Shown in pieces: positions 1 to 50,333 of a DNA stretch of 50,333 bases (the first letter of the stretch is position 1; each line of letters starts with the position of its first letter). Origin of the DNA: a virus; IMG/VR virus record IMGVR_UViG_3300007538_000035, positions 1 through 50,333 of that record, one strand, 5' to 3'. The notes under the pieces are model-generated. The model was not told the DNA's origin. It was given only the letters and a program-made list of their open reading frames with translations, and did no database searches. The position numbers and the translations under genes were made by a program.

Positions 1-1
1 G

Positions 2-496
2 TATAACCAACCATCGCTAGTAATTGGCATTTTTATGTCGTTTTATGACGTCCATATCAACAGGATTCCCTATGGTGGCGTACTCACATACGAACACTTA
101 GAACCTATTGAATCGACAAATAAACCCATGTTAGCGGTTGAGAAGGATATCTTAAATAAGGTAATCAATCCTAACAACATGGAGTACTTAAAGTACAATG
201 AACGAATGTTTAACAAAGTGTATGTTCCTTCTCTAGATTACACATACTACTTAATTCAAATTGCCGATGAGGACGTAAACGTAATTGCCCCCTTCAAACA
301 TCAAGGGGATCTTTGCGCCCAAAACGAAAGATTTAGCTTGATACGATGGGGTTCCCAAGTAGATTTAGTTCTACCTCTGGACGACAGATTTAACTTCGAA
401 CTTGTGTTAGATGATACTATGCATGTTAATGCAGGTCTCGATAAACTAGTAAAAATCAACTATCAAGACAATGGCATCAAATCATCATACCGATGA
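2..496 (+). CDS. psd: Phosphatidylserine decarboxylase, C-terminal part (gene begins before the window)
   Basis: The frame is open from base 2 with no start codon needed, so this is the 3' end of a longer gene; the ATG at 35 is only an internal Met. The 164 visible residues match the end of the short (archaeal/Bacteroidetes) type of pyruvoyl-dependent phosphatidylserine decarboxylase, which turns phosphatidylserine into phosphatidylethanolamine at the membrane. Counting from the Met at 35, FYDVHINR (residues 3-10) is the conserved DVHxNR block, NERFSLIRWGS (98-108) is the conserved block holding the self-cleavage site, and QVDLVLP follows it. Family knowledge places cleavage between Gly107 and Ser108, Ser108 becoming the pyruvoyl group of a short alpha chain. 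The gene overlaps phoH by 26 bases, so the two are probably co-expressed. The family call is strong; whether the enzyme is active and what it acts on are inference. Confidence 0.85.
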   Translation, partial: YNQPSLVIGIFMSFYDVHINRIPYGGVLTYEHLEPIESTNKPMLAVEKDILNKVINPNNMEYLKYNERMFNKVYVPSLDYTYYLIQIADEDVNVIAPFKHQGDLCAQNERFSLIRWGSQVDLVLPLDDRFNFELVLDDTMHVNAGLDKLVKINYQDNGIKSSYR

Positions 497-1205
497 GGTA
501 TTTAGAGAAAAAAGAATAGTGAAAAACCCTATTAAATTTAAAATTCCTTTAAACGAAGAACAGAAAAACGCTAAAGACGAAATATTAAAAAATACTTTAA
601 CAATTTTAGCTGGTAGAGCAGGTTCAGGTAAAACATTACTTGCTTGTCAGATTGCATTAGATGGTTTATTGAGAAGACATTTTGAAAAAATTATCATTAC
701 TCGACCAACAGTTTCAAAAGAAGAAATAGGTTTTTTACCTGGTGATTTAAGAGAAAAAATGGATCCTTGGATTCAACCAATTTACCAAAACATGTATGCT
801 TTATACGATAAAGAAAAAGTAGAAGCATTAATTAATGATGGTAAAATTGAAATTGTACCTTTAGCATTTATGCGAGGTAGAACATTCTTAGATTCATGTA
901 TTATTGTTGATGAAGCACAAAACGTTACTCATGAGCAAATGGAAATGATTGCTACTCGTATCGGTTTACGCTCCAAAATGATTATTTGTGGAGATGACTA
1001 CCAGGTAGACTTAAAATCAAAACGCGAATCAGGGTTTAGATTTTTGTATACTGCTGCTAAACGAGTAAAAAATATGGTAGGTATTACTCTTAAAGAAAAT
1101 CATAGAGATCCTATTGTAGACGATCTTCTAGAGATTTATGAAGAAGCTACCGAAAGAGGAATTATAACAGGTTCATCAGGTACCTCAGGTAGATCTAGAA
1201 ATTAA
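471..1205 (+). CDS. phoH: PhoH-like P-loop ATPase
   Basis: A 244-residue PhoH-family protein, common in phages of aquatic bacteria; its biochemical role (an ATPase, possibly acting on RNA) is not settled. The Walker A motif GRAGSGKT is at residues 48-55, the Walker B motif IIVDEAQN at 144-151, and the intervening ITRPTVSKEEIGFLPGDL block (77-94) is typical of the family. The start overlaps the end of the psd gene by 26 bases. The last residues, GSSGTSGRSRN, are unlike the PhoH core: they are a short Gly-Ser-Thr tail whose DNA (1170-1191) is identical over 22 bases to repeat DNA in the large fibre gene (10028-10049). The gene is followed at once by a hairpin terminator. Confidence 0.92.
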   Translation: MASNHHTDEVFREKRIVKNPIKFKIPLNEEQKNAKDEILKNTLTILAGRAGSGKTLLACQIALDGLLRRHFEKIIITRPTVSKEEIGFLPGDLREKMDPWIQPIYQNMYALYDKEKVEALINDGKIEIVPLAFMRGRTFLDSCIIVDEAQNVTHEQMEMIATRIGLRSKMIICGDDYQVDLKSKRESGFRFLYTAAKRVKNMVGITLKENHRDPIVDDLLEIYEEATERGIITGSSGTSGRSRN

Positions 1206-1225
1206 TAAAAATACATGTTTATTTT

Positions 1226-1256
1226 GAGGGTTCCATTAATTGGAGCCCTCTTTTTT
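1226..1256 (+). terminator. Rho-independent terminator after phoH
   Basis: A 9-bp stem (GAGGGTTCC with GGAGCCCTC, one G-T pair) around a 7-base loop is followed by six T. The T run passes directly into the promoter-like motif of the next gene. Confidence 0.85.
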
Positions 1257-1268
1257 AATATTTATAAC
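1257..1268 (+). promoter_or_regulatory. Promoter-like motif AATATTTATAAC before the neck genes
   Basis: This is the reference copy of a motif found before most virion and lysis genes in the window. It lies 14 bases before the ATG at 1283, directly after a terminator. I read it as a phage late promoter because of its position; no transcript data are available. Confidence 0.6.
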
Positions 1269-1282
1269 CAAAATGAAATTTC

Positions 1283-2434
1283 ATGGCTAATATTCCTATA
1301 TACGATGGCGCCCCTGTTTGGAACTCAGCAGCAGTTCCATTTGGTTTCTACAGTTCAGATGCAGAATTCCAAGCAGATGCTGTAAAAGTTGCTAAATTCT
1401 GTGCAAGTCGCTTAGGATATCCTATTGTAGACATTGAACTACAATCAGGATCATTCTTTACAGCGTTCGAAGAAGCTATAACAACATACGGGAATGAACT
1501 TTATGCCTATAAAATTAGAGAAAATTATCTTTCATTAGAAGGAATTCAAACAGGATCTGCTCAAGATTTAAATACAAAAGTAATTACTCCCACAATGGCT
1601 CGTATTATTGCCCTTTCTGAACAATATGGAGTTGAAGCAGGTTCAGGTGGTAATGTAAACTGGTATGACGGTTTAATTCCTTTATCCGCTAGCCAACAAG
1701 ATTATGATTTAGATGCTTGGGCCACCGATGAAGGTATTACAGGTAGTATTGAAATTAAAAGAGTGTTTTATGAAGCACCCCCTGCGATTGTAAGATATTT
1801 TGATCCTTATGCGGGTACCGGTACTGACTTAGCAGGTTTATTAGAATCTTTTGGATTTGGTAATTATTCTCCTGGTATCAACTTTATGATGATGCCTATC
1901 AACTTTGATATTCAAAAGATGCAAGCGATTGAATTTAATGACCAAATTAGAAAATCTAATTATTCATTTGAAATTCACAATAATCAACTTAAAGTATTCC
2001 CTATCCCGGATCACAATGATTTACAATTAAAAATTCAATATCTTATTAAAGAAGAAAGAGCAGATGCTGCTATTGGATCTAGTGATGGAGCTATTAGTAA
2101 TGTAAGTAATGTTCCTTATACTAATCCTAATTATAGCCAAATTAATTCAGTGGGAAGAAGTTGGATTTTTGAATACACATTAGCTTTAGCTAAAGAAATG
2201 TTAGGATATGTGAGAGGTAAATACTCTAATGTACCTATTCCCGGTGCTGAGGTAACTTTAAACCAAAGTGATTTAATTTCAGCTGCAACATCTGAAAAAA
2301 ATGCTTTAATTGAAAGATTAAGAGCCTATTTTGACGAAACTTCTCGTAAATCATTATTAGAGTCTCGTTCTATGGAAACAGATTTTAGAGCAAAGGAATT
2401 AAATCAGGTACCATTTACAATTTACGTAGGATAA
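1283..2434 (+). CDS. gp13: Neck protein, T4 gp13-like
   Basis: A 383-residue virion protein, probably the gp13-type neck protein that joins the head vertex to the tail. The N-terminal block with FCASRLGYPIVDIELQSG (residues 39-56) followed by FEEAITTYGNELYAYKIREN is a pattern I associate with gp13 homologues of marine T4-like phages. T4 gp13 is shorter (about 309 residues). The following two genes look like gp14 and gp15, so the T4 gene order 13-14-15 supports the call. A late-type motif lies 14 bases before the start, and there is no Shine-Dalgarno sequence. The family match is from memory of conserved blocks, not an alignment. Confidence 0.65.
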   Translation: MANIPIYDGAPVWNSAAVPFGFYSSDAEFQADAVKVAKFCASRLGYPIVDIELQSGSFFTAFEEAITTYGNELYAYKIRENYLSLEGIQTGSAQDLNTKVITPTMARIIALSEQYGVEAGSGGNVNWYDGLIPLSASQQDYDLDAWATDEGITGSIEIKRVFYEAPPAIVRYFDPYAGTGTDLAGLLESFGFGNYSPGINFMMMPINFDIQKMQAIEFNDQIRKSNYSFEIHNNQLKVFPIPDHNDLQLKIQYLIKEERADAAIGSSDGAISNVSNVPYTNPNYSQINSVGRSWIFEYTLALAKEMLGYVRGKYSNVPIPGAEVTLNQSDLISAATSEKNALIERLRAYFDETSRKSLLESRSMETDFRAKELNQVPFTIYVG

Positions 2435-2435
2435 G

Positions 2436-2957
2436 ATGGCTTTATACGGTGGTTCAAGAGATATAAGTCTATTTAGACATATGAATAGGGAATTGATGCA
2501 CGATATCATTTCTCAACAATGTGTCGTGTACAAATACAACCTTGAAGAAAGTAAAGTAAATATTTATGGTGAATCTTCAACATCTAAGGTTTACCAAGCC
2601 CCAGTGTTATTGTATTGTTTAATTGACAGATCAAATCAAGATTTTCCAATACAAGAAATAGGCCCAGATTTAAAATGGACCCCTACTTTTAGATTTTTAA
2701 TTGATGATTTAACTCAAGCAAATCTAGTATTAGAAGTAGGTGATATTATAATGTGGATGGAAAATTATTTCCAAATTGATAATACAGATATGTCTCAACT
2801 ATTTGTAGGTAAAGATCCTGATTATCCTTTTAATGATGATAATGGCAATAATCCACTAGAAACGGATTTAGCTAATTTTGGATATAATGTATCTATACTA
2901 TGTCTTACTCACTATATTCCTGCTGATAAAGTAGGAATTACTAAAGAAAGAATGTAA
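2436..2957 (+). CDS. gp14: Neck protein, T4 gp14-like
   Basis: A 173-residue protein starting two bases after the previous stop and overlapping the next ATG by one base, so the three neck genes form one translational unit. The sequence has a central beta-rich segment with YCLIDRSNQD, DLKWTPTFRFLIDDL and GDIIMWMENYFQID, resembling the middle of gp14 neck proteins, where a similar region ends in a frame-of-reference measurement block. It is shorter than T4 gp14 (256 residues). The assignment rests mainly on the position between gp13-like and gp15-like genes; it could be a different head-tail connector of similar size. Confidence 0.5.
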   Translation: MALYGGSRDISLFRHMNRELMHDIISQQCVVYKYNLEESKVNIYGESSTSKVYQAPVLLYCLIDRSNQDFPIQEIGPDLKWTPTFRFLIDDLTQANLVLEVGDIIMWMENYFQIDNTDMSQLFVGKDPDYPFNDDNGNNPLETDLANFGYNVSILCLTHYIPADKVGITKERM

Positions 2958-3892
2958 TGGCTCAAAGACAAAACAAACCAACCCCTAAATCTCAAAGACA
3001 AATTTCAAATGAATTTGTTCAGCCCTATGATAAAACTATGGGCAATCCTAATTTATCCACAGGTATTAATCGTGGTACTAAATTATCTTGGAGAGGAGAT
3101 ACTACAAAACCTTTTACAGTTGGTATTAAAGATATTGATGAGTCCATTTTATATTATTTTCAAAATATAATTCGTCCTTCAGTAATACAAAATGGTCAAC
3201 GTGTTGAAGTTCCTATTATGTATGGTTCTGCTGAAAGATGGAAACAAGTTCAAAAAGACGGATTTGTACGTGATAAAAAAGGTGCTATTATGATGCCTAT
3301 TATCATGTTTAAGCGTGACTCGTTAGAAAAAAATAGAGGAATTGGCAACAAAATGGATGCTAATAACCCTCAAAACTTTGGTATCTTTCAAAAAGGATAT
3401 TCTAAAAGAAATGCATACGATAATTTTACTGTATTAAACAACAGAATTCCTGAAAAGGAATTTGTGGCCGTAGTTTACCCTGACTACGTTACTATCACAT
3501 ATAGTTGCACTATAGCCACATATTACGTTGAGCAGATGAACAAAATTATTGAAGCAATCAACTATGCCTCAGATTCATATTGGGGTGATCCTGAACGATT
3601 TAAATTTAGAGCAATGATTGATAACTTTGCTAACATTGTTGAATCAACTCAGGGTGAAGAAAGAAATGTTAGAACAACTTTTAATATAAAATTAAATGGC
3701 TATATTATACCTGATATCGTTCAAAAATCATTAGATAGTTTTAATAAATTTAATGAAAAAAGTAAAATTGTTTTCTCTATGGAAGTAGTAACTGATGATG
3801 CCTTCTTTAATGGTAATGTTGAAGACGGTAGAATTGTTACTCCGGAAGTTTCTGAAAGAGAAGCAACCAAAAGAACGAATATTATTTCTTAA
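2957..3892 (+). CDS. gp15: Tail completion/sheath stabiliser protein, T4 gp15-like
   Basis: A 311-residue protein, probably the gp15-type tail terminator that caps the sheath and tube at the head-proximal end. Blocks that fit are ESILYYFQNIIRP, VEVPIMYGSAERWKQVQ (the 'VPI.YG..E+W' signature), MMPIIMFKRD and the later YSCTIATYYVEQMNKIIEAI segment, in the same order as in gp15/gp3-type proteins. Its start overlaps the gp14-like stop by one base (TAATG). It ends just before the late-type motif of the giant fibre gene. In T4 the sheath and tube genes would follow soon; here a 22-kb island intervenes. Confidence 0.65.
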   Translation: MAQRQNKPTPKSQRQISNEFVQPYDKTMGNPNLSTGINRGTKLSWRGDTTKPFTVGIKDIDESILYYFQNIIRPSVIQNGQRVEVPIMYGSAERWKQVQKDGFVRDKKGAIMMPIIMFKRDSLEKNRGIGNKMDANNPQNFGIFQKGYSKRNAYDNFTVLNNRIPEKEFVAVVYPDYVTITYSCTIATYYVEQMNKIIEAINYASDSYWGDPERFKFRAMIDNFANIVESTQGEERNVRTTFNIKLNGYIIPDIVQKSLDSFNKFNEKSKIVFSMEVVTDDAFFNGNVEDGRIVTPEVSEREATKRTNIIS

Positions 3893-3895
3893 TTT

Positions 3896-3907
3896 TATAT
3901 TTATATC
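3896..3907 (+). promoter_or_regulatory. Promoter-like motif (TATATTTATATC) before the giant fibre gene
   Basis: A variant of AATATTTATAAC, 15 bases before the ATG at 3923, the same spacing as at 1257. It begins only four bases after the gp15-like stop. Confidence 0.5.
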
Positions 3908-3922
3908 AAACCACACGTATAA

Positions 3923-6900
3923 ATGGCCAACGTAAGATTTTTAGACCAAGTATCAATTACATCATTCCAAGGAGCAGATGGAATAAGTGGAGAATCTGGA
4001 CAATCAGGTTCTTCAGGTTCTTCAGGAAGTGCCGGCAGTTCTGGTACTTCTGGAAGCTCAGGGACATCTGGTACTTCAGGTTTTTCTAGTTCTTCAGGAA
4101 GTGCAGGTTCTTCAGGTTCAAGTGGTTCACAAGGTTCCTCAGGTTTATCAGGTAGTTCAGGAGCTAATGGATCTTCTGGAGATTCAGGTTCAAACGGTAC
4201 TTCAGGTAGTAGTGGTCTTTCAGGAACACAAGGTACATCTGGTACTAGTGGTGGTGCCTCGGGTTCAAGTGGTACAGGAGGTTCATCAGGTGCTTCTGCT
4301 GTAGCTAGCAGCTCAGGCTCATCAGGTTCTTCAGGTTCATCAGGTAGTTCTGGTGAAGCTGGTACTTCAGGTGAATCCGGTTCTTCAGGAACTAGCGGAA
4401 CTTCAGGTTCAATAGGTTCAGCGGGTGATGACGGTTTTAGTGGTTTTAGCGGCTCATCAGGTTCAACAGGTTCAGCAGGTTCATCAGGAGAAAATGGAAC
4501 TTCAGGTGTTTCAGGATCTTCAGGTAGTTCAGGTTCATCAGGTACAGTAGGTGCTGACGGAGCTTCACGTACAAGTGGGGTTTCAGGTACTTCAGGTACT
4601 ACAGGTTCTAATGGAGATGCTGGAGCTGATGGTACTTCAAATACTTCAGGTACCTCAGGTTCATCAGGTTCAACTGGTACCTCAGGTACTACAGGTGCTG
4701 ATGGTTTAAATAGAACTAGTGGCATTTCAGGATCTTCAGGTTCAACTGGTACTTCAGGTACAGTAGGTGCCACAGGAGCTTCACGCACTAGTGGCGAATC
4801 CGGAACTTCAGGTACTACAGGTTCAAGTGGTACAGCTGGTACTAATGGTGCTAGTTTTACATCAGGCGAATCTGGAACCTCAGGTTCAACAGGTACTTCA
4901 GGTACAGTAGGTGCCACAGGAGCTTCAAGAACTTCAGGTCAATCAGGAACTTCAGGTTCAACTGGTTCAGCAGGTACAACAGGTGAAAATGGAACAGCAG
5001 GTCAATCTGCTTTAAGTAATACATCAGGAACATCTGGATCTTCAGGTACTACAGGTAGTGCTGGAGATGCAGGTGAATCAAATTTATCAGCTACCTCAGG
5101 TACAAGTGGTACCTCAGGATCTACAGGTACAAGTGGTACTGTAGGAGCTGACGGAGCTTCACGTACAAGTGGGGTTTCAGGTACTAGTGGTTCTACTGGT
5201 ACAAGTGGTAGTGTAGGAGCAGATGGTTCTTCACAAACCTCAGGTACTAGTGGTACTTCAGGTTCAACTGGTTCAGCAGGAGCTGCAGGTGAATCAAATT
5301 TATCATCAACCTCAGGCACAAGTGGTACTTCAGGTACTACAGGTTCCGCAGGAGATGCAGGTGAAAGTAACTTATCTTCTACTTCAGGTACTAGTGGTAC
5401 TAGTGGTACTACAGGTTCTGCCGGAATCGCAGGAGAAAGTAATTTAAGTTCTACCTCAGGTACTAGTGGTTCTACTGGTACTTCAGGTACCGTAGGAGCT
5501 GATGGAGCTTCACGCACAAGTGGTGTTTCAGGCACCTCGGGTTCAACAGGAACTTCAGGTACAGCAGGTTCAAATGGAGCTAGTGATACCTCAGGTGTTA
5601 GTGGTACTTCAGGTTCTACAGGTACTAGTGGTACTGTAGGAGCTGATGGTTTATCAAGAACTTCAGGAACTAGTGGAACTTCAGGTACTACAGGTACTAC
5701 AGGTTCAGCTGGTGAATCAAATAATAGCGCAACTTCAGGTACTAGTGGTACTTCAGGTACTACAGGTTCAGTAGGAGCTGCGGGTGAAAGCAATTTAAGT
5801 GCAACTTCAGGTACTAGTGGTTCTACAGGTTCATCAGGTACTGTAGGTGCTGATGGTGCTTCACGTACAAGTGGAGTTAGTGGAACCTCAGGTTCTACAG
5901 GTACTTCAGGTTCAGTAGGAGCTGATGGTTCTTCACAAACCTCAGGTACTAGCGGTACTTCAGGTTCAACTGGTTCAGCAGGAGCTGCCGGTGAATCTAA
6001 CTTATCATCAACTTCAGGAACATCAGGTTCATCAGGTACTACAGGTAGTGCGGGTGTAGCCGGAGAAAGTAATTTGTCATTTACTTCAGGAACAAGTGGT
6101 TCTTCAGGAACAACAGGTTCAGCTGGAGTAGCAGGACAATCAAACAATAGTGCAACTTCTGGTACTTCAGGTACTAGTGGTTCTACAGGTTCATCAGGTA
6201 CTGTAGGTGCCGATGGAGCTTCACAAACTTCTGGTACTTCTGGTACTTCAGGTTCAACTGGCACTTCAGGCTCAGCTGGAGCTGATGGTGAATCTTTCAC
6301 AAGTGGTGTTAGCGGAACTTCAGGTTCAACTGGTACTTCAGGTACTACAGGAGCCGATGGTGCTTCACGCACAAGTGGAGTTAGTGGAACTAGTGGTTCT
6401 ACAGGTTCAGCAGGTACAAGTGGTGAAAATGGTACTGTAGGTGCCTCAGCATTAAGCGCAACCTCAGGAACTTCAGGTTCATCTGGTACTTCAGGTTCAG
6501 CCGGAGACGCAGGTGCTTCAAATTTAAGTGCAACTTCAGGAACTTCAGGTTCATCAGGAACAACCGGTTCAGCAGGGGTTGCAGGTGAAAGTAATTTATC
6601 ATTCACTTCAGGTACTAGTGGTACTTCAGGAACTACAGGTTCAGCTGGGGTAGCAGGTGAAAGTGGATTAAGCAATACATCAGGAACCGCAGGTACTTCA
6701 GGTACACAAGGTTCAAGTGGTACTGGAGCAGGAGCTGGTACAAGTGGTGAATCTGGTACTTCAGGTACTAGTGCAGATTCAGGTACTAGCGGTACTTCAG
6801 GTTCAACTGGTACTTCAGGTTCTACAGGAATTGCAGGTGAATCAGGTTTATCAGTAACTTCTGGTACCTCAGGTACTAGTGGTTCTACAGGTTCATCAGG

Positions 6901-9900
6901 TACTGTAGGTGCCGATGGTACTTCAAGAACTTCAGGTGTTTCAGGAACTTCAGGTTCAACTGGTACTTCAGGTTCAGTAGGAGCTGATGGTTCTTCACAA
7001 ACTTCAGGTACATCTGGTACTTCAGGAACAACGGGCTCTGCAGGAGATGCAGGTGAATCAAATTTAAGTGCAACTTCAGGAACTAGTGGTTCAAGTGGTA
7101 CTACAGGTTCAGCCGGAATTGCAGGCGAAAGTAACTTATCTTCTACTTCAGGAACTTCAGGTTCATCAGGAACAACGGGTTCTGCAGGAGTAGCAGGTCA
7201 ATCAAATGATAGTGCGACTTCAGGTACTAGCGGTACTTCAGGTTCAACTGGTACTTCAGGTACTGTAGGAGCTGATGGAGCATCTCGTACTTCAGGTGTT
7301 TCAGGAACTTCAGGTTCAACAGGTTCATCAGGTACAGTAGGTGCTGATGGAGCTTCACAAACTTCTGGTACTTCAGGTACTAGTGGTTCTACAGGTACTG
7401 TAGGAGCTGCGGGTGAAAGTAATTTAAGTGCTACTTCAGGAACAAGTGGTTCTTCAGGAACAACAGGTTCAGCTGGGGTTGCCGGAGAAAGTAATTTAAG
7501 CTCTACTTCAGGAACTTCAGGTTCATCAGGAACTACAGGTTCTACAGGAGTAGCAGGACAATCAAATAATAGTGCTACCTCAGGTACTTCAGGTTCAACT
7601 GGTACTTCAGGTACTCAGGGTTCAGCAGGAGATTCAAAAGTTTCAGGAGTTTCAGGAACTTCAGGAACAACTGGTTCAAGTGGTACTAAAGGAAATGCTG
7701 GAATTGATGGTACTTCAGGTTTAAGTGCTACAAGCGGTACTACAGGATCTAATGGCTCATCAGGTGCCGATGGTGCCGCAGGTACCAGTGGTGTATCTTC
7801 AACATCAGGTACTACAGGATCTAACGGTAGTTCAGGACAAAACGGAGTTGCAGGTACTTCAGGAGTATCAGGCACTTCAGGAACTACAGGTTCAAATGGT
7901 ACTGTAGGTGCTGATGGAATTTCAGGCACTTCCGGAGTTTCAGGTACTTCAGGTTCAACTGGTACTTCAGGTACAAATGGAGCTAATGGAGCTTCAAGAA
8001 CTTCAGGCGTTAGTGGAACTAGTGGTTCAACTGGTACTGCAGGTACCTCAGGTGAAAACGGAACTGCAGGTTTATCTGCATTAAGTGCTACTTCAGGTAC
8101 AACTGGTTCTTCAGGTACCTCAGGAAATGCAGGTACTGCTGGTAACTCAGCTTTAAGTGCAACTTCAGGAACCTCAGGTTCATCAGGTACTACAGGTACT
8201 GTAGGTGCTGATGGTGCTTCACGCACTTCAGGTATTAGCGGAACTTCAGGTTCAACTGGTACAAGTGGTACTAGCGGAGAAAATGGTACTGTAGGAGCCT
8301 CTGCACAAAGTGGCACTTCAGGTTCTACAGGTACAGCAGGTACTTCAGGAAAAGATGGAGTAGCAGGTACCTCAGGAGTATCTAGTACTTCAGGAACTAC
8401 AGGTTCAGCTGGTACTTCAGGAAAAGATGGAGTAGCAGGTACTTCAGGTGAAAGTGCTACAAGTGGTACTCAAGGTTCAACTGGTACCTCAGGAAAAGAT
8501 GGAGCTAACGGAACTAGTGGTAAAGCTGGCACATCAGGTTCAACTGGTACCTCAGGTACAAACGGAGCAGATGGAGCTAATAGAACCTCAGCTGTAAGTG
8601 GAACTAGTGGTACTTCAGGTACAGCAGGTTCAAATGGAGCTGCTGGACTTTCAGGTGATAGTAGAACTTCAGGTACAAGTGGTACTTCAGGAACAACGGG
8701 TTCAGCAGGAGATGCTGGTCAATCAAATGATAGTGCAACATCAGGAACTTCAGGTTCATCTGGTACAACTGGTACAGTTGGAGCCGATGGTGCTTCTCGT
8801 ACAAGTGGTAAATCTGGTACTTCAGGTTCTACAGGAACTTCAGGTACATCAGGAGCAAATGGGACAGTAGGCGCTTCTGCTTTAAGTGGTACCTCAGGTT
8901 CAACAGGTACTTCAGGCACCTCAGGAAATGCAGGTACAACTGGAAAATCAGCTGAAAGTGCTACCTCAGGTACAACAGGTTCATCTGGTACTACTGGAGC
9001 AGCTGGAACAGCTGGTCAATCTAATCTAAGTGCTACCTCAGGTACAAGTGGATCTTCAGGAACTACTGGTTCTCAAGGTGCAGCAGGACAAAGTAATTTA
9101 TCATCTACTTCAGGTACAAGTGGTACAAGTGGTACTTCAGGAACTCAGGGTTCATCAGGTATAACTGGAAATGGTGAAGACCCAGGTTCAGGAACGAGTG
9201 GAACTTCTGGTACTTCAGGTACTACTGGTACAACAGGTTCAGCTGGAGTAGCAGGCCAATCTAACCAATCAGCTACTTCAGGTACTTCAGGTTCAACTGG
9301 TACAAATGGTACTGTGGGTGCAAACGGAGCTTCAAGAACTTCGGGAGTTTCAGGAACTTCAGGTTCAACTGGTACAAATGGTACAAGCGGTAAAGATGGA
9401 ATTGCAGGTACTAGTGGTGTATCTTCAACCTCAGGAACAACTGGATCTGCGGGTACAACTGGTGCCAATGGAACTGCTGGAAACTCAGGTTTAAGTGCAA
9501 CTTCAGGAACAGCCGGTACTTCAGGTACTACAGGTTCAACCGGAAACGCAGGTCAATCAAATCAATCAGCTACTTCAGGTACTTCAGGTACTTCAGGTAC
9601 AACAGGTTCTGTAGGAGTAGCAGGTCAATCAAATAATAGTGCAACTTCAGGAACTTCAGGTTCTTCAGGTACAAACGGTACAGTTGGAGCTAATGGTGCT
9701 TCACGTACAAGTGGTGTTAGTGGAACTAGTGGTTCAACTGGTACAAGCGGTACTTCAGGAAATAATGGAACTGTAGGTGCTTCTGCCCTAAGTGGTACTT
9801 CAGGTTCAACAGGAACCTCAGGTACTTCAGGAGAAAATGGAACTGTAGGTGCTTCAGCATTAAGTGGTACTTCAGGTACTACAGGTTCATCTGGTACTAC

Positions 9901-12900
9901 GGGTGCAAATGGTACTGCTGGTAAATCAGGTTTAAGTACTACAAGTGGTACTACAGGTTCTTCAGGTACAAGTGGTAATGCAGGTACAGCTGGTTTATCA
10001 AATAATAGTGCAACTTCAGGAACAAGTGGTTCATCAGGTACCTCAGGTACAGTAGGTGCTGATGGAGCTTCACGCACAAGTGGTGTTTCAGGAACTTCAG
10101 GTTCAACTGGCACAAACGGTACTTCTGGAAAGAATGGTATTGCAGGTACTAGTGGTGTATCCTCAACTTCAGGTACTACAGGTTCAGCAGGTACAACAGG
10201 TGCTAATGGAACCGCAGGTCAAAGTGGTTTAAGCCAAACTTCAGGAACAGCTGGTACTTCAGGTACTACAGGTTCAGCTGGAATAGCAGGTCAATCTAAT
10301 TTAAGCTCTACTTCAGGAACAGCCGGTACTTCAGGTACTACAGGTTCAGCTGGAGTAGCAGGCCAATCTAACTTAAGTGCAACTTCAGGTACTAGTGGTT
10401 CAACCGGTACAAATGGTACAGTTGGAGCTAATGGTGCTTCAAGAACTTCAGGTGTTTCAGGAACTTCAGGTTCAACTGGTACAAATGGCACTACAGGTGC
10501 TAATGGTACTTCTGGATTATCAGCTGAAAGTGGTACAAGCGGTACTACAGGATCTTCAGGTACTACAGGTGTAAATGGAACTGCCGGAAAAAGTGGTTTA
10601 AGTACTACTTCAGGTACTAACGGTTCAAACGGTACTACAGGTGCAAATGGTGTAGCAGGCCAATCAGGTCTAAGCCGGACTTCAGGTACCACAGGTACTT
10701 CAGGTACATCTGGTAACAATGGAACTACAGGTCAATCTGCAGATAGTGCAACATCAGGTACTAGCGGTTCATCAGGTACTTCAGGTACTGTAGGCGCTAG
10801 TGGTGCGTCTAGAACATCAGGCCAATCAGGTACGAGCGGTTCTACAGGAACAAGCGGTACATCAGGTAATACGGGTACAAACGGTGCTTCTGCGTTAAGT
10901 GGTACATCAGGTAGTACAGGTACTTCAGGTACTTCAGGTGCAAATGGCGCTTCACGGACTTCAGGAGTATCAGGAACCTCAGGAACTACAGGTTCAGCAG
11001 GTACTACAGGTGCTAATGGAACAGCTGGAAATTCAGGTTTAAGTGCTACCTCAGGAACTCAAGGTTCTTCAGGTACTACGGGTAATGCTGGAAACGCAGG
11101 CCAATCAGGTTTAAGCCGGACTTCAGGAACAACAGGTACTTCAGGTACTTCAGGAAATGCAGGTACAGTAGGTGCTTCTGCATTAAGTGGAACTAGTGGT
11201 TCTACTGGTACTTCTGGTACAAGTGGTAATAATGGAACAGTAGGTGCTTCTGCATTGAGTGGTACTTCAGGTTCAACAGGTACTTCAGGTACTTCAGGTG
11301 CAAACGGCGCTTCAAGAACTTCAGGTGCTAGTAGCACTTCAGGTACAAGTGGCTCAGCAGGTACAAATGGTACAACTGGAGCAAACGGAACAGCAGGTCA
11401 ATCAGGTTTAAGTGCTACCTCAGGAACTCAAGGTTCAAGCGGTACTACAGGAAACGCAGGTAATGCTGGTCAATCAGGTTTAAGTAAAACCTCGGGAACA
11501 ACTGGTACCTCAGGTACAAGTGGTAATGCCGGAACTGTAGGTGCTTCTGCTTTAAGTGGTACTTCAGGTTCAACAGGAACTTCAGGTACATCAGGAGCAA
11601 ATGGAACTGTAGGCGCTTCTGCTTTAAGCCGGACTTCAGGAACATCAGGTTCTTCAGGTACAAGTGGTACAAACGGAGCCAATGGCGCTTCACGGACTTC
11701 AGGAGTATCAGGAACTTCAGGTTCAACTGGTACAAACGGTACTACAGGTGCTAATGGAACTGCAGGTCAAAGTGGTTTAAGCGCAACTTCAGGAACTCAA
11801 GGTTCAAGCGGTACTACAGGTAATGCTGGAAACGCAGGCCAATCAGGTTTAAGTAAAACCTCAGGAACTACTGGTACAAGTGGTACTACAGGTGCTGCTG
11901 GTACTACAGGAGCTTCAGCATTAAGTGCTACTTCAGGAACAGCCGGATCATCAGGTACCTCAGGTACAGCTGGTGTTGATGGTGCTTCAGGTGATTCAGG
12001 TGCTTCTAAAACTTCAGGAACAAGCGGTTCAACTGGTACAAATGGTACTGTAGGTGCAAATGGCGCTTCACGGACTTCAGGAGTATCAGGAACTTCAGGA
12101 ACAACAGGTACTTCAGGTACTTCAGGAAATAATGGAACTGTAGGTGCTTCTGCTCTCAGCCAAACTTCAGGTACAAGCGGTAGCTCAGGTACTTCAGGTA
12201 CAAACGGAGCAAACGGTGCTTCACGTACAAGTGGTGTTAGTGGAACTTCAGGAACTACAGGATCTAATGGTACTACAGGTGCAAACGGAACAGCAGGTCA
12301 ATCAGGTCTAAGCCAGACTTCAGGTACTAATGGTTCAAATGGTACTACAGGTGCTTCAGGAGTTGCAGGTCAAAGTGGTTTAAGCCGGACCTCAGGTACA
12401 ACTGGTACCTCAGGTACAAGTGGTAATGCCGGAACTGTAGGTGCTTCAGCATTAAGTGCTACTTCAGGTAGTTCAGGTACTTCAGGTACTTCAGGAGCAA
12501 ATGGTACTACAGGAGCTTCAGCTTTAAGCCGGACCTCAGGTACAAGTGGTAGCTCAGGTACATCAGGTACAAATGGAGCTAATGGTGCTTCAAGAACCTC
12601 AGGAGCTAGTGGCACTTCAGGTACAACAGGTACTTCAGGTACTACAGGTGCTTCAGGAACTAATGGACAAAGTGGTTTAAGCCAAACCTCAGGAACTCAA
12701 GGTTCTTCAGGTACTACTGGAGCCGCAGGAGTTGCGGGTCAATCAGGTATTAGCCAGACTTCAGGTACTAATGGTTCAAATGGTACAACAGGAGCTGCAG
12801 GTGTTGCAGGTCAATCAGGTTTAAGCCGGACTTCAGGAACAGCAGGTACTTCAGGTACTACAGGTGCTACTGGTACTAGTGGTAATGCTGGAGCTTCAGG

Positions 12901-15052
12901 ATTAAGTAGAACATCAGGTACATCAGGTACAACAGGTACCTCAGGTACTTCAGGAAATACAGGTACTAGTGGTAATGCTGGGGGATCAGGTTTAAGCCGG
13001 ACTTCAGGTACTTCAGGTACTTCAGGTACAAATGGTACTTCAGGTGCTAATGGTAATGCCGGAGGATCAGGTTTAAGCCGGACTTCAGGAACAACAGGCA
13101 CATCAGGTACTACAGGTGCTTCAGGTACTGCAGGAAATAGTGGCGCTTCAAATGTATCTGGAACTTCAGGATCAAGTGGTACTTCAGGTACAAACGGAGC
13201 AAACGGTGCTTCACGGACTTCAGGAGTTTCAAGCACTAGCGGTTCAACAGGTACTTCAGGTACAAACGGAGCAAATGGAGCTTCACGTACTTCAGGAGCT
13301 TCAGGAACAAGTGGTACTACAGGAACAAGTGGTACTACAGGTGCTTCAGGAACTAACGGACAAAGTGGTGCTAGCCGGACTTCAGGTACAAATGGTACTT
13401 CAGGTACTACAGGTGCTTCAGGAACCCACGGACAAAGCGGGTTAAGCCGGACTTCAGGAACAGCCGGATCATCAGGTACTTCAGGTACAGCAGGTTTAGA
13501 TGGAGCTGCTGGTTTATCAGGTTTAAGTACTACTTCAGGTACAACTGGTACTTCAGGTACAAGTGGTGTTTCAGGCACTTCAGGCACTTCAGGCACTTCA
13601 GGCACTTCAGGACGGAACGGTACAAACGGTACAAGCGGTTTATCTTCATTTACTTCAGGAACAAACGGTACTTCAGGTACTTCAGGATTAAGTGGAACTA
13701 GCGGTACAAGTGGTACTTCAGGTAAAAATGGTACAAGCGCTACAAGTGGTTTATCTTCATTTACTTCAGGCACTTCAGGCACTTCAGGTACTTCAGGATT
13801 AAGTGGAACTAGCGGTACAAGTGGTACTTCAGGACGGAATGGTACTAATGGTACAAGCGGTTTATCTTCATTTACCTCAGGTACTTCAGGTACAAGTGGA
13901 ACAAGTGGTAAAGCCGGTACTTCAGGTACAAGTGGTACAGCAGGTACTTCAGGACGGAATGGTACTAACGGTACTAGTGGATCATCTTCATTTACCTCAG
14001 GTACTTCAGGTACTAGTGGAACAAGTGGCAAATCAGGTACTTCAGGCACTTCAGGTACTTCAGGACGGAATGGTACTAATGGTACTAGTGGATCATCTTC
14101 ATTCACTTCGGGAACAAGCGGCACAGCTGGTACCTCAGGACAAAGTGCAACTAATGGAACCAGTGGTACTTCAGGTAAAAATGGTACAAACGGTACTAGT
14201 GGATCATCTTCATTCACTTCAGGAACAAGTGGTACTGCCGGTACAAGCGGTTTAACACGGACAAGTGGTACTTCAGGTAAAAATGGTACTTCAGGTACAA
14301 ATGGTACCGCAGCAACTTCAGGAGTATCATTTAATGGTACTAGTGGTATTAGTGGAGGTACTTGGTCATATTCACCAGACCATCTATTATATTCTACAGG
14401 TTCTTCTAGTACTTTAGCTCAAAGTGCAGAATTCTTAAGTATAGATAAACCTAATAGAATACTTTATGTTGAAGGAGATATTAGAGGTTCTGGTTTAGGA
14501 AGTACTAGCAGTCCTAACTTTAATTTTGACCAAAGCAAAGGTTTCCTTTTAGTAGGTGATACTGATATTAATAGTATTGTTTCTTCATATACTGCTCCAT
14601 TCCCTGGACATACAACTTATCAACAATGGGGTAATATACAAGGTATAGGTGATTTCCTTTATCAAGGTCATGTATTAACAGGAGCGGTTAGTGATACCTC
14701 TCTTTCTAAAGGACAATTAGTGTGGTATAATTTCTCTACAGGTAGATGGAGACCCGCAAATGCTGGTGGTGTAAGTGCTGAAAAGTTACTAGGAATTGTA
14801 TTAAATGGTACAGGTGGAGCTGATGAAGAAGTTGATGTATTTATTCAAGGTATGATAACTACAGAGGAAGTAACTAGTGCTACTAATATAGGTGATTCTT
14901 TATGGGTAAGTGATATTGATGGACAAGTAACAGACGATACTAGTGGATTTACTACAGGAGATAGAGTTAGAGGTGTAGGATGGGTAGTTGATAATACATC
15001 AGCAGTAAAATGTATATGGTTCCAACCAGATGTAACTTGGATAACCTTATAA
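3923..15052 (+). CDS. Giant collagen-like (Gly-X-Ser/Thr) fibre protein
   Basis: A 3709-residue virion fibre. Residues 1-16 form a short N-terminal anchor (VRFLDQVSITSF). Residues 17-3478 are Gly-X-Y triplets, mostly GTS, GSS, GST, GTT, GSA, GAD and GEN, almost free of proline. Residues 3479-3709 are a non-repetitive C-terminal domain with a KGQLVWYN...GRWRPANAGG...LLGIVLNG pattern like beta-rich tip domains of phage fibres. Triplets whose Gly is replaced (RTS, ATS, NLS, STS) recur about every 8-10 triplets without losing register. Two register slips occur, an extra Gly at residue 110 and a two-residue unit at 1755-1756, the latter beside the only proline I find in the repeat. No cysteine cross-link sites are visible in the repeat. 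Role as a tail or head fibre is inferred from position and composition. Neighbouring glycosyltransferases may modify its Ser/Thr. Confidence 0.9.
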   Translation: MANVRFLDQVSITSFQGADGISGESGQSGSSGSSGSAGSSGTSGSSGTSGTSGFSSSSGSAGSSGSSGSQGSSGLSGSSGANGSSGDSGSNGTSGSSGLSGTQGTSGTSGGASGSSGTGGSSGASAVASSSGSSGSSGSSGSSGEAGTSGESGSSGTSGTSGSIGSAGDDGFSGFSGSSGSTGSAGSSGENGTSGVSGSSGSSGSSGTVGADGASRTSGVSGTSGTTGSNGDAGADGTSNTSGTSGSSGSTGTSGTTGADGLNRTSGISGSSGSTGTSGTVGATGASRTSGESGTSGTTGSSGTAGTNGASFTSGESGTSGSTGTSGTVGATGASRTSGQSGTSGSTGSAGTTGENGTAGQSALSNTSGTSGSSGTTGSAGDAGESNLSATSGTSGTSGSTGTSGTVGADGASRTSGVSGTSGSTGTSGSVGADGSSQTSGTSGTSGSTGSAGAAGESNLSSTSGTSGTSGTTGSAGDAGESNLSSTSGTSGTSGTTGSAGIAGESNLSSTSGTSGSTGTSGTVGADGASRTSGVSGTSGSTGTSGTAGSNGASDTSGVSGTSGSTGTSGTVGADGLSRTSGTSGTSGTTGTTGSAGESNNSATSGTSGTSGTTGSVGAAGESNLSATSGTSGSTGSSGTVGADGASRTSGVSGTSGSTGTSGSVGADGSSQTSGTSGTSGSTGSAGAAGESNLSSTSGTSGSSGTTGSAGVAGESNLSFTSGTSGSSGTTGSAGVAGQSNNSATSGTSGTSGSTGSSGTVGADGASQTSGTSGTSGSTGTSGSAGADGESFTSGVSGTSGSTGTSGTTGADGASRTSGVSGTSGSTGSAGTSGENGTVGASALSATSGTSGSSGTSGSAGDAGASNLSATSGTSGSSGTTGSAGVAGESNLSFTSGTSGTSGTTGSAGVAGESGLSNTSGTAGTSGTQGSSGTGAGAGTSGESGTSGTSADSGTSGTSGSTGTSGSTGIAGESGLSVTSGTSGTSGSTGSSGTVGADGTSRTSGVSGTSGSTGTSGSVGADGSSQTSGTSGTSGTTGSAGDAGESNLSATSGTSGSSGTTGSAGIAGESNLSSTSGTSGSSGTTGSAGVAGQSNDSATSGTSGTSGSTGTSGTVGADGASRTSGVSGTSGSTGSSGTVGADGASQTSGTSGTSGSTGTVGAAGESNLSATSGTSGSSGTTGSAGVAGESNLSSTSGTSGSSGTTGSTGVAGQSNNSATSGTSGSTGTSGTQGSAGDSKVSGVSGTSGTTGSSGTKGNAGIDGTSGLSATSGTTGSNGSSGADGAAGTSGVSSTSGTTGSNGSSGQNGVAGTSGVSGTSGTTGSNGTVGADGISGTSGVSGTSGSTGTSGTNGANGASRTSGVSGTSGSTGTAGTSGENGTAGLSALSATSGTTGSSGTSGNAGTAGNSALSATSGTSGSSGTTGTVGADGASRTSGISGTSGSTGTSGTSGENGTVGASAQSGTSGSTGTAGTSGKDGVAGTSGVSSTSGTTGSAGTSGKDGVAGTSGESATSGTQGSTGTSGKDGANGTSGKAGTSGSTGTSGTNGADGANRTSAVSGTSGTSGTAGSNGAAGLSGDSRTSGTSGTSGTTGSAGDAGQSNDSATSGTSGSSGTTGTVGADGASRTSGKSGTSGSTGTSGTSGANGTVGASALSGTSGSTGTSGTSGNAGTTGKSAESATSGTTGSSGTTGAAGTAGQSNLSATSGTSGSSGTTGSQGAAGQSNLSSTSGTSGTSGTSGTQGSSGITGNGEDPGSGTSGTSGTSGTTGTTGSAGVAGQSNQSATSGTSGSTGTNGTVGANGASRTSGVSGTSGSTGTNGTSGKDGIAGTSGVSSTSGTTGSAGTTGANGTAGNSGLSATSGTAGTSGTTGSTGNAGQSNQSATSGTSGTSGTTGSVGVAGQSNNSATSGTSGSSGTNGTVGANGASRTSGVSGTSGSTGTSGTSGNNGTVGASALSGTSGSTGTSGTSGENGTVGASALSGTSGTTGSSGTTGANGTAGKSGLSTTSGTTGSSGTSGNAGTAGLSNNSATSGTSGSSGTSGTVGADGASRTSGVSGTSGSTGTNGTSGKNGIAGTSGVSSTSGTTGSAGTTGANGTAGQSGLSQTSGTAGTSGTTGSAGIAGQSNLSSTSGTAGTSGTTGSAGVAGQSNLSATSGTSGSTGTNGTVGANGASRTSGVSGTSGSTGTNGTTGANGTSGLSAESGTSGTTGSSGTTGVNGTAGKSGLSTTSGTNGSNGTTGANGVAGQSGLSRTSGTTGTSGTSGNNGTTGQSADSATSGTSGSSGTSGTVGASGASRTSGQSGTSGSTGTSGTSGNTGTNGASALSGTSGSTGTSGTSGANGASRTSGVSGTSGTTGSAGTTGANGTAGNSGLSATSGTQGSSGTTGNAGNAGQSGLSRTSGTTGTSGTSGNAGTVGASALSGTSGSTGTSGTSGNNGTVGASALSGTSGSTGTSGTSGANGASRTSGASSTSGTSGSAGTNGTTGANGTAGQSGLSATSGTQGSSGTTGNAGNAGQSGLSKTSGTTGTSGTSGNAGTVGASALSGTSGSTGTSGTSGANGTVGASALSRTSGTSGSSGTSGTNGANGASRTSGVSGTSGSTGTNGTTGANGTAGQSGLSATSGTQGSSGTTGNAGNAGQSGLSKTSGTTGTSGTTGAAGTTGASALSATSGTAGSSGTSGTAGVDGASGDSGASKTSGTSGSTGTNGTVGANGASRTSGVSGTSGTTGTSGTSGNNGTVGASALSQTSGTSGSSGTSGTNGANGASRTSGVSGTSGTTGSNGTTGANGTAGQSGLSQTSGTNGSNGTTGASGVAGQSGLSRTSGTTGTSGTSGNAGTVGASALSATSGSSGTSGTSGANGTTGASALSRTSGTSGSSGTSGTNGANGASRTSGASGTSGTTGTSGTTGASGTNGQSGLSQTSGTQGSSGTTGAAGVAGQSGISQTSGTNGSNGTTGAAGVAGQSGLSRTSGTAGTSGTTGATGTSGNAGASGLSRTSGTSGTTGTSGTSGNTGTSGNAGGSGLSRTSGTSGTSGTNGTSGANGNAGGSGLSRTSGTTGTSGTTGASGTAGNSGASNVSGTSGSSGTSGTNGANGASRTSGVSSTSGSTGTSGTNGANGASRTSGASGTSGTTGTSGTTGASGTNGQSGASRTSGTNGTSGTTGASGTHGQSGLSRTSGTAGSSGTSGTAGLDGAAGLSGLSTTSGTTGTSGTSGVSGTSGTSGTSGTSGRNGTNGTSGLSSFTSGTNGTSGTSGLSGTSGTSGTSGKNGTSATSGLSSFTSGTSGTSGTSGLSGTSGTSGTSGRNGTNGTSGLSSFTSGTSGTSGTSGKAGTSGTSGTAGTSGRNGTNGTSGSSSFTSGTSGTSGTSGKSGTSGTSGTSGRNGTNGTSGSSSFTSGTSGTAGTSGQSATNGTSGTSGKNGTNGTSGSSSFTSGTSGTAGTSGLTRTSGTSGKNGTSGTNGTAATSGVSFNGTSGISGGTWSYSPDHLLYSTGSSSTLAQSAEFLSIDKPNRILYVEGDIRGSGLGSTSSPNFNFDQSKGFLLVGDTDINSIVSSYTAPFPGHTTYQQWGNIQGIGDFLYQGHVLTGAVSDTSLSKGQLVWYNFSTGRWRPANAGGVSAEKLLGIVLNGTGGADEEVDVFIQGMITTEEVTSATNIGDSLWVSDIDGQVTDDTSGFTTGDRVRGVGWVVDNTSAVKCIWFQPDVTWITL
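3971..14356 (+). repeat. Gly-X-Ser/Thr coding repeat of the giant fibre gene
   Basis: About 1150 nine-base units of the type GGT-ACT-TCA with synonymous variation (GGT/GGA/GGC; TCA/AGT/AGC/TCT; ACT/ACA/ACC). Above this lies a higher order of roughly 24-33 residues, each block ending in a Gly-less triplet. Antisense frames remain open for hundreds of codons only because of this composition. Confidence 0.95.
13571..13611 (+). repeat. Perfect 9-bp tandem repeat within the fibre gene
   Basis: TCAGGCACT occurs four times head to tail, followed by a partial fifth copy. It encodes consecutive GTS triplets and is the most perfect short array in the gene, so a likely site of copy-number change by slippage. 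Confidence 0.9.
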
Positions 15053-15062
15053 TAAATAGATT

Positions 15063-15398
15063 ATGACAATAAACTGGAATATAGAAAATTTAGAATGTAA
15101 AATATCTGAAAATGGATTAAACAATGTAGTTTTTAAAATCCAATATGTACTTAGAGTAACAGATATAATTAATGAAAAACCTTATTCTTCAGGTAAAAGA
15201 TTATTTGTTCAAGTTTCATCTCCAGACCCTACAAATTTTACAGAATTTGAAGATTTAACTAAAGAACAAGTTGTAGGATGGATTACTGCTAGTTTAGGAG
15301 AAACAGGTTTATCATACCTAACATCAGAATTATCAGCTGAAAATACTTCTAAAGCTAATCCAACTACTGTGATTTTAAATCCACCATTTTTTAGTTAA
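15063..15398 (+). CDS. Small conserved virion-associated protein of unknown function
   Basis: A 111-residue protein lying 10 bases after the giant fibre stop. The N-terminal WNIENLECKISENGLNNVV and the block LTKEQVVGWITASLGETG (residues 67-84) resemble a family of small uncharacterised proteins I recall from the fibre regions of cyanophages and other marine T4-like phages (a DUF7936-type pattern: W-N-I/V-x-N-L at the start and a late 'GW..ASLGE' block). It has no signal peptide or membrane segment. Position between two fibre genes suggests a fibre attachment, folding or virion role; that is inference. Confidence 0.6.
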   Translation: MTINWNIENLECKISENGLNNVVFKIQYVLRVTDIINEKPYSSGKRLFVQVSSPDPTNFTEFEDLTKEQVVGWITASLGETGLSYLTSELSAENTSKANPTTVILNPPFFS

Positions 15399-15403
15399 AA
15401 ACT

Positions 15404-15763
15404 ATGGCTAAAATATCTAATATTGATGTAAATAGTATACAATTTGTAGGTGGAAAAGAAATTACTTCTTTAAGTAAAGTTTCAGGATTTTCAACCTCAA
15501 ACATACCTGGATGGCCTAGTTCTGTAAGTTGTAAGCCACTTACTCTTTCATATGATCCTGGAGACCCAGGTATAGCATGTGAGTTATTAGATATCCAACC
15601 TTGGGATTTTAGTAATGATTTAGGTATTTTATATAGACCTGGGGGTTGTGGTGCAGAGGTAGCTGATCCTGGATTTTATGCCCACCCCGAGGGAATTTAT
15701 TACTTTTGGGATGGGACTGAACTTTCAGGTCCTTATGTATGTGGAGACCCTCCCCCAGGTTAG
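15404..15763 (+). CDS. Hypothetical small Gly/Pro/Cys-containing protein in the fibre cluster
   Basis: A 119-residue protein starting five bases after the previous stop. I do not recognise its family. The N-terminus MAKISNIDVNSIQFVGG is of the short anchor kind seen in phage fibre-related proteins. The C-terminal half carries CKPL, IACELL, GGCGAEV and YVCGDPPPG, giving four to five cysteines, and an aromatic stretch GIYYFWDGTELSG. The cysteines could bind a metal or form disulfides after release. It is the last gene before a hairpin and a new late-type motif, so it belongs to the transcription unit of the giant fibre. Confidence 0.6.
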   Translation: MAKISNIDVNSIQFVGGKEITSLSKVSGFSTSNIPGWPSSVSCKPLTLSYDPGDPGIACELLDIQPWDFSNDLGILYRPGGCGAEVADPGFYAHPEGIYYFWDGTELSGPYVCGDPPPG

Positions 15764-15782
15764 TATTTTTATATTTAAATTT

Positions 15783-15802
15783 GGAGGGGCTAAAACCCCT
15801 TC
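15783..15802 (+). terminator. Hairpin, probable terminator after the first fibre unit
   Basis: GGAGGGG pairs with CCCCTTC across a 6-base loop (7 bp, one G-T pair). The following T-rich stretch is short and interrupted (TTTAATT), so termination strength is uncertain. Confidence 0.6.
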
Positions 15803-15830
15803 TTTAATTCCAATAATCTAATATTTTTTT

Positions 15831-15842
15831 AATATTTATCAT
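15831..15842 (+). promoter_or_regulatory. Promoter-like motif (AATATTTATCAT) before the second fibre gene
   Basis: Follows a run of seven T, as other copies do, and lies 23 bases before the ATG at 15866. Confidence 0.55.
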
Positions 15843-15865
15843 AGATAACAAACTTAACCATCTAA

Positions 15866-18800
15866 ATGGCTGAAAACAGAAAATTCTCCAGTAGACGAGA
15901 TAGCCCAGGTCAATCGGTTTTCAAACAAGACCTGTTTTTATTGAGCGTACCCTCAGGGTCTACTGCTGACAGAGTTTTAGCTGTAGATGATGACGGACGT
16001 GTAATATCTGTTATCTATTCAGGTGGTGGTGGAGCTGGTTCTAACGGTACTTCAGGTTCTTCAGGAGGTGCTGTAACCTCAGGAACATCAGGCACTTCAG
16101 GTACAAATGGAAAATCAGGTACCTCAGGTACAGGAGGAAAATCAGGTACTTCAGGTTCACAAGGTGCTTCAACTACATCAGGTTCATCAGGTTCTACAGG
16201 AGCTGGTGGTCAATCTAACACTTCAGGTACTAGTGGTACAACAGGTACTTCAGGTACTTCAGGAACATCAGGTTCTACAGGTACTTCAGGAACTGTGGGA
16301 GCTAGTGGTACCTCAGGCAAATCAGGCACTTCAGGTACATCTGGAGGTTCACATGGTACTTCAGGTACAAGTGGTACATCAGGTTCTACAGGTACTGGAG
16401 GTATAGCAGGTTTATCAGGTCAAAGTGCTACTTCAGGAACTAGTGGTTCTACAGGTTCTTCAGGTTCAAATGGAGCTAATGGAACAAGTGGTAAATCAGG
16501 TACTGCCGGTTCTTCGGGTTCATCAAACACTTCAGGTACTTCAGGCACAGCTGGATCTACAGGTACCTCAGGTATAGATGGTTTAAGTGGAGCTTCAAAA
16601 ACTTCAGGTTCTTCAGGTTCTTCAGGTTCAACTGGTACTTCAGGAAAATCTGGCTCATCTGGTTCTTCAGGTTCATCTCATACCTCAGGTACTTCAGGTA
16701 CTTCCGGATCTACAGGTACTAGCGGTATTGATGGTCTTTCAGGTCAATCTAGAACTTCAGGTACTAGTGGTTCAACTGGCTCTTCAGGTACAAATGGAGC
16801 TGATGGTACTTCAGGAAAATCAGGTACTTCAGGTTCATCCGGAAGTTCTAATACTTCGGGCACTTCAGGTACTGCGGGTTCAACAGGTACCTCTGGTATT
16901 GATGGTTTAAGTGGAGCTTCAAAAACTTCAGGTACTAGTGGTTCTACAGGTTCATCAGGTTCAAATGGAGCTAATGGAACTAGTGGTAAAGCCGGCACTT
17001 CAGGTTCTTCAGGAAATAGCGGAACAAGTGGTACTAGTGGAACAAGTGGTTCTACAGGAACAAGTGGCATAGATGGTTTATCAGGTCAATCTAGAACTTC
17101 AGGTACTTCCGGTAGTACTGGTTCTTCTGGTTCAAACGGAGCCAATGGAACTTCAGGAAAATCCGGAACATCAGGTTCTTCAGGTCAATCAGGCACTTCA
17201 GGCACTTCAGGTACTGCGGGTTCAACTGGAACTAGTGGTATAGCAGGACTATCAGGTCAAAGTGCTACAAGTGGTACTTCAGGTACTACAGGTTCTTCAG
17301 GTTCAAATGGGGCTAATGGTACAAGCGGTAAATCAGGTACTTCAGGTTCTTCAGGAAATAGTGGAACAAGTGGCACTTCAGGCACAGCAGGTTCAACAGG
17401 TACTTCAGGTATCGATGGTCTTTCAGGCCAATCACGAACTTCAGGAACTAGTGGTTCTACTGGATCCTCAGGTTCAAATGGAGCTAATGGAACTAGTGGT
17501 AAAGCAGGTACATCAGGTTCTTCAGGACAATCTGGTACTTCAGGTACTTCAGGTACAGCTGGATCTACAGGCACAAGTGGTATTGCAGGATTATCAGGCC
17601 AATCATCTACATCAGGAACTACAGGTTCTTCAGGTTCAAATGGAGCTAATGGAACTAGTGGTAAAGCAGGTACATCAGGTACTTCAGGTTCTGTAGGCTC
17701 TTCAGGACAAGGAAATACTTCGGGTACTTCAGGCACTGCAGGTTCAACTGGAACTAGTGGTATAGCAGGACTATCAGGTCAAAGTGCTACAAGTGGCACT
17801 TCAGGTAGTACTGGTTCCTCAGGTTCAAACGGAGCTAATGGAACTAGTGGTAAAGCAGGTACATCAGGTTCTTCAGGACAATCTGGAACTAGTGGTACTA
17901 GTGGCACAGCTGGATCTACAGGTACAAGTGGTATTGCAGGTTTAGGAGGTCAATCTTCTACATCAGGAACTACAGGTTCATCAGGTTCAAATGGAGCTGG
18001 AGGAACTAGTGGCAAATCAGGCACTTCAGGAACTACAGGCTCTTCAGGTTCTACAGGACAATCCGGTACTTCAGGAACTTCAGGTACCGCAGGTTCTACT
18101 GGAACCAGTGGTATAGCAGGACTATCAGGCCAATCAGCTACTTCAGGTTCTTCAGGAACAAGTGGTAAAGGAGGAACAAACGGTACTTCAGGCCTTTCAG
18201 GTACAAGTGGTTCTTCAGGAAATTCTGGAACTAGTGGCACCTCAGGTCTTTCAGGAACAAGTGGTTCAACTGGTACTAGCGGTAAAGATGGAACTAGTGG
18301 TACTTCAGGTTTATCAGGCACTTCAGGTTCAGCCGGAACCTCAGGTAAAGACGGAACTAGCGGTACCTCAGGAAAATCAGGAACATCAGGTTCATCAGGA
18401 AATAGTGGAACAAGCGGTACTTCGGGCACAGCTGGATCTACAGGTACTTCAGGTATTGCTGGTTTATCAGGTCAATCATCTACATCAGGAACTACAGGTT
18501 CTTCAGGTTCAAATGGAGCTAATGGTACTTCAGGTTTATCTGGAACTAGTGGTTCAACAGGAACTGCAGGTAAAGGAGGAACAAATGGTACTTCAGGTTT
18601 ATCAGGTACAAGCGGTTCAACTGGAACCTCAGGTAAAGACGGAACTAGTGGTACTTCAGGTCTTTCAGGTACCTCGGGTTCTAGCGGTACTTCAGGTAAA
18701 GATGGGACAAATGGTACCTCAGGAAAATCAGGAACATCAGGTTCTTCAGGAAATAGTGGAACAAGTGGAACCTCAGGTACCGCAGGTTCTACTGGAACTA

Positions 18801-20269
18801 GTGGCATAGCTGGATTATCAGGCCAAAGTGCAACTTCTGGTTCTTCAGGCACCTCAGGTAAAGGAGGAACAAATGGTACTTCAGGTTTATCTGGAACTAG
18901 TGGTTCAACAGGAACCGCAGGTAAAACAGGTACTTCAGGTACTGCAGGTACTTCAGGTTCAACTGGAGCTGCAGGAGCTAGCGGTATCTCAGGATTAAGT
19001 GCAACTTCAGGAACTGCAGGTACATCCGGCACAAACGGCACTTCAGGTCTTTCAGGTACCTCAGGTTCTAGCGGTACTTCGGGTAAAGATGGAGCAAACG
19101 GTACTTCAGGTTTATCAGGTACCTCAGGTTCAAGTGGAACCGCAGGTAAAGGAGGAGGAAGTGGTACTTCAGGCACTTCAGGAACTAGTGGTTCATCAGG
19201 TACCAGCGGTAAAGATGGAGCAAGTGGCACTTCAGGTCTTTCAGGTACAAGCGGTTCAACTGGAACTGCTGGTAAAGGAGGAGGCAGTGGCACTTCAGGC
19301 ACCTCAGGTACTTCAGGTTCTACAGGTACAAGTGGTATTGCTGGTTTAGCAGCTTTAAGTGCAACTTCTGGTTCATCAGGAACCTCCGGTAAAGTAGGAG
19401 CTGATGGTACTTCAGGTCTAAGCGGTACTTCAGGTTCAAGTGGAACCGCAGGTAAAAACGGAGCAAACGGCACCTCAGGCCTAAGCGGTACTTCAGGTTC
19501 AAGTGGTACTGCAGGTAAAGACGGAGCAAATGGCACCTCAGGCCTAAGCGGTACTTCAGGTTCAAGTGGCACTTCAGGTAAAGATGGAGCAAACGGCACC
19601 TCAGGAAAATCCGGAACATCAGGTTCTTCAGGAAACTCAGGAACTAGTGGTACTTCAGGTACTTCGGGCTCAACAGGTACTTCAGGTATTAATGGTCTTT
19701 CAGGTCAATCTGCTACTTCAGGTTCTTCAGGAACAAGTGGTAAAGGAGGAACAAACGGCACTTCAGGTCTTTCAGGTACAAGTGGTTCAACCGGAACTTC
19801 AGGTAAAGGAGGAGGAAGTGGTACAGCAGGTACAAGTGGTACTTCAGGCTCAACTGGAGCCGCAGGAGCTAGCGGTATCTCAGGATTAAGTGCAACTTCA
19901 GGAACTGCTGGATCTTCCGGTACAAATGGTAATGGTGGTAATTCAGGTGGTTCAAGTACATCTGGTTCAAATGGTACAGCAGGTACTTCAGGAGCATCAG
20001 GAACAAATGGTACTTCATTTATAGGTTCTTCAGGCACAAGTGGAACTTCAGGTAAAACAGGTACTGCAGGTACTTCAGGTAAAGCTGGTACATCTGGTAC
20101 TAGTGGTGGTGGTGGAGCTTCTGCAACCCCAACTCCAGCCTCAAATATCCCTTCAATTAACGGGTTTAGAGATGCACAAGTTCCTGATAATACAGGTTTA
20201 ACAGCATATGGTTGGTTAGTGTTTAATATCGGAGGTACTGATTATTGGGTTCCTGCTTGGAACTTATAA
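15866..20269 (+). CDS. Second collagen-like (Gly-X-Ser/Thr) fibre protein
   Basis: A 1467-residue fibre. Residues 1-57 form a distinct N-terminal domain with ADRVLAVDDDGRVISV (35-50), a pattern common at the base of phage fibre proteins. Residues 58-1413 are Gly-X-Y triplets, again rich in GTS/GSS/GST but with more lysine (GKS, GKD, GKG) than the first fibre. Modules such as GIDGLSGQSRTS and GSNGANGTSGKS recur in a unit near 54 residues. A GGSH unit near residue 171 shifts the register by one. Residues 1414-1467 are a small C-terminal domain with ATPTPAS and a Trp/Tyr-rich end (GWLVFNIGGTDYWVPAWNL), possibly a trimerisation or tip element. It stands alone between late-type motifs. Whether it is a second fibre or a partner of the first cannot be told from sequence. 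Confidence 0.88.
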   Translation: MAENRKFSSRRDSPGQSVFKQDLFLLSVPSGSTADRVLAVDDDGRVISVIYSGGGGAGSNGTSGSSGGAVTSGTSGTSGTNGKSGTSGTGGKSGTSGSQGASTTSGSSGSTGAGGQSNTSGTSGTTGTSGTSGTSGSTGTSGTVGASGTSGKSGTSGTSGGSHGTSGTSGTSGSTGTGGIAGLSGQSATSGTSGSTGSSGSNGANGTSGKSGTAGSSGSSNTSGTSGTAGSTGTSGIDGLSGASKTSGSSGSSGSTGTSGKSGSSGSSGSSHTSGTSGTSGSTGTSGIDGLSGQSRTSGTSGSTGSSGTNGADGTSGKSGTSGSSGSSNTSGTSGTAGSTGTSGIDGLSGASKTSGTSGSTGSSGSNGANGTSGKAGTSGSSGNSGTSGTSGTSGSTGTSGIDGLSGQSRTSGTSGSTGSSGSNGANGTSGKSGTSGSSGQSGTSGTSGTAGSTGTSGIAGLSGQSATSGTSGTTGSSGSNGANGTSGKSGTSGSSGNSGTSGTSGTAGSTGTSGIDGLSGQSRTSGTSGSTGSSGSNGANGTSGKAGTSGSSGQSGTSGTSGTAGSTGTSGIAGLSGQSSTSGTTGSSGSNGANGTSGKAGTSGTSGSVGSSGQGNTSGTSGTAGSTGTSGIAGLSGQSATSGTSGSTGSSGSNGANGTSGKAGTSGSSGQSGTSGTSGTAGSTGTSGIAGLGGQSSTSGTTGSSGSNGAGGTSGKSGTSGTTGSSGSTGQSGTSGTSGTAGSTGTSGIAGLSGQSATSGSSGTSGKGGTNGTSGLSGTSGSSGNSGTSGTSGLSGTSGSTGTSGKDGTSGTSGLSGTSGSAGTSGKDGTSGTSGKSGTSGSSGNSGTSGTSGTAGSTGTSGIAGLSGQSSTSGTTGSSGSNGANGTSGLSGTSGSTGTAGKGGTNGTSGLSGTSGSTGTSGKDGTSGTSGLSGTSGSSGTSGKDGTNGTSGKSGTSGSSGNSGTSGTSGTAGSTGTSGIAGLSGQSATSGSSGTSGKGGTNGTSGLSGTSGSTGTAGKTGTSGTAGTSGSTGAAGASGISGLSATSGTAGTSGTNGTSGLSGTSGSSGTSGKDGANGTSGLSGTSGSSGTAGKGGGSGTSGTSGTSGSSGTSGKDGASGTSGLSGTSGSTGTAGKGGGSGTSGTSGTSGSTGTSGIAGLAALSATSGSSGTSGKVGADGTSGLSGTSGSSGTAGKNGANGTSGLSGTSGSSGTAGKDGANGTSGLSGTSGSSGTSGKDGANGTSGKSGTSGSSGNSGTSGTSGTSGSTGTSGINGLSGQSATSGSSGTSGKGGTNGTSGLSGTSGSTGTSGKGGGSGTAGTSGTSGSTGAAGASGISGLSATSGTAGSSGTNGNGGNSGGSSTSGSNGTAGTSGASGTNGTSFIGSSGTSGTSGKTGTAGTSGKAGTSGTSGGGGASATPTPASNIPSINGFRDAQVPDNTGLTAYGWLVFNIGGTDYWVPAWNL
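16037..20104 (+). repeat. Gly-X-Ser/Thr coding repeat of the second fibre gene
   Basis: About 450 nine-base triplet-codon units with a super-repeat near 162 bp in the first half and shorter GKD/GKG-containing modules in the second half. Many long near-identical stretches are shared within the gene. Confidence 0.93.
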
Positions 20270-20278
20270 TAAAGCTTG

Positions 20279-20290
20279 GATATTTATAAA
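20279..20290 (+). promoter_or_regulatory. Promoter-like motif (GATATTTATAAA) before the glycosylation operon
   Basis: Lies 38 bases before the ATG at 20329, farther than the other copies, with a very AT-rich leader between. Begins ten bases after the second fibre stop. Confidence 0.45.
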
Positions 20291-20328
20291 TAAGTTATTA
20301 TATTATTGTTATATTTTAAAAATAGTCT

Positions 20329-23046
20329 ATGAAAAAATTACTGTGTGTTGCACCCCATTTGTCGACAGGCGGACTTCCACAATATCTTACTAAAAAAATT
20401 GAATTAATTAAAGATGATTTTGAAATCTATCTTGTTGAATGGGATAATTTAACAGGGGGAGTTTTAATTGTTCAAAGAGAACGTTTACAGAATATGATTC
20501 CTGCTGAACGTTTTTTTGTATTAGGTGAAAATAAATCGGAATTTCTTAACATTGTTAATCGCATTAAACCCGATATTATACATTTAGAGGAAATTCCTGA
20601 ATATTTTATGGACCATGAAATTGCGTCAACACTATACAGGCAAGATCGACCTTATTTTCTTGTAGAAACATCCCACGATTCATCATATGATACTACTAAA
20701 AAATCATTCTTCCCTGATAAATTCTTATTTGTCTCAGAATGGCAAGTACAACAATATAAAGATATTGATGTCCCTAAAAAAGTAGTTTATTATCCTATCG
20801 AGTATAAAGAACGTCCTAATCGTGAAGAAGCATTACGTGCTTTAGGGTTAGATCCAAATAAAAAACATGTTTTACATGTTGGTTTATTTACACCTCGTAA
20901 AAATCAAGCAGAATTTTTTGAATATGCTCGAATGCTCCCTGATATTCAATTTCATAGTGTAGGCAATCAGGCAGATAACTTCAAATGGTATTGGGAACCT
21001 TTAATGAAAGATGTTCCACCAAACGTAACTTGGTGGAATGAACGTAAAGATGTAGATAATTTTTACAAGGCAATGGATTTATTTTTGTTTACCTCTCGAG
21101 GCACAAACACAGATAAAGAAACCATGCCTTTGGTAATCCGTGAATCTATTTCATGGAACATGGAACTACTTATTTACAACCTCCCAGTGTATATGAATTA
21201 TTGGGATCAATTCGATAATGTAAATTATCTTGATTTTAACAATAAAGAAAAAAATGCTAAAACTATTGAATCACTTTTAGGTTTAAATGATGAGATTGTT
21301 TATAAAGCATTAGATGTTAATCCTGAAGAAGAAGCATTTATTATTTCTACATACCCTGTTACCCAAGCAGTTATTAATACTACTAAAGAGTGTATTCAAG
21401 CTATTAAAGCAACAGGTCGTAAAGTTATTTTAACCTCGCATATTCCTATTCCTAAAGAATTAGATGATATTGTAGATTATTCAATTAATGATAATCATAA
21501 CATTTTAACAAAGCATACATTTTATACTAATTCGTGGACTAATCAACATGATTGTAATGCTCATATCAATTTAAGAGGTGAAGATAATGATGTTTATCAT
21601 GGTCCTACTTGTTATACAAATTATTATAATGGTGCTGCTTTAGCACAAGGGTTAGGAATTAAAAAAGTATATTTTCTTAACTATGATTATATTTTACAAG
21701 ATGTATCTTATGTAAACAAAATTAGTTCTGTATTAAACTATAAAGATGCTTTTTTTGGTAAAGATCAAGCATCAGAAGGAGATCAAATTACAACTTGGTT
21801 TTTAGGTATTCGTCCTGAATTTTTCTTACAAAAACCTAAAATTGATACTGCCGAACAGTATGATGCTTTAATGCATGAGTGGGGTTCTGAATCTAATGGT
21901 TTAGAAAACTTAATGTATCATGGATTTAAAAATAGTACAAATGTTCATTGGGAAGATAGAGATAAATTTCAAGAAGAATGTACTAAAACCTTCTTTCACC
22001 AAGACTATTCGCGAGTAGAATATTTTACAGTATTACCTATCTCTAATATCCCAGGACATTTTGCCCCATTTGTTCAAATTTCAAACAATAATGATAGTCG
22101 TTTTATTAATTATACTTTAATTAAAAATGGTGTTATTATTAATGAAGCTAAATTTGAGGTTAAAAGTAAATTCTATACCTATGATTTAGTTCAATTTGAT
22201 TTTGAAAGTACTTATATTGTTAAGTGGGATTTATATGATTTAGATACTAAGGAATTTATTGAATCTAAAGAAGTTATTGTAGATAATAACTACTATAATA
22301 ATGAATTAGAAAAAAATGGTACATTTGAATATAAACTTCAATTTAATAATAAACCAAAAATTAAATTGATGCATCTAGTTACTGAACCTAATTCTAATCC
22401 TAAAGAAATTCGTTCAATAGAAAGTGTATTTGACTTTTGTGAGAAAACCGGTATTAAATACGAACAACGTATAAATGAAATTTATAAAGATATCCCACCA
22501 ACAGATACTTGTAATCGCCCAGATGATGTTCAAGATGTTCCTGGTTATTATAAATTAGCCCCGGGTCATTATGGTTGTTATTTAGCTCATACTAATGCTA
22601 TTTTAGCTGAAGATAATAAAGATTATGATTATGTTTTGATTTTTGAAGGTGATGTTATTATTGATTCAGATTATCAAGAATTATATAATTCATTAATTCG
22701 TTTTTCTAGAATTGCAAGAGAACAAGACCAAGATATTATTGGATTTGGAAATCCATCTAACAACCGTAACTTAAATGGACCTAAAGTTGAAGACATTTAT
22801 ACAAATGTAACACCATTCATCCCAGCTCAATCATATTTAATTAATAAAGATAAAATTAGTTATCTTCAATATATGGTTAAAAATACTCCTTGGGATGCTT
22901 TTGATATGTGGGTTTGTAATGTTGCTCAACTTAAAGTAGGCACAGCCGAAAAAATTTATACTAAACACCTCCCAGGATTTAGTATTATTGAACAAGAATT
23001 TAAAGGAATGGATGAAAATAGCCCTGAAATTTACGCAGCAGAATGA
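20329..23046 (+). CDS. Multidomain glycosyltransferase: GT4-like, middle domain, beta domain, GT25-like
   Basis: A 905-residue enzyme with at least three parts. Residues 1 to about 320 look like a GT4/GT-B glycosyltransferase (start CVAPHLSTGGLPQYL; KHVLHVGLFTPRKNQ at 179-193; a late acceptor/donor region around 250-275). Residues about 330-560 form a second Rossmann-like block (EEAFIISTYPVTQAV, KVILTSHIPIPKELDD). Residues about 565-655 are beta-rich and resemble the N-terminal domain of the last gene of this operon. Residues about 675-905 look like GT25: GHYGCYLAHTNAI (746-758) matches the G-x-x-G-C-x-x-S/A-H block and VLIFEGDVII (769-778) stands where the family has its metal-binding ED(D) motif, here EGD. 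The following three genes overlap it in chain. Likely role: adding several sugars to one acceptor, which I infer to be the phage fibres; DNA or host surface polymer are alternatives. Confidence 0.75.
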   Translation: MKKLLCVAPHLSTGGLPQYLTKKIELIKDDFEIYLVEWDNLTGGVLIVQRERLQNMIPAERFFVLGENKSEFLNIVNRIKPDIIHLEEIPEYFMDHEIASTLYRQDRPYFLVETSHDSSYDTTKKSFFPDKFLFVSEWQVQQYKDIDVPKKVVYYPIEYKERPNREEALRALGLDPNKKHVLHVGLFTPRKNQAEFFEYARMLPDIQFHSVGNQADNFKWYWEPLMKDVPPNVTWWNERKDVDNFYKAMDLFLFTSRGTNTDKETMPLVIRESISWNMELLIYNLPVYMNYWDQFDNVNYLDFNNKEKNAKTIESLLGLNDEIVYKALDVNPEEEAFIISTYPVTQAVINTTKECIQAIKATGRKVILTSHIPIPKELDDIVDYSINDNHNILTKHTFYTNSWTNQHDCNAHINLRGEDNDVYHGPTCYTNYYNGAALAQGLGIKKVYFLNYDYILQDVSYVNKISSVLNYKDAFFGKDQASEGDQITTWFLGIRPEFFLQKPKIDTAEQYDALMHEWGSESNGLENLMYHGFKNSTNVHWEDRDKFQEECTKTFFHQDYSRVEYFTVLPISNIPGHFAPFVQISNNNDSRFINYTLIKNGVIINEAKFEVKSKFYTYDLVQFDFESTYIVKWDLYDLDTKEFIESKEVIVDNNYYNNELEKNGTFEYKLQFNNKPKIKLMHLVTEPNSNPKEIRSIESVFDFCEKTGIKYEQRINEIYKDIPPTDTCNRPDDVQDVPGYYKLAPGHYGCYLAHTNAILAEDNKDYDYVLIFEGDVIIDSDYQELYNSLIRFSRIAREQDQDIIGFGNPSNNRNLNGPKVEDIYTNVTPFIPAQSYLINKDKISYLQYMVKNTPWDAFDMWVCNVAQLKVGTAEKIYTKHLPGFSIIEQEFKGMDENSPEIYAAE

Positions 23047-23645
23047 ACAGTTTTAAAGTAATCGAAGGGTTTTATTTTCCACAAGATGTGGATGAAAATT
23101 GGCTTATCAATGTAAAAAAAGAAATTTGGGAAGAACATGAATACGATCGTCATGGGTTGCAAATTCGTCCTTATGATATTGTTTTAGATTTAGGAGCTAA
23201 TGTTGGAAGTTTTACAAAATATGCCTTAAATAAAGGAGCACATCATGTTTATTCTTTTGAATGTTCTGAAAATTATTATAATTGTTTAGATTTAAATTTT
23301 TGTAATAATCCTAAAGTAACAACTATAAAAGGATTTGTTAGTGATAGAATAGAACCAAACCATTATAATTTTACAACTATTTTCAATCAGTTTAAATTAA
23401 GTAAAGTTGATTTTTGTAAGATTGATATCGAATATTGGGAATATCCTTTATTATTAAACGCTACACCCCAAGAAATTTCTCGAATAAATCAATTTGCTAT
23501 TGAAGTTCATGACATATATGAAAATTATTATAAAATATTTGAAATCTTAGAAATGTTTAGTAAAAATAACTTTGCAACTAATTTTGAACATATTCATAAA
23601 GATTATAACTTAGGTATGATTTACGCTAAAAATAAAAACCTATGA
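23043..23645 (+). CDS. FkbM-family SAM-dependent methyltransferase
   Basis: A 200-residue methyltransferase. VLDLGANVGSF (47-57) is the SAM-binding motif I, YSFECSEN follows as the acidic strand-2 motif, and VDFCKIDIEYWEYPLL occupies the place of the FkbM 'K-I-D-x-E-G-x-E' block. FkbM enzymes mostly O-methylate sugars or small molecules. Start and stop overlap both neighbours by four bases (ATGA), indicating translational coupling. In this setting it probably caps or decorates the glycan built by the adjoining glycosyltransferases; the substrate is inference. Confidence 0.85.
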   Translation: MNSFKVIEGFYFPQDVDENWLINVKKEIWEEHEYDRHGLQIRPYDIVLDLGANVGSFTKYALNKGAHHVYSFECSENYYNCLDLNFCNNPKVTTIKGFVSDRIEPNHYNFTTIFNQFKLSKVDFCKIDIEYWEYPLLLNATPQEISRINQFAIEVHDIYENYYKIFEILEMFSKNNFATNFEHIHKDYNLGMIYAKNKNL

Positions 23646-24595
23646 AAATTTGCCATGTAGATCCCGCTTGTGGTTTAGATATTCCTCCTAAAAACTGGGG
23701 GGCTATTGAAAAAATTATTTGGGAATTTGAAGTAAACCAAAGAAAATTAGGCCATGAATCTACTCATCGTCTTGGGGGGTATATAAACCTTGGTGAGTTT
23801 GATATTGTCCATTGTCATGTAGCTAATTTAGCAATTGATCTTAAACATCGTGGCATACCCTATATCTATCAATTACATGATCACCATGTAATGTATTATG
23901 GTGAAGATTCTCATGTTTATAAAGAAAATTTAGAAGCTATTGAAGGTTCTTTAATTTCACTTATGCCTGCTAAATGGTTAGTAGATTATTTTAAACACCC
24001 TAAATGTGTTTATTTTCCACATGGAGTAAATACTAATGATTTTTATCCTAAAACTATATCTAAACCTAGACCTATTGAACCAAAACTACTTATGTTAGCT
24101 AATAATGGTATGGGTGGTAAAAATGGACATGATAGAAAAGGATTTGCTTATGGTGTAGGTTTAGCTATGAAACGTAATTTGCCTATTACAATTGTAGGTC
24201 CTAAAAACAATGAAAATTGGATAAATGAAAATTTATGGGTTTTAAATTACCCCAAACTTAAATTTATTTGGGAACCCTCAAATTTAGAATTAAGACAAAT
24301 TTACTGGAACCATGATATTTTCTTACATCCTTCAGAATTAGAAGCGGGTCATCCTAACCTTACATTATTAGAAGCAGCAGCTTGTGGTTTGCCTATTATA
24401 GGATGGATTGAAATGGAAACTGATTTTTTTGGAATGTGGAGAGCTCCTCGCAATATATTCCGTATGGAAGAAGGTTTAAATGATATTTTAAACCAATGGG
24501 ATCACTACACCAAATCAGCAATTCAAACTGGTAAAGATTTTAGTTGGGAAAATAGAACAAAAGATTTAATAAACATTTATAATCAAGTGTTATGA
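23642..24595 (+). CDS. GT4-family glycosyltransferase
   Basis: A 317-residue GT-B fold glycosyltransferase. The start KICHVDPACGLDIPPKNWGAIEK is the usual N-terminal loop region of GT4 enzymes that bind an acceptor near the Gly-rich turn; FDIVHCHV (53-60) and YIYQLHDHH are typical strands, and HPSELEAGHPNLTLLEAAACG (229-249) contains the E-x7-E-like donor-binding motif. It overlaps the methyltransferase before it and the heptosyltransferase-like gene after it by four bases each. No signal or membrane segment is visible, so it acts in the cytoplasm. The sugar donor cannot be read from sequence. Confidence 0.85.
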   Translation: MKICHVDPACGLDIPPKNWGAIEKIIWEFEVNQRKLGHESTHRLGGYINLGEFDIVHCHVANLAIDLKHRGIPYIYQLHDHHVMYYGEDSHVYKENLEAIEGSLISLMPAKWLVDYFKHPKCVYFPHGVNTNDFYPKTISKPRPIEPKLLMLANNGMGGKNGHDRKGFAYGVGLAMKRNLPITIVGPKNNENWINENLWVLNYPKLKFIWEPSNLELRQIYWNHDIFLHPSELEAGHPNLTLLEAAACGLPIIGWIEMETDFFGMWRAPRNIFRMEEGLNDILNQWDHYTKSAIQTGKDFSWENRTKDLINIYNQVL

Positions 24596-25788
24596 AAAAA
24601 GAATTAATACAAGAATACAACACCTTAGTAAACCTTAGATTGCCTATTAAAACTTTAGGTAATACTTTTAACATTAATTTTATTGAAGGAGCATTTGTTG
24701 AAGTTTCAGGTAGTCAGAAAAAAAATTATAGAGTTATAATTACAGATAATTCTAATAATGAAATTATCCATGATACTGTGATTACAAACAATATGTGGAC
24801 TCGAACTAATCGTAAATATTTTACAAATTGGGGTATTAAAGTTTATGATAAAGAAACTAATGAATTAGTATTTGAACATAATTATGATGCTAAAGGTAAA
24901 CGAGTTTATATTCATCTAGATTCATCAGCTATTGGAGATACTTTAGCTTGGTTTCCTTATATTGAAGAATTTAAAAAAGTTTGGGGTTGCCATGTTATAG
25001 TATCAACTTTTAAAAATGAATGGTTTCAAGATTTATATCCTGAACTTGAATTTATAGAACCCGGAAAAGAAGTATTTGATTTATATGCAATGTATGGAAT
25101 TGGTTGGTTTTATAATGATGATAGAACCTTTAATAAAGATAGAGTACCTCGTGATTTTAAACCAATTCCTTTACAAGCTACCGCAACTGATATTTTAGGA
25201 CTAAACTATAAAGAAATCAAACCCAGAGTTAATTTTAAAGATACAGGACGTCCTATTGAAGAAAAATATGTTGTAATTGCACCTCATGCTTCAGCTCACG
25301 CTAAGTATTGGAATTACCCCGGTGGTTGGCAAAAAGTAATTGATGAATTGAATGAAGAGGGTTATAAGGTAATGATGATTACACATGAACCCTTAAATGA
25401 TGATTGGCACGATTCTAAATTAGGAGGTACTTTACAAAATGTAATTGATGAAACCGGTGATAAACCTATTGAAGTAAGAATGAACCAAATTAAACATGCC
25501 GAAGCTTTTATTGGTGTTGGTAGTGGTTTATCTTGGTTAGCATGGGCTATTGGAACTCCTGTTGTTTTAATTTCAGGATTTAGTGAAGAACATACTGAAT
25601 TTGAAGACTGTGAGCGTATTGGTGCCCCTAAAGGATTTTGCAGCGGATGTTTTAATCGTGAATGGTTAAATCCTGGTGATTGGGAATGGTGTCCTGATCA
25701 TAAAGACACACCCCGCCAATTTGAATGTACTAAATCTATTACTCCTGCAAAAGTAATTAGTTCTGTAAAAAAAGTTTTACATTTTTGA
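24592..25788 (+). CDS. TibC/Aah-like protein O-heptosyltransferase with iron-finger cysteines
   Basis: A 398-residue enzyme that resembles the bacterial autotransporter heptosyltransferase (BAHT) family, which attaches heptose to serines of surface adhesins. Residues about 20-100 form a beta-rich N-terminal domain. YIHLDSSAIGDTLAWFPYIE (106-125) and YVVIAPHASAHAKYWNYPGG (226-245) are GT9-type GT-B blocks, and GVGSGLSWLAWAIGTPVVLI (308-327) is the donor-side strand and helix. The C-terminal part carries Cys350-x2-Cys353, Cys367 and Cys379, the arrangement of the iron-binding finger of that family, plus Cys340. Being last in a four-gene overlapping operon behind two Ser/Thr-rich fibres, it is the best candidate for the enzyme that adds the first sugar to fibre serines. 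Family assignment is from motif memory; the acceptor is inferred. Confidence 0.8.
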   Translation: MKKELIQEYNTLVNLRLPIKTLGNTFNINFIEGAFVEVSGSQKKNYRVIITDNSNNEIIHDTVITNNMWTRTNRKYFTNWGIKVYDKETNELVFEHNYDAKGKRVYIHLDSSAIGDTLAWFPYIEEFKKVWGCHVIVSTFKNEWFQDLYPELEFIEPGKEVFDLYAMYGIGWFYNDDRTFNKDRVPRDFKPIPLQATATDILGLNYKEIKPRVNFKDTGRPIEEKYVVIAPHASAHAKYWNYPGGWQKVIDELNEEGYKVMMITHEPLNDDWHDSKLGGTLQNVIDETGDKPIEVRMNQIKHAEAFIGVGSGLSWLAWAIGTPVVLISGFSEEHTEFEDCERIGAPKGFCSGCFNREWLNPGDWEWCPDHKDTPRQFECTKSITPAKVISSVKKVLHF

Positions 25789-25798
25789 TAAAAGTTAT

Positions 25799-25810
25799 AA
25801 TATTTATTTA
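25799..25810 (+). promoter_or_regulatory. Promoter-like motif (AATATTTATTTA), first of two before the sheath gene
   Basis: Starts ten bases after the stop of the glycosylation operon and lies 77 bases before a better copy. It may be a weaker promoter or a decayed copy. Between the two is a weak AT-rich inverted repeat, CAATTT/AAATTG (25840-25857). Confidence 0.35.
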
Positions 25811-25875
25811 TAGGGAAAAATACAATTTAGTTAAAAAAACAATTTTAGCTTAAATTGACTTTTAAAAAAAAATAT

Positions 25876-25887
25876 AATATTTATAAC
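25876..25887 (+). promoter_or_regulatory. Promoter-like motif AATATTTATAAC before the tail sheath gene
   Basis: An exact copy of the reference motif, 20 bases before the ATG at 25908. It precedes what should be one of the most strongly expressed genes in the window. Confidence 0.65.
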
Positions 25888-25907
25888 AAAACATAACCTA
25901 AATCAAA

Positions 25908-27614
25908 ATGGCAGAAACATTATTATCACCGGGTGTATTAGCTAGAGAGAACGACATGTCGGCTATCACATCACAACCGATTCAAGCTGGTGCCGCTATT
26001 CTTGGTCCTACAGTAAAAGGACCAGTTGGCATTCCTACATTGGTTACCTCTTATAGTCAATACGTAAACAAATTCGGTACTACTTTTACAAGCGGGAGTG
26101 AAGTTAAATCATTTTTAACCTCAATTTCAGCTTACAACTATTTCTCAAATGGTGGTACTACATTGTTAGTAACAAGAGTAGCAAGTGGCTCATTCACATC
26201 AGCAACTTCAACTGTAATTACTGGTAGCGACGCTGACGTAACTTCATTTACTTTAAAAACATTTGGTCAGGGTGTTATCATGAACAGTTCTGGTTCTGAA
26301 ACTAACGGAGCTTTAGTAAGTGGTTCATCCGATAACTTAAGATGGGAAATTGTTTCTAACAACACATCTTCAGGCACATTCAACTTGTTGATTAGAAGAG
26401 GTGATGACACTACAAACGAAAAAACTGTATTAGAAACTTGGGCTAACTTATCACTTGACCCTTATGCTGATAACTATATCTCTAAAGTAATTGGTGATTC
26501 TTATTCAGTAGTTGATACTTCAGACGCAGTTCCTTATGTTAAAGTTTCTGGTTCATATCCTGCTAAATCAAATTACGTATACGTTTCTCAAGTAAGTAAT
26601 ACTCCTAACTATTTTGATAATAACGGAAATGCTAAAGCTGCATTTACTGGTTCATTACCTAAAGTAGCAAGTGGCTCATTTGCAGGAGCTACTGGTACTA
26701 TTACTCATGGAAGTGATTTGTACTACCAAAACATTACAGGTGCTAATAACTTACAAGGTGTTAGAGCAGCTGACTATACTCAATCAATTAACTTATTGAG
26801 CAATGCTGATGAATATCAATTTAATTCAATCACAGCTCCTGGTTTGATTATCGGTCAAGCTTCTTCAGTTGTTACTTCATTGATCAATATGGTTCAAGAA
26901 AGAGGTGATGCAATTGCTGTTGTAGATCCTGCAGTTTACGGTGCTACATTAAACACAATGACTTCCAATGCCGGAGCTTATAATTCTAGCTACGCTGCTA
27001 CTTACGCTCCTTGGTTACAAACCACAGATCCTGAATCAGGCAACTTAGTATGGGTTCCTGCCTCAACAATGATCCCTGGAGTATATGCTTACAACGATAA
27101 AGTAGGTGAAGCTTGGTTCGCACCTGCTGGTTTGAATAGAGGTGGATTAGCTACAGTAGTACGTCCTGAAAGAAAATTATCTCAATCTGATAGAGATACA
27201 TTATATCAAGGAAAAGTAAACCCGATCGCTTCATTCCCTGGAGCTGGAACAGTAGTATTTGGTCAGAAAACATTACAGACTAAAGCAACTGCACTTGACC
27301 GTATCAATGTTAGAAGATTGTTAATTGAACTTAAATCTTACATTTCTCAAGTATCTGATAATTTAGTATTTGAACAAAATACCGCATCTACTAGAAATGC
27401 ATTCTTAAGCCAAGTTAATCCTTACTTACAATCAGTACAACAACGTCAAGGTTTGTATGCATTTAAAGTAATTATGGATGATAGCAATAACACAGCAGAC
27501 GTAATCGACAGAAATCAGTTAGTAGGTCAAATTTACTTACAACCTACTAAAACAGCTGAATACATTTTGTTAGATTTCAACGTGTTGCCAACTGGAGTTA
27601 GCTTCCCATCATAA
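25908..27614 (+). CDS. gp18: Contractile tail sheath protein, T4 gp18-like
   Basis: A 568-residue sheath protein that polymerises around the tail tube and contracts at infection. The N-terminus LLSPGVLARENDMS and the following AAILGPTVKGPVGIPTLVTS are the classic sheath start, and the C-terminal domain with the FKVIMDDSNNTADVIDRNQL and LQPTKTAEYILLDFNV blocks is the conserved core of gp18-type sheaths. It is somewhat shorter than T4 gp18 (659 residues), fitting loss of part of the variable outer domains. The codon pattern is less AT-biased at third positions than in neighbours, as expected for a highly expressed gene. The tube gene follows after a separate motif copy. Confidence 0.95.
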   Translation: MAETLLSPGVLARENDMSAITSQPIQAGAAILGPTVKGPVGIPTLVTSYSQYVNKFGTTFTSGSEVKSFLTSISAYNYFSNGGTTLLVTRVASGSFTSATSTVITGSDADVTSFTLKTFGQGVIMNSSGSETNGALVSGSSDNLRWEIVSNNTSSGTFNLLIRRGDDTTNEKTVLETWANLSLDPYADNYISKVIGDSYSVVDTSDAVPYVKVSGSYPAKSNYVYVSQVSNTPNYFDNNGNAKAAFTGSLPKVASGSFAGATGTITHGSDLYYQNITGANNLQGVRAADYTQSINLLSNADEYQFNSITAPGLIIGQASSVVTSLINMVQERGDAIAVVDPAVYGATLNTMTSNAGAYNSSYAATYAPWLQTTDPESGNLVWVPASTMIPGVYAYNDKVGEAWFAPAGLNRGGLATVVRPERKLSQSDRDTLYQGKVNPIASFPGAGTVVFGQKTLQTKATALDRINVRRLLIELKSYISQVSDNLVFEQNTASTRNAFLSQVNPYLQSVQQRQGLYAFKVIMDDSNNTADVIDRNQLVGQIYLQPTKTAEYILLDFNVLPTGVSFPS

Positions 27615-27628
27615 AAGTTTAAAAATTG

Positions 27629-27640
27629 AATATTTATAAT
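27629..27640 (+). promoter_or_regulatory. Promoter-like motif (AATATTTATAAT) before the tail tube gene
   Basis: Lies 24 bases before the ATG at 27665 and 15 bases after the sheath stop. It would let tube protein be made from its own transcript. Confidence 0.6.
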
Positions 27641-27664
27641 AAAACACATTAATTATAACGCAAA

Positions 27665-28153
27665 ATGGCAGTATTAGATCCCAACGAAATTTTCTTTACA
27701 GCTTTCGAACCGAAAGTACAGAATAGATTTATCATGTATGTAGACGGTATTCCATCGTATACTATCAAAGCAATCTCATCTGTCGGCTTCTCGCAGGAAG
27801 AAATTGTACTCAATCATATCAACACCTATAGAAAAATTAAAGGTAAGTTGAAGTGGAATGACTTAACATTAACTTTATTCGATCCTATCACTCCTTCAGG
27901 TGCTCAAGCAGTAATGGAATGGGTACGTTTACACCACGAATCAGTAACTGGCCGTGATGGTTATTCAGATTTCTATAAGAAAGATGTAACTATTAACGTA
28001 TTAGGTCCTGTAGGTGACAAAGTATCAGAATGGGTTATTAAAGGTTCCTTCATTAAATCAGCTGAATTCGGTGAATACAACTGGGATAACGAAGCAGCTG
28101 CCCAAAACTTAACAGTAGTGTTAGGTATGGATTACTGCGTATTGAATTACTAA
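27665..28153 (+). CDS. gp19: Tail tube protein, T4 gp19-like
   Basis: A 162-residue protein of the size of T4 gp19 (163). It forms the hexameric rings of the inner tail tube. Characteristic blocks are EPKVQNRFIMYVDGIPSY (residues 15-32), the SVGFSQEEI turn, LTLTLFDPITPSGAQAVMEW and the C-terminal LTVVLGMDYCVLNY. It is flanked by its own promoter-like motif and by a strong terminator, so it looks like a single-gene unit. Confidence 0.93.
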   Translation: MAVLDPNEIFFTAFEPKVQNRFIMYVDGIPSYTIKAISSVGFSQEEIVLNHINTYRKIKGKLKWNDLTLTLFDPITPSGAQAVMEWVRLHHESVTGRDGYSDFYKKDVTINVLGPVGDKVSEWVIKGSFIKSAEFGEYNWDNEAAAQNLTVVLGMDYCVLNY

Positions 28154-28173
28154 GAAAATTTTGCGATTTTTTT

Positions 28174-28206
28174 AAAGAGAGCTTGGCTTATGTCAAGCTC
28201 TTTTTT
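28174..28206 (+). terminator. Rho-independent terminator after the tail tube gene
   Basis: GAGCTTG pairs with CAAGCTC around an 8-base loop; the stem can extend outward through A-T pairs into the following six T. It lies 20 bases after the tube stop. Confidence 0.85.
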
Positions 28207-28252
28207 ATATTGTATATGTATTATCGATAATAGTTATTAATTAATAAAATCT

Positions 28253-29047
28253 ATGGAACAAGAAAATCCACAAGTTGTTGAACCAACTCCTTCACTAGTT
28301 AAGGACCCAACAGTTCACTCATTCCAGTTTCCTACCGAAACTGTAGAGTTGCCCTCTAAAGGTTTACTCTATCCCGAAGGTCACCCATTGTCAGGAGGTA
28401 CTATTGAAATGAAGTACATGACTGCCAAAGAAGAAGACATTTTAACTAACCAAAATTACATTTCTCAAGGTATTGTATTAGATAAACTATTGCAGTCCCT
28501 AATTGTAACTAAGGTTAATTATGATGATATTTTTATTGGTGATAAAAACGCTATCTTAATTGCTTCTCGTATTTTAGGATATGGTAAAGATTATACTTTC
28601 GAGTATGATGGTGAAGAACATACAATTGATTTAACTACAATTGAAAATAAACAACTTAATTTAGAATTGTTTACTAAAGGTAAAAATGAATTTACCTATG
28701 TACTTCCTGCTTCTAAAGTAGAAGTAACTTTCCAGTTAATTAATGGAGGTCTTGAAAAGAAAATTGAACAAGAACTTAAAGGTTTAAAGAAAATCAATAA
28801 AAATGATGTTCCTGAACTTACTACCCGTTTAAAGTATATTATTACTTCTGTAAATGGGGATAATAGTCCTAAAAGTGTTCGTGATTTCATTGATAACTAT
28901 ATGTTAGCTAGAGATTCAAAAGCTTTAAGAGAATATGTTAGAGATATCCAACCAGATATTGATATGGATATTAGTATCAATGTAGGTGGGGAAGATCAAA
29001 TTATTACATTACCCCTGGGAGCCAACTTTTTTTTCCCTGACGCCTGA
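28253..29047 (+). CDS. Tail assembly chaperone / T4 gp26-like (PF12322-type) protein
   Basis: A 264-residue protein in the classic place of tail assembly chaperones, between the tail tube and tape measure genes. ETVELPSKGLLYPEG (29-43) with IEMKYMTAKEEDILTNQNY is the signature I associate with the T4 baseplate gp26-like family (Pfam PF12322), followed by a KLLQSLIVTKVNYDDIFIGD block. The last codons run through eight T (29027-29034) and stop at 29047, whereas a second frame, +1 or -2 relative to this one, continues for a further 98 codons. I therefore read this as the short product of a frameshifting pair. No AATATTTATAAC motif is seen just upstream, only an AT-rich leader after the tube terminator. 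Confidence 0.7.
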   Translation: MEQENPQVVEPTPSLVKDPTVHSFQFPTETVELPSKGLLYPEGHPLSGGTIEMKYMTAKEEDILTNQNYISQGIVLDKLLQSLIVTKVNYDDIFIGDKNAILIASRILGYGKDYTFEYDGEEHTIDLTTIENKQLNLELFTKGKNEFTYVLPASKVEVTFQLINGGLEKKIEQELKGLKKINKNDVPELTTRLKYIITSVNGDNSPKSVRDFIDNYMLARDSKALREYVRDIQPDIDMDISINVGGEDQIITLPLGANFFFPDA

Positions 29048-29324
29048 GGAAGCTCTAGTTTATAGAGGAGACGTATTTACACAAATTCACGAGATAGTAT
29101 TTCATGGTAAAGGCGGCTATGATTGGGTGAGCGTGTATAATATGCCTTTATGGCTTAGAAAATTTACGTGGCATAAGCTTGTTGAGTGGTATGAAAAAGA
29201 AAATAATCAAAATTCATCCCAAAACGTAGCTGAACAATCCATTGCAAATATGAAAGCTGCAGGTGCAGTATCAAAACCACAACAAACTGTTCCTGATTAC
29301 ATTGCGAAGGCGTCAAGAAAATGA
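28986..29324 (+). CDS. Frameshift extension of the tail assembly chaperone
   Basis: This frame is open from 28986 (a TAG lies directly before) to the stop at 29322-29324. The only possible early start is a GTG at 28986 with no ribosome-binding site, and the residues before the overlap (GKIKLLHYPWEP) look like out-of-frame noise. From the T run onward the sequence looks real: SLTPEEALVYRGDVFTQIHEI, GGYDWVSVYNMPLWLRKFTW and a Lys/Gln-rich tail. The YNMPxWLRxF block is a pattern I know from chaperone extensions of T4-like phages. A shift of +1 or -2 on the T run would give a fusion of about 356 residues. Such long and short chaperone forms guide tape measure folding in many tailed phages. Confidence 0.7.
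   Translation: MGKIKLLHYPWEPTFFSLTPEEALVYRGDVFTQIHEIVFHGKGGYDWVSVYNMPLWLRKFTWHKLVEWYEKENNQNSSQNVAEQSIANMKAAGAVSKPQQTVPDYIAKASRK
29027..29034 (+). other. Candidate slippery site, run of eight T
   Basis: The upstream frame reads AAC TTT TTT TTC CCT and the downstream frame is entered by +1 or -2 slippage here. It is the only strong homopolymer in the 62-base overlap. Confidence 0.6.
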
Positions 29325-29331
29325 CGCCTTC
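29306..29331 (+). terminator. Perfect hairpin spanning the chaperone stop codon
   Basis: GAAGGCGTCA and TGACGCCTTC form a perfect 10-bp stem with a 6-base loop; the TGA stop lies in the 3' arm. No T run follows, instead CC and the next promoter-like motif. It could be a terminator, an RNA stability element or a translation-linked element. Confidence 0.55.
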
Positions 29332-29332
29332 C

Positions 29333-29344
29333 AATATTTATACC
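29333..29344 (+). promoter_or_regulatory. Promoter-like motif (AATATTTATACC) before the tape measure gene
   Basis: Lies 23 bases before the ATG at 29368 and one base after the hairpin. Confidence 0.6.
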
Positions 29345-29367
29345 ATATACATTGACCTGATTAAAAC

Positions 29368-32300
29368 ATGGCAAAGCAAAACGAAGGAGAAAGAATAAAA
29401 AAGATTGCAGATGAAACCCAAGTAGTGGTTGAAGATGCTCTTAGAAGTATTGCATCCAACATTGGTGATATTTTTGCCCAAGCTTTAACAGCAGGACAAA
29501 ACTCTGCCAAAACCTTAGCCAAAGACGTTACAGGTACAATTAATAGCTTAGCTAAGTCTACAGACGTATTGGTTAGAAACCAAGAAAAAGCTAATAAAGG
29601 TATTCTAACCTATAAAGATATTACAGCTGAAATCCAAAACCGCACAGCTAAAATCCAAGCATTAAAAAATCAAATTGAAATAGCTGAAAGAAGTGGTGTT
29701 GGAAACGCTAAACAATTAAAAAATGAATTAGCTAAAATTGAATCATACAACAAAGAAGTTGAAGATTCAATGCAAGCCCAGTTAAAATATTCTAAGGATA
29801 TTAGCCAAACCATGGGACTCACAGGTTCTGCTATTAAAGGTATTGGAAAGTTAGCTGGAAAATTAGGTTTTGATGGAATAGCTGATACCCTTCAAGAAGC
29901 TCAAGATAGAGCTGCAGCTATGGCTAAAAAAATAGTTGACGCTAAGGGAAATGCTGGAGGGCTTGGTTCTAAATTTAAAATTTTAGGTTCTACTTTTGCA
30001 TTTTTAGGTAAATCTTTAATTAAACATTTATTTGATCCTTTAGTTATGATTAAAGGGGCAGTTAGTTTAGTTAAAGGAGCTTTTGGACTAGTTGGTAAAG
30101 TTGTTCGCAAGTTTATCGATATGGGTAAAGAAGCTAAAGATAAGTACATGGAGGTAGCTCAAGTTACTTCTGGGGAAATGCAAGGTTTAGCTCGAAACAT
30201 TGGTTTAAGCCAAGAAGCAGCCGGTAAATTATATAGTCAAGTAGCAGGATTAGGTCCTACATCGGGTCAAGCCGCATCTGCTATAGAAGGTATTTACAAT
30301 GCTATGAACTCCACAGAACAACTATCAGGTAAAACCTTAGATAGATTTGTTAAATTAAACATTTATGCTGGTTATTCTGCTGAATCTTTAGCGGCAGCAC
30401 AAAAATATGCTAAAATTTTAGGTGAAGATGCCGGTACGGTTGTTGACGAGATGAATAACCAAATTGCAGCTCAAATTAAATCACAAAATATAGCAGTTAG
30501 TCAAAAAGTAGCATTTGAAGCTGTGAATAAAACTTCTCGTAATATTCAAAGAGCATTAGGAGGTTCAAAAGATGCAATTATAGCTGCCGTTCTTTCATCT
30601 AAAAAATTAGGTTTAGAATTAGAAGATGCTTTAGATTCTGCTAAAGGATTCTTAAACTTAGAAGAAAGTATTTCATCTGAACAAGAATTAAGATTATTAA
30701 CTGGTAAAGATATTGATCTTACCAAAGCAAGAGAATTAGCAGCAACACGTGACTTTGCTGGATTAAATAAAGAAATTGCTCGTATTACCAAGCAAATTGG
30801 AGGTGATGCTTCAAACAACCAATTTATTATGGATGCTATCACTAAAACTTTAGGTATTAGTGAAGACAAAGTATCATCTATTTTGGATGCTAACCGAACA
30901 ATGACTACTGTTCAAGGAGACTTAAATAATAGTTTACAAAAAGGAGCAGATATTCGAAAAGGAGCGGCAACTATGGCTGAATCCGAAGAAATGAGACAAA
31001 GAGGTTTAGCAGCAAGATTAGGAAAATTTGGTGCTGCTTTCAAAAGCTTTGGAGATTGGGTTGACAGTTTCATGATTTCTATCAAGGAACCAATAATGGA
31101 ATTGTTTGGGGGTCAATTTGAAGCTTGGTGGATGAATGATGAAACCAAGAAAATATTTGAAGATATAAAAGAAAATATTGTGGGTATGCTTCAGATGATG
31201 ACCCAAGAGGGAGGTAAAATACATGGAGTGTTCAAAGCAGTTTTTGACCCTCAATCAGGTTTTATTAATAAAGGTTTACGTGATGTAAGAGCTATATTGA
31301 CAGGAGGTGACTTAACTAATCCCGAATCATTTATAGGAAAAGCATATAATTTCTTTAAAGAACTTAAAAATTCTGAAACATTTAGAGCTTTAAAAGAAGG
31401 AATGGAAGCCGGTAGAAAAGCTGTGCTTGTAATTGTCAAAATGTTTGATAAGTTGCTCCAAAATCCAATGTTTAAAACATTGTTAACTTCATTTATTGCA
31501 GGAGCTGCTGCTAAAAAAACATTAGAATTCATATTCCCAGGTTTAGGTAAAATGTTTGAAAGAGGAGCAACATCCTTTAATCCTTCATTTGTAAGAGTAA
31601 CTAATATGCCTGCAGGAGGAGTACCTGGTATGAATCAGTCAGCATCCGATATGATGTATGGTCCTTCGACTTCATCCGGTCCTTCCAACACTAGCGGTCC
31701 TCGAAAAAAAGATGGTACACTTGATAGACGTTATAAATCTAATAAAACCCCTAAACCTACTACTCGTAGTAGATTTAAACCAAGACTACGAGGGAATGCT
31801 GGGGCAATGCTTTTAAATCTAGGATTAGGATTTGGAATGCAAGCACTGTCCGGAGCATTTTCAGGAGGTGAAGAAGAACAACAAGGTGGTGGTGTAGATG
31901 CAGGTGCGGCTGTAGCCGCGGCAGCAGCCCAAGCTAAAAAAGATAAAGATGCCAAGAAAAAAGCTATAGAAGCCTCTATTGAAACCTATAGTAAAGTATC
32001 TCAAGATGATACATCTAAAAAAGTTACTTTAGAATATAGAGGAACAAAATATACAGGTGATAATTTAGCTCAAGCTAAGGCCTATGCTTTAGCTGGTGAA
32101 GTTAAAAGAGAATTAGGAAACGATAAAGATGCTAAATCAGCCGCTGATAAAGTTGCTAAAGACCTTAAGAAAACAACAGAGAAAAAAACAAGTTGGTGGG
32201 ATTCAATAAAAAGCGTAGCGGCAGGTGCCGGTAATATGGCTTTATCAATGACCCCCATGGCTTTAATGGGACTTGGAAACAAAGGACCAGAAGCAGAAGC

Positions 32301-33222
32301 TCAAGGATCAAAAGGATCAAAAGGATCAAAAGGATCTCAAGGACCAAAAACAAAACCAAAACCAAAACCAAAACCAAAAGCCCAACAAGGATTTTTTGGA
32401 AAAATGTGGAGTGGTATCAAATCTACAGCTTCTAAAGCTTATAAAGGTGCTAAAAACTTAGTAGGAAATGCTGGTAAAGCTATAAGCAATGCCAGTGATT
32501 GGGGTATGAAAAAAGTAAAAGATTGGTTTGCTAAAAATATAGGAAGTAAAATTAAACCTATGTTTAAAGCTGCTAAAGGTCCTGTAGGTACTTTTATGAA
32601 AAAACTTTTTGGCAAAATCCCAGTTTTAGGAGTTCTTATGGAAGCTTTATTTGCGGGTCAAGATGTTAATGCTATCATGAAAGAAGGAGGATTAACTCGT
32701 GGTGAAACTGAATCTGAAATTGGTAGAACTATTATTAGTAGTGGTTTAGGTTTATTAGGAGGATCATTAGCAGCCGCTGGTGTTTCAAGTTTGCAAGCTG
32801 TAGGTATTCCCGGTTGGTTGCTTTCAACATTAGCTTATACAGGAGGTGATGCTTTAGGCAGAATGCTTGGAAGTGCTATTTCAGATTACGTAGGGGGCCC
32901 TTCATTAGGTAAATTAGTATTAAATACCTTTGGGGATGATATGGTTTCTCGTCCAGGATATGGTAAACGTACATTATTTGGTCCTGAGGGTGCTGTTCAA
33001 TTAAATGACAAAGATACAGTAATTGCTGGTACTAATTTATTTGGAGACGATGTTGTAAGTGCTCCTAAGGGTGCAGTAAGTTTAGGTAGTGCCGATGTAT
33101 TAAATGAACTTAGAGCATTACGTATGGTTATGGAACGATTAGCAGCTAAAGAAGGCACAGTAACTTTAGATGGTAATAAAGTAGGTACAGCATTAGGAAT
33201 TTCAGCATACAGAATGCAATAA
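29368..33222 (+). CDS. Tail tape measure protein
   Basis: A 1284-residue protein, the longest in the tail block and placed right after the chaperone pair, as expected for the tape measure that sets tail length and is ejected at infection. The first 200 residues are mostly helical and coiled-coil-like (Lys/Glu/Ala-rich), hydrophobic segments occur near 210-255 (FAFLGKSLIKHLF, GAFGLVGKVV), and again around 1130-1190 (LLGGSLAAAG, GIPGWLLSTLAY). A low-complexity linker at about 980-1005 holds three GSK triplets and a KPKPKPKP run. T4 gp29 has 590 residues, so by the usual proportionality the tail could be about twice as long (inference). The C-terminal VLNELRALRMVMERLAAKEG is a typical end helix. 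Confidence 0.88.
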   Translation: MAKQNEGERIKKIADETQVVVEDALRSIASNIGDIFAQALTAGQNSAKTLAKDVTGTINSLAKSTDVLVRNQEKANKGILTYKDITAEIQNRTAKIQALKNQIEIAERSGVGNAKQLKNELAKIESYNKEVEDSMQAQLKYSKDISQTMGLTGSAIKGIGKLAGKLGFDGIADTLQEAQDRAAAMAKKIVDAKGNAGGLGSKFKILGSTFAFLGKSLIKHLFDPLVMIKGAVSLVKGAFGLVGKVVRKFIDMGKEAKDKYMEVAQVTSGEMQGLARNIGLSQEAAGKLYSQVAGLGPTSGQAASAIEGIYNAMNSTEQLSGKTLDRFVKLNIYAGYSAESLAAAQKYAKILGEDAGTVVDEMNNQIAAQIKSQNIAVSQKVAFEAVNKTSRNIQRALGGSKDAIIAAVLSSKKLGLELEDALDSAKGFLNLEESISSEQELRLLTGKDIDLTKARELAATRDFAGLNKEIARITKQIGGDASNNQFIMDAITKTLGISEDKVSSILDANRTMTTVQGDLNNSLQKGADIRKGAATMAESEEMRQRGLAARLGKFGAAFKSFGDWVDSFMISIKEPIMELFGGQFEAWWMNDETKKIFEDIKENIVGMLQMMTQEGGKIHGVFKAVFDPQSGFINKGLRDVRAILTGGDLTNPESFIGKAYNFFKELKNSETFRALKEGMEAGRKAVLVIVKMFDKLLQNPMFKTLLTSFIAGAAAKKTLEFIFPGLGKMFERGATSFNPSFVRVTNMPAGGVPGMNQSASDMMYGPSTSSGPSNTSGPRKKDGTLDRRYKSNKTPKPTTRSRFKPRLRGNAGAMLLNLGLGFGMQALSGAFSGGEEEQQGGGVDAGAAVAAAAAQAKKDKDAKKKAIEASIETYSKVSQDDTSKKVTLEYRGTKYTGDNLAQAKAYALAGEVKRELGNDKDAKSAADKVAKDLKKTTEKKTSWWDSIKSVAAGAGNMALSMTPMALMGLGNKGPEAEAQGSKGSKGSKGSQGPKTKPKPKPKPKAQQGFFGKMWSGIKSTASKAYKGAKNLVGNAGKAISNASDWGMKKVKDWFAKNIGSKIKPMFKAAKGPVGTFMKKLFGKIPVLGVLMEALFAGQDVNAIMKEGGLTRGETESEIGRTIISSGLGLLGGSLAAAGVSSLQAVGIPGWLLSTLAYTGGDALGRMLGSAISDYVGGPSLGKLVLNTFGDDMVSRPGYGKRTLFGPEGAVQLNDKDTVIAGTNLFGDDVVSAPKGAVSLGSADVLNELRALRMVMERLAAKEGTVTLDGNKVGTALGISAYRMQ
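32305..32378 (+). repeat. Short tandem repeats coding the tape measure linker
   Basis: GGATCAAAA occurs three times head to tail (32305-32331), coding GSK units, and is followed by four AAAACC-type hexamers coding alternating Lys-Pro. Confidence 0.85.
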
Positions 33223-33225
33223 TTT

Positions 33226-33237
33226 AATATTTATAAC
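33226..33237 (+). promoter_or_regulatory. Promoter-like motif AATATTTATAAC before the repeat-protein gene
   Basis: Exact reference sequence, 22 bases before the ATG at 33260 and three bases after the tape measure stop. It heads the hub and baseplate gene run. Confidence 0.65.
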
Positions 33238-33259
33238 AAAACATTTAATATAAAAAACT

Positions 33260-33571
33260 ATGGCCTTAATTAATTCATTAAACCAAACAAACTTAGGATT
33301 GAATGGTGCTACCCCTTCTGGATATACTCCTGCTAACTTGGTTAATTCCTTGAATTCTACTCAGTTAGACATTAACAATGGAGCAACACCTTCAGGATAC
33401 ACTCCTGCTAACTTAGTTAATTCTTTAGGTTCAACTCAATTAGACGTTAATAACGGAGTAACTCCTGCTGGATACACTCCTGCTAACTTAGTTAATTCCT
33501 TGAATTCTACTCAATTAGACCTCAATAATGGAGTAACTCCTGCAGGATATTTAAGTAATCTTCCTCAATAA
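33260..33571 (+). CDS. Small protein made of 25-residue tandem repeats
   Basis: A 103-residue protein consisting almost wholly of repeats. Residues 16-40, 41-65 and 66-90 are near-identical units of the form GATPSGYTPANLVNSLNSTQ plus LDINN; the first 15 residues and the last 13 are partial units. I do not recognise the family. There is no membrane or signal segment. Its own late-type motif and position between the tape measure and the hub genes suggest a virion or assembly role in the tail tip. The even repeat length and the alternation of a polar loop and an amphipathic helix (ANLVNSLNSTQL) suggest a stacked solenoid or a multi-site binding protein; this is speculation. Confidence 0.75.
   Translation: MALINSLNQTNLGLNGATPSGYTPANLVNSLNSTQLDINNGATPSGYTPANLVNSLGSTQLDVNNGVTPAGYTPANLVNSLNSTQLDLNNGVTPAGYLSNLPQ
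33305..33529 (+). repeat. Three 75-bp tandem repeats
   Basis: Three direct copies of 75 bases in frame within the small repeat protein gene, differing mostly at synonymous sites, with partial copies on each side. Confidence 0.9.
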
Positions 33572-33577
33572 TAAAGA

Positions 33578-35032
33578 ATGCCTTTATTAGATCTAAAAAC
33601 TGATTTAACATCCGTTCCTTTTGGTATGGATAGACCCAACGGGGGTTCTAGTAAACAACCGTTTATCGTAAAAGATATTCCGGGTAAGGATAAAACCTTT
33701 TTAGATCAAATCGGAGACGAAAGTACAGGAGACTATGGTATGACCGTTGGTAACACCTTCGGTTTTAGAAATGCCCTATTAAACCCAGGAACAGCTTTAG
33801 ATGATGTAGAACGTTTATATAAACTGTATACCCAAACTAGTACAGGATTAGTATTTGAAGCTAAACAAGTAGCTTTAGGATTATTATCTGAACCTACAGC
33901 GGTGTGGAATCCTCTAGCAGTTGGTGCCCAAGAATTACTTAATATTCCTGGAATAGGACACATTCCTTCATTTCTTAACCCCAACATCAGGGAAATTTTC
34001 ACTTACCCTGAACCTGGTCCTACTGATTTTAGAGCAGCTAATAGACTAAAAGCTGGTCAAACTGATGTTTATCAATTAGGTAGTCCCGGGGATGGTACTA
34101 ATCCTCTTCTTAGAGGTAAAGTTCCTGGAACTGATAATAAATTAGGAACTTCTATTGTAAGGAGTAGAAAACATTATAATGTAGTTTACGATAAAAAAGA
34201 TGCGATTAACTTAAATGTTAATGATACAACTCCTATACAAAACATTGCTCCCTTATCTTCCACAGCCGATAAAATGGCTTTGGTTAATTTGTATACGGCC
34301 CCTGATTCTGTAGCAAAATCAAAAGAAATATCAGGCGACATCCCTTCAGATTTTATAAAGTTTAAAATTAAAGTAGTAGATAACGATAATCCTTCACAAT
34401 TTACTCATATTCACTTTAGAGCATTTTTAGAAAGTTTCTCTGACTCATTCAGCGCAGAGTGGTCTGACCAAAAATTTGTTGGTAGAGGAGAAGCATTTTA
34501 TAGATATGGTGGTTTTAGTCGTTCTAATAGTTTAAGTTTTAAAGTAGCTGTTCAATCTCGCCAAGAACAAAGAACACTATATGAAAAACTTACTTATTTA
34601 GCTTCACTAACAGCCCCAGATTATAGTTCTAATGGTTTTATGAGAGGAAGTTTAATTTATTTAACTGTAGGAGACTATTTAGTAGATGTTCCTGGTGTAT
34701 TAGGAGGATTAAGTCTTACTATTGATCCAAACTCTCCTTGGGAAATTGCTAAATTAAATAATGGTAAAGAAGATAAAAATATTGCTCAATTGCCGCATGT
34801 GATTACAGTTGATAGTTTTGAATTTAAACCAATCCATAACTTTGTACCACAAAAAGGATCTAAATTTATTGGATATGATAATTGGGACTCTGATACTAAA
34901 CAAAGTGATTTAATTAAAGATGGTACTATAAGAGCACCAAAATCTTCTTCATCATCTATTGTTACAGTACCTACTTTAGCTCAATCCCAAGCATCTCAAG
35001 GAACTAATTATCCAACTCCCCCATTCGCATAA
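33578..35032 (+). CDS. Tail tube/baseplate junction protein (gp48/gp54-type role)
   Basis: A 484-residue structural protein. The region from about residue 255 to 395 has the look of a tail-tube-like domain in baseplate proteins: FIKFKIKVVDND, HIHFRAFLESFSDSFSAEW, FVGRGEAFYRYGGFSRS, then TLYEKLTYLASLTAPDYSSN and the end LSLTIDPNSPWEI. I recognise this block from baseplate tube-initiator proteins of contractile phages, but I cannot assign it firmly to gp48 or gp54. The N-terminal 200 residues appear to be specific to this group and the C-terminus is a Ser-rich, Gln/Ala tail. It lies six bases after the repeat protein and seven before the LysM protein. Confidence 0.6.
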   Translation: MPLLDLKTDLTSVPFGMDRPNGGSSKQPFIVKDIPGKDKTFLDQIGDESTGDYGMTVGNTFGFRNALLNPGTALDDVERLYKLYTQTSTGLVFEAKQVALGLLSEPTAVWNPLAVGAQELLNIPGIGHIPSFLNPNIREIFTYPEPGPTDFRAANRLKAGQTDVYQLGSPGDGTNPLLRGKVPGTDNKLGTSIVRSRKHYNVVYDKKDAINLNVNDTTPIQNIAPLSSTADKMALVNLYTAPDSVAKSKEISGDIPSDFIKFKIKVVDNDNPSQFTHIHFRAFLESFSDSFSAEWSDQKFVGRGEAFYRYGGFSRSNSLSFKVAVQSRQEQRTLYEKLTYLASLTAPDYSSNGFMRGSLIYLTVGDYLVDVPGVLGGLSLTIDPNSPWEIAKLNNGKEDKNIAQLPHVITVDSFEFKPIHNFVPQKGSKFIGYDNWDSDTKQSDLIKDGTIRAPKSSSSSIVTVPTLAQSQASQGTNYPTPPFA

Positions 35033-35038
35033 TAAGTT

Positions 35039-35344
35039 ATGAACAGATATTCAAAAATACCACAAAATTCAATAGGTCAAGGGAATTCTTATTATTATTC
35101 CCCTAAATATCCTTCAATTCCCTTTTCTTCAACTGATTTATATTTTATAATGCAAGAAGGGGATAGATTAGATTTATTAGCTAACCAAATATATGGAGAT
35201 CCTTCTTTATGGTGGATTATATCTTGTGCTAATCCTAATTTACCTCAAAATTCTTTTTACGTCCCCATTGGAACTCAAATTAGAGTACCCTTGGATGTCA
35301 CAAATATCCTTCTTAAATTTGATCAAATAAATGGAGTTGTATAA
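35039..35344 (+). CDS. LysM-domain baseplate protein (gp53-like)
   Basis: A 101-residue protein with a LysM-like domain at about 35-85: YFIMQEGDRLDLLANQIYGD, PSLWWIISCANP, and a late GTQIRVP. In contractile phages small LysM proteins connect the hub to the tail tube or wedge (T4 gp53 has a LysM-like fold). The stop codon overlaps the start of the hub gene (TAATG), which supports a baseplate role. A peptidoglycan-binding role is less likely, because the protein has no export signal and sits among baseplate genes. Confidence 0.7.
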   Translation: MNRYSKIPQNSIGQGNSYYYSPKYPSIPFSSTDLYFIMQEGDRLDLLANQIYGDPSLWWIISCANPNLPQNSFYVPIGTQIRVPLDVTNILLKFDQINGVV

Positions 35345-38300
35345 TGGGAAATCTTATAGGAAGTAATCCAAGAAAATTTGTTAAAACCCAAGTTGATCTA
35401 AGGCAGCAATTATTAGGGCTAGAAATTAGAGAACCTGAAGTTTTAACATGGTCTAATAACAATACAGCTTGGATACGAGCAGTATCATCAGTCAATATTT
35501 CTACACCCGAAAAAAGTGAAGCACTAACAGGAAGTAAAAACTTTCAGGGGGATTTATTAGCTAAAAATTTTATTCTTTATAACGGTGTATCTCGATTAGA
35601 CAATGAAGGAAAATTAATCCAACCCTCAGGACTATATGATGGAAATCCCGATAATATTTTTAAAAATGTTTATGGTTTTGCTGGTGACAACCAACAAGTT
35701 GGATTAGTTCCTCCTCCAGGCATTGAATCTTTAGATATTAAAACTTATAACAGGGGTTCTTTTAGAAAAGCAACTTTAAAACTTAAGGCAAATAGTAAAA
35801 AGCAGTTTGATATTATTGAAGCTCTTTACATGCACCCTGGGTTTACTGTATTAGTTGAGTGGGGTCATACTCTATATTATACCCACAATGATATTGATGT
35901 ATCATCTAAAAAATACGAACAAGCTACATTTAATACCCCAGCTTTTAGTAATTTTTTTAAAGATGATGTTAACCAAAACAATATTCTAGCTCTTATTAAT
36001 TCTCATACTGCTACTACTTGTGGGAACTATGATGGTTTTTTTGGAAAGATAGTTAATTTTAAATGGTCTTTCGAAGAAGATAATAGCTATAGCATTACCG
36101 TAGATATTATCTCTATAGGAGATGTAATTGAATCCCTAACTATTAATAGATCTACAGCAATAGGTTCATCTCCCTTCGGAACAGAACCCCCACCAGAATC
36201 TACCCCAGGAACCCCAGAGAGACAACCAGAAACAGAGGCTGCTAGAACTACCCGAGAAAATAAAGAACAAGCTAATTTTCTAACCCGCGCAAAAAGAATA
36301 GGTGATAAACTTAGTAGAAATGCCGGTAATTTTTTAGCTACAGTATCTAGTGGGGCTAATATTACGGGAACAAAGGATAACAATGGAGGTACAGCTGATA
36401 GAACTGCTTATTCAAATTTTGTTCAATCCTTAAGTAGTGCCGATGTTAAAGCATTAGCAAGTGCAGGACTTGTAGCAGGTGAAAGTGGATTTGATAATGC
36501 ACCAAAAACCACTTACACTGTAGAAACTGAAGCTGAAGAAGCTTTAAGTACAAGTTTAATAGCCAACAAAGATAAATCTCAGTTACATAAATATCTTTAT
36601 GAGGTTTATGATAAACTAAAAAAGAATGAGTCTAAAGGAGCTAAAGTTAACACTTATAATTGTATTGATCCCCAATACAATCCAAAAAAATTACCCCAAA
36701 TTCAAGTTTATGGAGATTCTACTTATAAAAATGAAGATGAAACTCCTTTTGACCCTAAAGAACAATTAGTAATTAAACCCCAAAGAAGAGCTAGAAGGAC
36801 TAAAAGTGGAAGTAATGGTTCAAGTTATGCAAGTACTGTAACCGTTGAGTCTAAAAATTCACCTTACCAATATGTAAAATTATATCATATTTTAAGGTAT
36901 ATTGAAGAAAATTTATTAATTTACTCAAAGGATAAAGAAGGAAATAAAACTCCTCTTATAAAATTTGATCAAAATTATAAAGAGACTTATTGTTTTACTT
37001 ATCCTACTCAATTTTCAACAGATCCTTCAGTTTGTATTATCCCTTTTAGAGTATCAGATTATAATAAAGATGAAGAAAAAGGAGATCCTCAATTAGGGTA
37101 TTTGGTAGAAAACCAAATGTTTGAATGTTTTAAAGATGTTCTTGAAAACAAAAGTGAAGATACTAATTTTAGAATTCCTGGTCAACCTTACACTGCCAGG
37201 TTAATGTTTATTCATGTTAATTTACACTTTGTTGTTGATTGTTTAGAAGCATCTACTAATGAAAATGGAGTTATCTTATTAAGATTTTTAGAACAATTAT
37301 TATCTGGAATCCAAGAAGCTTTAGGTAATGTTAATAAGTTAAATGTTACTTATGACCATGATATTAATACTATTAAGTTTATGGACGATATTCCTCTAGA
37401 TCCTAATTTTTTAAAACTAGTAGACCCTACTAATTTTGATGACAGATATAAAACACTATTCAATGTTTATGGGTGGAGACCTGGAAGATCTAAAAAATTT
37501 GATTCTACTAGTTATTTAGATGTTACAGGAAACTCCCTCCCAGGATATGGTAATGTTCAAAATGGAAGTTTTGTTTATAGTGTAAATTTAGATTCTGGTT
37601 TAACCCCCCAATTTGCTACTATGCTAGCTATTGGAGCCCAATCCCGTGGAACATCAGATATTACCAATGCTACGGCTTTTAATAAATTCCATGAAGGGTT
37701 AAAAGATAGAATCATCCCTGATAAACTAAGTAAAGCTGTAGCAGAAAATCTTCCTCAAGGAGGAGAAACAATGTCTGAAGCAGAACTCAAAGAACTTAAA
37801 TTTTTAAGATCTTCGGCCACAGCAAATGACCAAAAACGATATGCTGAGTTACTTGATAAGTATAAAAGAATTTATGGTAACTTTACAGATGCTTTAGAAA
37901 TATTTAAAGATAATATTAAAATATTAAGAGCTAAAGAAGGTCTTATTGAAAAATTCTATCAAAGAGGTTTAGTAGTTGATAGTGAAATTTTAGATATAAA
38001 CAGAAACATAAGTGGTAATGTTTCAAAATATGTAGTTTCACTTTTAAATGATGAAGGTGATGCTCCCCCTGCTAGTGGATTTATTCCTTTTGATTTAAAT
38101 TTAACAATGTTAGGATTATCTGGGGTTCGTATGTATGAACGATTTTACATAGATCAAAACATCTTACCTTCAAGTTATAATAGAAATTTATCTTTTATTA
38201 TTAAAGGAGTAGATCATAAAGTATCAAGCAAAGGGTGGGAAACTACTATTACAAGTTTAGCTGCTGTAAACAATGCTACCACTCAAAATAATTCAAATCT

Positions 38301-38355
38301 AAGTTTACCTAAAAACGAAATTGAACCTTCTACAAACCCATCAGAAGACGAATAA
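35344..38355 (+). CDS. Baseplate hub protein, gp27/gpD-like
   Basis: A 1003-residue protein, probably the central hub. Residues about 120-270 (GIESLDIKTYNRGSFRKATL, YMHPGFTVLVEWGHTLYY, FKWSFEEDNSYSITVDI) and the last segment (MYERFYIDQNILPSSYN, SFIIKGVDHKVSSKGWETT) fit the two tube-like domains of gp27/gpD-type hub proteins; the final 'GVDH.+...GW.T.I' block is characteristic. Between them lies a large insertion with low-complexity Pro/Glu/Arg stretches (about 280-310) and a globular part of several hundred residues. No lysozyme signature is apparent, so if the tail carries a peptidoglycan hydrolase it must be elsewhere. The gene starts inside the stop of the LysM gene. Confidence 0.7.
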   Translation: MGNLIGSNPRKFVKTQVDLRQQLLGLEIREPEVLTWSNNNTAWIRAVSSVNISTPEKSEALTGSKNFQGDLLAKNFILYNGVSRLDNEGKLIQPSGLYDGNPDNIFKNVYGFAGDNQQVGLVPPPGIESLDIKTYNRGSFRKATLKLKANSKKQFDIIEALYMHPGFTVLVEWGHTLYYTHNDIDVSSKKYEQATFNTPAFSNFFKDDVNQNNILALINSHTATTCGNYDGFFGKIVNFKWSFEEDNSYSITVDIISIGDVIESLTINRSTAIGSSPFGTEPPPESTPGTPERQPETEAARTTRENKEQANFLTRAKRIGDKLSRNAGNFLATVSSGANITGTKDNNGGTADRTAYSNFVQSLSSADVKALASAGLVAGESGFDNAPKTTYTVETEAEEALSTSLIANKDKSQLHKYLYEVYDKLKKNESKGAKVNTYNCIDPQYNPKKLPQIQVYGDSTYKNEDETPFDPKEQLVIKPQRRARRTKSGSNGSSYASTVTVESKNSPYQYVKLYHILRYIEENLLIYSKDKEGNKTPLIKFDQNYKETYCFTYPTQFSTDPSVCIIPFRVSDYNKDEEKGDPQLGYLVENQMFECFKDVLENKSEDTNFRIPGQPYTARLMFIHVNLHFVVDCLEASTNENGVILLRFLEQLLSGIQEALGNVNKLNVTYDHDINTIKFMDDIPLDPNFLKLVDPTNFDDRYKTLFNVYGWRPGRSKKFDSTSYLDVTGNSLPGYGNVQNGSFVYSVNLDSGLTPQFATMLAIGAQSRGTSDITNATAFNKFHEGLKDRIIPDKLSKAVAENLPQGGETMSEAELKELKFLRSSATANDQKRYAELLDKYKRIYGNFTDALEIFKDNIKILRAKEGLIEKFYQRGLVVDSEILDINRNISGNVSKYVVSLLNDEGDAPPASGFIPFDLNLTMLGLSGVRMYERFYIDQNILPSSYNRNLSFIIKGVDHKVSSKGWETTITSLAAVNNATTQNNSNLSLPKNEIEPSTNPSEDE

Positions 38356-38361
38356 TAAATT

Positions 38362-38973
38362 ATGTATTATCCTAAGTCCCAAATAAAAACTAATTTATAC
38401 ACTAATGGAGATGAATATGAAACTCCAAAGGGTATTCCTTATGTAGGACAATACTGGAAAAGTTCAGATGGTAAAATTCACAGTGGTGTAGGACCCCAAG
38501 ATAGAACTTCTATAATTTTATCTCCTATTACTTCTTCTAAAACTGCTGATTCAAATTTTAATATTAAAACTAGTACTGAAGATTTATCACCTGAAGTTTT
38601 AGGATATTTTCAAGCCAAAAACATTGATGTTAATAACCCCCCAACATTTAAAACACCTCAATATTATTTAAATATTCCTACTAGTGAAGATTATTTAGAT
38701 GGATTCTATACAAGATATTTTGCTAAACAATCAAATAGAAACATCTATATTGAAATTAGTAAAGATACTTTTAATGATTTAAAATCATATAATCCTGATT
38801 ACGAGTTTAATTTATATAAAATTTTTAAATTAGATTGGGTTATTAGCGGGGGTGATGAAACTTACGTTTCTGAACAAAATTACAATCTAGTAGAATATTA
38901 CGAGAAAAAAATAGGTTACACTGCTTTTACTGAATACTTCTCAAATTACACAGAGTTCTATAGAGCGGGGTAA
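38362..38973 (+). CDS. Conserved baseplate-associated protein of unknown function
   Basis: A 203-residue protein six bases after the hub gene. The N-terminal pattern, LYTNGDEYETPKGIPYVGQYWKSSDGKIHSG (positions 12-42 hold Gly/Tyr-rich 'TxGxEY...YxGxYWxxxxGxxxxG'), is one I recall next to hub genes in marine T4-like phages, without a known function. The C-terminal half is mixed alpha/beta with aromatic residues (FYTRYFAKQ, YKIFKLDWVI). It is the last gene before the replication block. A baseplate or tail role is inferred from position only. Confidence 0.6.
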   Translation: MYYPKSQIKTNLYTNGDEYETPKGIPYVGQYWKSSDGKIHSGVGPQDRTSIILSPITSSKTADSNFNIKTSTEDLSPEVLGYFQAKNIDVNNPPTFKTPQYYLNIPTSEDYLDGFYTRYFAKQSNRNIYIEISKDTFNDLKSYNPDYEFNLYKIFKLDWVISGGDETYVSEQNYNLVEYYEKKIGYTAFTEYFSNYTEFYRAG

Positions 38974-39002
38974 TCCAAAAAAGGTTTTGTATATTTAAGT
39001 AA

Positions 39003-40277
39003 ATGTTTTGGTTAATAGAAGATAGTGAACAACTGAGGGAATTCGACTGTCGAGGTTTTAAAGAAGTGTTTTTAGAGGTTATACCTCATAATTTCAACAC
39101 CCACCCAATCCTCGATAGCGTTTCTACGTTGTATGTACGCCCTATAAACGCGAGTAAGGGATACATGATGTGCCTCGATCATAGTGAGGCGCTATCGCTT
39201 GATATACAACAAGTAACAGAGACATTAAGCAAAATTGAAAAAATATATGTGAGGGATAAAAAATCGGTATTACAATACTTACCGCTTAAAGCTCTCTTTG
39301 ACATTCAACCCACATATAATACATATATACCAGAACTAACGTTCGCCCATAAATGGATCTATAAAAACAATTTAGATCATGCGGCTCCAAACCGATTAGT
39401 GCCTATTGTAAAACACTATGAATATTGTGAGTCGATTTTTCAAGATCTAAATGTATTTAATATAAAATGCCAAGACGATTATTGTCAATGGTTTAACAAA
39501 AAAAGTTCAATTGTGTTTTCCGCTATTGAAGCCAATGGACTTAAAATAAATAAAGAAGTATATGAAACGTTTTTTCACAAGGTTGAGGGGGAGTATGTTT
39601 ACACCCAATATAATCTCAAAACCCTTACCACTAGACCCTCAAACAGCTTTGGAGGAGTCAATTTTGCTGCCCTCAACAAAGAAAATGGATGTAGGGGATC
39701 GTTTATTGCGCGTAATGATGGACTTATCGAGTTTGATGTTTCTGCTTACCACCCTACCTTGGCTGCTCGTCTTGTTGGTTATTCGTTTGGCAATAAAGAT
39801 ATTCATATGGACTTCGCAACAATGTACGGGGTGGATTACAAAAAAGCTAAAGAATTAACATTTAAACAACTATACGGAGGAGTTTTCGAACAGTATAAAA
39901 ACCTGGAATTTTTTAGGAAAGTACAAGCGTATACTGATGATTTGTGGGACACTTTTCAATACCAAGGTTGGATTGAAATGCCTCAATCAAAGTATATACT
40001 TAGGAAAGAAAACACCGAAGATATGAAGCCGCAAAAGTTATTTAACTACGTACTACAAAACTTGGAAACGTCCACAAACGTTCTTATATTGTGGGAAATA
40101 CTTAAATTTTTACGAGGTAAAAAAACAAAACTCGTGTTGTATACTTACGATGCTTTTTTGTTTGATTATGCTGAGGAAGAAAAACATTTATTAAAAGAAA
40201 TTAAAAAAATTATAGAAAGCTTTGAATTGAGCACAAAAATTAGTTATGGAGACACTTATGACTTTACAAGAAGTTAA
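39003..40277 (+). CDS. Compact family A DNA polymerase
   Basis: A 424-residue polymerase with the three family A motifs: motif A FDVSAYHPTLAARL (244-257), motif B KKAKELTFKQLYGG (280-293) and motif C LVLYTYDAFLFDY (377-389), where Asp383 is the catalytic acid but the usual Glu after it is Ala and the His before it is Tyr. An upstream NLKTLTTRPSNSFGG...RGSF segment (204-234) is the usual template/primer contact. Residues 1-170 do not show the DxE exonuclease motifs, so proofreading is absent or is provided by another protein. T4 itself uses a family B polymerase; separate polymerase and exonuclease genes are recalled from Rhodothermus phage RM378. The next gene overlaps its end. A variant ATATTTAA lies just before the start. 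Confidence 0.85.
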   Translation: MFWLIEDSEQLREFDCRGFKEVFLEVIPHNFNTHPILDSVSTLYVRPINASKGYMMCLDHSEALSLDIQQVTETLSKIEKIYVRDKKSVLQYLPLKALFDIQPTYNTYIPELTFAHKWIYKNNLDHAAPNRLVPIVKHYEYCESIFQDLNVFNIKCQDDYCQWFNKKSSIVFSAIEANGLKINKEVYETFFHKVEGEYVYTQYNLKTLTTRPSNSFGGVNFAALNKENGCRGSFIARNDGLIEFDVSAYHPTLAARLVGYSFGNKDIHMDFATMYGVDYKKAKELTFKQLYGGVFEQYKNLEFFRKVQAYTDDLWDTFQYQGWIEMPQSKYILRKENTEDMKPQKLFNYVLQNLETSTNVLILWEILKFLRGKKTKLVLYTYDAFLFDYAEEEKHLLKEIKKIIESFELSTKISYGDTYDFTRS

Positions 40278-40716
40278 TTATATGTATTCGGGACAATACG
40301 ATTTTGAACAACCCGAAAATATTATAGATTTGAACAACAAGTTATTTTGCACCTTTACGTCTTTGGAGGACATGGATGCATTGGTTAATGATTTATCTTC
40401 ACGTTATAGCATCATGTATAACAAAATGTTTGTTTTGCACGTTAAGAGCAATAACGAGTATGTTGTTACATATAATGTTGATCAAGGTAATGTGAATAAT
40501 ATCCCTGAAAACACAATTTTAGTACATCGTAAAAAAGACACAAATACTCTTTATACTATTAATGCCTTAAATGAATTAATTAAGGGATTGAATGGTGGTG
40601 TAGTTGACACACGTTATAAAATTGACTGGCAACACTACAAAAATTGTATTCTACTCACTCAGCACAACGAATTAAAGCAATTGAATACAAAGATTTTCAA
40701 GATTATTGAACTTTAA
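40246..40716 (+). CDS. Hypothetical protein overlapping the polymerase gene
   Basis: A protein of 152-156 residues; the start may be the ATG at 40246 or the one at 40258. Its first codons overlap the polymerase gene by 20-32 bases, so the two are probably co-translated. I do not recognise a family. The sequence is a compact alpha/beta protein (LFCTFTSLEDMDALVNDLSS, NEYVVTYNVDQGNVNNIPEN, TLYTINALNELIKGLNGG), without membrane segments, cysteine motifs or a nucleotide-binding loop. Location between the polymerase and the ssDNA-binding protein suggests a replication accessory role, such as a processivity or regulatory factor; this is inference only. Confidence 0.7.
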   Translation: METLMTLQEVNYMYSGQYDFEQPENIIDLNNKLFCTFTSLEDMDALVNDLSSRYSIMYNKMFVLHVKSNNEYVVTYNVDQGNVNNIPENTILVHRKKDTNTLYTINALNELIKGLNGGVVDTRYKIDWQHYKNCILLTQHNELKQLNTKIFKIIEL

Positions 40717-40740
40717 TTTGGTGATTATACCAAAGGTTAT

Positions 40741-40753
40741 TATATTTAGTTAC
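40741..40753 (+). promoter_or_regulatory. Weak variant motif (TATATTTAGTTAC) before the gp32-like gene
   Basis: Fits the pattern of the variant at 3896 except for a GT substitution in the second half, and lies 17 bases before the ATG at 40771. It may be a middle or dual promoter or a chance match. Confidence 0.35.
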
Positions 40754-40770
40754 ATTAAAAATTAGTTATT

Positions 40771-41610
40771 ATGGATTTGAACGAAATCAAAGCGCGCCTT
40801 AATCAGATGCAAAACGCATCTAACGGACAGAGCAAAGGCGATGGAAAACAATTGTTCTGGAAACCCTCGGTTGGTAAACAAACCATCCGCATTGTACCTT
40901 TCAAGTACAACTCCGCAAACCCCTTTACCGAAATGCAATTCTATTATGGAATTGGTTCTAAAAAGGTAATGTCTTCACCTACAAACTGGGGTGAAAAAGA
41001 TCCAATTAAAGAATTTGCTAAACAATTGCGTCAATCAGATGATAAAGACAACTGGCGTTTGGCTAAAAAATTGGATGCTAAAACCCGTGTATTCGCACCT
41101 ATAGTAGTGCGTGGTGAAGAATCTGAAGGTGTTAAATTGTGGCAGTTTGGTAAAGAAATTTACGAAGCATTTTTGCAGATGGCTGCTGATGAAGAAGTAG
41201 GTGATTTTACTGATATCTTGAATGGTCGTGATATTAAGTTGAATACTGTAGGTCCTGAATCTACTGGTACTCCTTACAACAAAACTACTATTGCTCCCTC
41301 AATGAAAACTTCTCAACTTTCGGATGATGAAGCATTGGTTGAAAAATTGTTGAATGATCAACCTGATCCTAAAAAAGTATTTAAGCCCTTGTCTTATGAT
41401 GAGATGAAGAGTGCACTTCAAGAGTGGTTGTCGCCTGAAGATTCTGAAGAAGGTGATATCGTTTCTGAACCTGCTGAAGATTTTGATTCAGATATTAAAG
41501 AAGCACCTAAATCAAATTATTCACTTAGTGCTAAACCTGTTGTTAAAAAATCAAAGACAGATCAATTTGATGATTTGTTTGGAGAAGAAGACGACGATTT
41601 ACCATTTTAA
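40771..41610 (+). CDS. gp32: Single-stranded DNA-binding protein, gp32-like
   Basis: A 279-residue gp32-type protein that coats single-stranded DNA in replication and recombination. KQLFWKPSVGKQTIRIVPFK (26-45) is the conserved start of the DNA-binding core; FYYGIGSKKVMSSPTNWGEK (57-76) corresponds to the zinc-finger region of gp32, but this protein has no cysteine at all, so the zinc site is missing. The C-terminal third is acidic and ends FGEEDDDLPF, which resembles the DDDIPF tip of bacterial SSB rather than the T4 gp32 tail. UvsX, 5' nuclease and helicase genes follow in order, as partners of gp32 in T4. Confidence 0.85.
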   Translation: MDLNEIKARLNQMQNASNGQSKGDGKQLFWKPSVGKQTIRIVPFKYNSANPFTEMQFYYGIGSKKVMSSPTNWGEKDPIKEFAKQLRQSDDKDNWRLAKKLDAKTRVFAPIVVRGEESEGVKLWQFGKEIYEAFLQMAADEEVGDFTDILNGRDIKLNTVGPESTGTPYNKTTIAPSMKTSQLSDDEALVEKLLNDQPDPKKVFKPLSYDEMKSALQEWLSPEDSEEGDIVSEPAEDFDSDIKEAPKSNYSLSAKPVVKKSKTDQFDDLFGEEDDDLPF

Positions 41611-41620
41611 TTAACAACAC

Positions 41621-42703
41621 ATGGCAAGAGGAAAAACATCCAAGTCCTTATCGGAGGCAGTCTCCTCTGAAATTAAAGCGAATTTTAACTTAGATAGCTT
41701 TAAGAATAAGAAAGGACTTACATCAAAAGCTAAGTTTAAAGAACAAACCTGGATTCCACTTTCGGAAGCATACCAAGAAACTACTTCGGTTCCAGGTATT
41801 CCTCAAGGTCACATTGTATTGCTTCGTGGGCATTCTGATACGGGTAAAACAACTGCTTTGATTGAAGCAGCCGTATCAGCCCAGAAGCGAGGTATTCTTC
41901 CTGTATTCATTATCACTGAGATGAAATGGAACTGGGAGCATGCCGTCCAAATGGGGTTAGAAGTAAATGAAGTTGTAGATGAATCTACAGGTGAAATTAT
42001 AGATTACAATGGTAGCTTTATTTACGTTGACCGTGAAACTATTAATACTATTGAAGACGTAGCCGCATTTATCCTTGATTTGCTTGATGAGCAGAAAAAA
42101 GGTAATTTGCCTTATAACTTGCTATTCTTGTGGGATTCAATTGGTTCGGTTCCTTGTGAATTATCCGTTCGTTCAAACAAAAATAACAATGAATGGAACG
42201 CAGGTGCTATGTCAACCCAATTTGGTAACAACGTTAATCAGCGCATAGTAATGTCTCGTAAGGAAAGTAGCCCATACACCAATACCCTTGTGTGTATTAA
42301 TAAGGTATGGACTCTAAAACCGGAATCTCCAATGGGTCAACCCAAGTTGATGAATAAAGGAGGTTATGCTATGTGGTTTGATGCAACATTTGTTGTTACA
42401 TTTGGTAATGTGATGTCAGCAGGAACATCAAAAATTAAAGCTATTAAAGATGGTAAACAAGTCGAATTTGCAAAACGTACAAATATTCAAATCGACAAAA
42501 ACCACATTAATGGCGTTACTACTCGAGGTAAAATCATCATGACTCCTCATGGCTTTATTGAAGATACAGATAAAGCATTGAAAAATTACAAAGACTCTCA
42601 TGCAGATGCTTGGAAAAGCATTCTAGGAGGTGTAGATTTCAACATTGTTGAAGAGGATCAAGAATACACAGATATTACCTCATACGAAAACGAACCAGAA
42701 TAA
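41621..42703 (+). CDS. uvsX: UvsX-like recombinase (RecA family)
   Basis: A 360-residue strand-exchange protein. Walker A is GHSDTGKT (70-77), the Walker B-like strand is LLFLWDSIGS (167-176), and the segment with SVRSNKNNNEWNAGAMSTQFGN and the downstream loop with VWTLKPESPMGQPKLMNKGG are the L1/L2-like DNA-binding regions of UvsX. The length is close to T4 UvsX (391). The acidic C-terminus (EEDQEYTDITSYENEPE) may regulate filament formation. It starts ten bases after the gp32-like gene, its usual functional partner. Confidence 0.92.
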   Translation: MARGKTSKSLSEAVSSEIKANFNLDSFKNKKGLTSKAKFKEQTWIPLSEAYQETTSVPGIPQGHIVLLRGHSDTGKTTALIEAAVSAQKRGILPVFIITEMKWNWEHAVQMGLEVNEVVDESTGEIIDYNGSFIYVDRETINTIEDVAAFILDLLDEQKKGNLPYNLLFLWDSIGSVPCELSVRSNKNNNEWNAGAMSTQFGNNVNQRIVMSRKESSPYTNTLVCINKVWTLKPESPMGQPKLMNKGGYAMWFDATFVVTFGNVMSAGTSKIKAIKDGKQVEFAKRTNIQIDKNHINGVTTRGKIIMTPHGFIEDTDKALKNYKDSHADAWKSILGGVDFNIVEEDQEYTDITSYENEPE

Positions 42704-42704
42704 G

Positions 42705-43739
42705 ATGAACAAAAAAGAATTACTTAAGCTCCTCAACAACCTTGACGAGCAGGGCCAAGAGACTGTAGAATCACAAAGAGTATTATTGATAGATGGATTA
42801 AACTTATTCTTCAGAAACTTTGCCATGCTTAATGCGGTGAATCCCGATGGGGTTCACGTTGGGGGTTTAGGTGGATTCATGCGTTCATTAGGTGCTTTGA
42901 TTCGTCAAATCCAACCAACTAGTGTTTATGTTGTATTCGATGGAGCGGGTTCTTCCAATAATAGGAAGAACCTTCTTCCCGAGTATAAATCAGGTAGAAA
43001 TACTCAACGTATTACTAACTGGGAGGTATTTGAAAGTCATGATGATGAAGATGATGCTAAAATAGATCAAATTGTTCGTGTAATTCAATATCTCAAAACT
43101 CTACCAGTTAAAACTATTTCAATCGATAAGGTAGAAGCAGATGATATTATTGCTCGTTTGAGTGAAGTTTTACCACAACGAGAAGAAGATAAAGTATTTA
43201 TTGTTTCTTCCGATAAGGATTTCCTCCAATTAATAAACAAAAACGTAATTGTTTATCGTCCTATGGAGCGTGAATTCTATACTGAAGAAACTGTAAAGGA
43301 AAAATTTGGTATGTCCCCTAAAAACTTTATTATTTATAAAACACTTTTAGGTGATAATTCTGATAAAGTAAAAGGTATTAAAGGATTAGGTGAGAAAAAG
43401 CTTACCAAATTATTCCCTGAATTAACTCAACAAGATGTTACTTTAGATGACATTTACAATATTTGTGAATCTAAATTTAAAGAACACGTAGTGTATGCTC
43501 GCATTATTCAAGACATTGATGCGTTAGAAAAAAATTACAAGATTATGGATTTGTCAAATCCTATGATTGATGAAAATGATAAAAAATACATCAATCAGGT
43601 TGTCCAATCCAAAAGTTTAAATTATCTTCCCGACCAGTTCGTAGCGTTTTATAACGAAGATAAACTCGGAGGTATGATTCGCAACGTAGAATTTTGGGTA
43701 AAAGATATATTTGAACCATTAACCAGTTATAATAAATAA
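42705..43739 (+). CDS. 5'-3' exonuclease / flap endonuclease (RNase H-like, T4 Rnh type)
   Basis: A 344-residue PIN-domain nuclease that removes RNA primers and flaps. I chose the ATG at 42705, one base after the uvsX stop; an in-frame ATG at 42645 lies within uvsX and would add only residues read from another gene. Metal-binding acids are visible in LLIDGLN (Asp30), VFDG (Asp79), VEADD (Glu144, Asp146, Asp147), SSDKDF (Asp170, Asp172) and GDNSDKVKGIKGLGEKK (217-232), the last being the helix-three-turn-helix that binds DNA. The family in T4 acts with gp32, as here. A few bases separate it from the helicase gene. Confidence 0.92.
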   Translation: MNKKELLKLLNNLDEQGQETVESQRVLLIDGLNLFFRNFAMLNAVNPDGVHVGGLGGFMRSLGALIRQIQPTSVYVVFDGAGSSNNRKNLLPEYKSGRNTQRITNWEVFESHDDEDDAKIDQIVRVIQYLKTLPVKTISIDKVEADDIIARLSEVLPQREEDKVFIVSSDKDFLQLINKNVIVYRPMEREFYTEETVKEKFGMSPKNFIIYKTLLGDNSDKVKGIKGLGEKKLTKLFPELTQQDVTLDDIYNICESKFKEHVVYARIIQDIDALEKNYKIMDLSNPMIDENDKKYINQVVQSKSLNYLPDQFVAFYNEDKLGGMIRNVEFWVKDIFEPLTSYNK

Positions 43740-43744
43740 GTTAT

Positions 43745-45106
43745 ATGACATTAGTAAATCTCCAGCAATATGGGCCTGCCTTTCAAATTAAGGTAATTTC
43801 ATCATTGCTTACACACAAAGAATTCCTTGTTAATATCCATGATATTATCAGTGATGAGTATTGGGACAATCAAGCTCATAAATGGATTATTAAGGAAATT
43901 CTTAAGTATTACGAAAAATACCATACAACACCTTCAATGGATATTTTGAAGGTAGAATTAAAGAAAGTAGAAAATGAAGTACTTAAAGTAGCTGTTAAAG
44001 AACAACTACGTGAGGCATATCAAGCATCTGAAGATGATTTGGCTTATGTGCAAGAAGAATTTTCTACATTTTGTAAAAATCAACAATTAAAAAAAGCATT
44101 ACTTAGTAGTGTAGATTTACTTAAAGCTGGAGATTATGATTCTATTAAATTCATGATTGAATCAGCAATGAAAGCAGGTCAAGATAAAAATGTAGGACAT
44201 GAATATAATAAAGACATTGAATCTCGTTATAGAGAAGATCACCGAATCGTTATCCCAACACCTTGGGAAACTATTAATGACTTACTCCAAGGCGGATTGG
44301 GAAATGGAGATTTTGGTCTCATATTTGGTAATCCAGGAGGTGGTAAGTCTTGGTCACTAGTTGCATTGGGTGGTTATGCTGTGCGTTTAGGATTTAACGT
44401 AGTGCATTATACACTCGAGTTAGGTGAAGATTATGTAGGTCGTCGCTATGATGCTTTCTTCACTAAAACACCAGTAAATAAAATTACAGAAAACCGAAGT
44501 AAAGTTGACGAAGTTATTCCCCAACTACCTGGTGAACTTGTAATTAAAGAATTCCCTACAGGTAAAGCAACAATTTCAACGATTGAATCTCATATTAATA
44601 AATTAATTGACTTAGGTATTAAACCTGACCTAGTAATTATTGACTATGTTGACCTTCTTTCAACAAGAAAAAGAACTATAGACCGTAAGGGAGAACTGGA
44701 TGATATTTATATTAGCACTAAAGGTTTAGCACGTGAGTTAAATGTTCCTATTTGGAGTGTTTCACAGGTAAATCGAGCTGGTGCAAAAGATGACGTAATT
44801 GAAGGTGATAAAGCGGCCGGTTCTTATGATAAAATCATGATTACCGATGTGGCTATATCTCTTTCACGTAAAAAAGAAGATAAAGTGAAGAACACAGGTA
44901 GATTCCACATTATGAAAAACAGGTATGGTATGGACGGCTTAACGTTCTATTTAAATGCAGACACTTCTACCGGGCATTTCGAAATTACAGACGCACCTGA
45001 TAATGATGAAGAATCAACTCCTAGTTCTAACTCAAATAGTTACGACTCTTTTGATAACTTTGATAAGAAGTTGTTGGCTAACAAATTTTTTGAATTAAAT
45101 TCATAA
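43745..45106 (+). CDS. gp41: Replicative DNA helicase, DnaB/gp41-like
   Basis: A 453-residue hexameric helicase. The N-terminal domain (1-150) is helical, as in DnaB; the ATPase has Walker A GNPGGGKS (195-202), Walker B LVIIDYVDLL (296-305), and a C-terminal SVSQVNRAG motif followed by DKIMITDVAISLSRKKED. The Ser/Asn/Asp-rich C-terminus is probably flexible. It should load at the fork and drive leading-strand synthesis with the polymerase upstream. A primase gene is not seen in the window. Confidence 0.9.
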   Translation: MTLVNLQQYGPAFQIKVISSLLTHKEFLVNIHDIISDEYWDNQAHKWIIKEILKYYEKYHTTPSMDILKVELKKVENEVLKVAVKEQLREAYQASEDDLAYVQEEFSTFCKNQQLKKALLSSVDLLKAGDYDSIKFMIESAMKAGQDKNVGHEYNKDIESRYREDHRIVIPTPWETINDLLQGGLGNGDFGLIFGNPGGGKSWSLVALGGYAVRLGFNVVHYTLELGEDYVGRRYDAFFTKTPVNKITENRSKVDEVIPQLPGELVIKEFPTGKATISTIESHINKLIDLGIKPDLVIIDYVDLLSTRKRTIDRKGELDDIYISTKGLARELNVPIWSVSQVNRAGAKDDVIEGDKAAGSYDKIMITDVAISLSRKKEDKVKNTGRFHIMKNRYGMDGLTFYLNADTSTGHFEITDAPDNDEESTPSSNSNSYDSFDNFDKKLLANKFFELNS

Positions 45107-45127
45107 CTTATTAACATTAAACTAAAA

Positions 45128-46117
45128 ATGGCAAAAAAGAAATCTTTATTGCAAGAACGCATTGTTTACAAACCATTTGAATATCAAGAAGCATATGAGT
45201 ATTGGCTAAAACAACAACAAGCACACTGGTTACATACAGAAGTACCAATGATGAGTGATTTAAATGATTGGAAACAAAATTTAAATGAAACTGAAAAAAA
45301 TATTGTGGGTTCAATCCTAAAAGGATTTGCTCAAACTGAAACAATTGTTAATGATTACTGGTCTGGGTTGGTAACTAAATGGTTTCGTAAACCTGAGGTG
45401 ATAATGATGGCTACTACTTTCGGCGCATTTGAAACAATCCACGCTGAAGCATATTCTTTATTAAATGAAACCTTAGGACTTGAAAACTTTGATGAGTTTC
45501 TTGAAGATGAAGCTACAATGGCAAAAATTGAAGCTCTTACTACAGTTAGAGACAGTTTTAATGGTGAAAAAAATATTCATGAAATCGCTAAATCACTTGC
45601 CATCTTTTCAGCATTTACTGAAGGTGTAAATTTGTTTAGTTCATTTGCCGTATTATTATCATTCAAGATGCAAAATAAACTTAAGGGTGTAGGTCAAATT
45701 GTTGAATGGTCTATTAGAGACGAATCAATGCACTCCGAAGCAGGTTGTTGGTTATTTAGAACTTTAATTAATGAGCACCCCGAAGTAAAAACCCCAGAAT
45801 TAGAAGCAGCAATTAATGAAGCAGCTTTACTATCTCTTAAACTTGAACTTGATTTTATTAACAAAGTTTATGAACTTGGTGATTTAGAACAATGTAATAA
45901 GTACGACTTGCAAAACTTTATTAAAAACCGAGTAAATACAAAATTGGGTGACTTAGGTTATAGACCAATTATTACTGATGTTGATTTAACAGCAGTTGAT
46001 AGAATGAAGTGGTTTGATGCTTTATCAGCAGGTAAACAACATACCGACTTTTTTGCAAATCGTGTTACTAACTATTCAAAGGGTCACATGGAATGGGACG
46101 CCGCCGCAATTTTTTAA
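45128..46117 (+). CDS. nrdB: Ribonucleotide reductase small (R2) subunit
   Basis: A 329-residue class I R2 protein, which holds the di-iron centre and tyrosyl radical for dNTP synthesis. The ligands are visible at Asp44 (MSDLNDW), Glu102 and His105 with the radical Tyr109 (ETIHAEAY), Glu165 (FTEGVNLF), and Glu199 and His202 (RDESMHSEAG), with the E. coli spacing. The conserved radical Tyr implies an ordinary tyrosyl-radical enzyme. The C-terminus MEWDAAAIF is the usual docking tail for R1. The R1 gene follows after a three-base gap, so the order is B then A. Confidence 0.95.
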   Translation: MAKKKSLLQERIVYKPFEYQEAYEYWLKQQQAHWLHTEVPMMSDLNDWKQNLNETEKNIVGSILKGFAQTETIVNDYWSGLVTKWFRKPEVIMMATTFGAFETIHAEAYSLLNETLGLENFDEFLEDEATMAKIEALTTVRDSFNGEKNIHEIAKSLAIFSAFTEGVNLFSSFAVLLSFKMQNKLKGVGQIVEWSIRDESMHSEAGCWLFRTLINEHPEVKTPELEAAINEAALLSLKLELDFINKVYELGDLEQCNKYDLQNFIKNRVNTKLGDLGYRPIITDVDLTAVDRMKWFDALSAGKQHTDFFANRVTNYSKGHMEWDAAAIF

Positions 46118-46120
46118 TTT

Positions 46121-47830
46121 ATGGACAATAATTTAATAGCAGATTACACAACTTGGGAACGTGGTAAAGACTTCCCAGAGTACATGGATGAAGTAGCTTT
46201 GTCTACTATTTCTAAAGGGTATTTATTGCCCGGGGAAACTCCTCGTAAGGCATATAGACGAGTTGCTCATGCAGTAGCAATGCGTTTAAATCGTCCTGAT
46301 TTAGAAAATAAATTTTTTAAATACATTTGGAATGGGTGGATCGGTTTGGCAAGTCCTGTTTTATCTAACACTGGTACTGATAGGGGCCTTCCCATCTCTT
46401 GTTTTGGCATCGATACTCCTGATTCGATTAGGGGAATTGGTCTTACCAATGCTGAACTTATGCGACTTACGTCCTATGGTGGTGGTGTTGGCATCTCACT
46501 TTCTAAAATTAGAGGTAGAGGAGAACCTATTAGAGGAAACGGCAAATCAGAAGGCGTAGTACCTTGGGCTAAAATTTATGATTCTACAATTATTGCAACC
46601 AACCAAGGTTCAGTACGTAGAGGAGCAGCATCTGTAAACCTAGACATTAATCATCCTGATATACATGAATTTTTGCAAATTCGTCGTCCTAAAGGTGATC
46701 CAAATAGACAATGTTTGAATCTACACCAATGTGTAGTTGTTGATGATAAGTTTATGAATCGCCTTCAAGACCGAGATAGCGAAGCTATGTCTTTGTGGTT
46801 AGAGATTCTTAAATCACGTGTTGAAACAGGTGAACCTTACATTATGTTTAAAGATAATGTAAATAAAGATAACCCTCTTGGTTATAGAATGAATAACCTA
46901 AATGTTTCTATGACTAACATCTGTACTGAAATTACTCTTCATACAGATGAGGAACATTCATTTATTTGTTGTTTATCTTCACTTAACCTAGCTAAGTATG
47001 ATGAGTGGAAGAACACTGATTTAGTTGAAACTGCTGTTTACTTCCTTGATGGTATTATGGAAGAATTTATTGAAAAAACTAATGGTAAAGATTCAATGAT
47101 TCGCTCGCATCGCCATGCTAAAAAAGGTCGTGCACTTGGTTTGGGTGTAATGGGTTGGCATACTTTTCTACAACAGAAAAACTTACCATTTAACTCAATT
47201 GCTTCAACAGCTTGGACACATACTATTTTTAGCCAAATTAAAGTACAAGCTGATGCTGCTTCACGTAAACTAGCAATTGAATATGGTGAGCCACTTTGGT
47301 GTAAAGGAACGGGTATGCGTAATACACACCTGTTAGCTATTGCTCCTACTGTATCTAACTCACGCATCAATTCATGTTCAGCCGGTATTGAACCCCAACC
47401 AGCAAACGTTTATGTGTTTAATGGTGCTAAAGGAACATTTATTGTTAAAAATCCTGAATTAGAAACCGTATTAGAAGCTAAAGGTAAAAACAATAGTAAA
47501 GTATGGGACCAAATCTTAGCCGACAATGGCTCAGTGCAAAATTTATCTAATGATATTTTAACAGAGGATGAAAAAGAAATTTTCTTAACATTCCCCGAAA
47601 TTAATCAATTAGCCTTAGTTCAACAGGCAGCTATTCGTCAACAGTATATTGATCAAACCCAATCATTAAATTTAAGTTTTGATCCTACAGACTCACCAAG
47701 ATGGATTAATCAGGTTCACTTAGAAGCATGGAAGTTAGGAATAAAAACACTTTATTATTTGCGCACTGATTCAGTAATTAAAGGAGATCTTGGTTCAAGA
47801 ACTGTAGATTGTGTGTCTTGTGATGGTTAA
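46121..47830 (+). CDS. nrdA: Ribonucleotide reductase large (R1) subunit
   Basis: A 569-residue class I catalytic subunit that reduces ribonucleotides. Active-site residues seen are Cys94 (PISCFGID), the Asn266-x-Cys268-x-Glu270 group (TNICTE), Cys284 (FICCLSSLNL), the Tyr545-Tyr546 pair (YYLRT) for radical transfer, and a C-terminal redox pair Cys564-x2-Cys567. It is about 190 residues shorter than E. coli NrdA and lacks the N-terminal ATP-cone, so dATP feedback inhibition at that site should be missing (known role of the cone; inference for this enzyme). The gene ends just before a new late-type motif. Confidence 0.93.
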   Translation: MDNNLIADYTTWERGKDFPEYMDEVALSTISKGYLLPGETPRKAYRRVAHAVAMRLNRPDLENKFFKYIWNGWIGLASPVLSNTGTDRGLPISCFGIDTPDSIRGIGLTNAELMRLTSYGGGVGISLSKIRGRGEPIRGNGKSEGVVPWAKIYDSTIIATNQGSVRRGAASVNLDINHPDIHEFLQIRRPKGDPNRQCLNLHQCVVVDDKFMNRLQDRDSEAMSLWLEILKSRVETGEPYIMFKDNVNKDNPLGYRMNNLNVSMTNICTEITLHTDEEHSFICCLSSLNLAKYDEWKNTDLVETAVYFLDGIMEEFIEKTNGKDSMIRSHRHAKKGRALGLGVMGWHTFLQQKNLPFNSIASTAWTHTIFSQIKVQADAASRKLAIEYGEPLWCKGTGMRNTHLLAIAPTVSNSRINSCSAGIEPQPANVYVFNGAKGTFIVKNPELETVLEAKGKNNSKVWDQILADNGSVQNLSNDILTEDEKEIFLTFPEINQLALVQQAAIRQQYIDQTQSLNLSFDPTDSPRWINQVHLEAWKLGIKTLYYLRTDSVIKGDLGSRTVDCVSCDG

Positions 47831-47831
47831 T

Positions 47832-47843
47832 AATATTTATAAC
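47832..47843 (+). promoter_or_regulatory. Promoter-like motif AATATTTATAAC before the first small membrane gene
   Basis: Exact reference sequence two bases after the nrdA stop and 21 bases before the ATG at 47865. It marks the change from replication to late or lysis genes. Confidence 0.65.
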
Positions 47844-47864
47844 GTACAACAAAACTAAATTATT

Positions 47865-48074
47865 ATGAAAAGTGTATTAAATTTTATCAAATCTATTTTT
47901 ACTATTGTAAAAAATTGGATTGTAGCAAATGGAATTGAAGGCGTATTAGGCCTCATCGCAGGTTTATTTTTATGGGCCTTTGGTTACAAAGTTTACGCTG
48001 GATTTGCGTTTGGTGTATTTGCAACTCGTAACTGGGATATTGTAAAATCTTGGGTAAAAGGTTTATTAAAATAA
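47865..48074 (+). CDS. Small membrane protein of unknown function
   Basis: A 69-residue protein with an amphipathic, Lys-containing N-terminal helix (VLNFIKSIFTIVKNWIV), a hydrophobic Gly/Leu stretch at about 26-52 (VLGLIAGLFLWAFGYKVYAGFAFG) and a basic end (VKSWVKGLLK). I do not recognise the family. It forms its own unit, between a late-type motif and a strong terminator, directly before the lysis genes. A role in lysis, such as a holin-like or spanin-replacing protein, or in superinfection exclusion is possible but unproven. Confidence 0.7.
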   Translation: MKSVLNFIKSIFTIVKNWIVANGIEGVLGLIAGLFLWAFGYKVYAGFAFGVFATRNWDIVKSWVKGLLK

Positions 48075-48108
48075 ATAATTTATACAAAATTTCCATTTTA
48101 GATTAAGA

Positions 48109-48130
48109 AGGGCGCATGTGCGCCCTTTTT
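48109..48130 (+). terminator. Rho-independent terminator before the holin gene
   Basis: AGGGCGCA and TGCGCCCT form a GC-rich palindrome (7 bp with a 4-base loop) followed by a T run. The T run leads straight into the next promoter-like motif. Confidence 0.88.
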
Positions 48131-48131
48131 T

Positions 48132-48143
48132 AATATTTATAAT
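48132..48143 (+). promoter_or_regulatory. Promoter-like motif (AATATTTATAAT) before the lysis cassette
   Basis: Lies 21 bases before the ATG at 48165, directly following the terminator T run, the same layout as at 1257. Confidence 0.63.
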
Positions 48144-48164
48144 CACAATTTAAATTTTTACATT

Positions 48165-48326
48165 ATGAATAAAGAACAAGTATTAGGTGTATTGCGTCAC
48201 TCGTTAACCTTTTTAGGTGGTATTTTAGTGGCCAAAGGTTTAGTAGATGAAAGCACTTTTGTTGAATTAAGTGGTGCTTTAATCACTTTAGTAGGTGGTT
48301 TGTGGTCTGTTTTAATTAAAAAATAA
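48165..48326 (+). CDS. Holin candidate (Pam3-gp28-like)
   Basis: A 53-residue membrane protein. It has a short N-terminal helix (MNKEQVLGVLRHSLTFLGG), a first hydrophobic segment at about 13-25 ending in AKGLVDE, a second at about 33-51 (VELSGALITLVGGLWSVLI) and a basic end. The pattern 'RH.LTF.GG.LVAKG' followed by 'L.GA..TLVG..WS' is what I recall for the Pam3-gp28 family of putative phage holins. It lies directly upstream of another membrane gene and the endolysin, in the usual place of a holin, and would form the hole that releases the amidase. Confidence 0.75.
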   Translation: MNKEQVLGVLRHSLTFLGGILVAKGLVDESTFVELSGALITLVGGLWSVLIKK

Positions 48327-48329
48327 ACC

Positions 48330-48554
48330 ATGAATTTTTTTAAAAATATGTTTGCCAATAACGAAGGTACCTCGCACAAACGTGTGCTTGGTACCATTGG
48401 CTTTCTTTCACTAGTAGTATTTTTATTTACTTGTAGTGAAGTACATAAAGAAGAAGCAGTAGCAGCAGTAGAATATTTAACAATAGCAACTGTATTTGGT
48501 ACTGTTGTTGAAAAATTTGTTCCCAAATCTAAAAAAGAAGAAAATGTTGATTAA
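48330..48554 (+). CDS. Small membrane protein of the lysis cassette, possible second holin or antiholin
   Basis: A 74-residue protein three bases after the holin candidate. Two hydrophobic segments are seen at about 19-35 (LGTIGFLSLVVFLFTC) and 44-63 (AAVEYLTIATVFGTVVEKF), with a Lys/Glu-rich tail (PKSKKEENVD). I do not recognise the family with certainty; such two-segment proteins next to endolysins in Bacteroidota phages are often called holins. Its last 11 bases overlap the endolysin start (ATG at 48544), suggesting coupled translation. Confidence 0.7.
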   Translation: MNFFKNMFANNEGTSHKRVLGTIGFLSLVVFLFTCSEVHKEEAVAAVEYLTIATVFGTVVEKFVPKSKKEENVD

Positions 48555-49464
48555 AATTGGCTCTAAAGGAGAATTAGTAAAAGATATCCAAGAAGTAATT
48601 GGAGTAAAAGCAGATGGTGATTTCGGCCCCGGCACTGAAGCTGCTGTTAAAAAATGGCAAGCAGCTCACGGATTAACTGCTGATGGTATCGTAGGCCCTA
48701 GCACATTATCAAAAATGGGTTTATTAGACACCGATGTATCCCGAATAATTACTGAAGCTAAAAAATCAGGGGTTTATACTAAAAATAAGTATGTTACTAA
48801 AAATGGTTTAGAAGTAATTGAATATTTTATGCCTACTGATGAGTATTTAGCAGGTCCTATTAAAGCAGAATGGTTATTTTTACACCACACAGCAGGTTGG
48901 CATAATCCATTCAATACAATTAAAGCATGGGATGCTGATAAAATTGGTAAAATTGCAACTGAATTTGTATTAGGTGGCCCTTCATGTAAAGGAGATGATA
49001 ACCAATATGATGGTGTTTTAGTACAAGCATTCCCAGAAGGAAATTGGGGATATCATTTAGGCAAAAACGGATCCCAAACAATGCATAAAAATTCAGTAGG
49101 AATTGAAGTATGTAATTTTGGGTATGTTGTAGATGGTAAAACTTATGCTGGTGCTAAAGTAGCTGATTCTGAAATAGTTAAACTAGCTAAACCATTCAGA
49201 GGTCATTCATTATGGCATCGTTATTCTGATAAACAGATTGAAGTATTAAAAGATTGGATTCTTTGGATTGCTGAAAGAGATGGTATTGATGTAAGAGCTG
49301 GTTTACCTGCTTTAATTAAAGAAAAAGGTGCTGATGCTTTTGAATTTAATGAAAATGCATATTACGGAAAAGTAAAAGGTTTGTGGACTCATACTAATAC
49401 TCGTAAAGATAAAGTTGATATGTTCCCTCAACAAGAATTGATGGATATGTTAACAAGTTTATAA
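48544..49464 (+). CDS. Endolysin: peptidoglycan-binding domain plus N-acetylmuramoyl-L-alanine amidase
   Basis: A 306-residue lysis enzyme that cuts the bond between N-acetylmuramic acid and L-alanine in peptidoglycan. Residues about 3-60 form a PG_binding_1 domain (GELVKDIQEVIGVKADGDFG, AVKKWQAAHGLTADGIVGP). Residues about 105-295 are an amidase_2/PGRP-like domain, with WLFLHHTAG (110-118; zinc ligand His114), the central GNWGYHLGKNGS and SVGIEVCNFG strands, and WTHTNTRKDKVD (281-292) with His283 and Asp292 as likely remaining ligands. I chose the ATG at 48544 because the domain begins there; an upstream in-frame ATG at 48496 lies in the preceding membrane gene. No signal peptide, so a holin is needed. 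Confidence 0.92.
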   Translation: MLIKIGSKGELVKDIQEVIGVKADGDFGPGTEAAVKKWQAAHGLTADGIVGPSTLSKMGLLDTDVSRIITEAKKSGVYTKNKYVTKNGLEVIEYFMPTDEYLAGPIKAEWLFLHHTAGWHNPFNTIKAWDADKIGKIATEFVLGGPSCKGDDNQYDGVLVQAFPEGNWGYHLGKNGSQTMHKNSVGIEVCNFGYVVDGKTYAGAKVADSEIVKLAKPFRGHSLWHRYSDKQIEVLKDWILWIAERDGIDVRAGLPALIKEKGADAFEFNENAYYGKVKGLWTHTNTRKDKVDMFPQQELMDMLTSL

Positions 49465-49577
49465 TGAAAGAATTAGAAGATATTTTTAATACTGATGAAT
49501 TTAAAGCACTTCCATTTTGGAATAGAGTTTGGATTCGTCTTAAAGTTGCTTTTATACAAACTATTTCAATGAATTAA
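49464..49577 (+). CDS. 37-residue hypothetical protein
   Basis: A short gene whose ATG shares its A with the endolysin stop (TAATG) and whose stop is two bases before the next ATG. The product, 37 residues, is amphipathic with a Trp/Arg-rich middle (PFWNRVWIRLKVAFIQ) and an acidic start (MKELEDIFNTDEFK). It is too short for family assignment. The tight spacing on both sides is the main evidence that it is a real gene. It could associate with the membrane face, like the small proteins around it. Confidence 0.6.
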   Translation: MKELEDIFNTDEFKALPFWNRVWIRLKVAFIQTISMN

Positions 49578-49579
49578 TT

Positions 49580-49768
49580 ATGAAAAATTGGACTTCTATT
49601 AGAGCGGTTTATCTTTTAATGTCTTTAGTATTATTTGCTGGGGCACTTTTCCAAAATTGGTGGGTTATATTATTTGTAATTGTTATGCTTAATGTTGGTG
49701 TTTGGACCAAGTTTTGTCCCTCTAAATGGGTCTTCGAAAAACTTGGTCTCAAGAAATGTCAGCTTTAG
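49580..49768 (+). CDS. YgaP-like (DUF2892-type) small membrane protein
   Basis: A 62-residue protein with two hydrophobic segments (about 9-24 and 27-41) and the C-terminal pattern GVWTKFCPSKWVFEKLGLKKC, in which Cys46 and Cys60 sit as in the 'CP...LG...C' end of the YgaP-like/DUF2892 membrane family. In bacteria such domains often accompany rhodanese (sulfur transfer) proteins, but their role is unclear; none is seen here. It overlaps the following PAS-domain gene by 13 bases. I infer a membrane-modifying or host-signalling role; a lysis role is also possible. Confidence 0.65.
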   Translation: MKNWTSIRAVYLLMSLVLFAGALFQNWWVILFVIVMLNVGVWTKFCPSKWVFEKLGLKKCQL

Positions 49769-50333
49769 AAGGTATATCTATAAGAAGTAGAATCTGTCTA
49801 CTTGTAGCAACTTTAATTATGCTAGTGTTTTTTGTATTTAAAACACTAGTAGTATTTAGGTACATTCATCATTCTACATTTACACATTATTTTGAGTGGC
49901 TATCTGTTATATCATTTATGCCTCCTTTCTTTGTAGTAGTTAGAGAGTTTTTCAATAAAACTAAAATTAAAGAGGCTAAAATTGATACCCAACTAAAAGC
50001 AATTAATAACTCTAATTTAATAGTAACTCTAGGAATAGATGGTACTATATTATCAGCTAATCAAAATTTTCTTAATGTAGTAGGATACTCAGAAAATGAA
50101 ATACTAAATGGCAAACATTCTAATTTATGTACTGCTGATTTTAAATCAAGTAAAGAATATAAAATTTTCTGGGAAAAATTACGTAAAGGAGAATTTGTTT
50201 CTGGGGAATTTGAACGTATAGGTAAAAATGGACACTCAGTATGGTTATTTGGTACGTATACTCCTTTACAAAATGATAAAGGAGAATATCATAAAGTACT
50301 TAAAATAGCTGTTGATGTTACAGCACAACATAA
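49756..50333 (+). CDS. Membrane-anchored PAS-domain sensor protein (5' part, runs off the window)
   Basis: The frame is open from the ATG at 49756 to the end of the window, at least 192 residues, so the gene is incomplete here. Two membrane segments (about 13-34 and 47-64) are joined by a short loop with two His (YIHHSTFTHYF). A basic linker follows, and then a PAS domain at about 82-190: NLIVTLGIDGTILSANQNFL, VGYSENEILNGKHSNLC, EYKIFWEKLRKGEFVSGEFE, GKNGHSVWLFGTYTPL and VLKIAVDVTAQ. This PAS type is the one common in bacterial chemotaxis receptors and sensor kinases. What lies downstream (more PAS, a kinase, a cyclase or a receptor module) is outside the window. It overlaps the previous gene by 13 bases. 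Confidence 0.85.
   Translation, partial: MSALEGISIRSRICLLVATLIMLVFFVFKTLVVFRYIHHSTFTHYFEWLSVISFMPPFFVVVREFFNKTKIKEAKIDTQLKAINNSNLIVTLGIDGTILSANQNFLNVVGYSENEILNGKHSNLCTADFKSSKEYKIFWEKLRKGEFVSGEFERIGKNGHSVWLFGTYTPLQNDKGEYHKVLKIAVDVTAQH

Follow-up and report, generated by a model that had tools for sequence, protein, structure and literature searches.

A putative fibre-modifying module of T4-like phages: a sister clade of the TibC glycosyltransferases is linked to Ser/Thr-rich collagen-like fibres

The closest described enzymes are those of the AAH/TibC family (BAHT, TIGR04414), whose classical AIDA-type targets are TIGR04415 proteins. Sugars are also carried by collagen-like proteins. BclA is located on the spore surface and is served by other enzymes. 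According to the accessible text of PMC8968730, BclA is a glycosylated bacterial Gly-X-Y collagen-like spore protein, and mimivirus encodes a collagen which it is able to hydroxylate and glycosylate. The phage or surface-type fibres considered below differ from BclA in that most have no Pro in their repeats, and they differ from the mimivirus collagens, which belong to a giant virus of amoebae and involve hydroxylation. The cuticle collagen of Riftia, an animal protein modified with galactose, carries galactosylated Thr, which is thought to aid thermal stability (PMC10141479, available portion). In mycobacteriophages, glycans were found on virion proteins (Freeman 2023, as cited in the accessible part of PMC12619734), where they sit at the C-termini of capsid and tail-tube proteins and not on Gly-X-Y fibres. 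No description of TibC-like genes associated with phage Gly-X-Y fibres was found in the literature searched, parts of texts included; most subscription papers and all bioRxiv preprints lie outside that literature.

The window analyzed here is the whole 50,333-nucleotide stretch of IMG/VR virus record IMGVR_UViG_3300007538_000035. Its island and the bordering genes are as follows.

1283-3892, + strand: three ORFs upstream of the island, gp13-, gp14- and gp15-like neck/tail genes (phrog_211 head-tail adaptor)
3923-15052, + strand: fibre 1, 3709 aa, 955 Gly-X-Y triplets, PF01391 matches
15063-15398, + strand: small ORF between the fibres, DUF7936 (PF25590, 2.6e-18), phrog_7802
15404-15763, + strand: small ORF between the fibres, no family match
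15866-20269, + strand: fibre 2, 1467 aa, 424 Gly-X-Y triplets, PF01391 matches
20329-23046, + strand: 905-aa multidomain enzyme, GT4 (PF00534, 1.3e-10) at about residues 1-320, followed by an unassigned middle
23043-23645, + strand: FkbM-family methyltransferase (TIGR01444, 52.3 bits, cut-off 37.7; PF05050)
23642-24595, + strand: GT4 glycosyltransferase, here GT4b (PF00534, 31.8 bits, cut-off 26.4)
24592-25788, + strand: TibC/AAH-family enzyme (TIGR04414, 333.7 bits, cut-off 200)
25908-27614, + strand: tail sheath of T4 type (gp18), bordering the island downstream (PF04984, PF17482, phrog_23)

The neck/tail ORFs have immuto phage homologues at 41-55%, and a T4-gp15_tss match among them was below cut-off. 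The four enzyme genes each overlap the next by 4 bases (ATGA). The first-pass annotation had reported two Gly-X-Ser/Thr fibres with well over a thousand Ser and Thr residues, followed directly by four overlapping enzyme genes. The ORF counts bear out the fibres, and the fibres plus the four-gene enzyme set are confirmed in their order and overlaps; since two small ORFs separate the fibres, the enzymes directly follow fibre 2 only.

In both fibres, the Gly-X-Y runs are long and score above the Pfam cut-off. PF01391 (Collagen) gave 112 matches in the record, and among the matches listed, all lie inside the two fibre frames. With triplets counted in runs of 5 or more, Ser/Thr occupies 1269 of 1910 X/Y positions in fibre 1 (66%) and 594 of 848 in fibre 2 (70%), and Pro occupies none in either. 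The total composition is S 930, T 739, G 1015, P 8 and K 25 for fibre 1, and S 408, T 264, P 7 and K 40 for fibre 2. In fibre 1, the X position holds T 443 times and S 171 times, and the Y position holds S 516 times and T 139 times. The repeat of fibre 1 is imperfect: in-register non-Gly triplets (RTS, ATS, NLS and others) occur, 49 of them as direct neighbours, and spacings of 7, 8 and 9 triplets were seen 50, 37 and 19 times. The last 230 aa of fibre 1 are without a Pfam match, and none of the fibre ends matched Pfam when searched at 0.1. By their repeat, the fibres are collagen-like Gly-X-Y proteins with a putative triple helix.

The TibC-like enzyme clearly belongs to the TibC/AAH family, as judged from its sequence, within a clade sister to AAH/TibC; the tree separates this phage-type subtype from the AAH type with 100% SH-aLRT. 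In the PDB it matches E. coli TibC (4rb4, E 3e-56). The AF2 model (pLDDT 91.6) superimposes on TibC 4rap with TM 0.83/0.87, and shows the N-terminal barrel and the GT-B fold. With TibC residue numbering taken from the accessible text of PMC4358343, D116, K238, R296 and W315 match the catalytic and sugar-binding residues, and C350, C353, C367 and C379 match the iron-finger Cys; at the position of TibC Thr-226, the window enzyme has Ser. In the alignment of the phage-type clade, the Asp and the Trp occur in all 241 rows; for the Lys, and for every one of the four Cys, the count is 239. The adenine-contact Arg of TibC is present in the window enzyme, but in only 123 of the 241 rows, so the donors may differ. 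The activity predicted from family membership would be heptose transfer to Ser.

The likeness to AAH/TibC thus extends over family score, predicted fold, catalytic and iron-finger residues, and a neighbouring Ser/Thr-rich repeat partner. The differences are that the enzyme lies on the other side of the tree, scores lower, and adjoins Gly-X-Y fibres of Gly-X-Ser/Thr type in the window instead of a TIGR04415 strand-loop-strand autotransporter. It also has no AAH-like beta-hairpin thumb, the element that serves the dodecamer and has a hydrophobic tip (in TibC, Phe-265/Val-266): in the alignment, the window enzyme and 7 other phage-type rows lack the pattern of the 3 AAH-clade rows compared, and the window model has no pair of strands of at least 3 residues between residues 263 and 292.

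The accessory enzymes are less constant. The model of the 905-aa enzyme (pLDDT 78.8, pTM 0.45) gave GT4-type enzymes PimB', BshA and WaaG as the top Foldseek matches, and the best 50 structural matches listed are GT4-type only. Its residues 741-852 (window about 22549-22884) form a weak GT25-like part, which scores 19.8 bits for PF01755 against a cut-off of 24 and is absent in 23 of the 80 kept relatives, all 23 having the GT4, middle and GT4b parts. Animal collagen galactosyltransferase (GT25) acts on hydroxylysine. The link that had been drawn to those animal enzymes was set aside because the match is weak, the domain is optional, and the fibres hold only 25 and 40 Lys. FkbM was matched in 14 of 80 kept relatives and was set aside as a core part; GT25 and FkbM are dispensable. 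GT4b was matched in 75 of 80, and the contig starts close to TibC in the other 5.

Relatives with 60-100% TibC identity keep the order GT4, GT4b, TibC, sheath and tube, and in 36 of 80 loci they carry a Gly-X-Y ORF with at least 10 triplets. Across viral fibres, the median X/Y Ser+Thr fraction is 0.72 for those linked to TibC (n=67) versus 0.21 for the unlinked (n=111), and X/Y Pro is 0.00 versus 0.13. In an untargeted Gly-X-Y sample, TibC accompanied 5 of 11 Ser/Thr-rich fibres versus 1 of 106 other fibres among the matches listed (Fisher 1.6e-5, a p-value that overstates because the rows are related). A sheath-defined set was also compiled from de-duplicated relatives whose upstream sequence spans 8 kb or more. 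In this set, 6 of 7 TibC-positive loci hold a fibre with a Ser+Thr fraction of at least 0.6, versus 0 of 21 TibC-negative loci; the Gly-X-Y fibres had Ser+Thr of 0.34-0.55 without TibC versus 0.69-0.86 with it. At 60% identity, 22 of 35 TibC clusters have a Ser/Thr-rich Gly-X-Y ORF at some locus. Over 79 viral loci, the closest ORF of this type lies upstream on the same strand in 54, upstream on the opposite strand in 4, downstream on the same strand in 10 and downstream on the opposite strand in 11. In several TibC-linked relatives, as in fibre 1, in-register non-Gly triplets are often 7-9 triplets apart.

Counter-examples occur on both sides. For six of the 11 Ser/Thr-rich fibres listed from the untargeted sample, TibC is absent from the record; one of the six (L388/G044), a fibre of 2516 aa, occupies the gp15-sheath junction, and 52 kb of sequence there contain no TibC. 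In the sheath-defined set, 6 of 21 loci hold Gly-X-Y fibres without TibC. Conversely, TibC has neighbouring fibres poor in Ser/Thr in L032, L063, L064, L067, L264 and G104, and the Gly-X-Y fibres of some TibC islands are Pro-rich or of Gln/Tyr type, or giant non-Gly-X-Y ORFs take their place. One 27-locus TibC cluster has a Gly-X-Y ORF in only 2 loci, and four others that were inspected (L206, L224, L246 and L250) come after giant ORFs with 0-8 triplets. In L055, L061 and L068, where the sequence ahead of the GT4 gene covers about 3 kb or more, no 10-triplet Gly-X-Y ORF was found, and the LR756504 locus has no 20-triplet one in 31 kb.

The phage-type branch is spread over uncultured phages (one of 735 kb), a Microcystis phage and some bacteria. 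Among the TibC loci of Methylococcales, 6 of 8 of the phage type adjoin a Gly-X-Ser/Thr protein that begins with a signal-like stretch, and 5 of 5 AAH-type loci adjoin TIGR04415 proteins. TIGR04414 scores are 304-327 bits in seven Methylococcales versus 654-663 in the AAH-type ones, and 334 in the window. In these bacteria, the partners of the phage-type enzymes are short, signal-bearing and far smaller than the phage fibres, with repeats mostly of Gly-X-Ser/Thr and once a Ser run. The co-occurrence survey proposed in the first-pass annotation returned a recurring unit, also outside phages, in which Ser/Thr enrichment tracks TibC. The annotation's view that phages build glycosylated fibres, which depended on the set not being equally frequent in relatives lacking such fibres, is partly supported: it gains from synteny and from Ser/Thr-rich fibres being commoner with TibC, and loses where the set stands beside Pro-rich, Gln/Tyr-type or non-Gly-X-Y fibres.

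Taken as a whole, the best explanation, which we consider quite probable, is that a sister clade of TibC O-glycosylates the Gly-X-Ser/Thr repeats of phage fibres. The window would come from a T4-like phage infecting an aquatic bacterium, with a module for making and modifying fibres in the variable slot from gp15 to the tail sheath. The TibC-like enzyme would act inside the infected cell ahead of assembly, adding a sugar to hydroxyls of the Gly-X-Y repeats, most likely heptose from ADP-heptose, and the two GT4 enzymes, with the GT25-like and FkbM parts where present, may extend or cap the glycan. With this glycan coat the proline-free repeats would be more stable, and the fibre's binding partners, or what it evades, would change. 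We hold a bolder version only tentatively and would not yet call it probable: an unrecognised second TibC branch may O-heptosylate Gly-X-Ser/Thr repeats, sugared Ser/Thr may replace proline or hydroxyproline in a proline-free fibre, and some phage tails may end in glycoprotein collagens of hundreds of nanometres.

The glycosyltransferases could instead modify the host surface polysaccharide in superinfection exclusion, with the fibres merely sharing a variable slot, and the wide use of GT4 and GT25 families in LPS synthesis counts for this. This is how the available text of PMC7029224 interprets glycosyltransferase genes of T4-like phages that lie in variable regions for host recognition, and the g15-g18 slot is hypervariable in cyanophages (PMC2984593, accessible part). 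We consider this improbable, as the TibC/AAH enzymes described in the accessible text of PMC4358343 modify protein serines, fibre Ser/Thr content tracks TibC, and the fibre/TibC pair occurs in both orders and orientations, and in bacteria beside a Gly-X-Ser/Thr protein. A similarly small chance is given to a virion glycosylated mainly on non-repeat parts or other proteins, in which Ser/Thr-rich Gly-X-Y would reflect low-complexity bias. The TibC islands with Pro-rich, Gln/Tyr-type or giant non-Gly-X-Y ORFs are consistent with it; the pairing of the same TibC subtype with short Ser/Thr-repeat proteins in Methylococcales, and the lower Ser+Thr range of sheath-defined relatives without TibC, argue against it.

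Glycosylation of phage DNA, as in T4, is a common interpretation of phage glycosyltransferases (accessible parts of PMC12619734 and PMC10202952), and is very improbable here: the key enzyme is over the cut-off in a protein O-heptosyltransferase family, and has the N-terminal barrel and iron-finger Cys. A further alternative concerns only the fold, and is compatible with O-glycosylation of the repeats by the TibC-like enzyme. Bundles of polyproline-II helices form the snow-flea antifreeze protein, and the glycosylated repeats may be such bundles instead of triple helices, with the non-Gly triplets of fibre 1 as turns. This is unlikely, though it deserves serious consideration, given that Pro is absent from X/Y and that non-Gly triplets are often 7-9 apart in fibre 1 and several relatives; the long, seldom interrupted runs of fibre 2 and of many relatives argue against it.

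The island had been called self-contained, and this finds no support: no heptose-activation gene was found in the 76-kb relative of the window (G141), while other islands have one. An HldC-like gene lies 3' of TibC in 22 of 187 viral TibC loci and an HldA-like gene in 21 of 187, all as matches below curated cut-offs; in five Hld-bearing loci, the adjoining fibres have Ser+Thr of 0.83-0.96. A TIGR02199-like gene was present in 12 of 50 records (48 with TibC; L127 and L137, without TibC, had none) versus 5 of 50 comparison records in which no TibC was seen (four checked for TibC at the locus only). A phage-made donor was therefore rejected as a general rule, and these counts indicate that a donor gene is carried by only a subset of islands.

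If true, the proposed O-glycosylation would give phages a virion glycosylation system of wide occurrence and TibC a second substrate class, with a built-in contrast of two subtypes and two partners in one bacterial order. It would make glycosylated collagen-like materials accessible by a genetically encoded route, and bears on how hydroxyproline-free collagen-like proteins are stabilised. The prediction is testable on an isolate, Microcystis phage Mel-JY01. Its cytidylyltransferase-like protein was rejected as a heptose gene, with no NCBIfam match at 1e-3. The TibC domain of this phage lies inside WWT39291, and a Gly-X-Ser/Thr ORF is located at record position 2-3049.

The record is linear in IMG/VR (50,333 bases). 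Neck-like genes, the tail sheath and the tube were identified by family match, which indicates a T4-like phage, and more structural and replication-type genes were recognized by eye beyond the sheath and tube. The closest named relatives of the sheath are the Flavobacterium phages 'immuto' (53% identity), and this sequence kinship suggests a Bacteroidota host. The interval from the gp15-like gene to the sheath holds both fibres, a pair of small ORFs and four enzymes whose genes overlap by 4 bases each. In cyanophages the g15-g18 interval is reported as hypervariable (PMC2984593). In-register non-Gly triplets (RTS, ATS, NLS, ALS) interrupt fibre 1 (3923-15052), often spaced 7-9 triplets apart, and several TibC-linked relatives show similar spacing. 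The GT4 part of the 905-aa enzyme (20329-23046) has Foldseek matches that include TarM and SdgB of S. aureus, the latter in its SD-peptide-bound form. SdgB is a glycosyltransferase of Ser-Asp repeats.

The last enzyme gene encodes a member of the TibC/AAH heptosyltransferase family TIGR04414, with a score far over the cut-off, and its residues 43-394 align with E. coli TibC. The AlphaFold2 model (pLDDT 91.6) gave TM values of 0.83/0.87 to TibC crystal structures. The catalytic, sugar-binding and iron-binding residues of TibC are reported in the eLife paper PMC4358343; in the window they correspond to D116, S234, K238, R296, W315, C350, C353, C367 and C379, all kept except that S234 stands at the position of TibC Thr-226. 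Across the 241 aligned rows of the phage-type clade, to which this enzyme belongs, the Asp and the Trp are kept in 241, the Lys and each Cys in 239, and the Arg in 123, and 211 rows have Gly where TibC has Pro-300. The stretch corresponding to the dodecamer-forming thumb of TibC has a different sequence in the window's enzyme and in the 7 other phage-type rows read, and the model of the former has no hairpin at this position. These two features make an oligomer different from the TibC dodecamer possible.

Viral contigs were scanned with the window's enzyme, and 80 of 229 related stretches were kept. The second GT4 enzyme was matched in 75/80, the GT25-like part in 37/80 and FkbM in 14/80; 23/80 carry GT4, the middle part and the second GT4 with no match to GT25. 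A Gly-X-Y ORF of at least 10 triplets was found in 36/80. Most kept loci without one stop shortly upstream of the enzymes, and three (L055, L061, L068) have none of this size in the roughly 3 kb or more that precede the GT4 gene. A broader-alignment scan gave at least 594 related stretches, and 44 of the 80 kept had a Gly-X-Y ORF of at least 8 triplets, five of them with only 8-10. The enzyme is also present in the 735-kb uncultured phage LR756501 and its twin LR756503, in the 636-kb uncultured phage LR756504 and in Microcystis phage Mel-JY01. A Gly-X-Ser/Thr ORF adjoins the enzyme cluster in LR756501 (35 triplets) and lies upstream of it in Mel-JY01 (199 triplets); no Gly-X-Y ORF of at least 20 triplets was seen in 31 kb of the LR756504 locus.

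In the Mel-JY01 record (PP395634), the Gly-X-Ser/Thr ORF (L086:2-3049) is open at the start of the record, and an ORF on the plus strand (L552:9688-12000) is open at its end. The annotation covers just the last part of the former (WWT39288, 2519-3052), lists hypothetical genes on the minus strand (1-651, 739-2298) and has no CDS past 187677. The stretch preceding the sheath in a relative without TibC (L137:117-9675) has large ORFs without Gly-X-Y runs and a GT4-like protein, the latter recognized by eye. In another genome (G044, L479:8812-16359), the sheath is immediately preceded by a 2516-aa Gly-X-Ser/Thr ORF (544 triplets, Ser+Thr 0.80), and the 52-kb record contains no TibC.

The pairing of fibre and enzyme was compared with chance in an untargeted sample, gathered with a DNA pattern of Gly at every third codon. 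At least 120 viral stretches were obtained, 117 with at least 8 triplets, and the whole records of all 120 listed were searched for TibC. Among the matches listed, 11 fibres had a Ser+Thr share of the X and Y positions of at least 0.65; TibC was present in the records of 5 of these 11, one of them matching in part where the contig ends, versus 1 of the 106 other fibres (Fisher 1.6e-5). The single case, G104, has a TibC island adjoining Pro-rich fibres. TibC-linked viral fibres (n=67, de-duplicated, at least 30 triplets) had a median Ser+Thr of 0.72 and Pro of 0.00, versus 0.21 and 0.13 in unlinked fibres (n=111 among the matches listed, at least 8 triplets); the Mann-Whitney values of 9e-21 and 9e-14 are overstated by kinship and compare groups with different size thresholds. 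Within the fetched loci alone, 74 fibres with TibC (cellular included) stood at 0.72 versus 0.39 for 7 without (p 2e-4).

Relatives defined by their sheath were gathered regardless of TibC. In the de-duplicated set of loci with 8 kb or more upstream, Gly-X-Y was present in 6 and absent in 1 of the TibC-positive loci, versus 6 and 15 of the TibC-negative ones (Fisher 0.023; 9/1/7/17 prior to de-duplication). The Ser+Thr of these fibres was 0.69-0.86 in the six TibC-positive and 0.34-0.55 in the six TibC-negative loci. The de-duplicated 5-kb table was 8/6/7/25 (0.038).

For a family-wide view, 213 loci with a TibC domain of at least 250 bits, cellular ones included and many of them short, were grouped into 35 clusters at 60% identity. 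A Gly-X-Y ORF of at least 20 triplets with Ser+Thr of at least 0.5 occurs in 22 clusters, only a lower-Ser+Thr one in 2, and none in 11. Among 79 viral loci counted without de-duplication, the closest ORF of this kind lies on the same strand upstream of TibC in 54 and downstream in 10, and on the opposite strand downstream in 11 and upstream in 4. This varied order and orientation argues against one single inherited gene block. Ser/Thr-rich fibres without TibC in the record weigh against the pairing, as does TibC adjoining low-Ser/Thr or non-Gly-X-Y fibres, and kinship of the rows and fragmentary contigs weigh against its statistics.

A genome scan of bacterial and archaeal assemblies, mostly MAGs, gave 27 enzyme loci; phage contigs may account for some of them. 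The enzyme comes after a (Gly-Thr-Ser)-repeat protein in Methylobacter sp. BlB1 and in a Methylococcaceae MAG; by eye, this protein has a signal-like start. Within the order of Methylobacter sp. BlB1, which we take to be Methylococcales, the TibC family was found in 12/201 genomes, and the scores fall into two classes. Class one, at 654-663 bits, comprises 5 loci from 4 genomes; it adjoins proteins with 4-22 TIGR04415 (AIDA-type) stretches in 5/5 loci and a Gly-X-Y ORF of at least 6 triplets in 0/5. Class two comprises seven loci at 304-327 bits and one partial locus at a contig end, which scores 113 bits and falls below the cut-off. In 6/8 of them, or 4/6 without G194 and G196, which had come from the earlier genome scan, the adjoining protein carries 12-19 Gly-X-Ser/Thr triplets. 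The neighbour is a Ser-run protein in L526, and neither type of neighbour was seen at the partial locus (L530).

The search for collagen repeats covered 32 genomes of this order: 8 of class two, 4 of class one and 20 with no TibC found. Among the 15 places fetched, Ser/Thr-rich Gly-X-Y occurs in class-two genomes only, with G194 and G342 holding a second one elsewhere in the genome; the other places have 0.05-0.43. The resulting count is 6/8 versus 0/24 (Fisher 3e-5) among related genomes, if none is held by the unfetched places, which comprise the weaker matches in G218, G226, G227 and G231, single places in G224 and (a small one) G216, and several more among G335, G340 and G294. In Lentisphaeria (L173:2074-3975, L180:11118-13085), an AAH-type enzyme comes after AIDA-like repeats, and a charged-residue-rich collagen-like protein comes directly after the enzyme.

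A quick maximum-likelihood tree of 73 enzymes was built, with partner labels assigned per cluster from the loci; 25 rows carry no known partner. A branch with 100% SH-aLRT parts 7 rows from 66. The 7-row side holds 3 rows labelled AIDA, one of them (L483) by kinship, and 4 without a known partner. All 42 rows labelled Gly-X-Ser/Thr fall on the 66-row side, together with the window. The Methylococcales rows also fall within this side, which makes movement between phages and cells likely.

The sugar donor was approached through neighbouring genes. Among 187 viral TibC loci, not de-duplicated and 179 of them with more than 700 bases downstream, an adenylyltransferase gene like that of L250 starts at most about 365 bases past the TibC frame end in 22, and a kinase gene like that of L250 follows in 21. 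The adenylyltransferases of L250, L211, L201 and L202 have TIGR02199 (heptose 1-phosphate adenylyltransferase) as their best NCBIfam model, and the kinases of L250, L234, L211, L201, L202 and L198 have TIGR02198 (heptose 7-phosphate kinase); every one of these scores is below the curated cut-off. Both genes adjoin fibres of Ser+Thr 0.83-0.93 in L201, L202, L203 and L211, and the kinase gene adjoins a fibre of 0.96 in L198. These heptose-activation-like genes after TibC support heptose as the probable donor in part of the family. Such an adenylyltransferase is also present in L343, a locus without TibC, and among the searched records of the window's nearer relatives the sole TIGR02199-like match is partial, at a contig end in the record of L118. 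The donor-contact residue is not kept across the phage-type clade, which would weigh against one common donor. A 128-aa ORF (..HYHMIKDETWYVDKGEF.., cupin-like by eye) separates TibC from these genes in L198, L202 and L211; that of L211 has no NCBIfam match at 1e-10.

The first-pass annotation had suggested that the phage builds glycosylated collagen-like fibres. In the proposed mechanism, the fibre chains would be made in the cell, the TibC-like enzyme would add a sugar to Ser/Thr residues within the repeats, its extension or capping would fall to the GT4 enzymes and the optional parts, and the fibres would then be mounted on the virion. Collagens without hydroxyproline need other stabilisers. 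Pro is nearly absent in most TibC-linked fibres, which fits a possible role of the sugar as stabiliser in its place. A review (PMC8968730) puts Pro at 19% of X positions across all bacterial collagens and at 31% among those of Gram-positive bacteria, and describes BclA as glycosylated; in PMC10141479, galactosylated Thr is said to aid Riftia collagen stability. Protein heptosylation of the TibC type is already known, and so are glycosylated collagens of bacteria and glycosylation of virions. For a distinct TibC clade paired with Gly-X-Ser/Thr repeats, in phages and bacteria alike, no description was found in the literature searched (mainly open sources).

Two further repeat-bearing proteins were seen in the window. 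The PhoH-like protein (471-1205) terminates in GIITGSSGTSGRSRN, a short Gly-Ser/Thr tail resembling the fibre repeats, and a 103-aa ORF at 33260-33571 is built from tandem units like NSLNSTQLDINNGATPSGYTPANLV.
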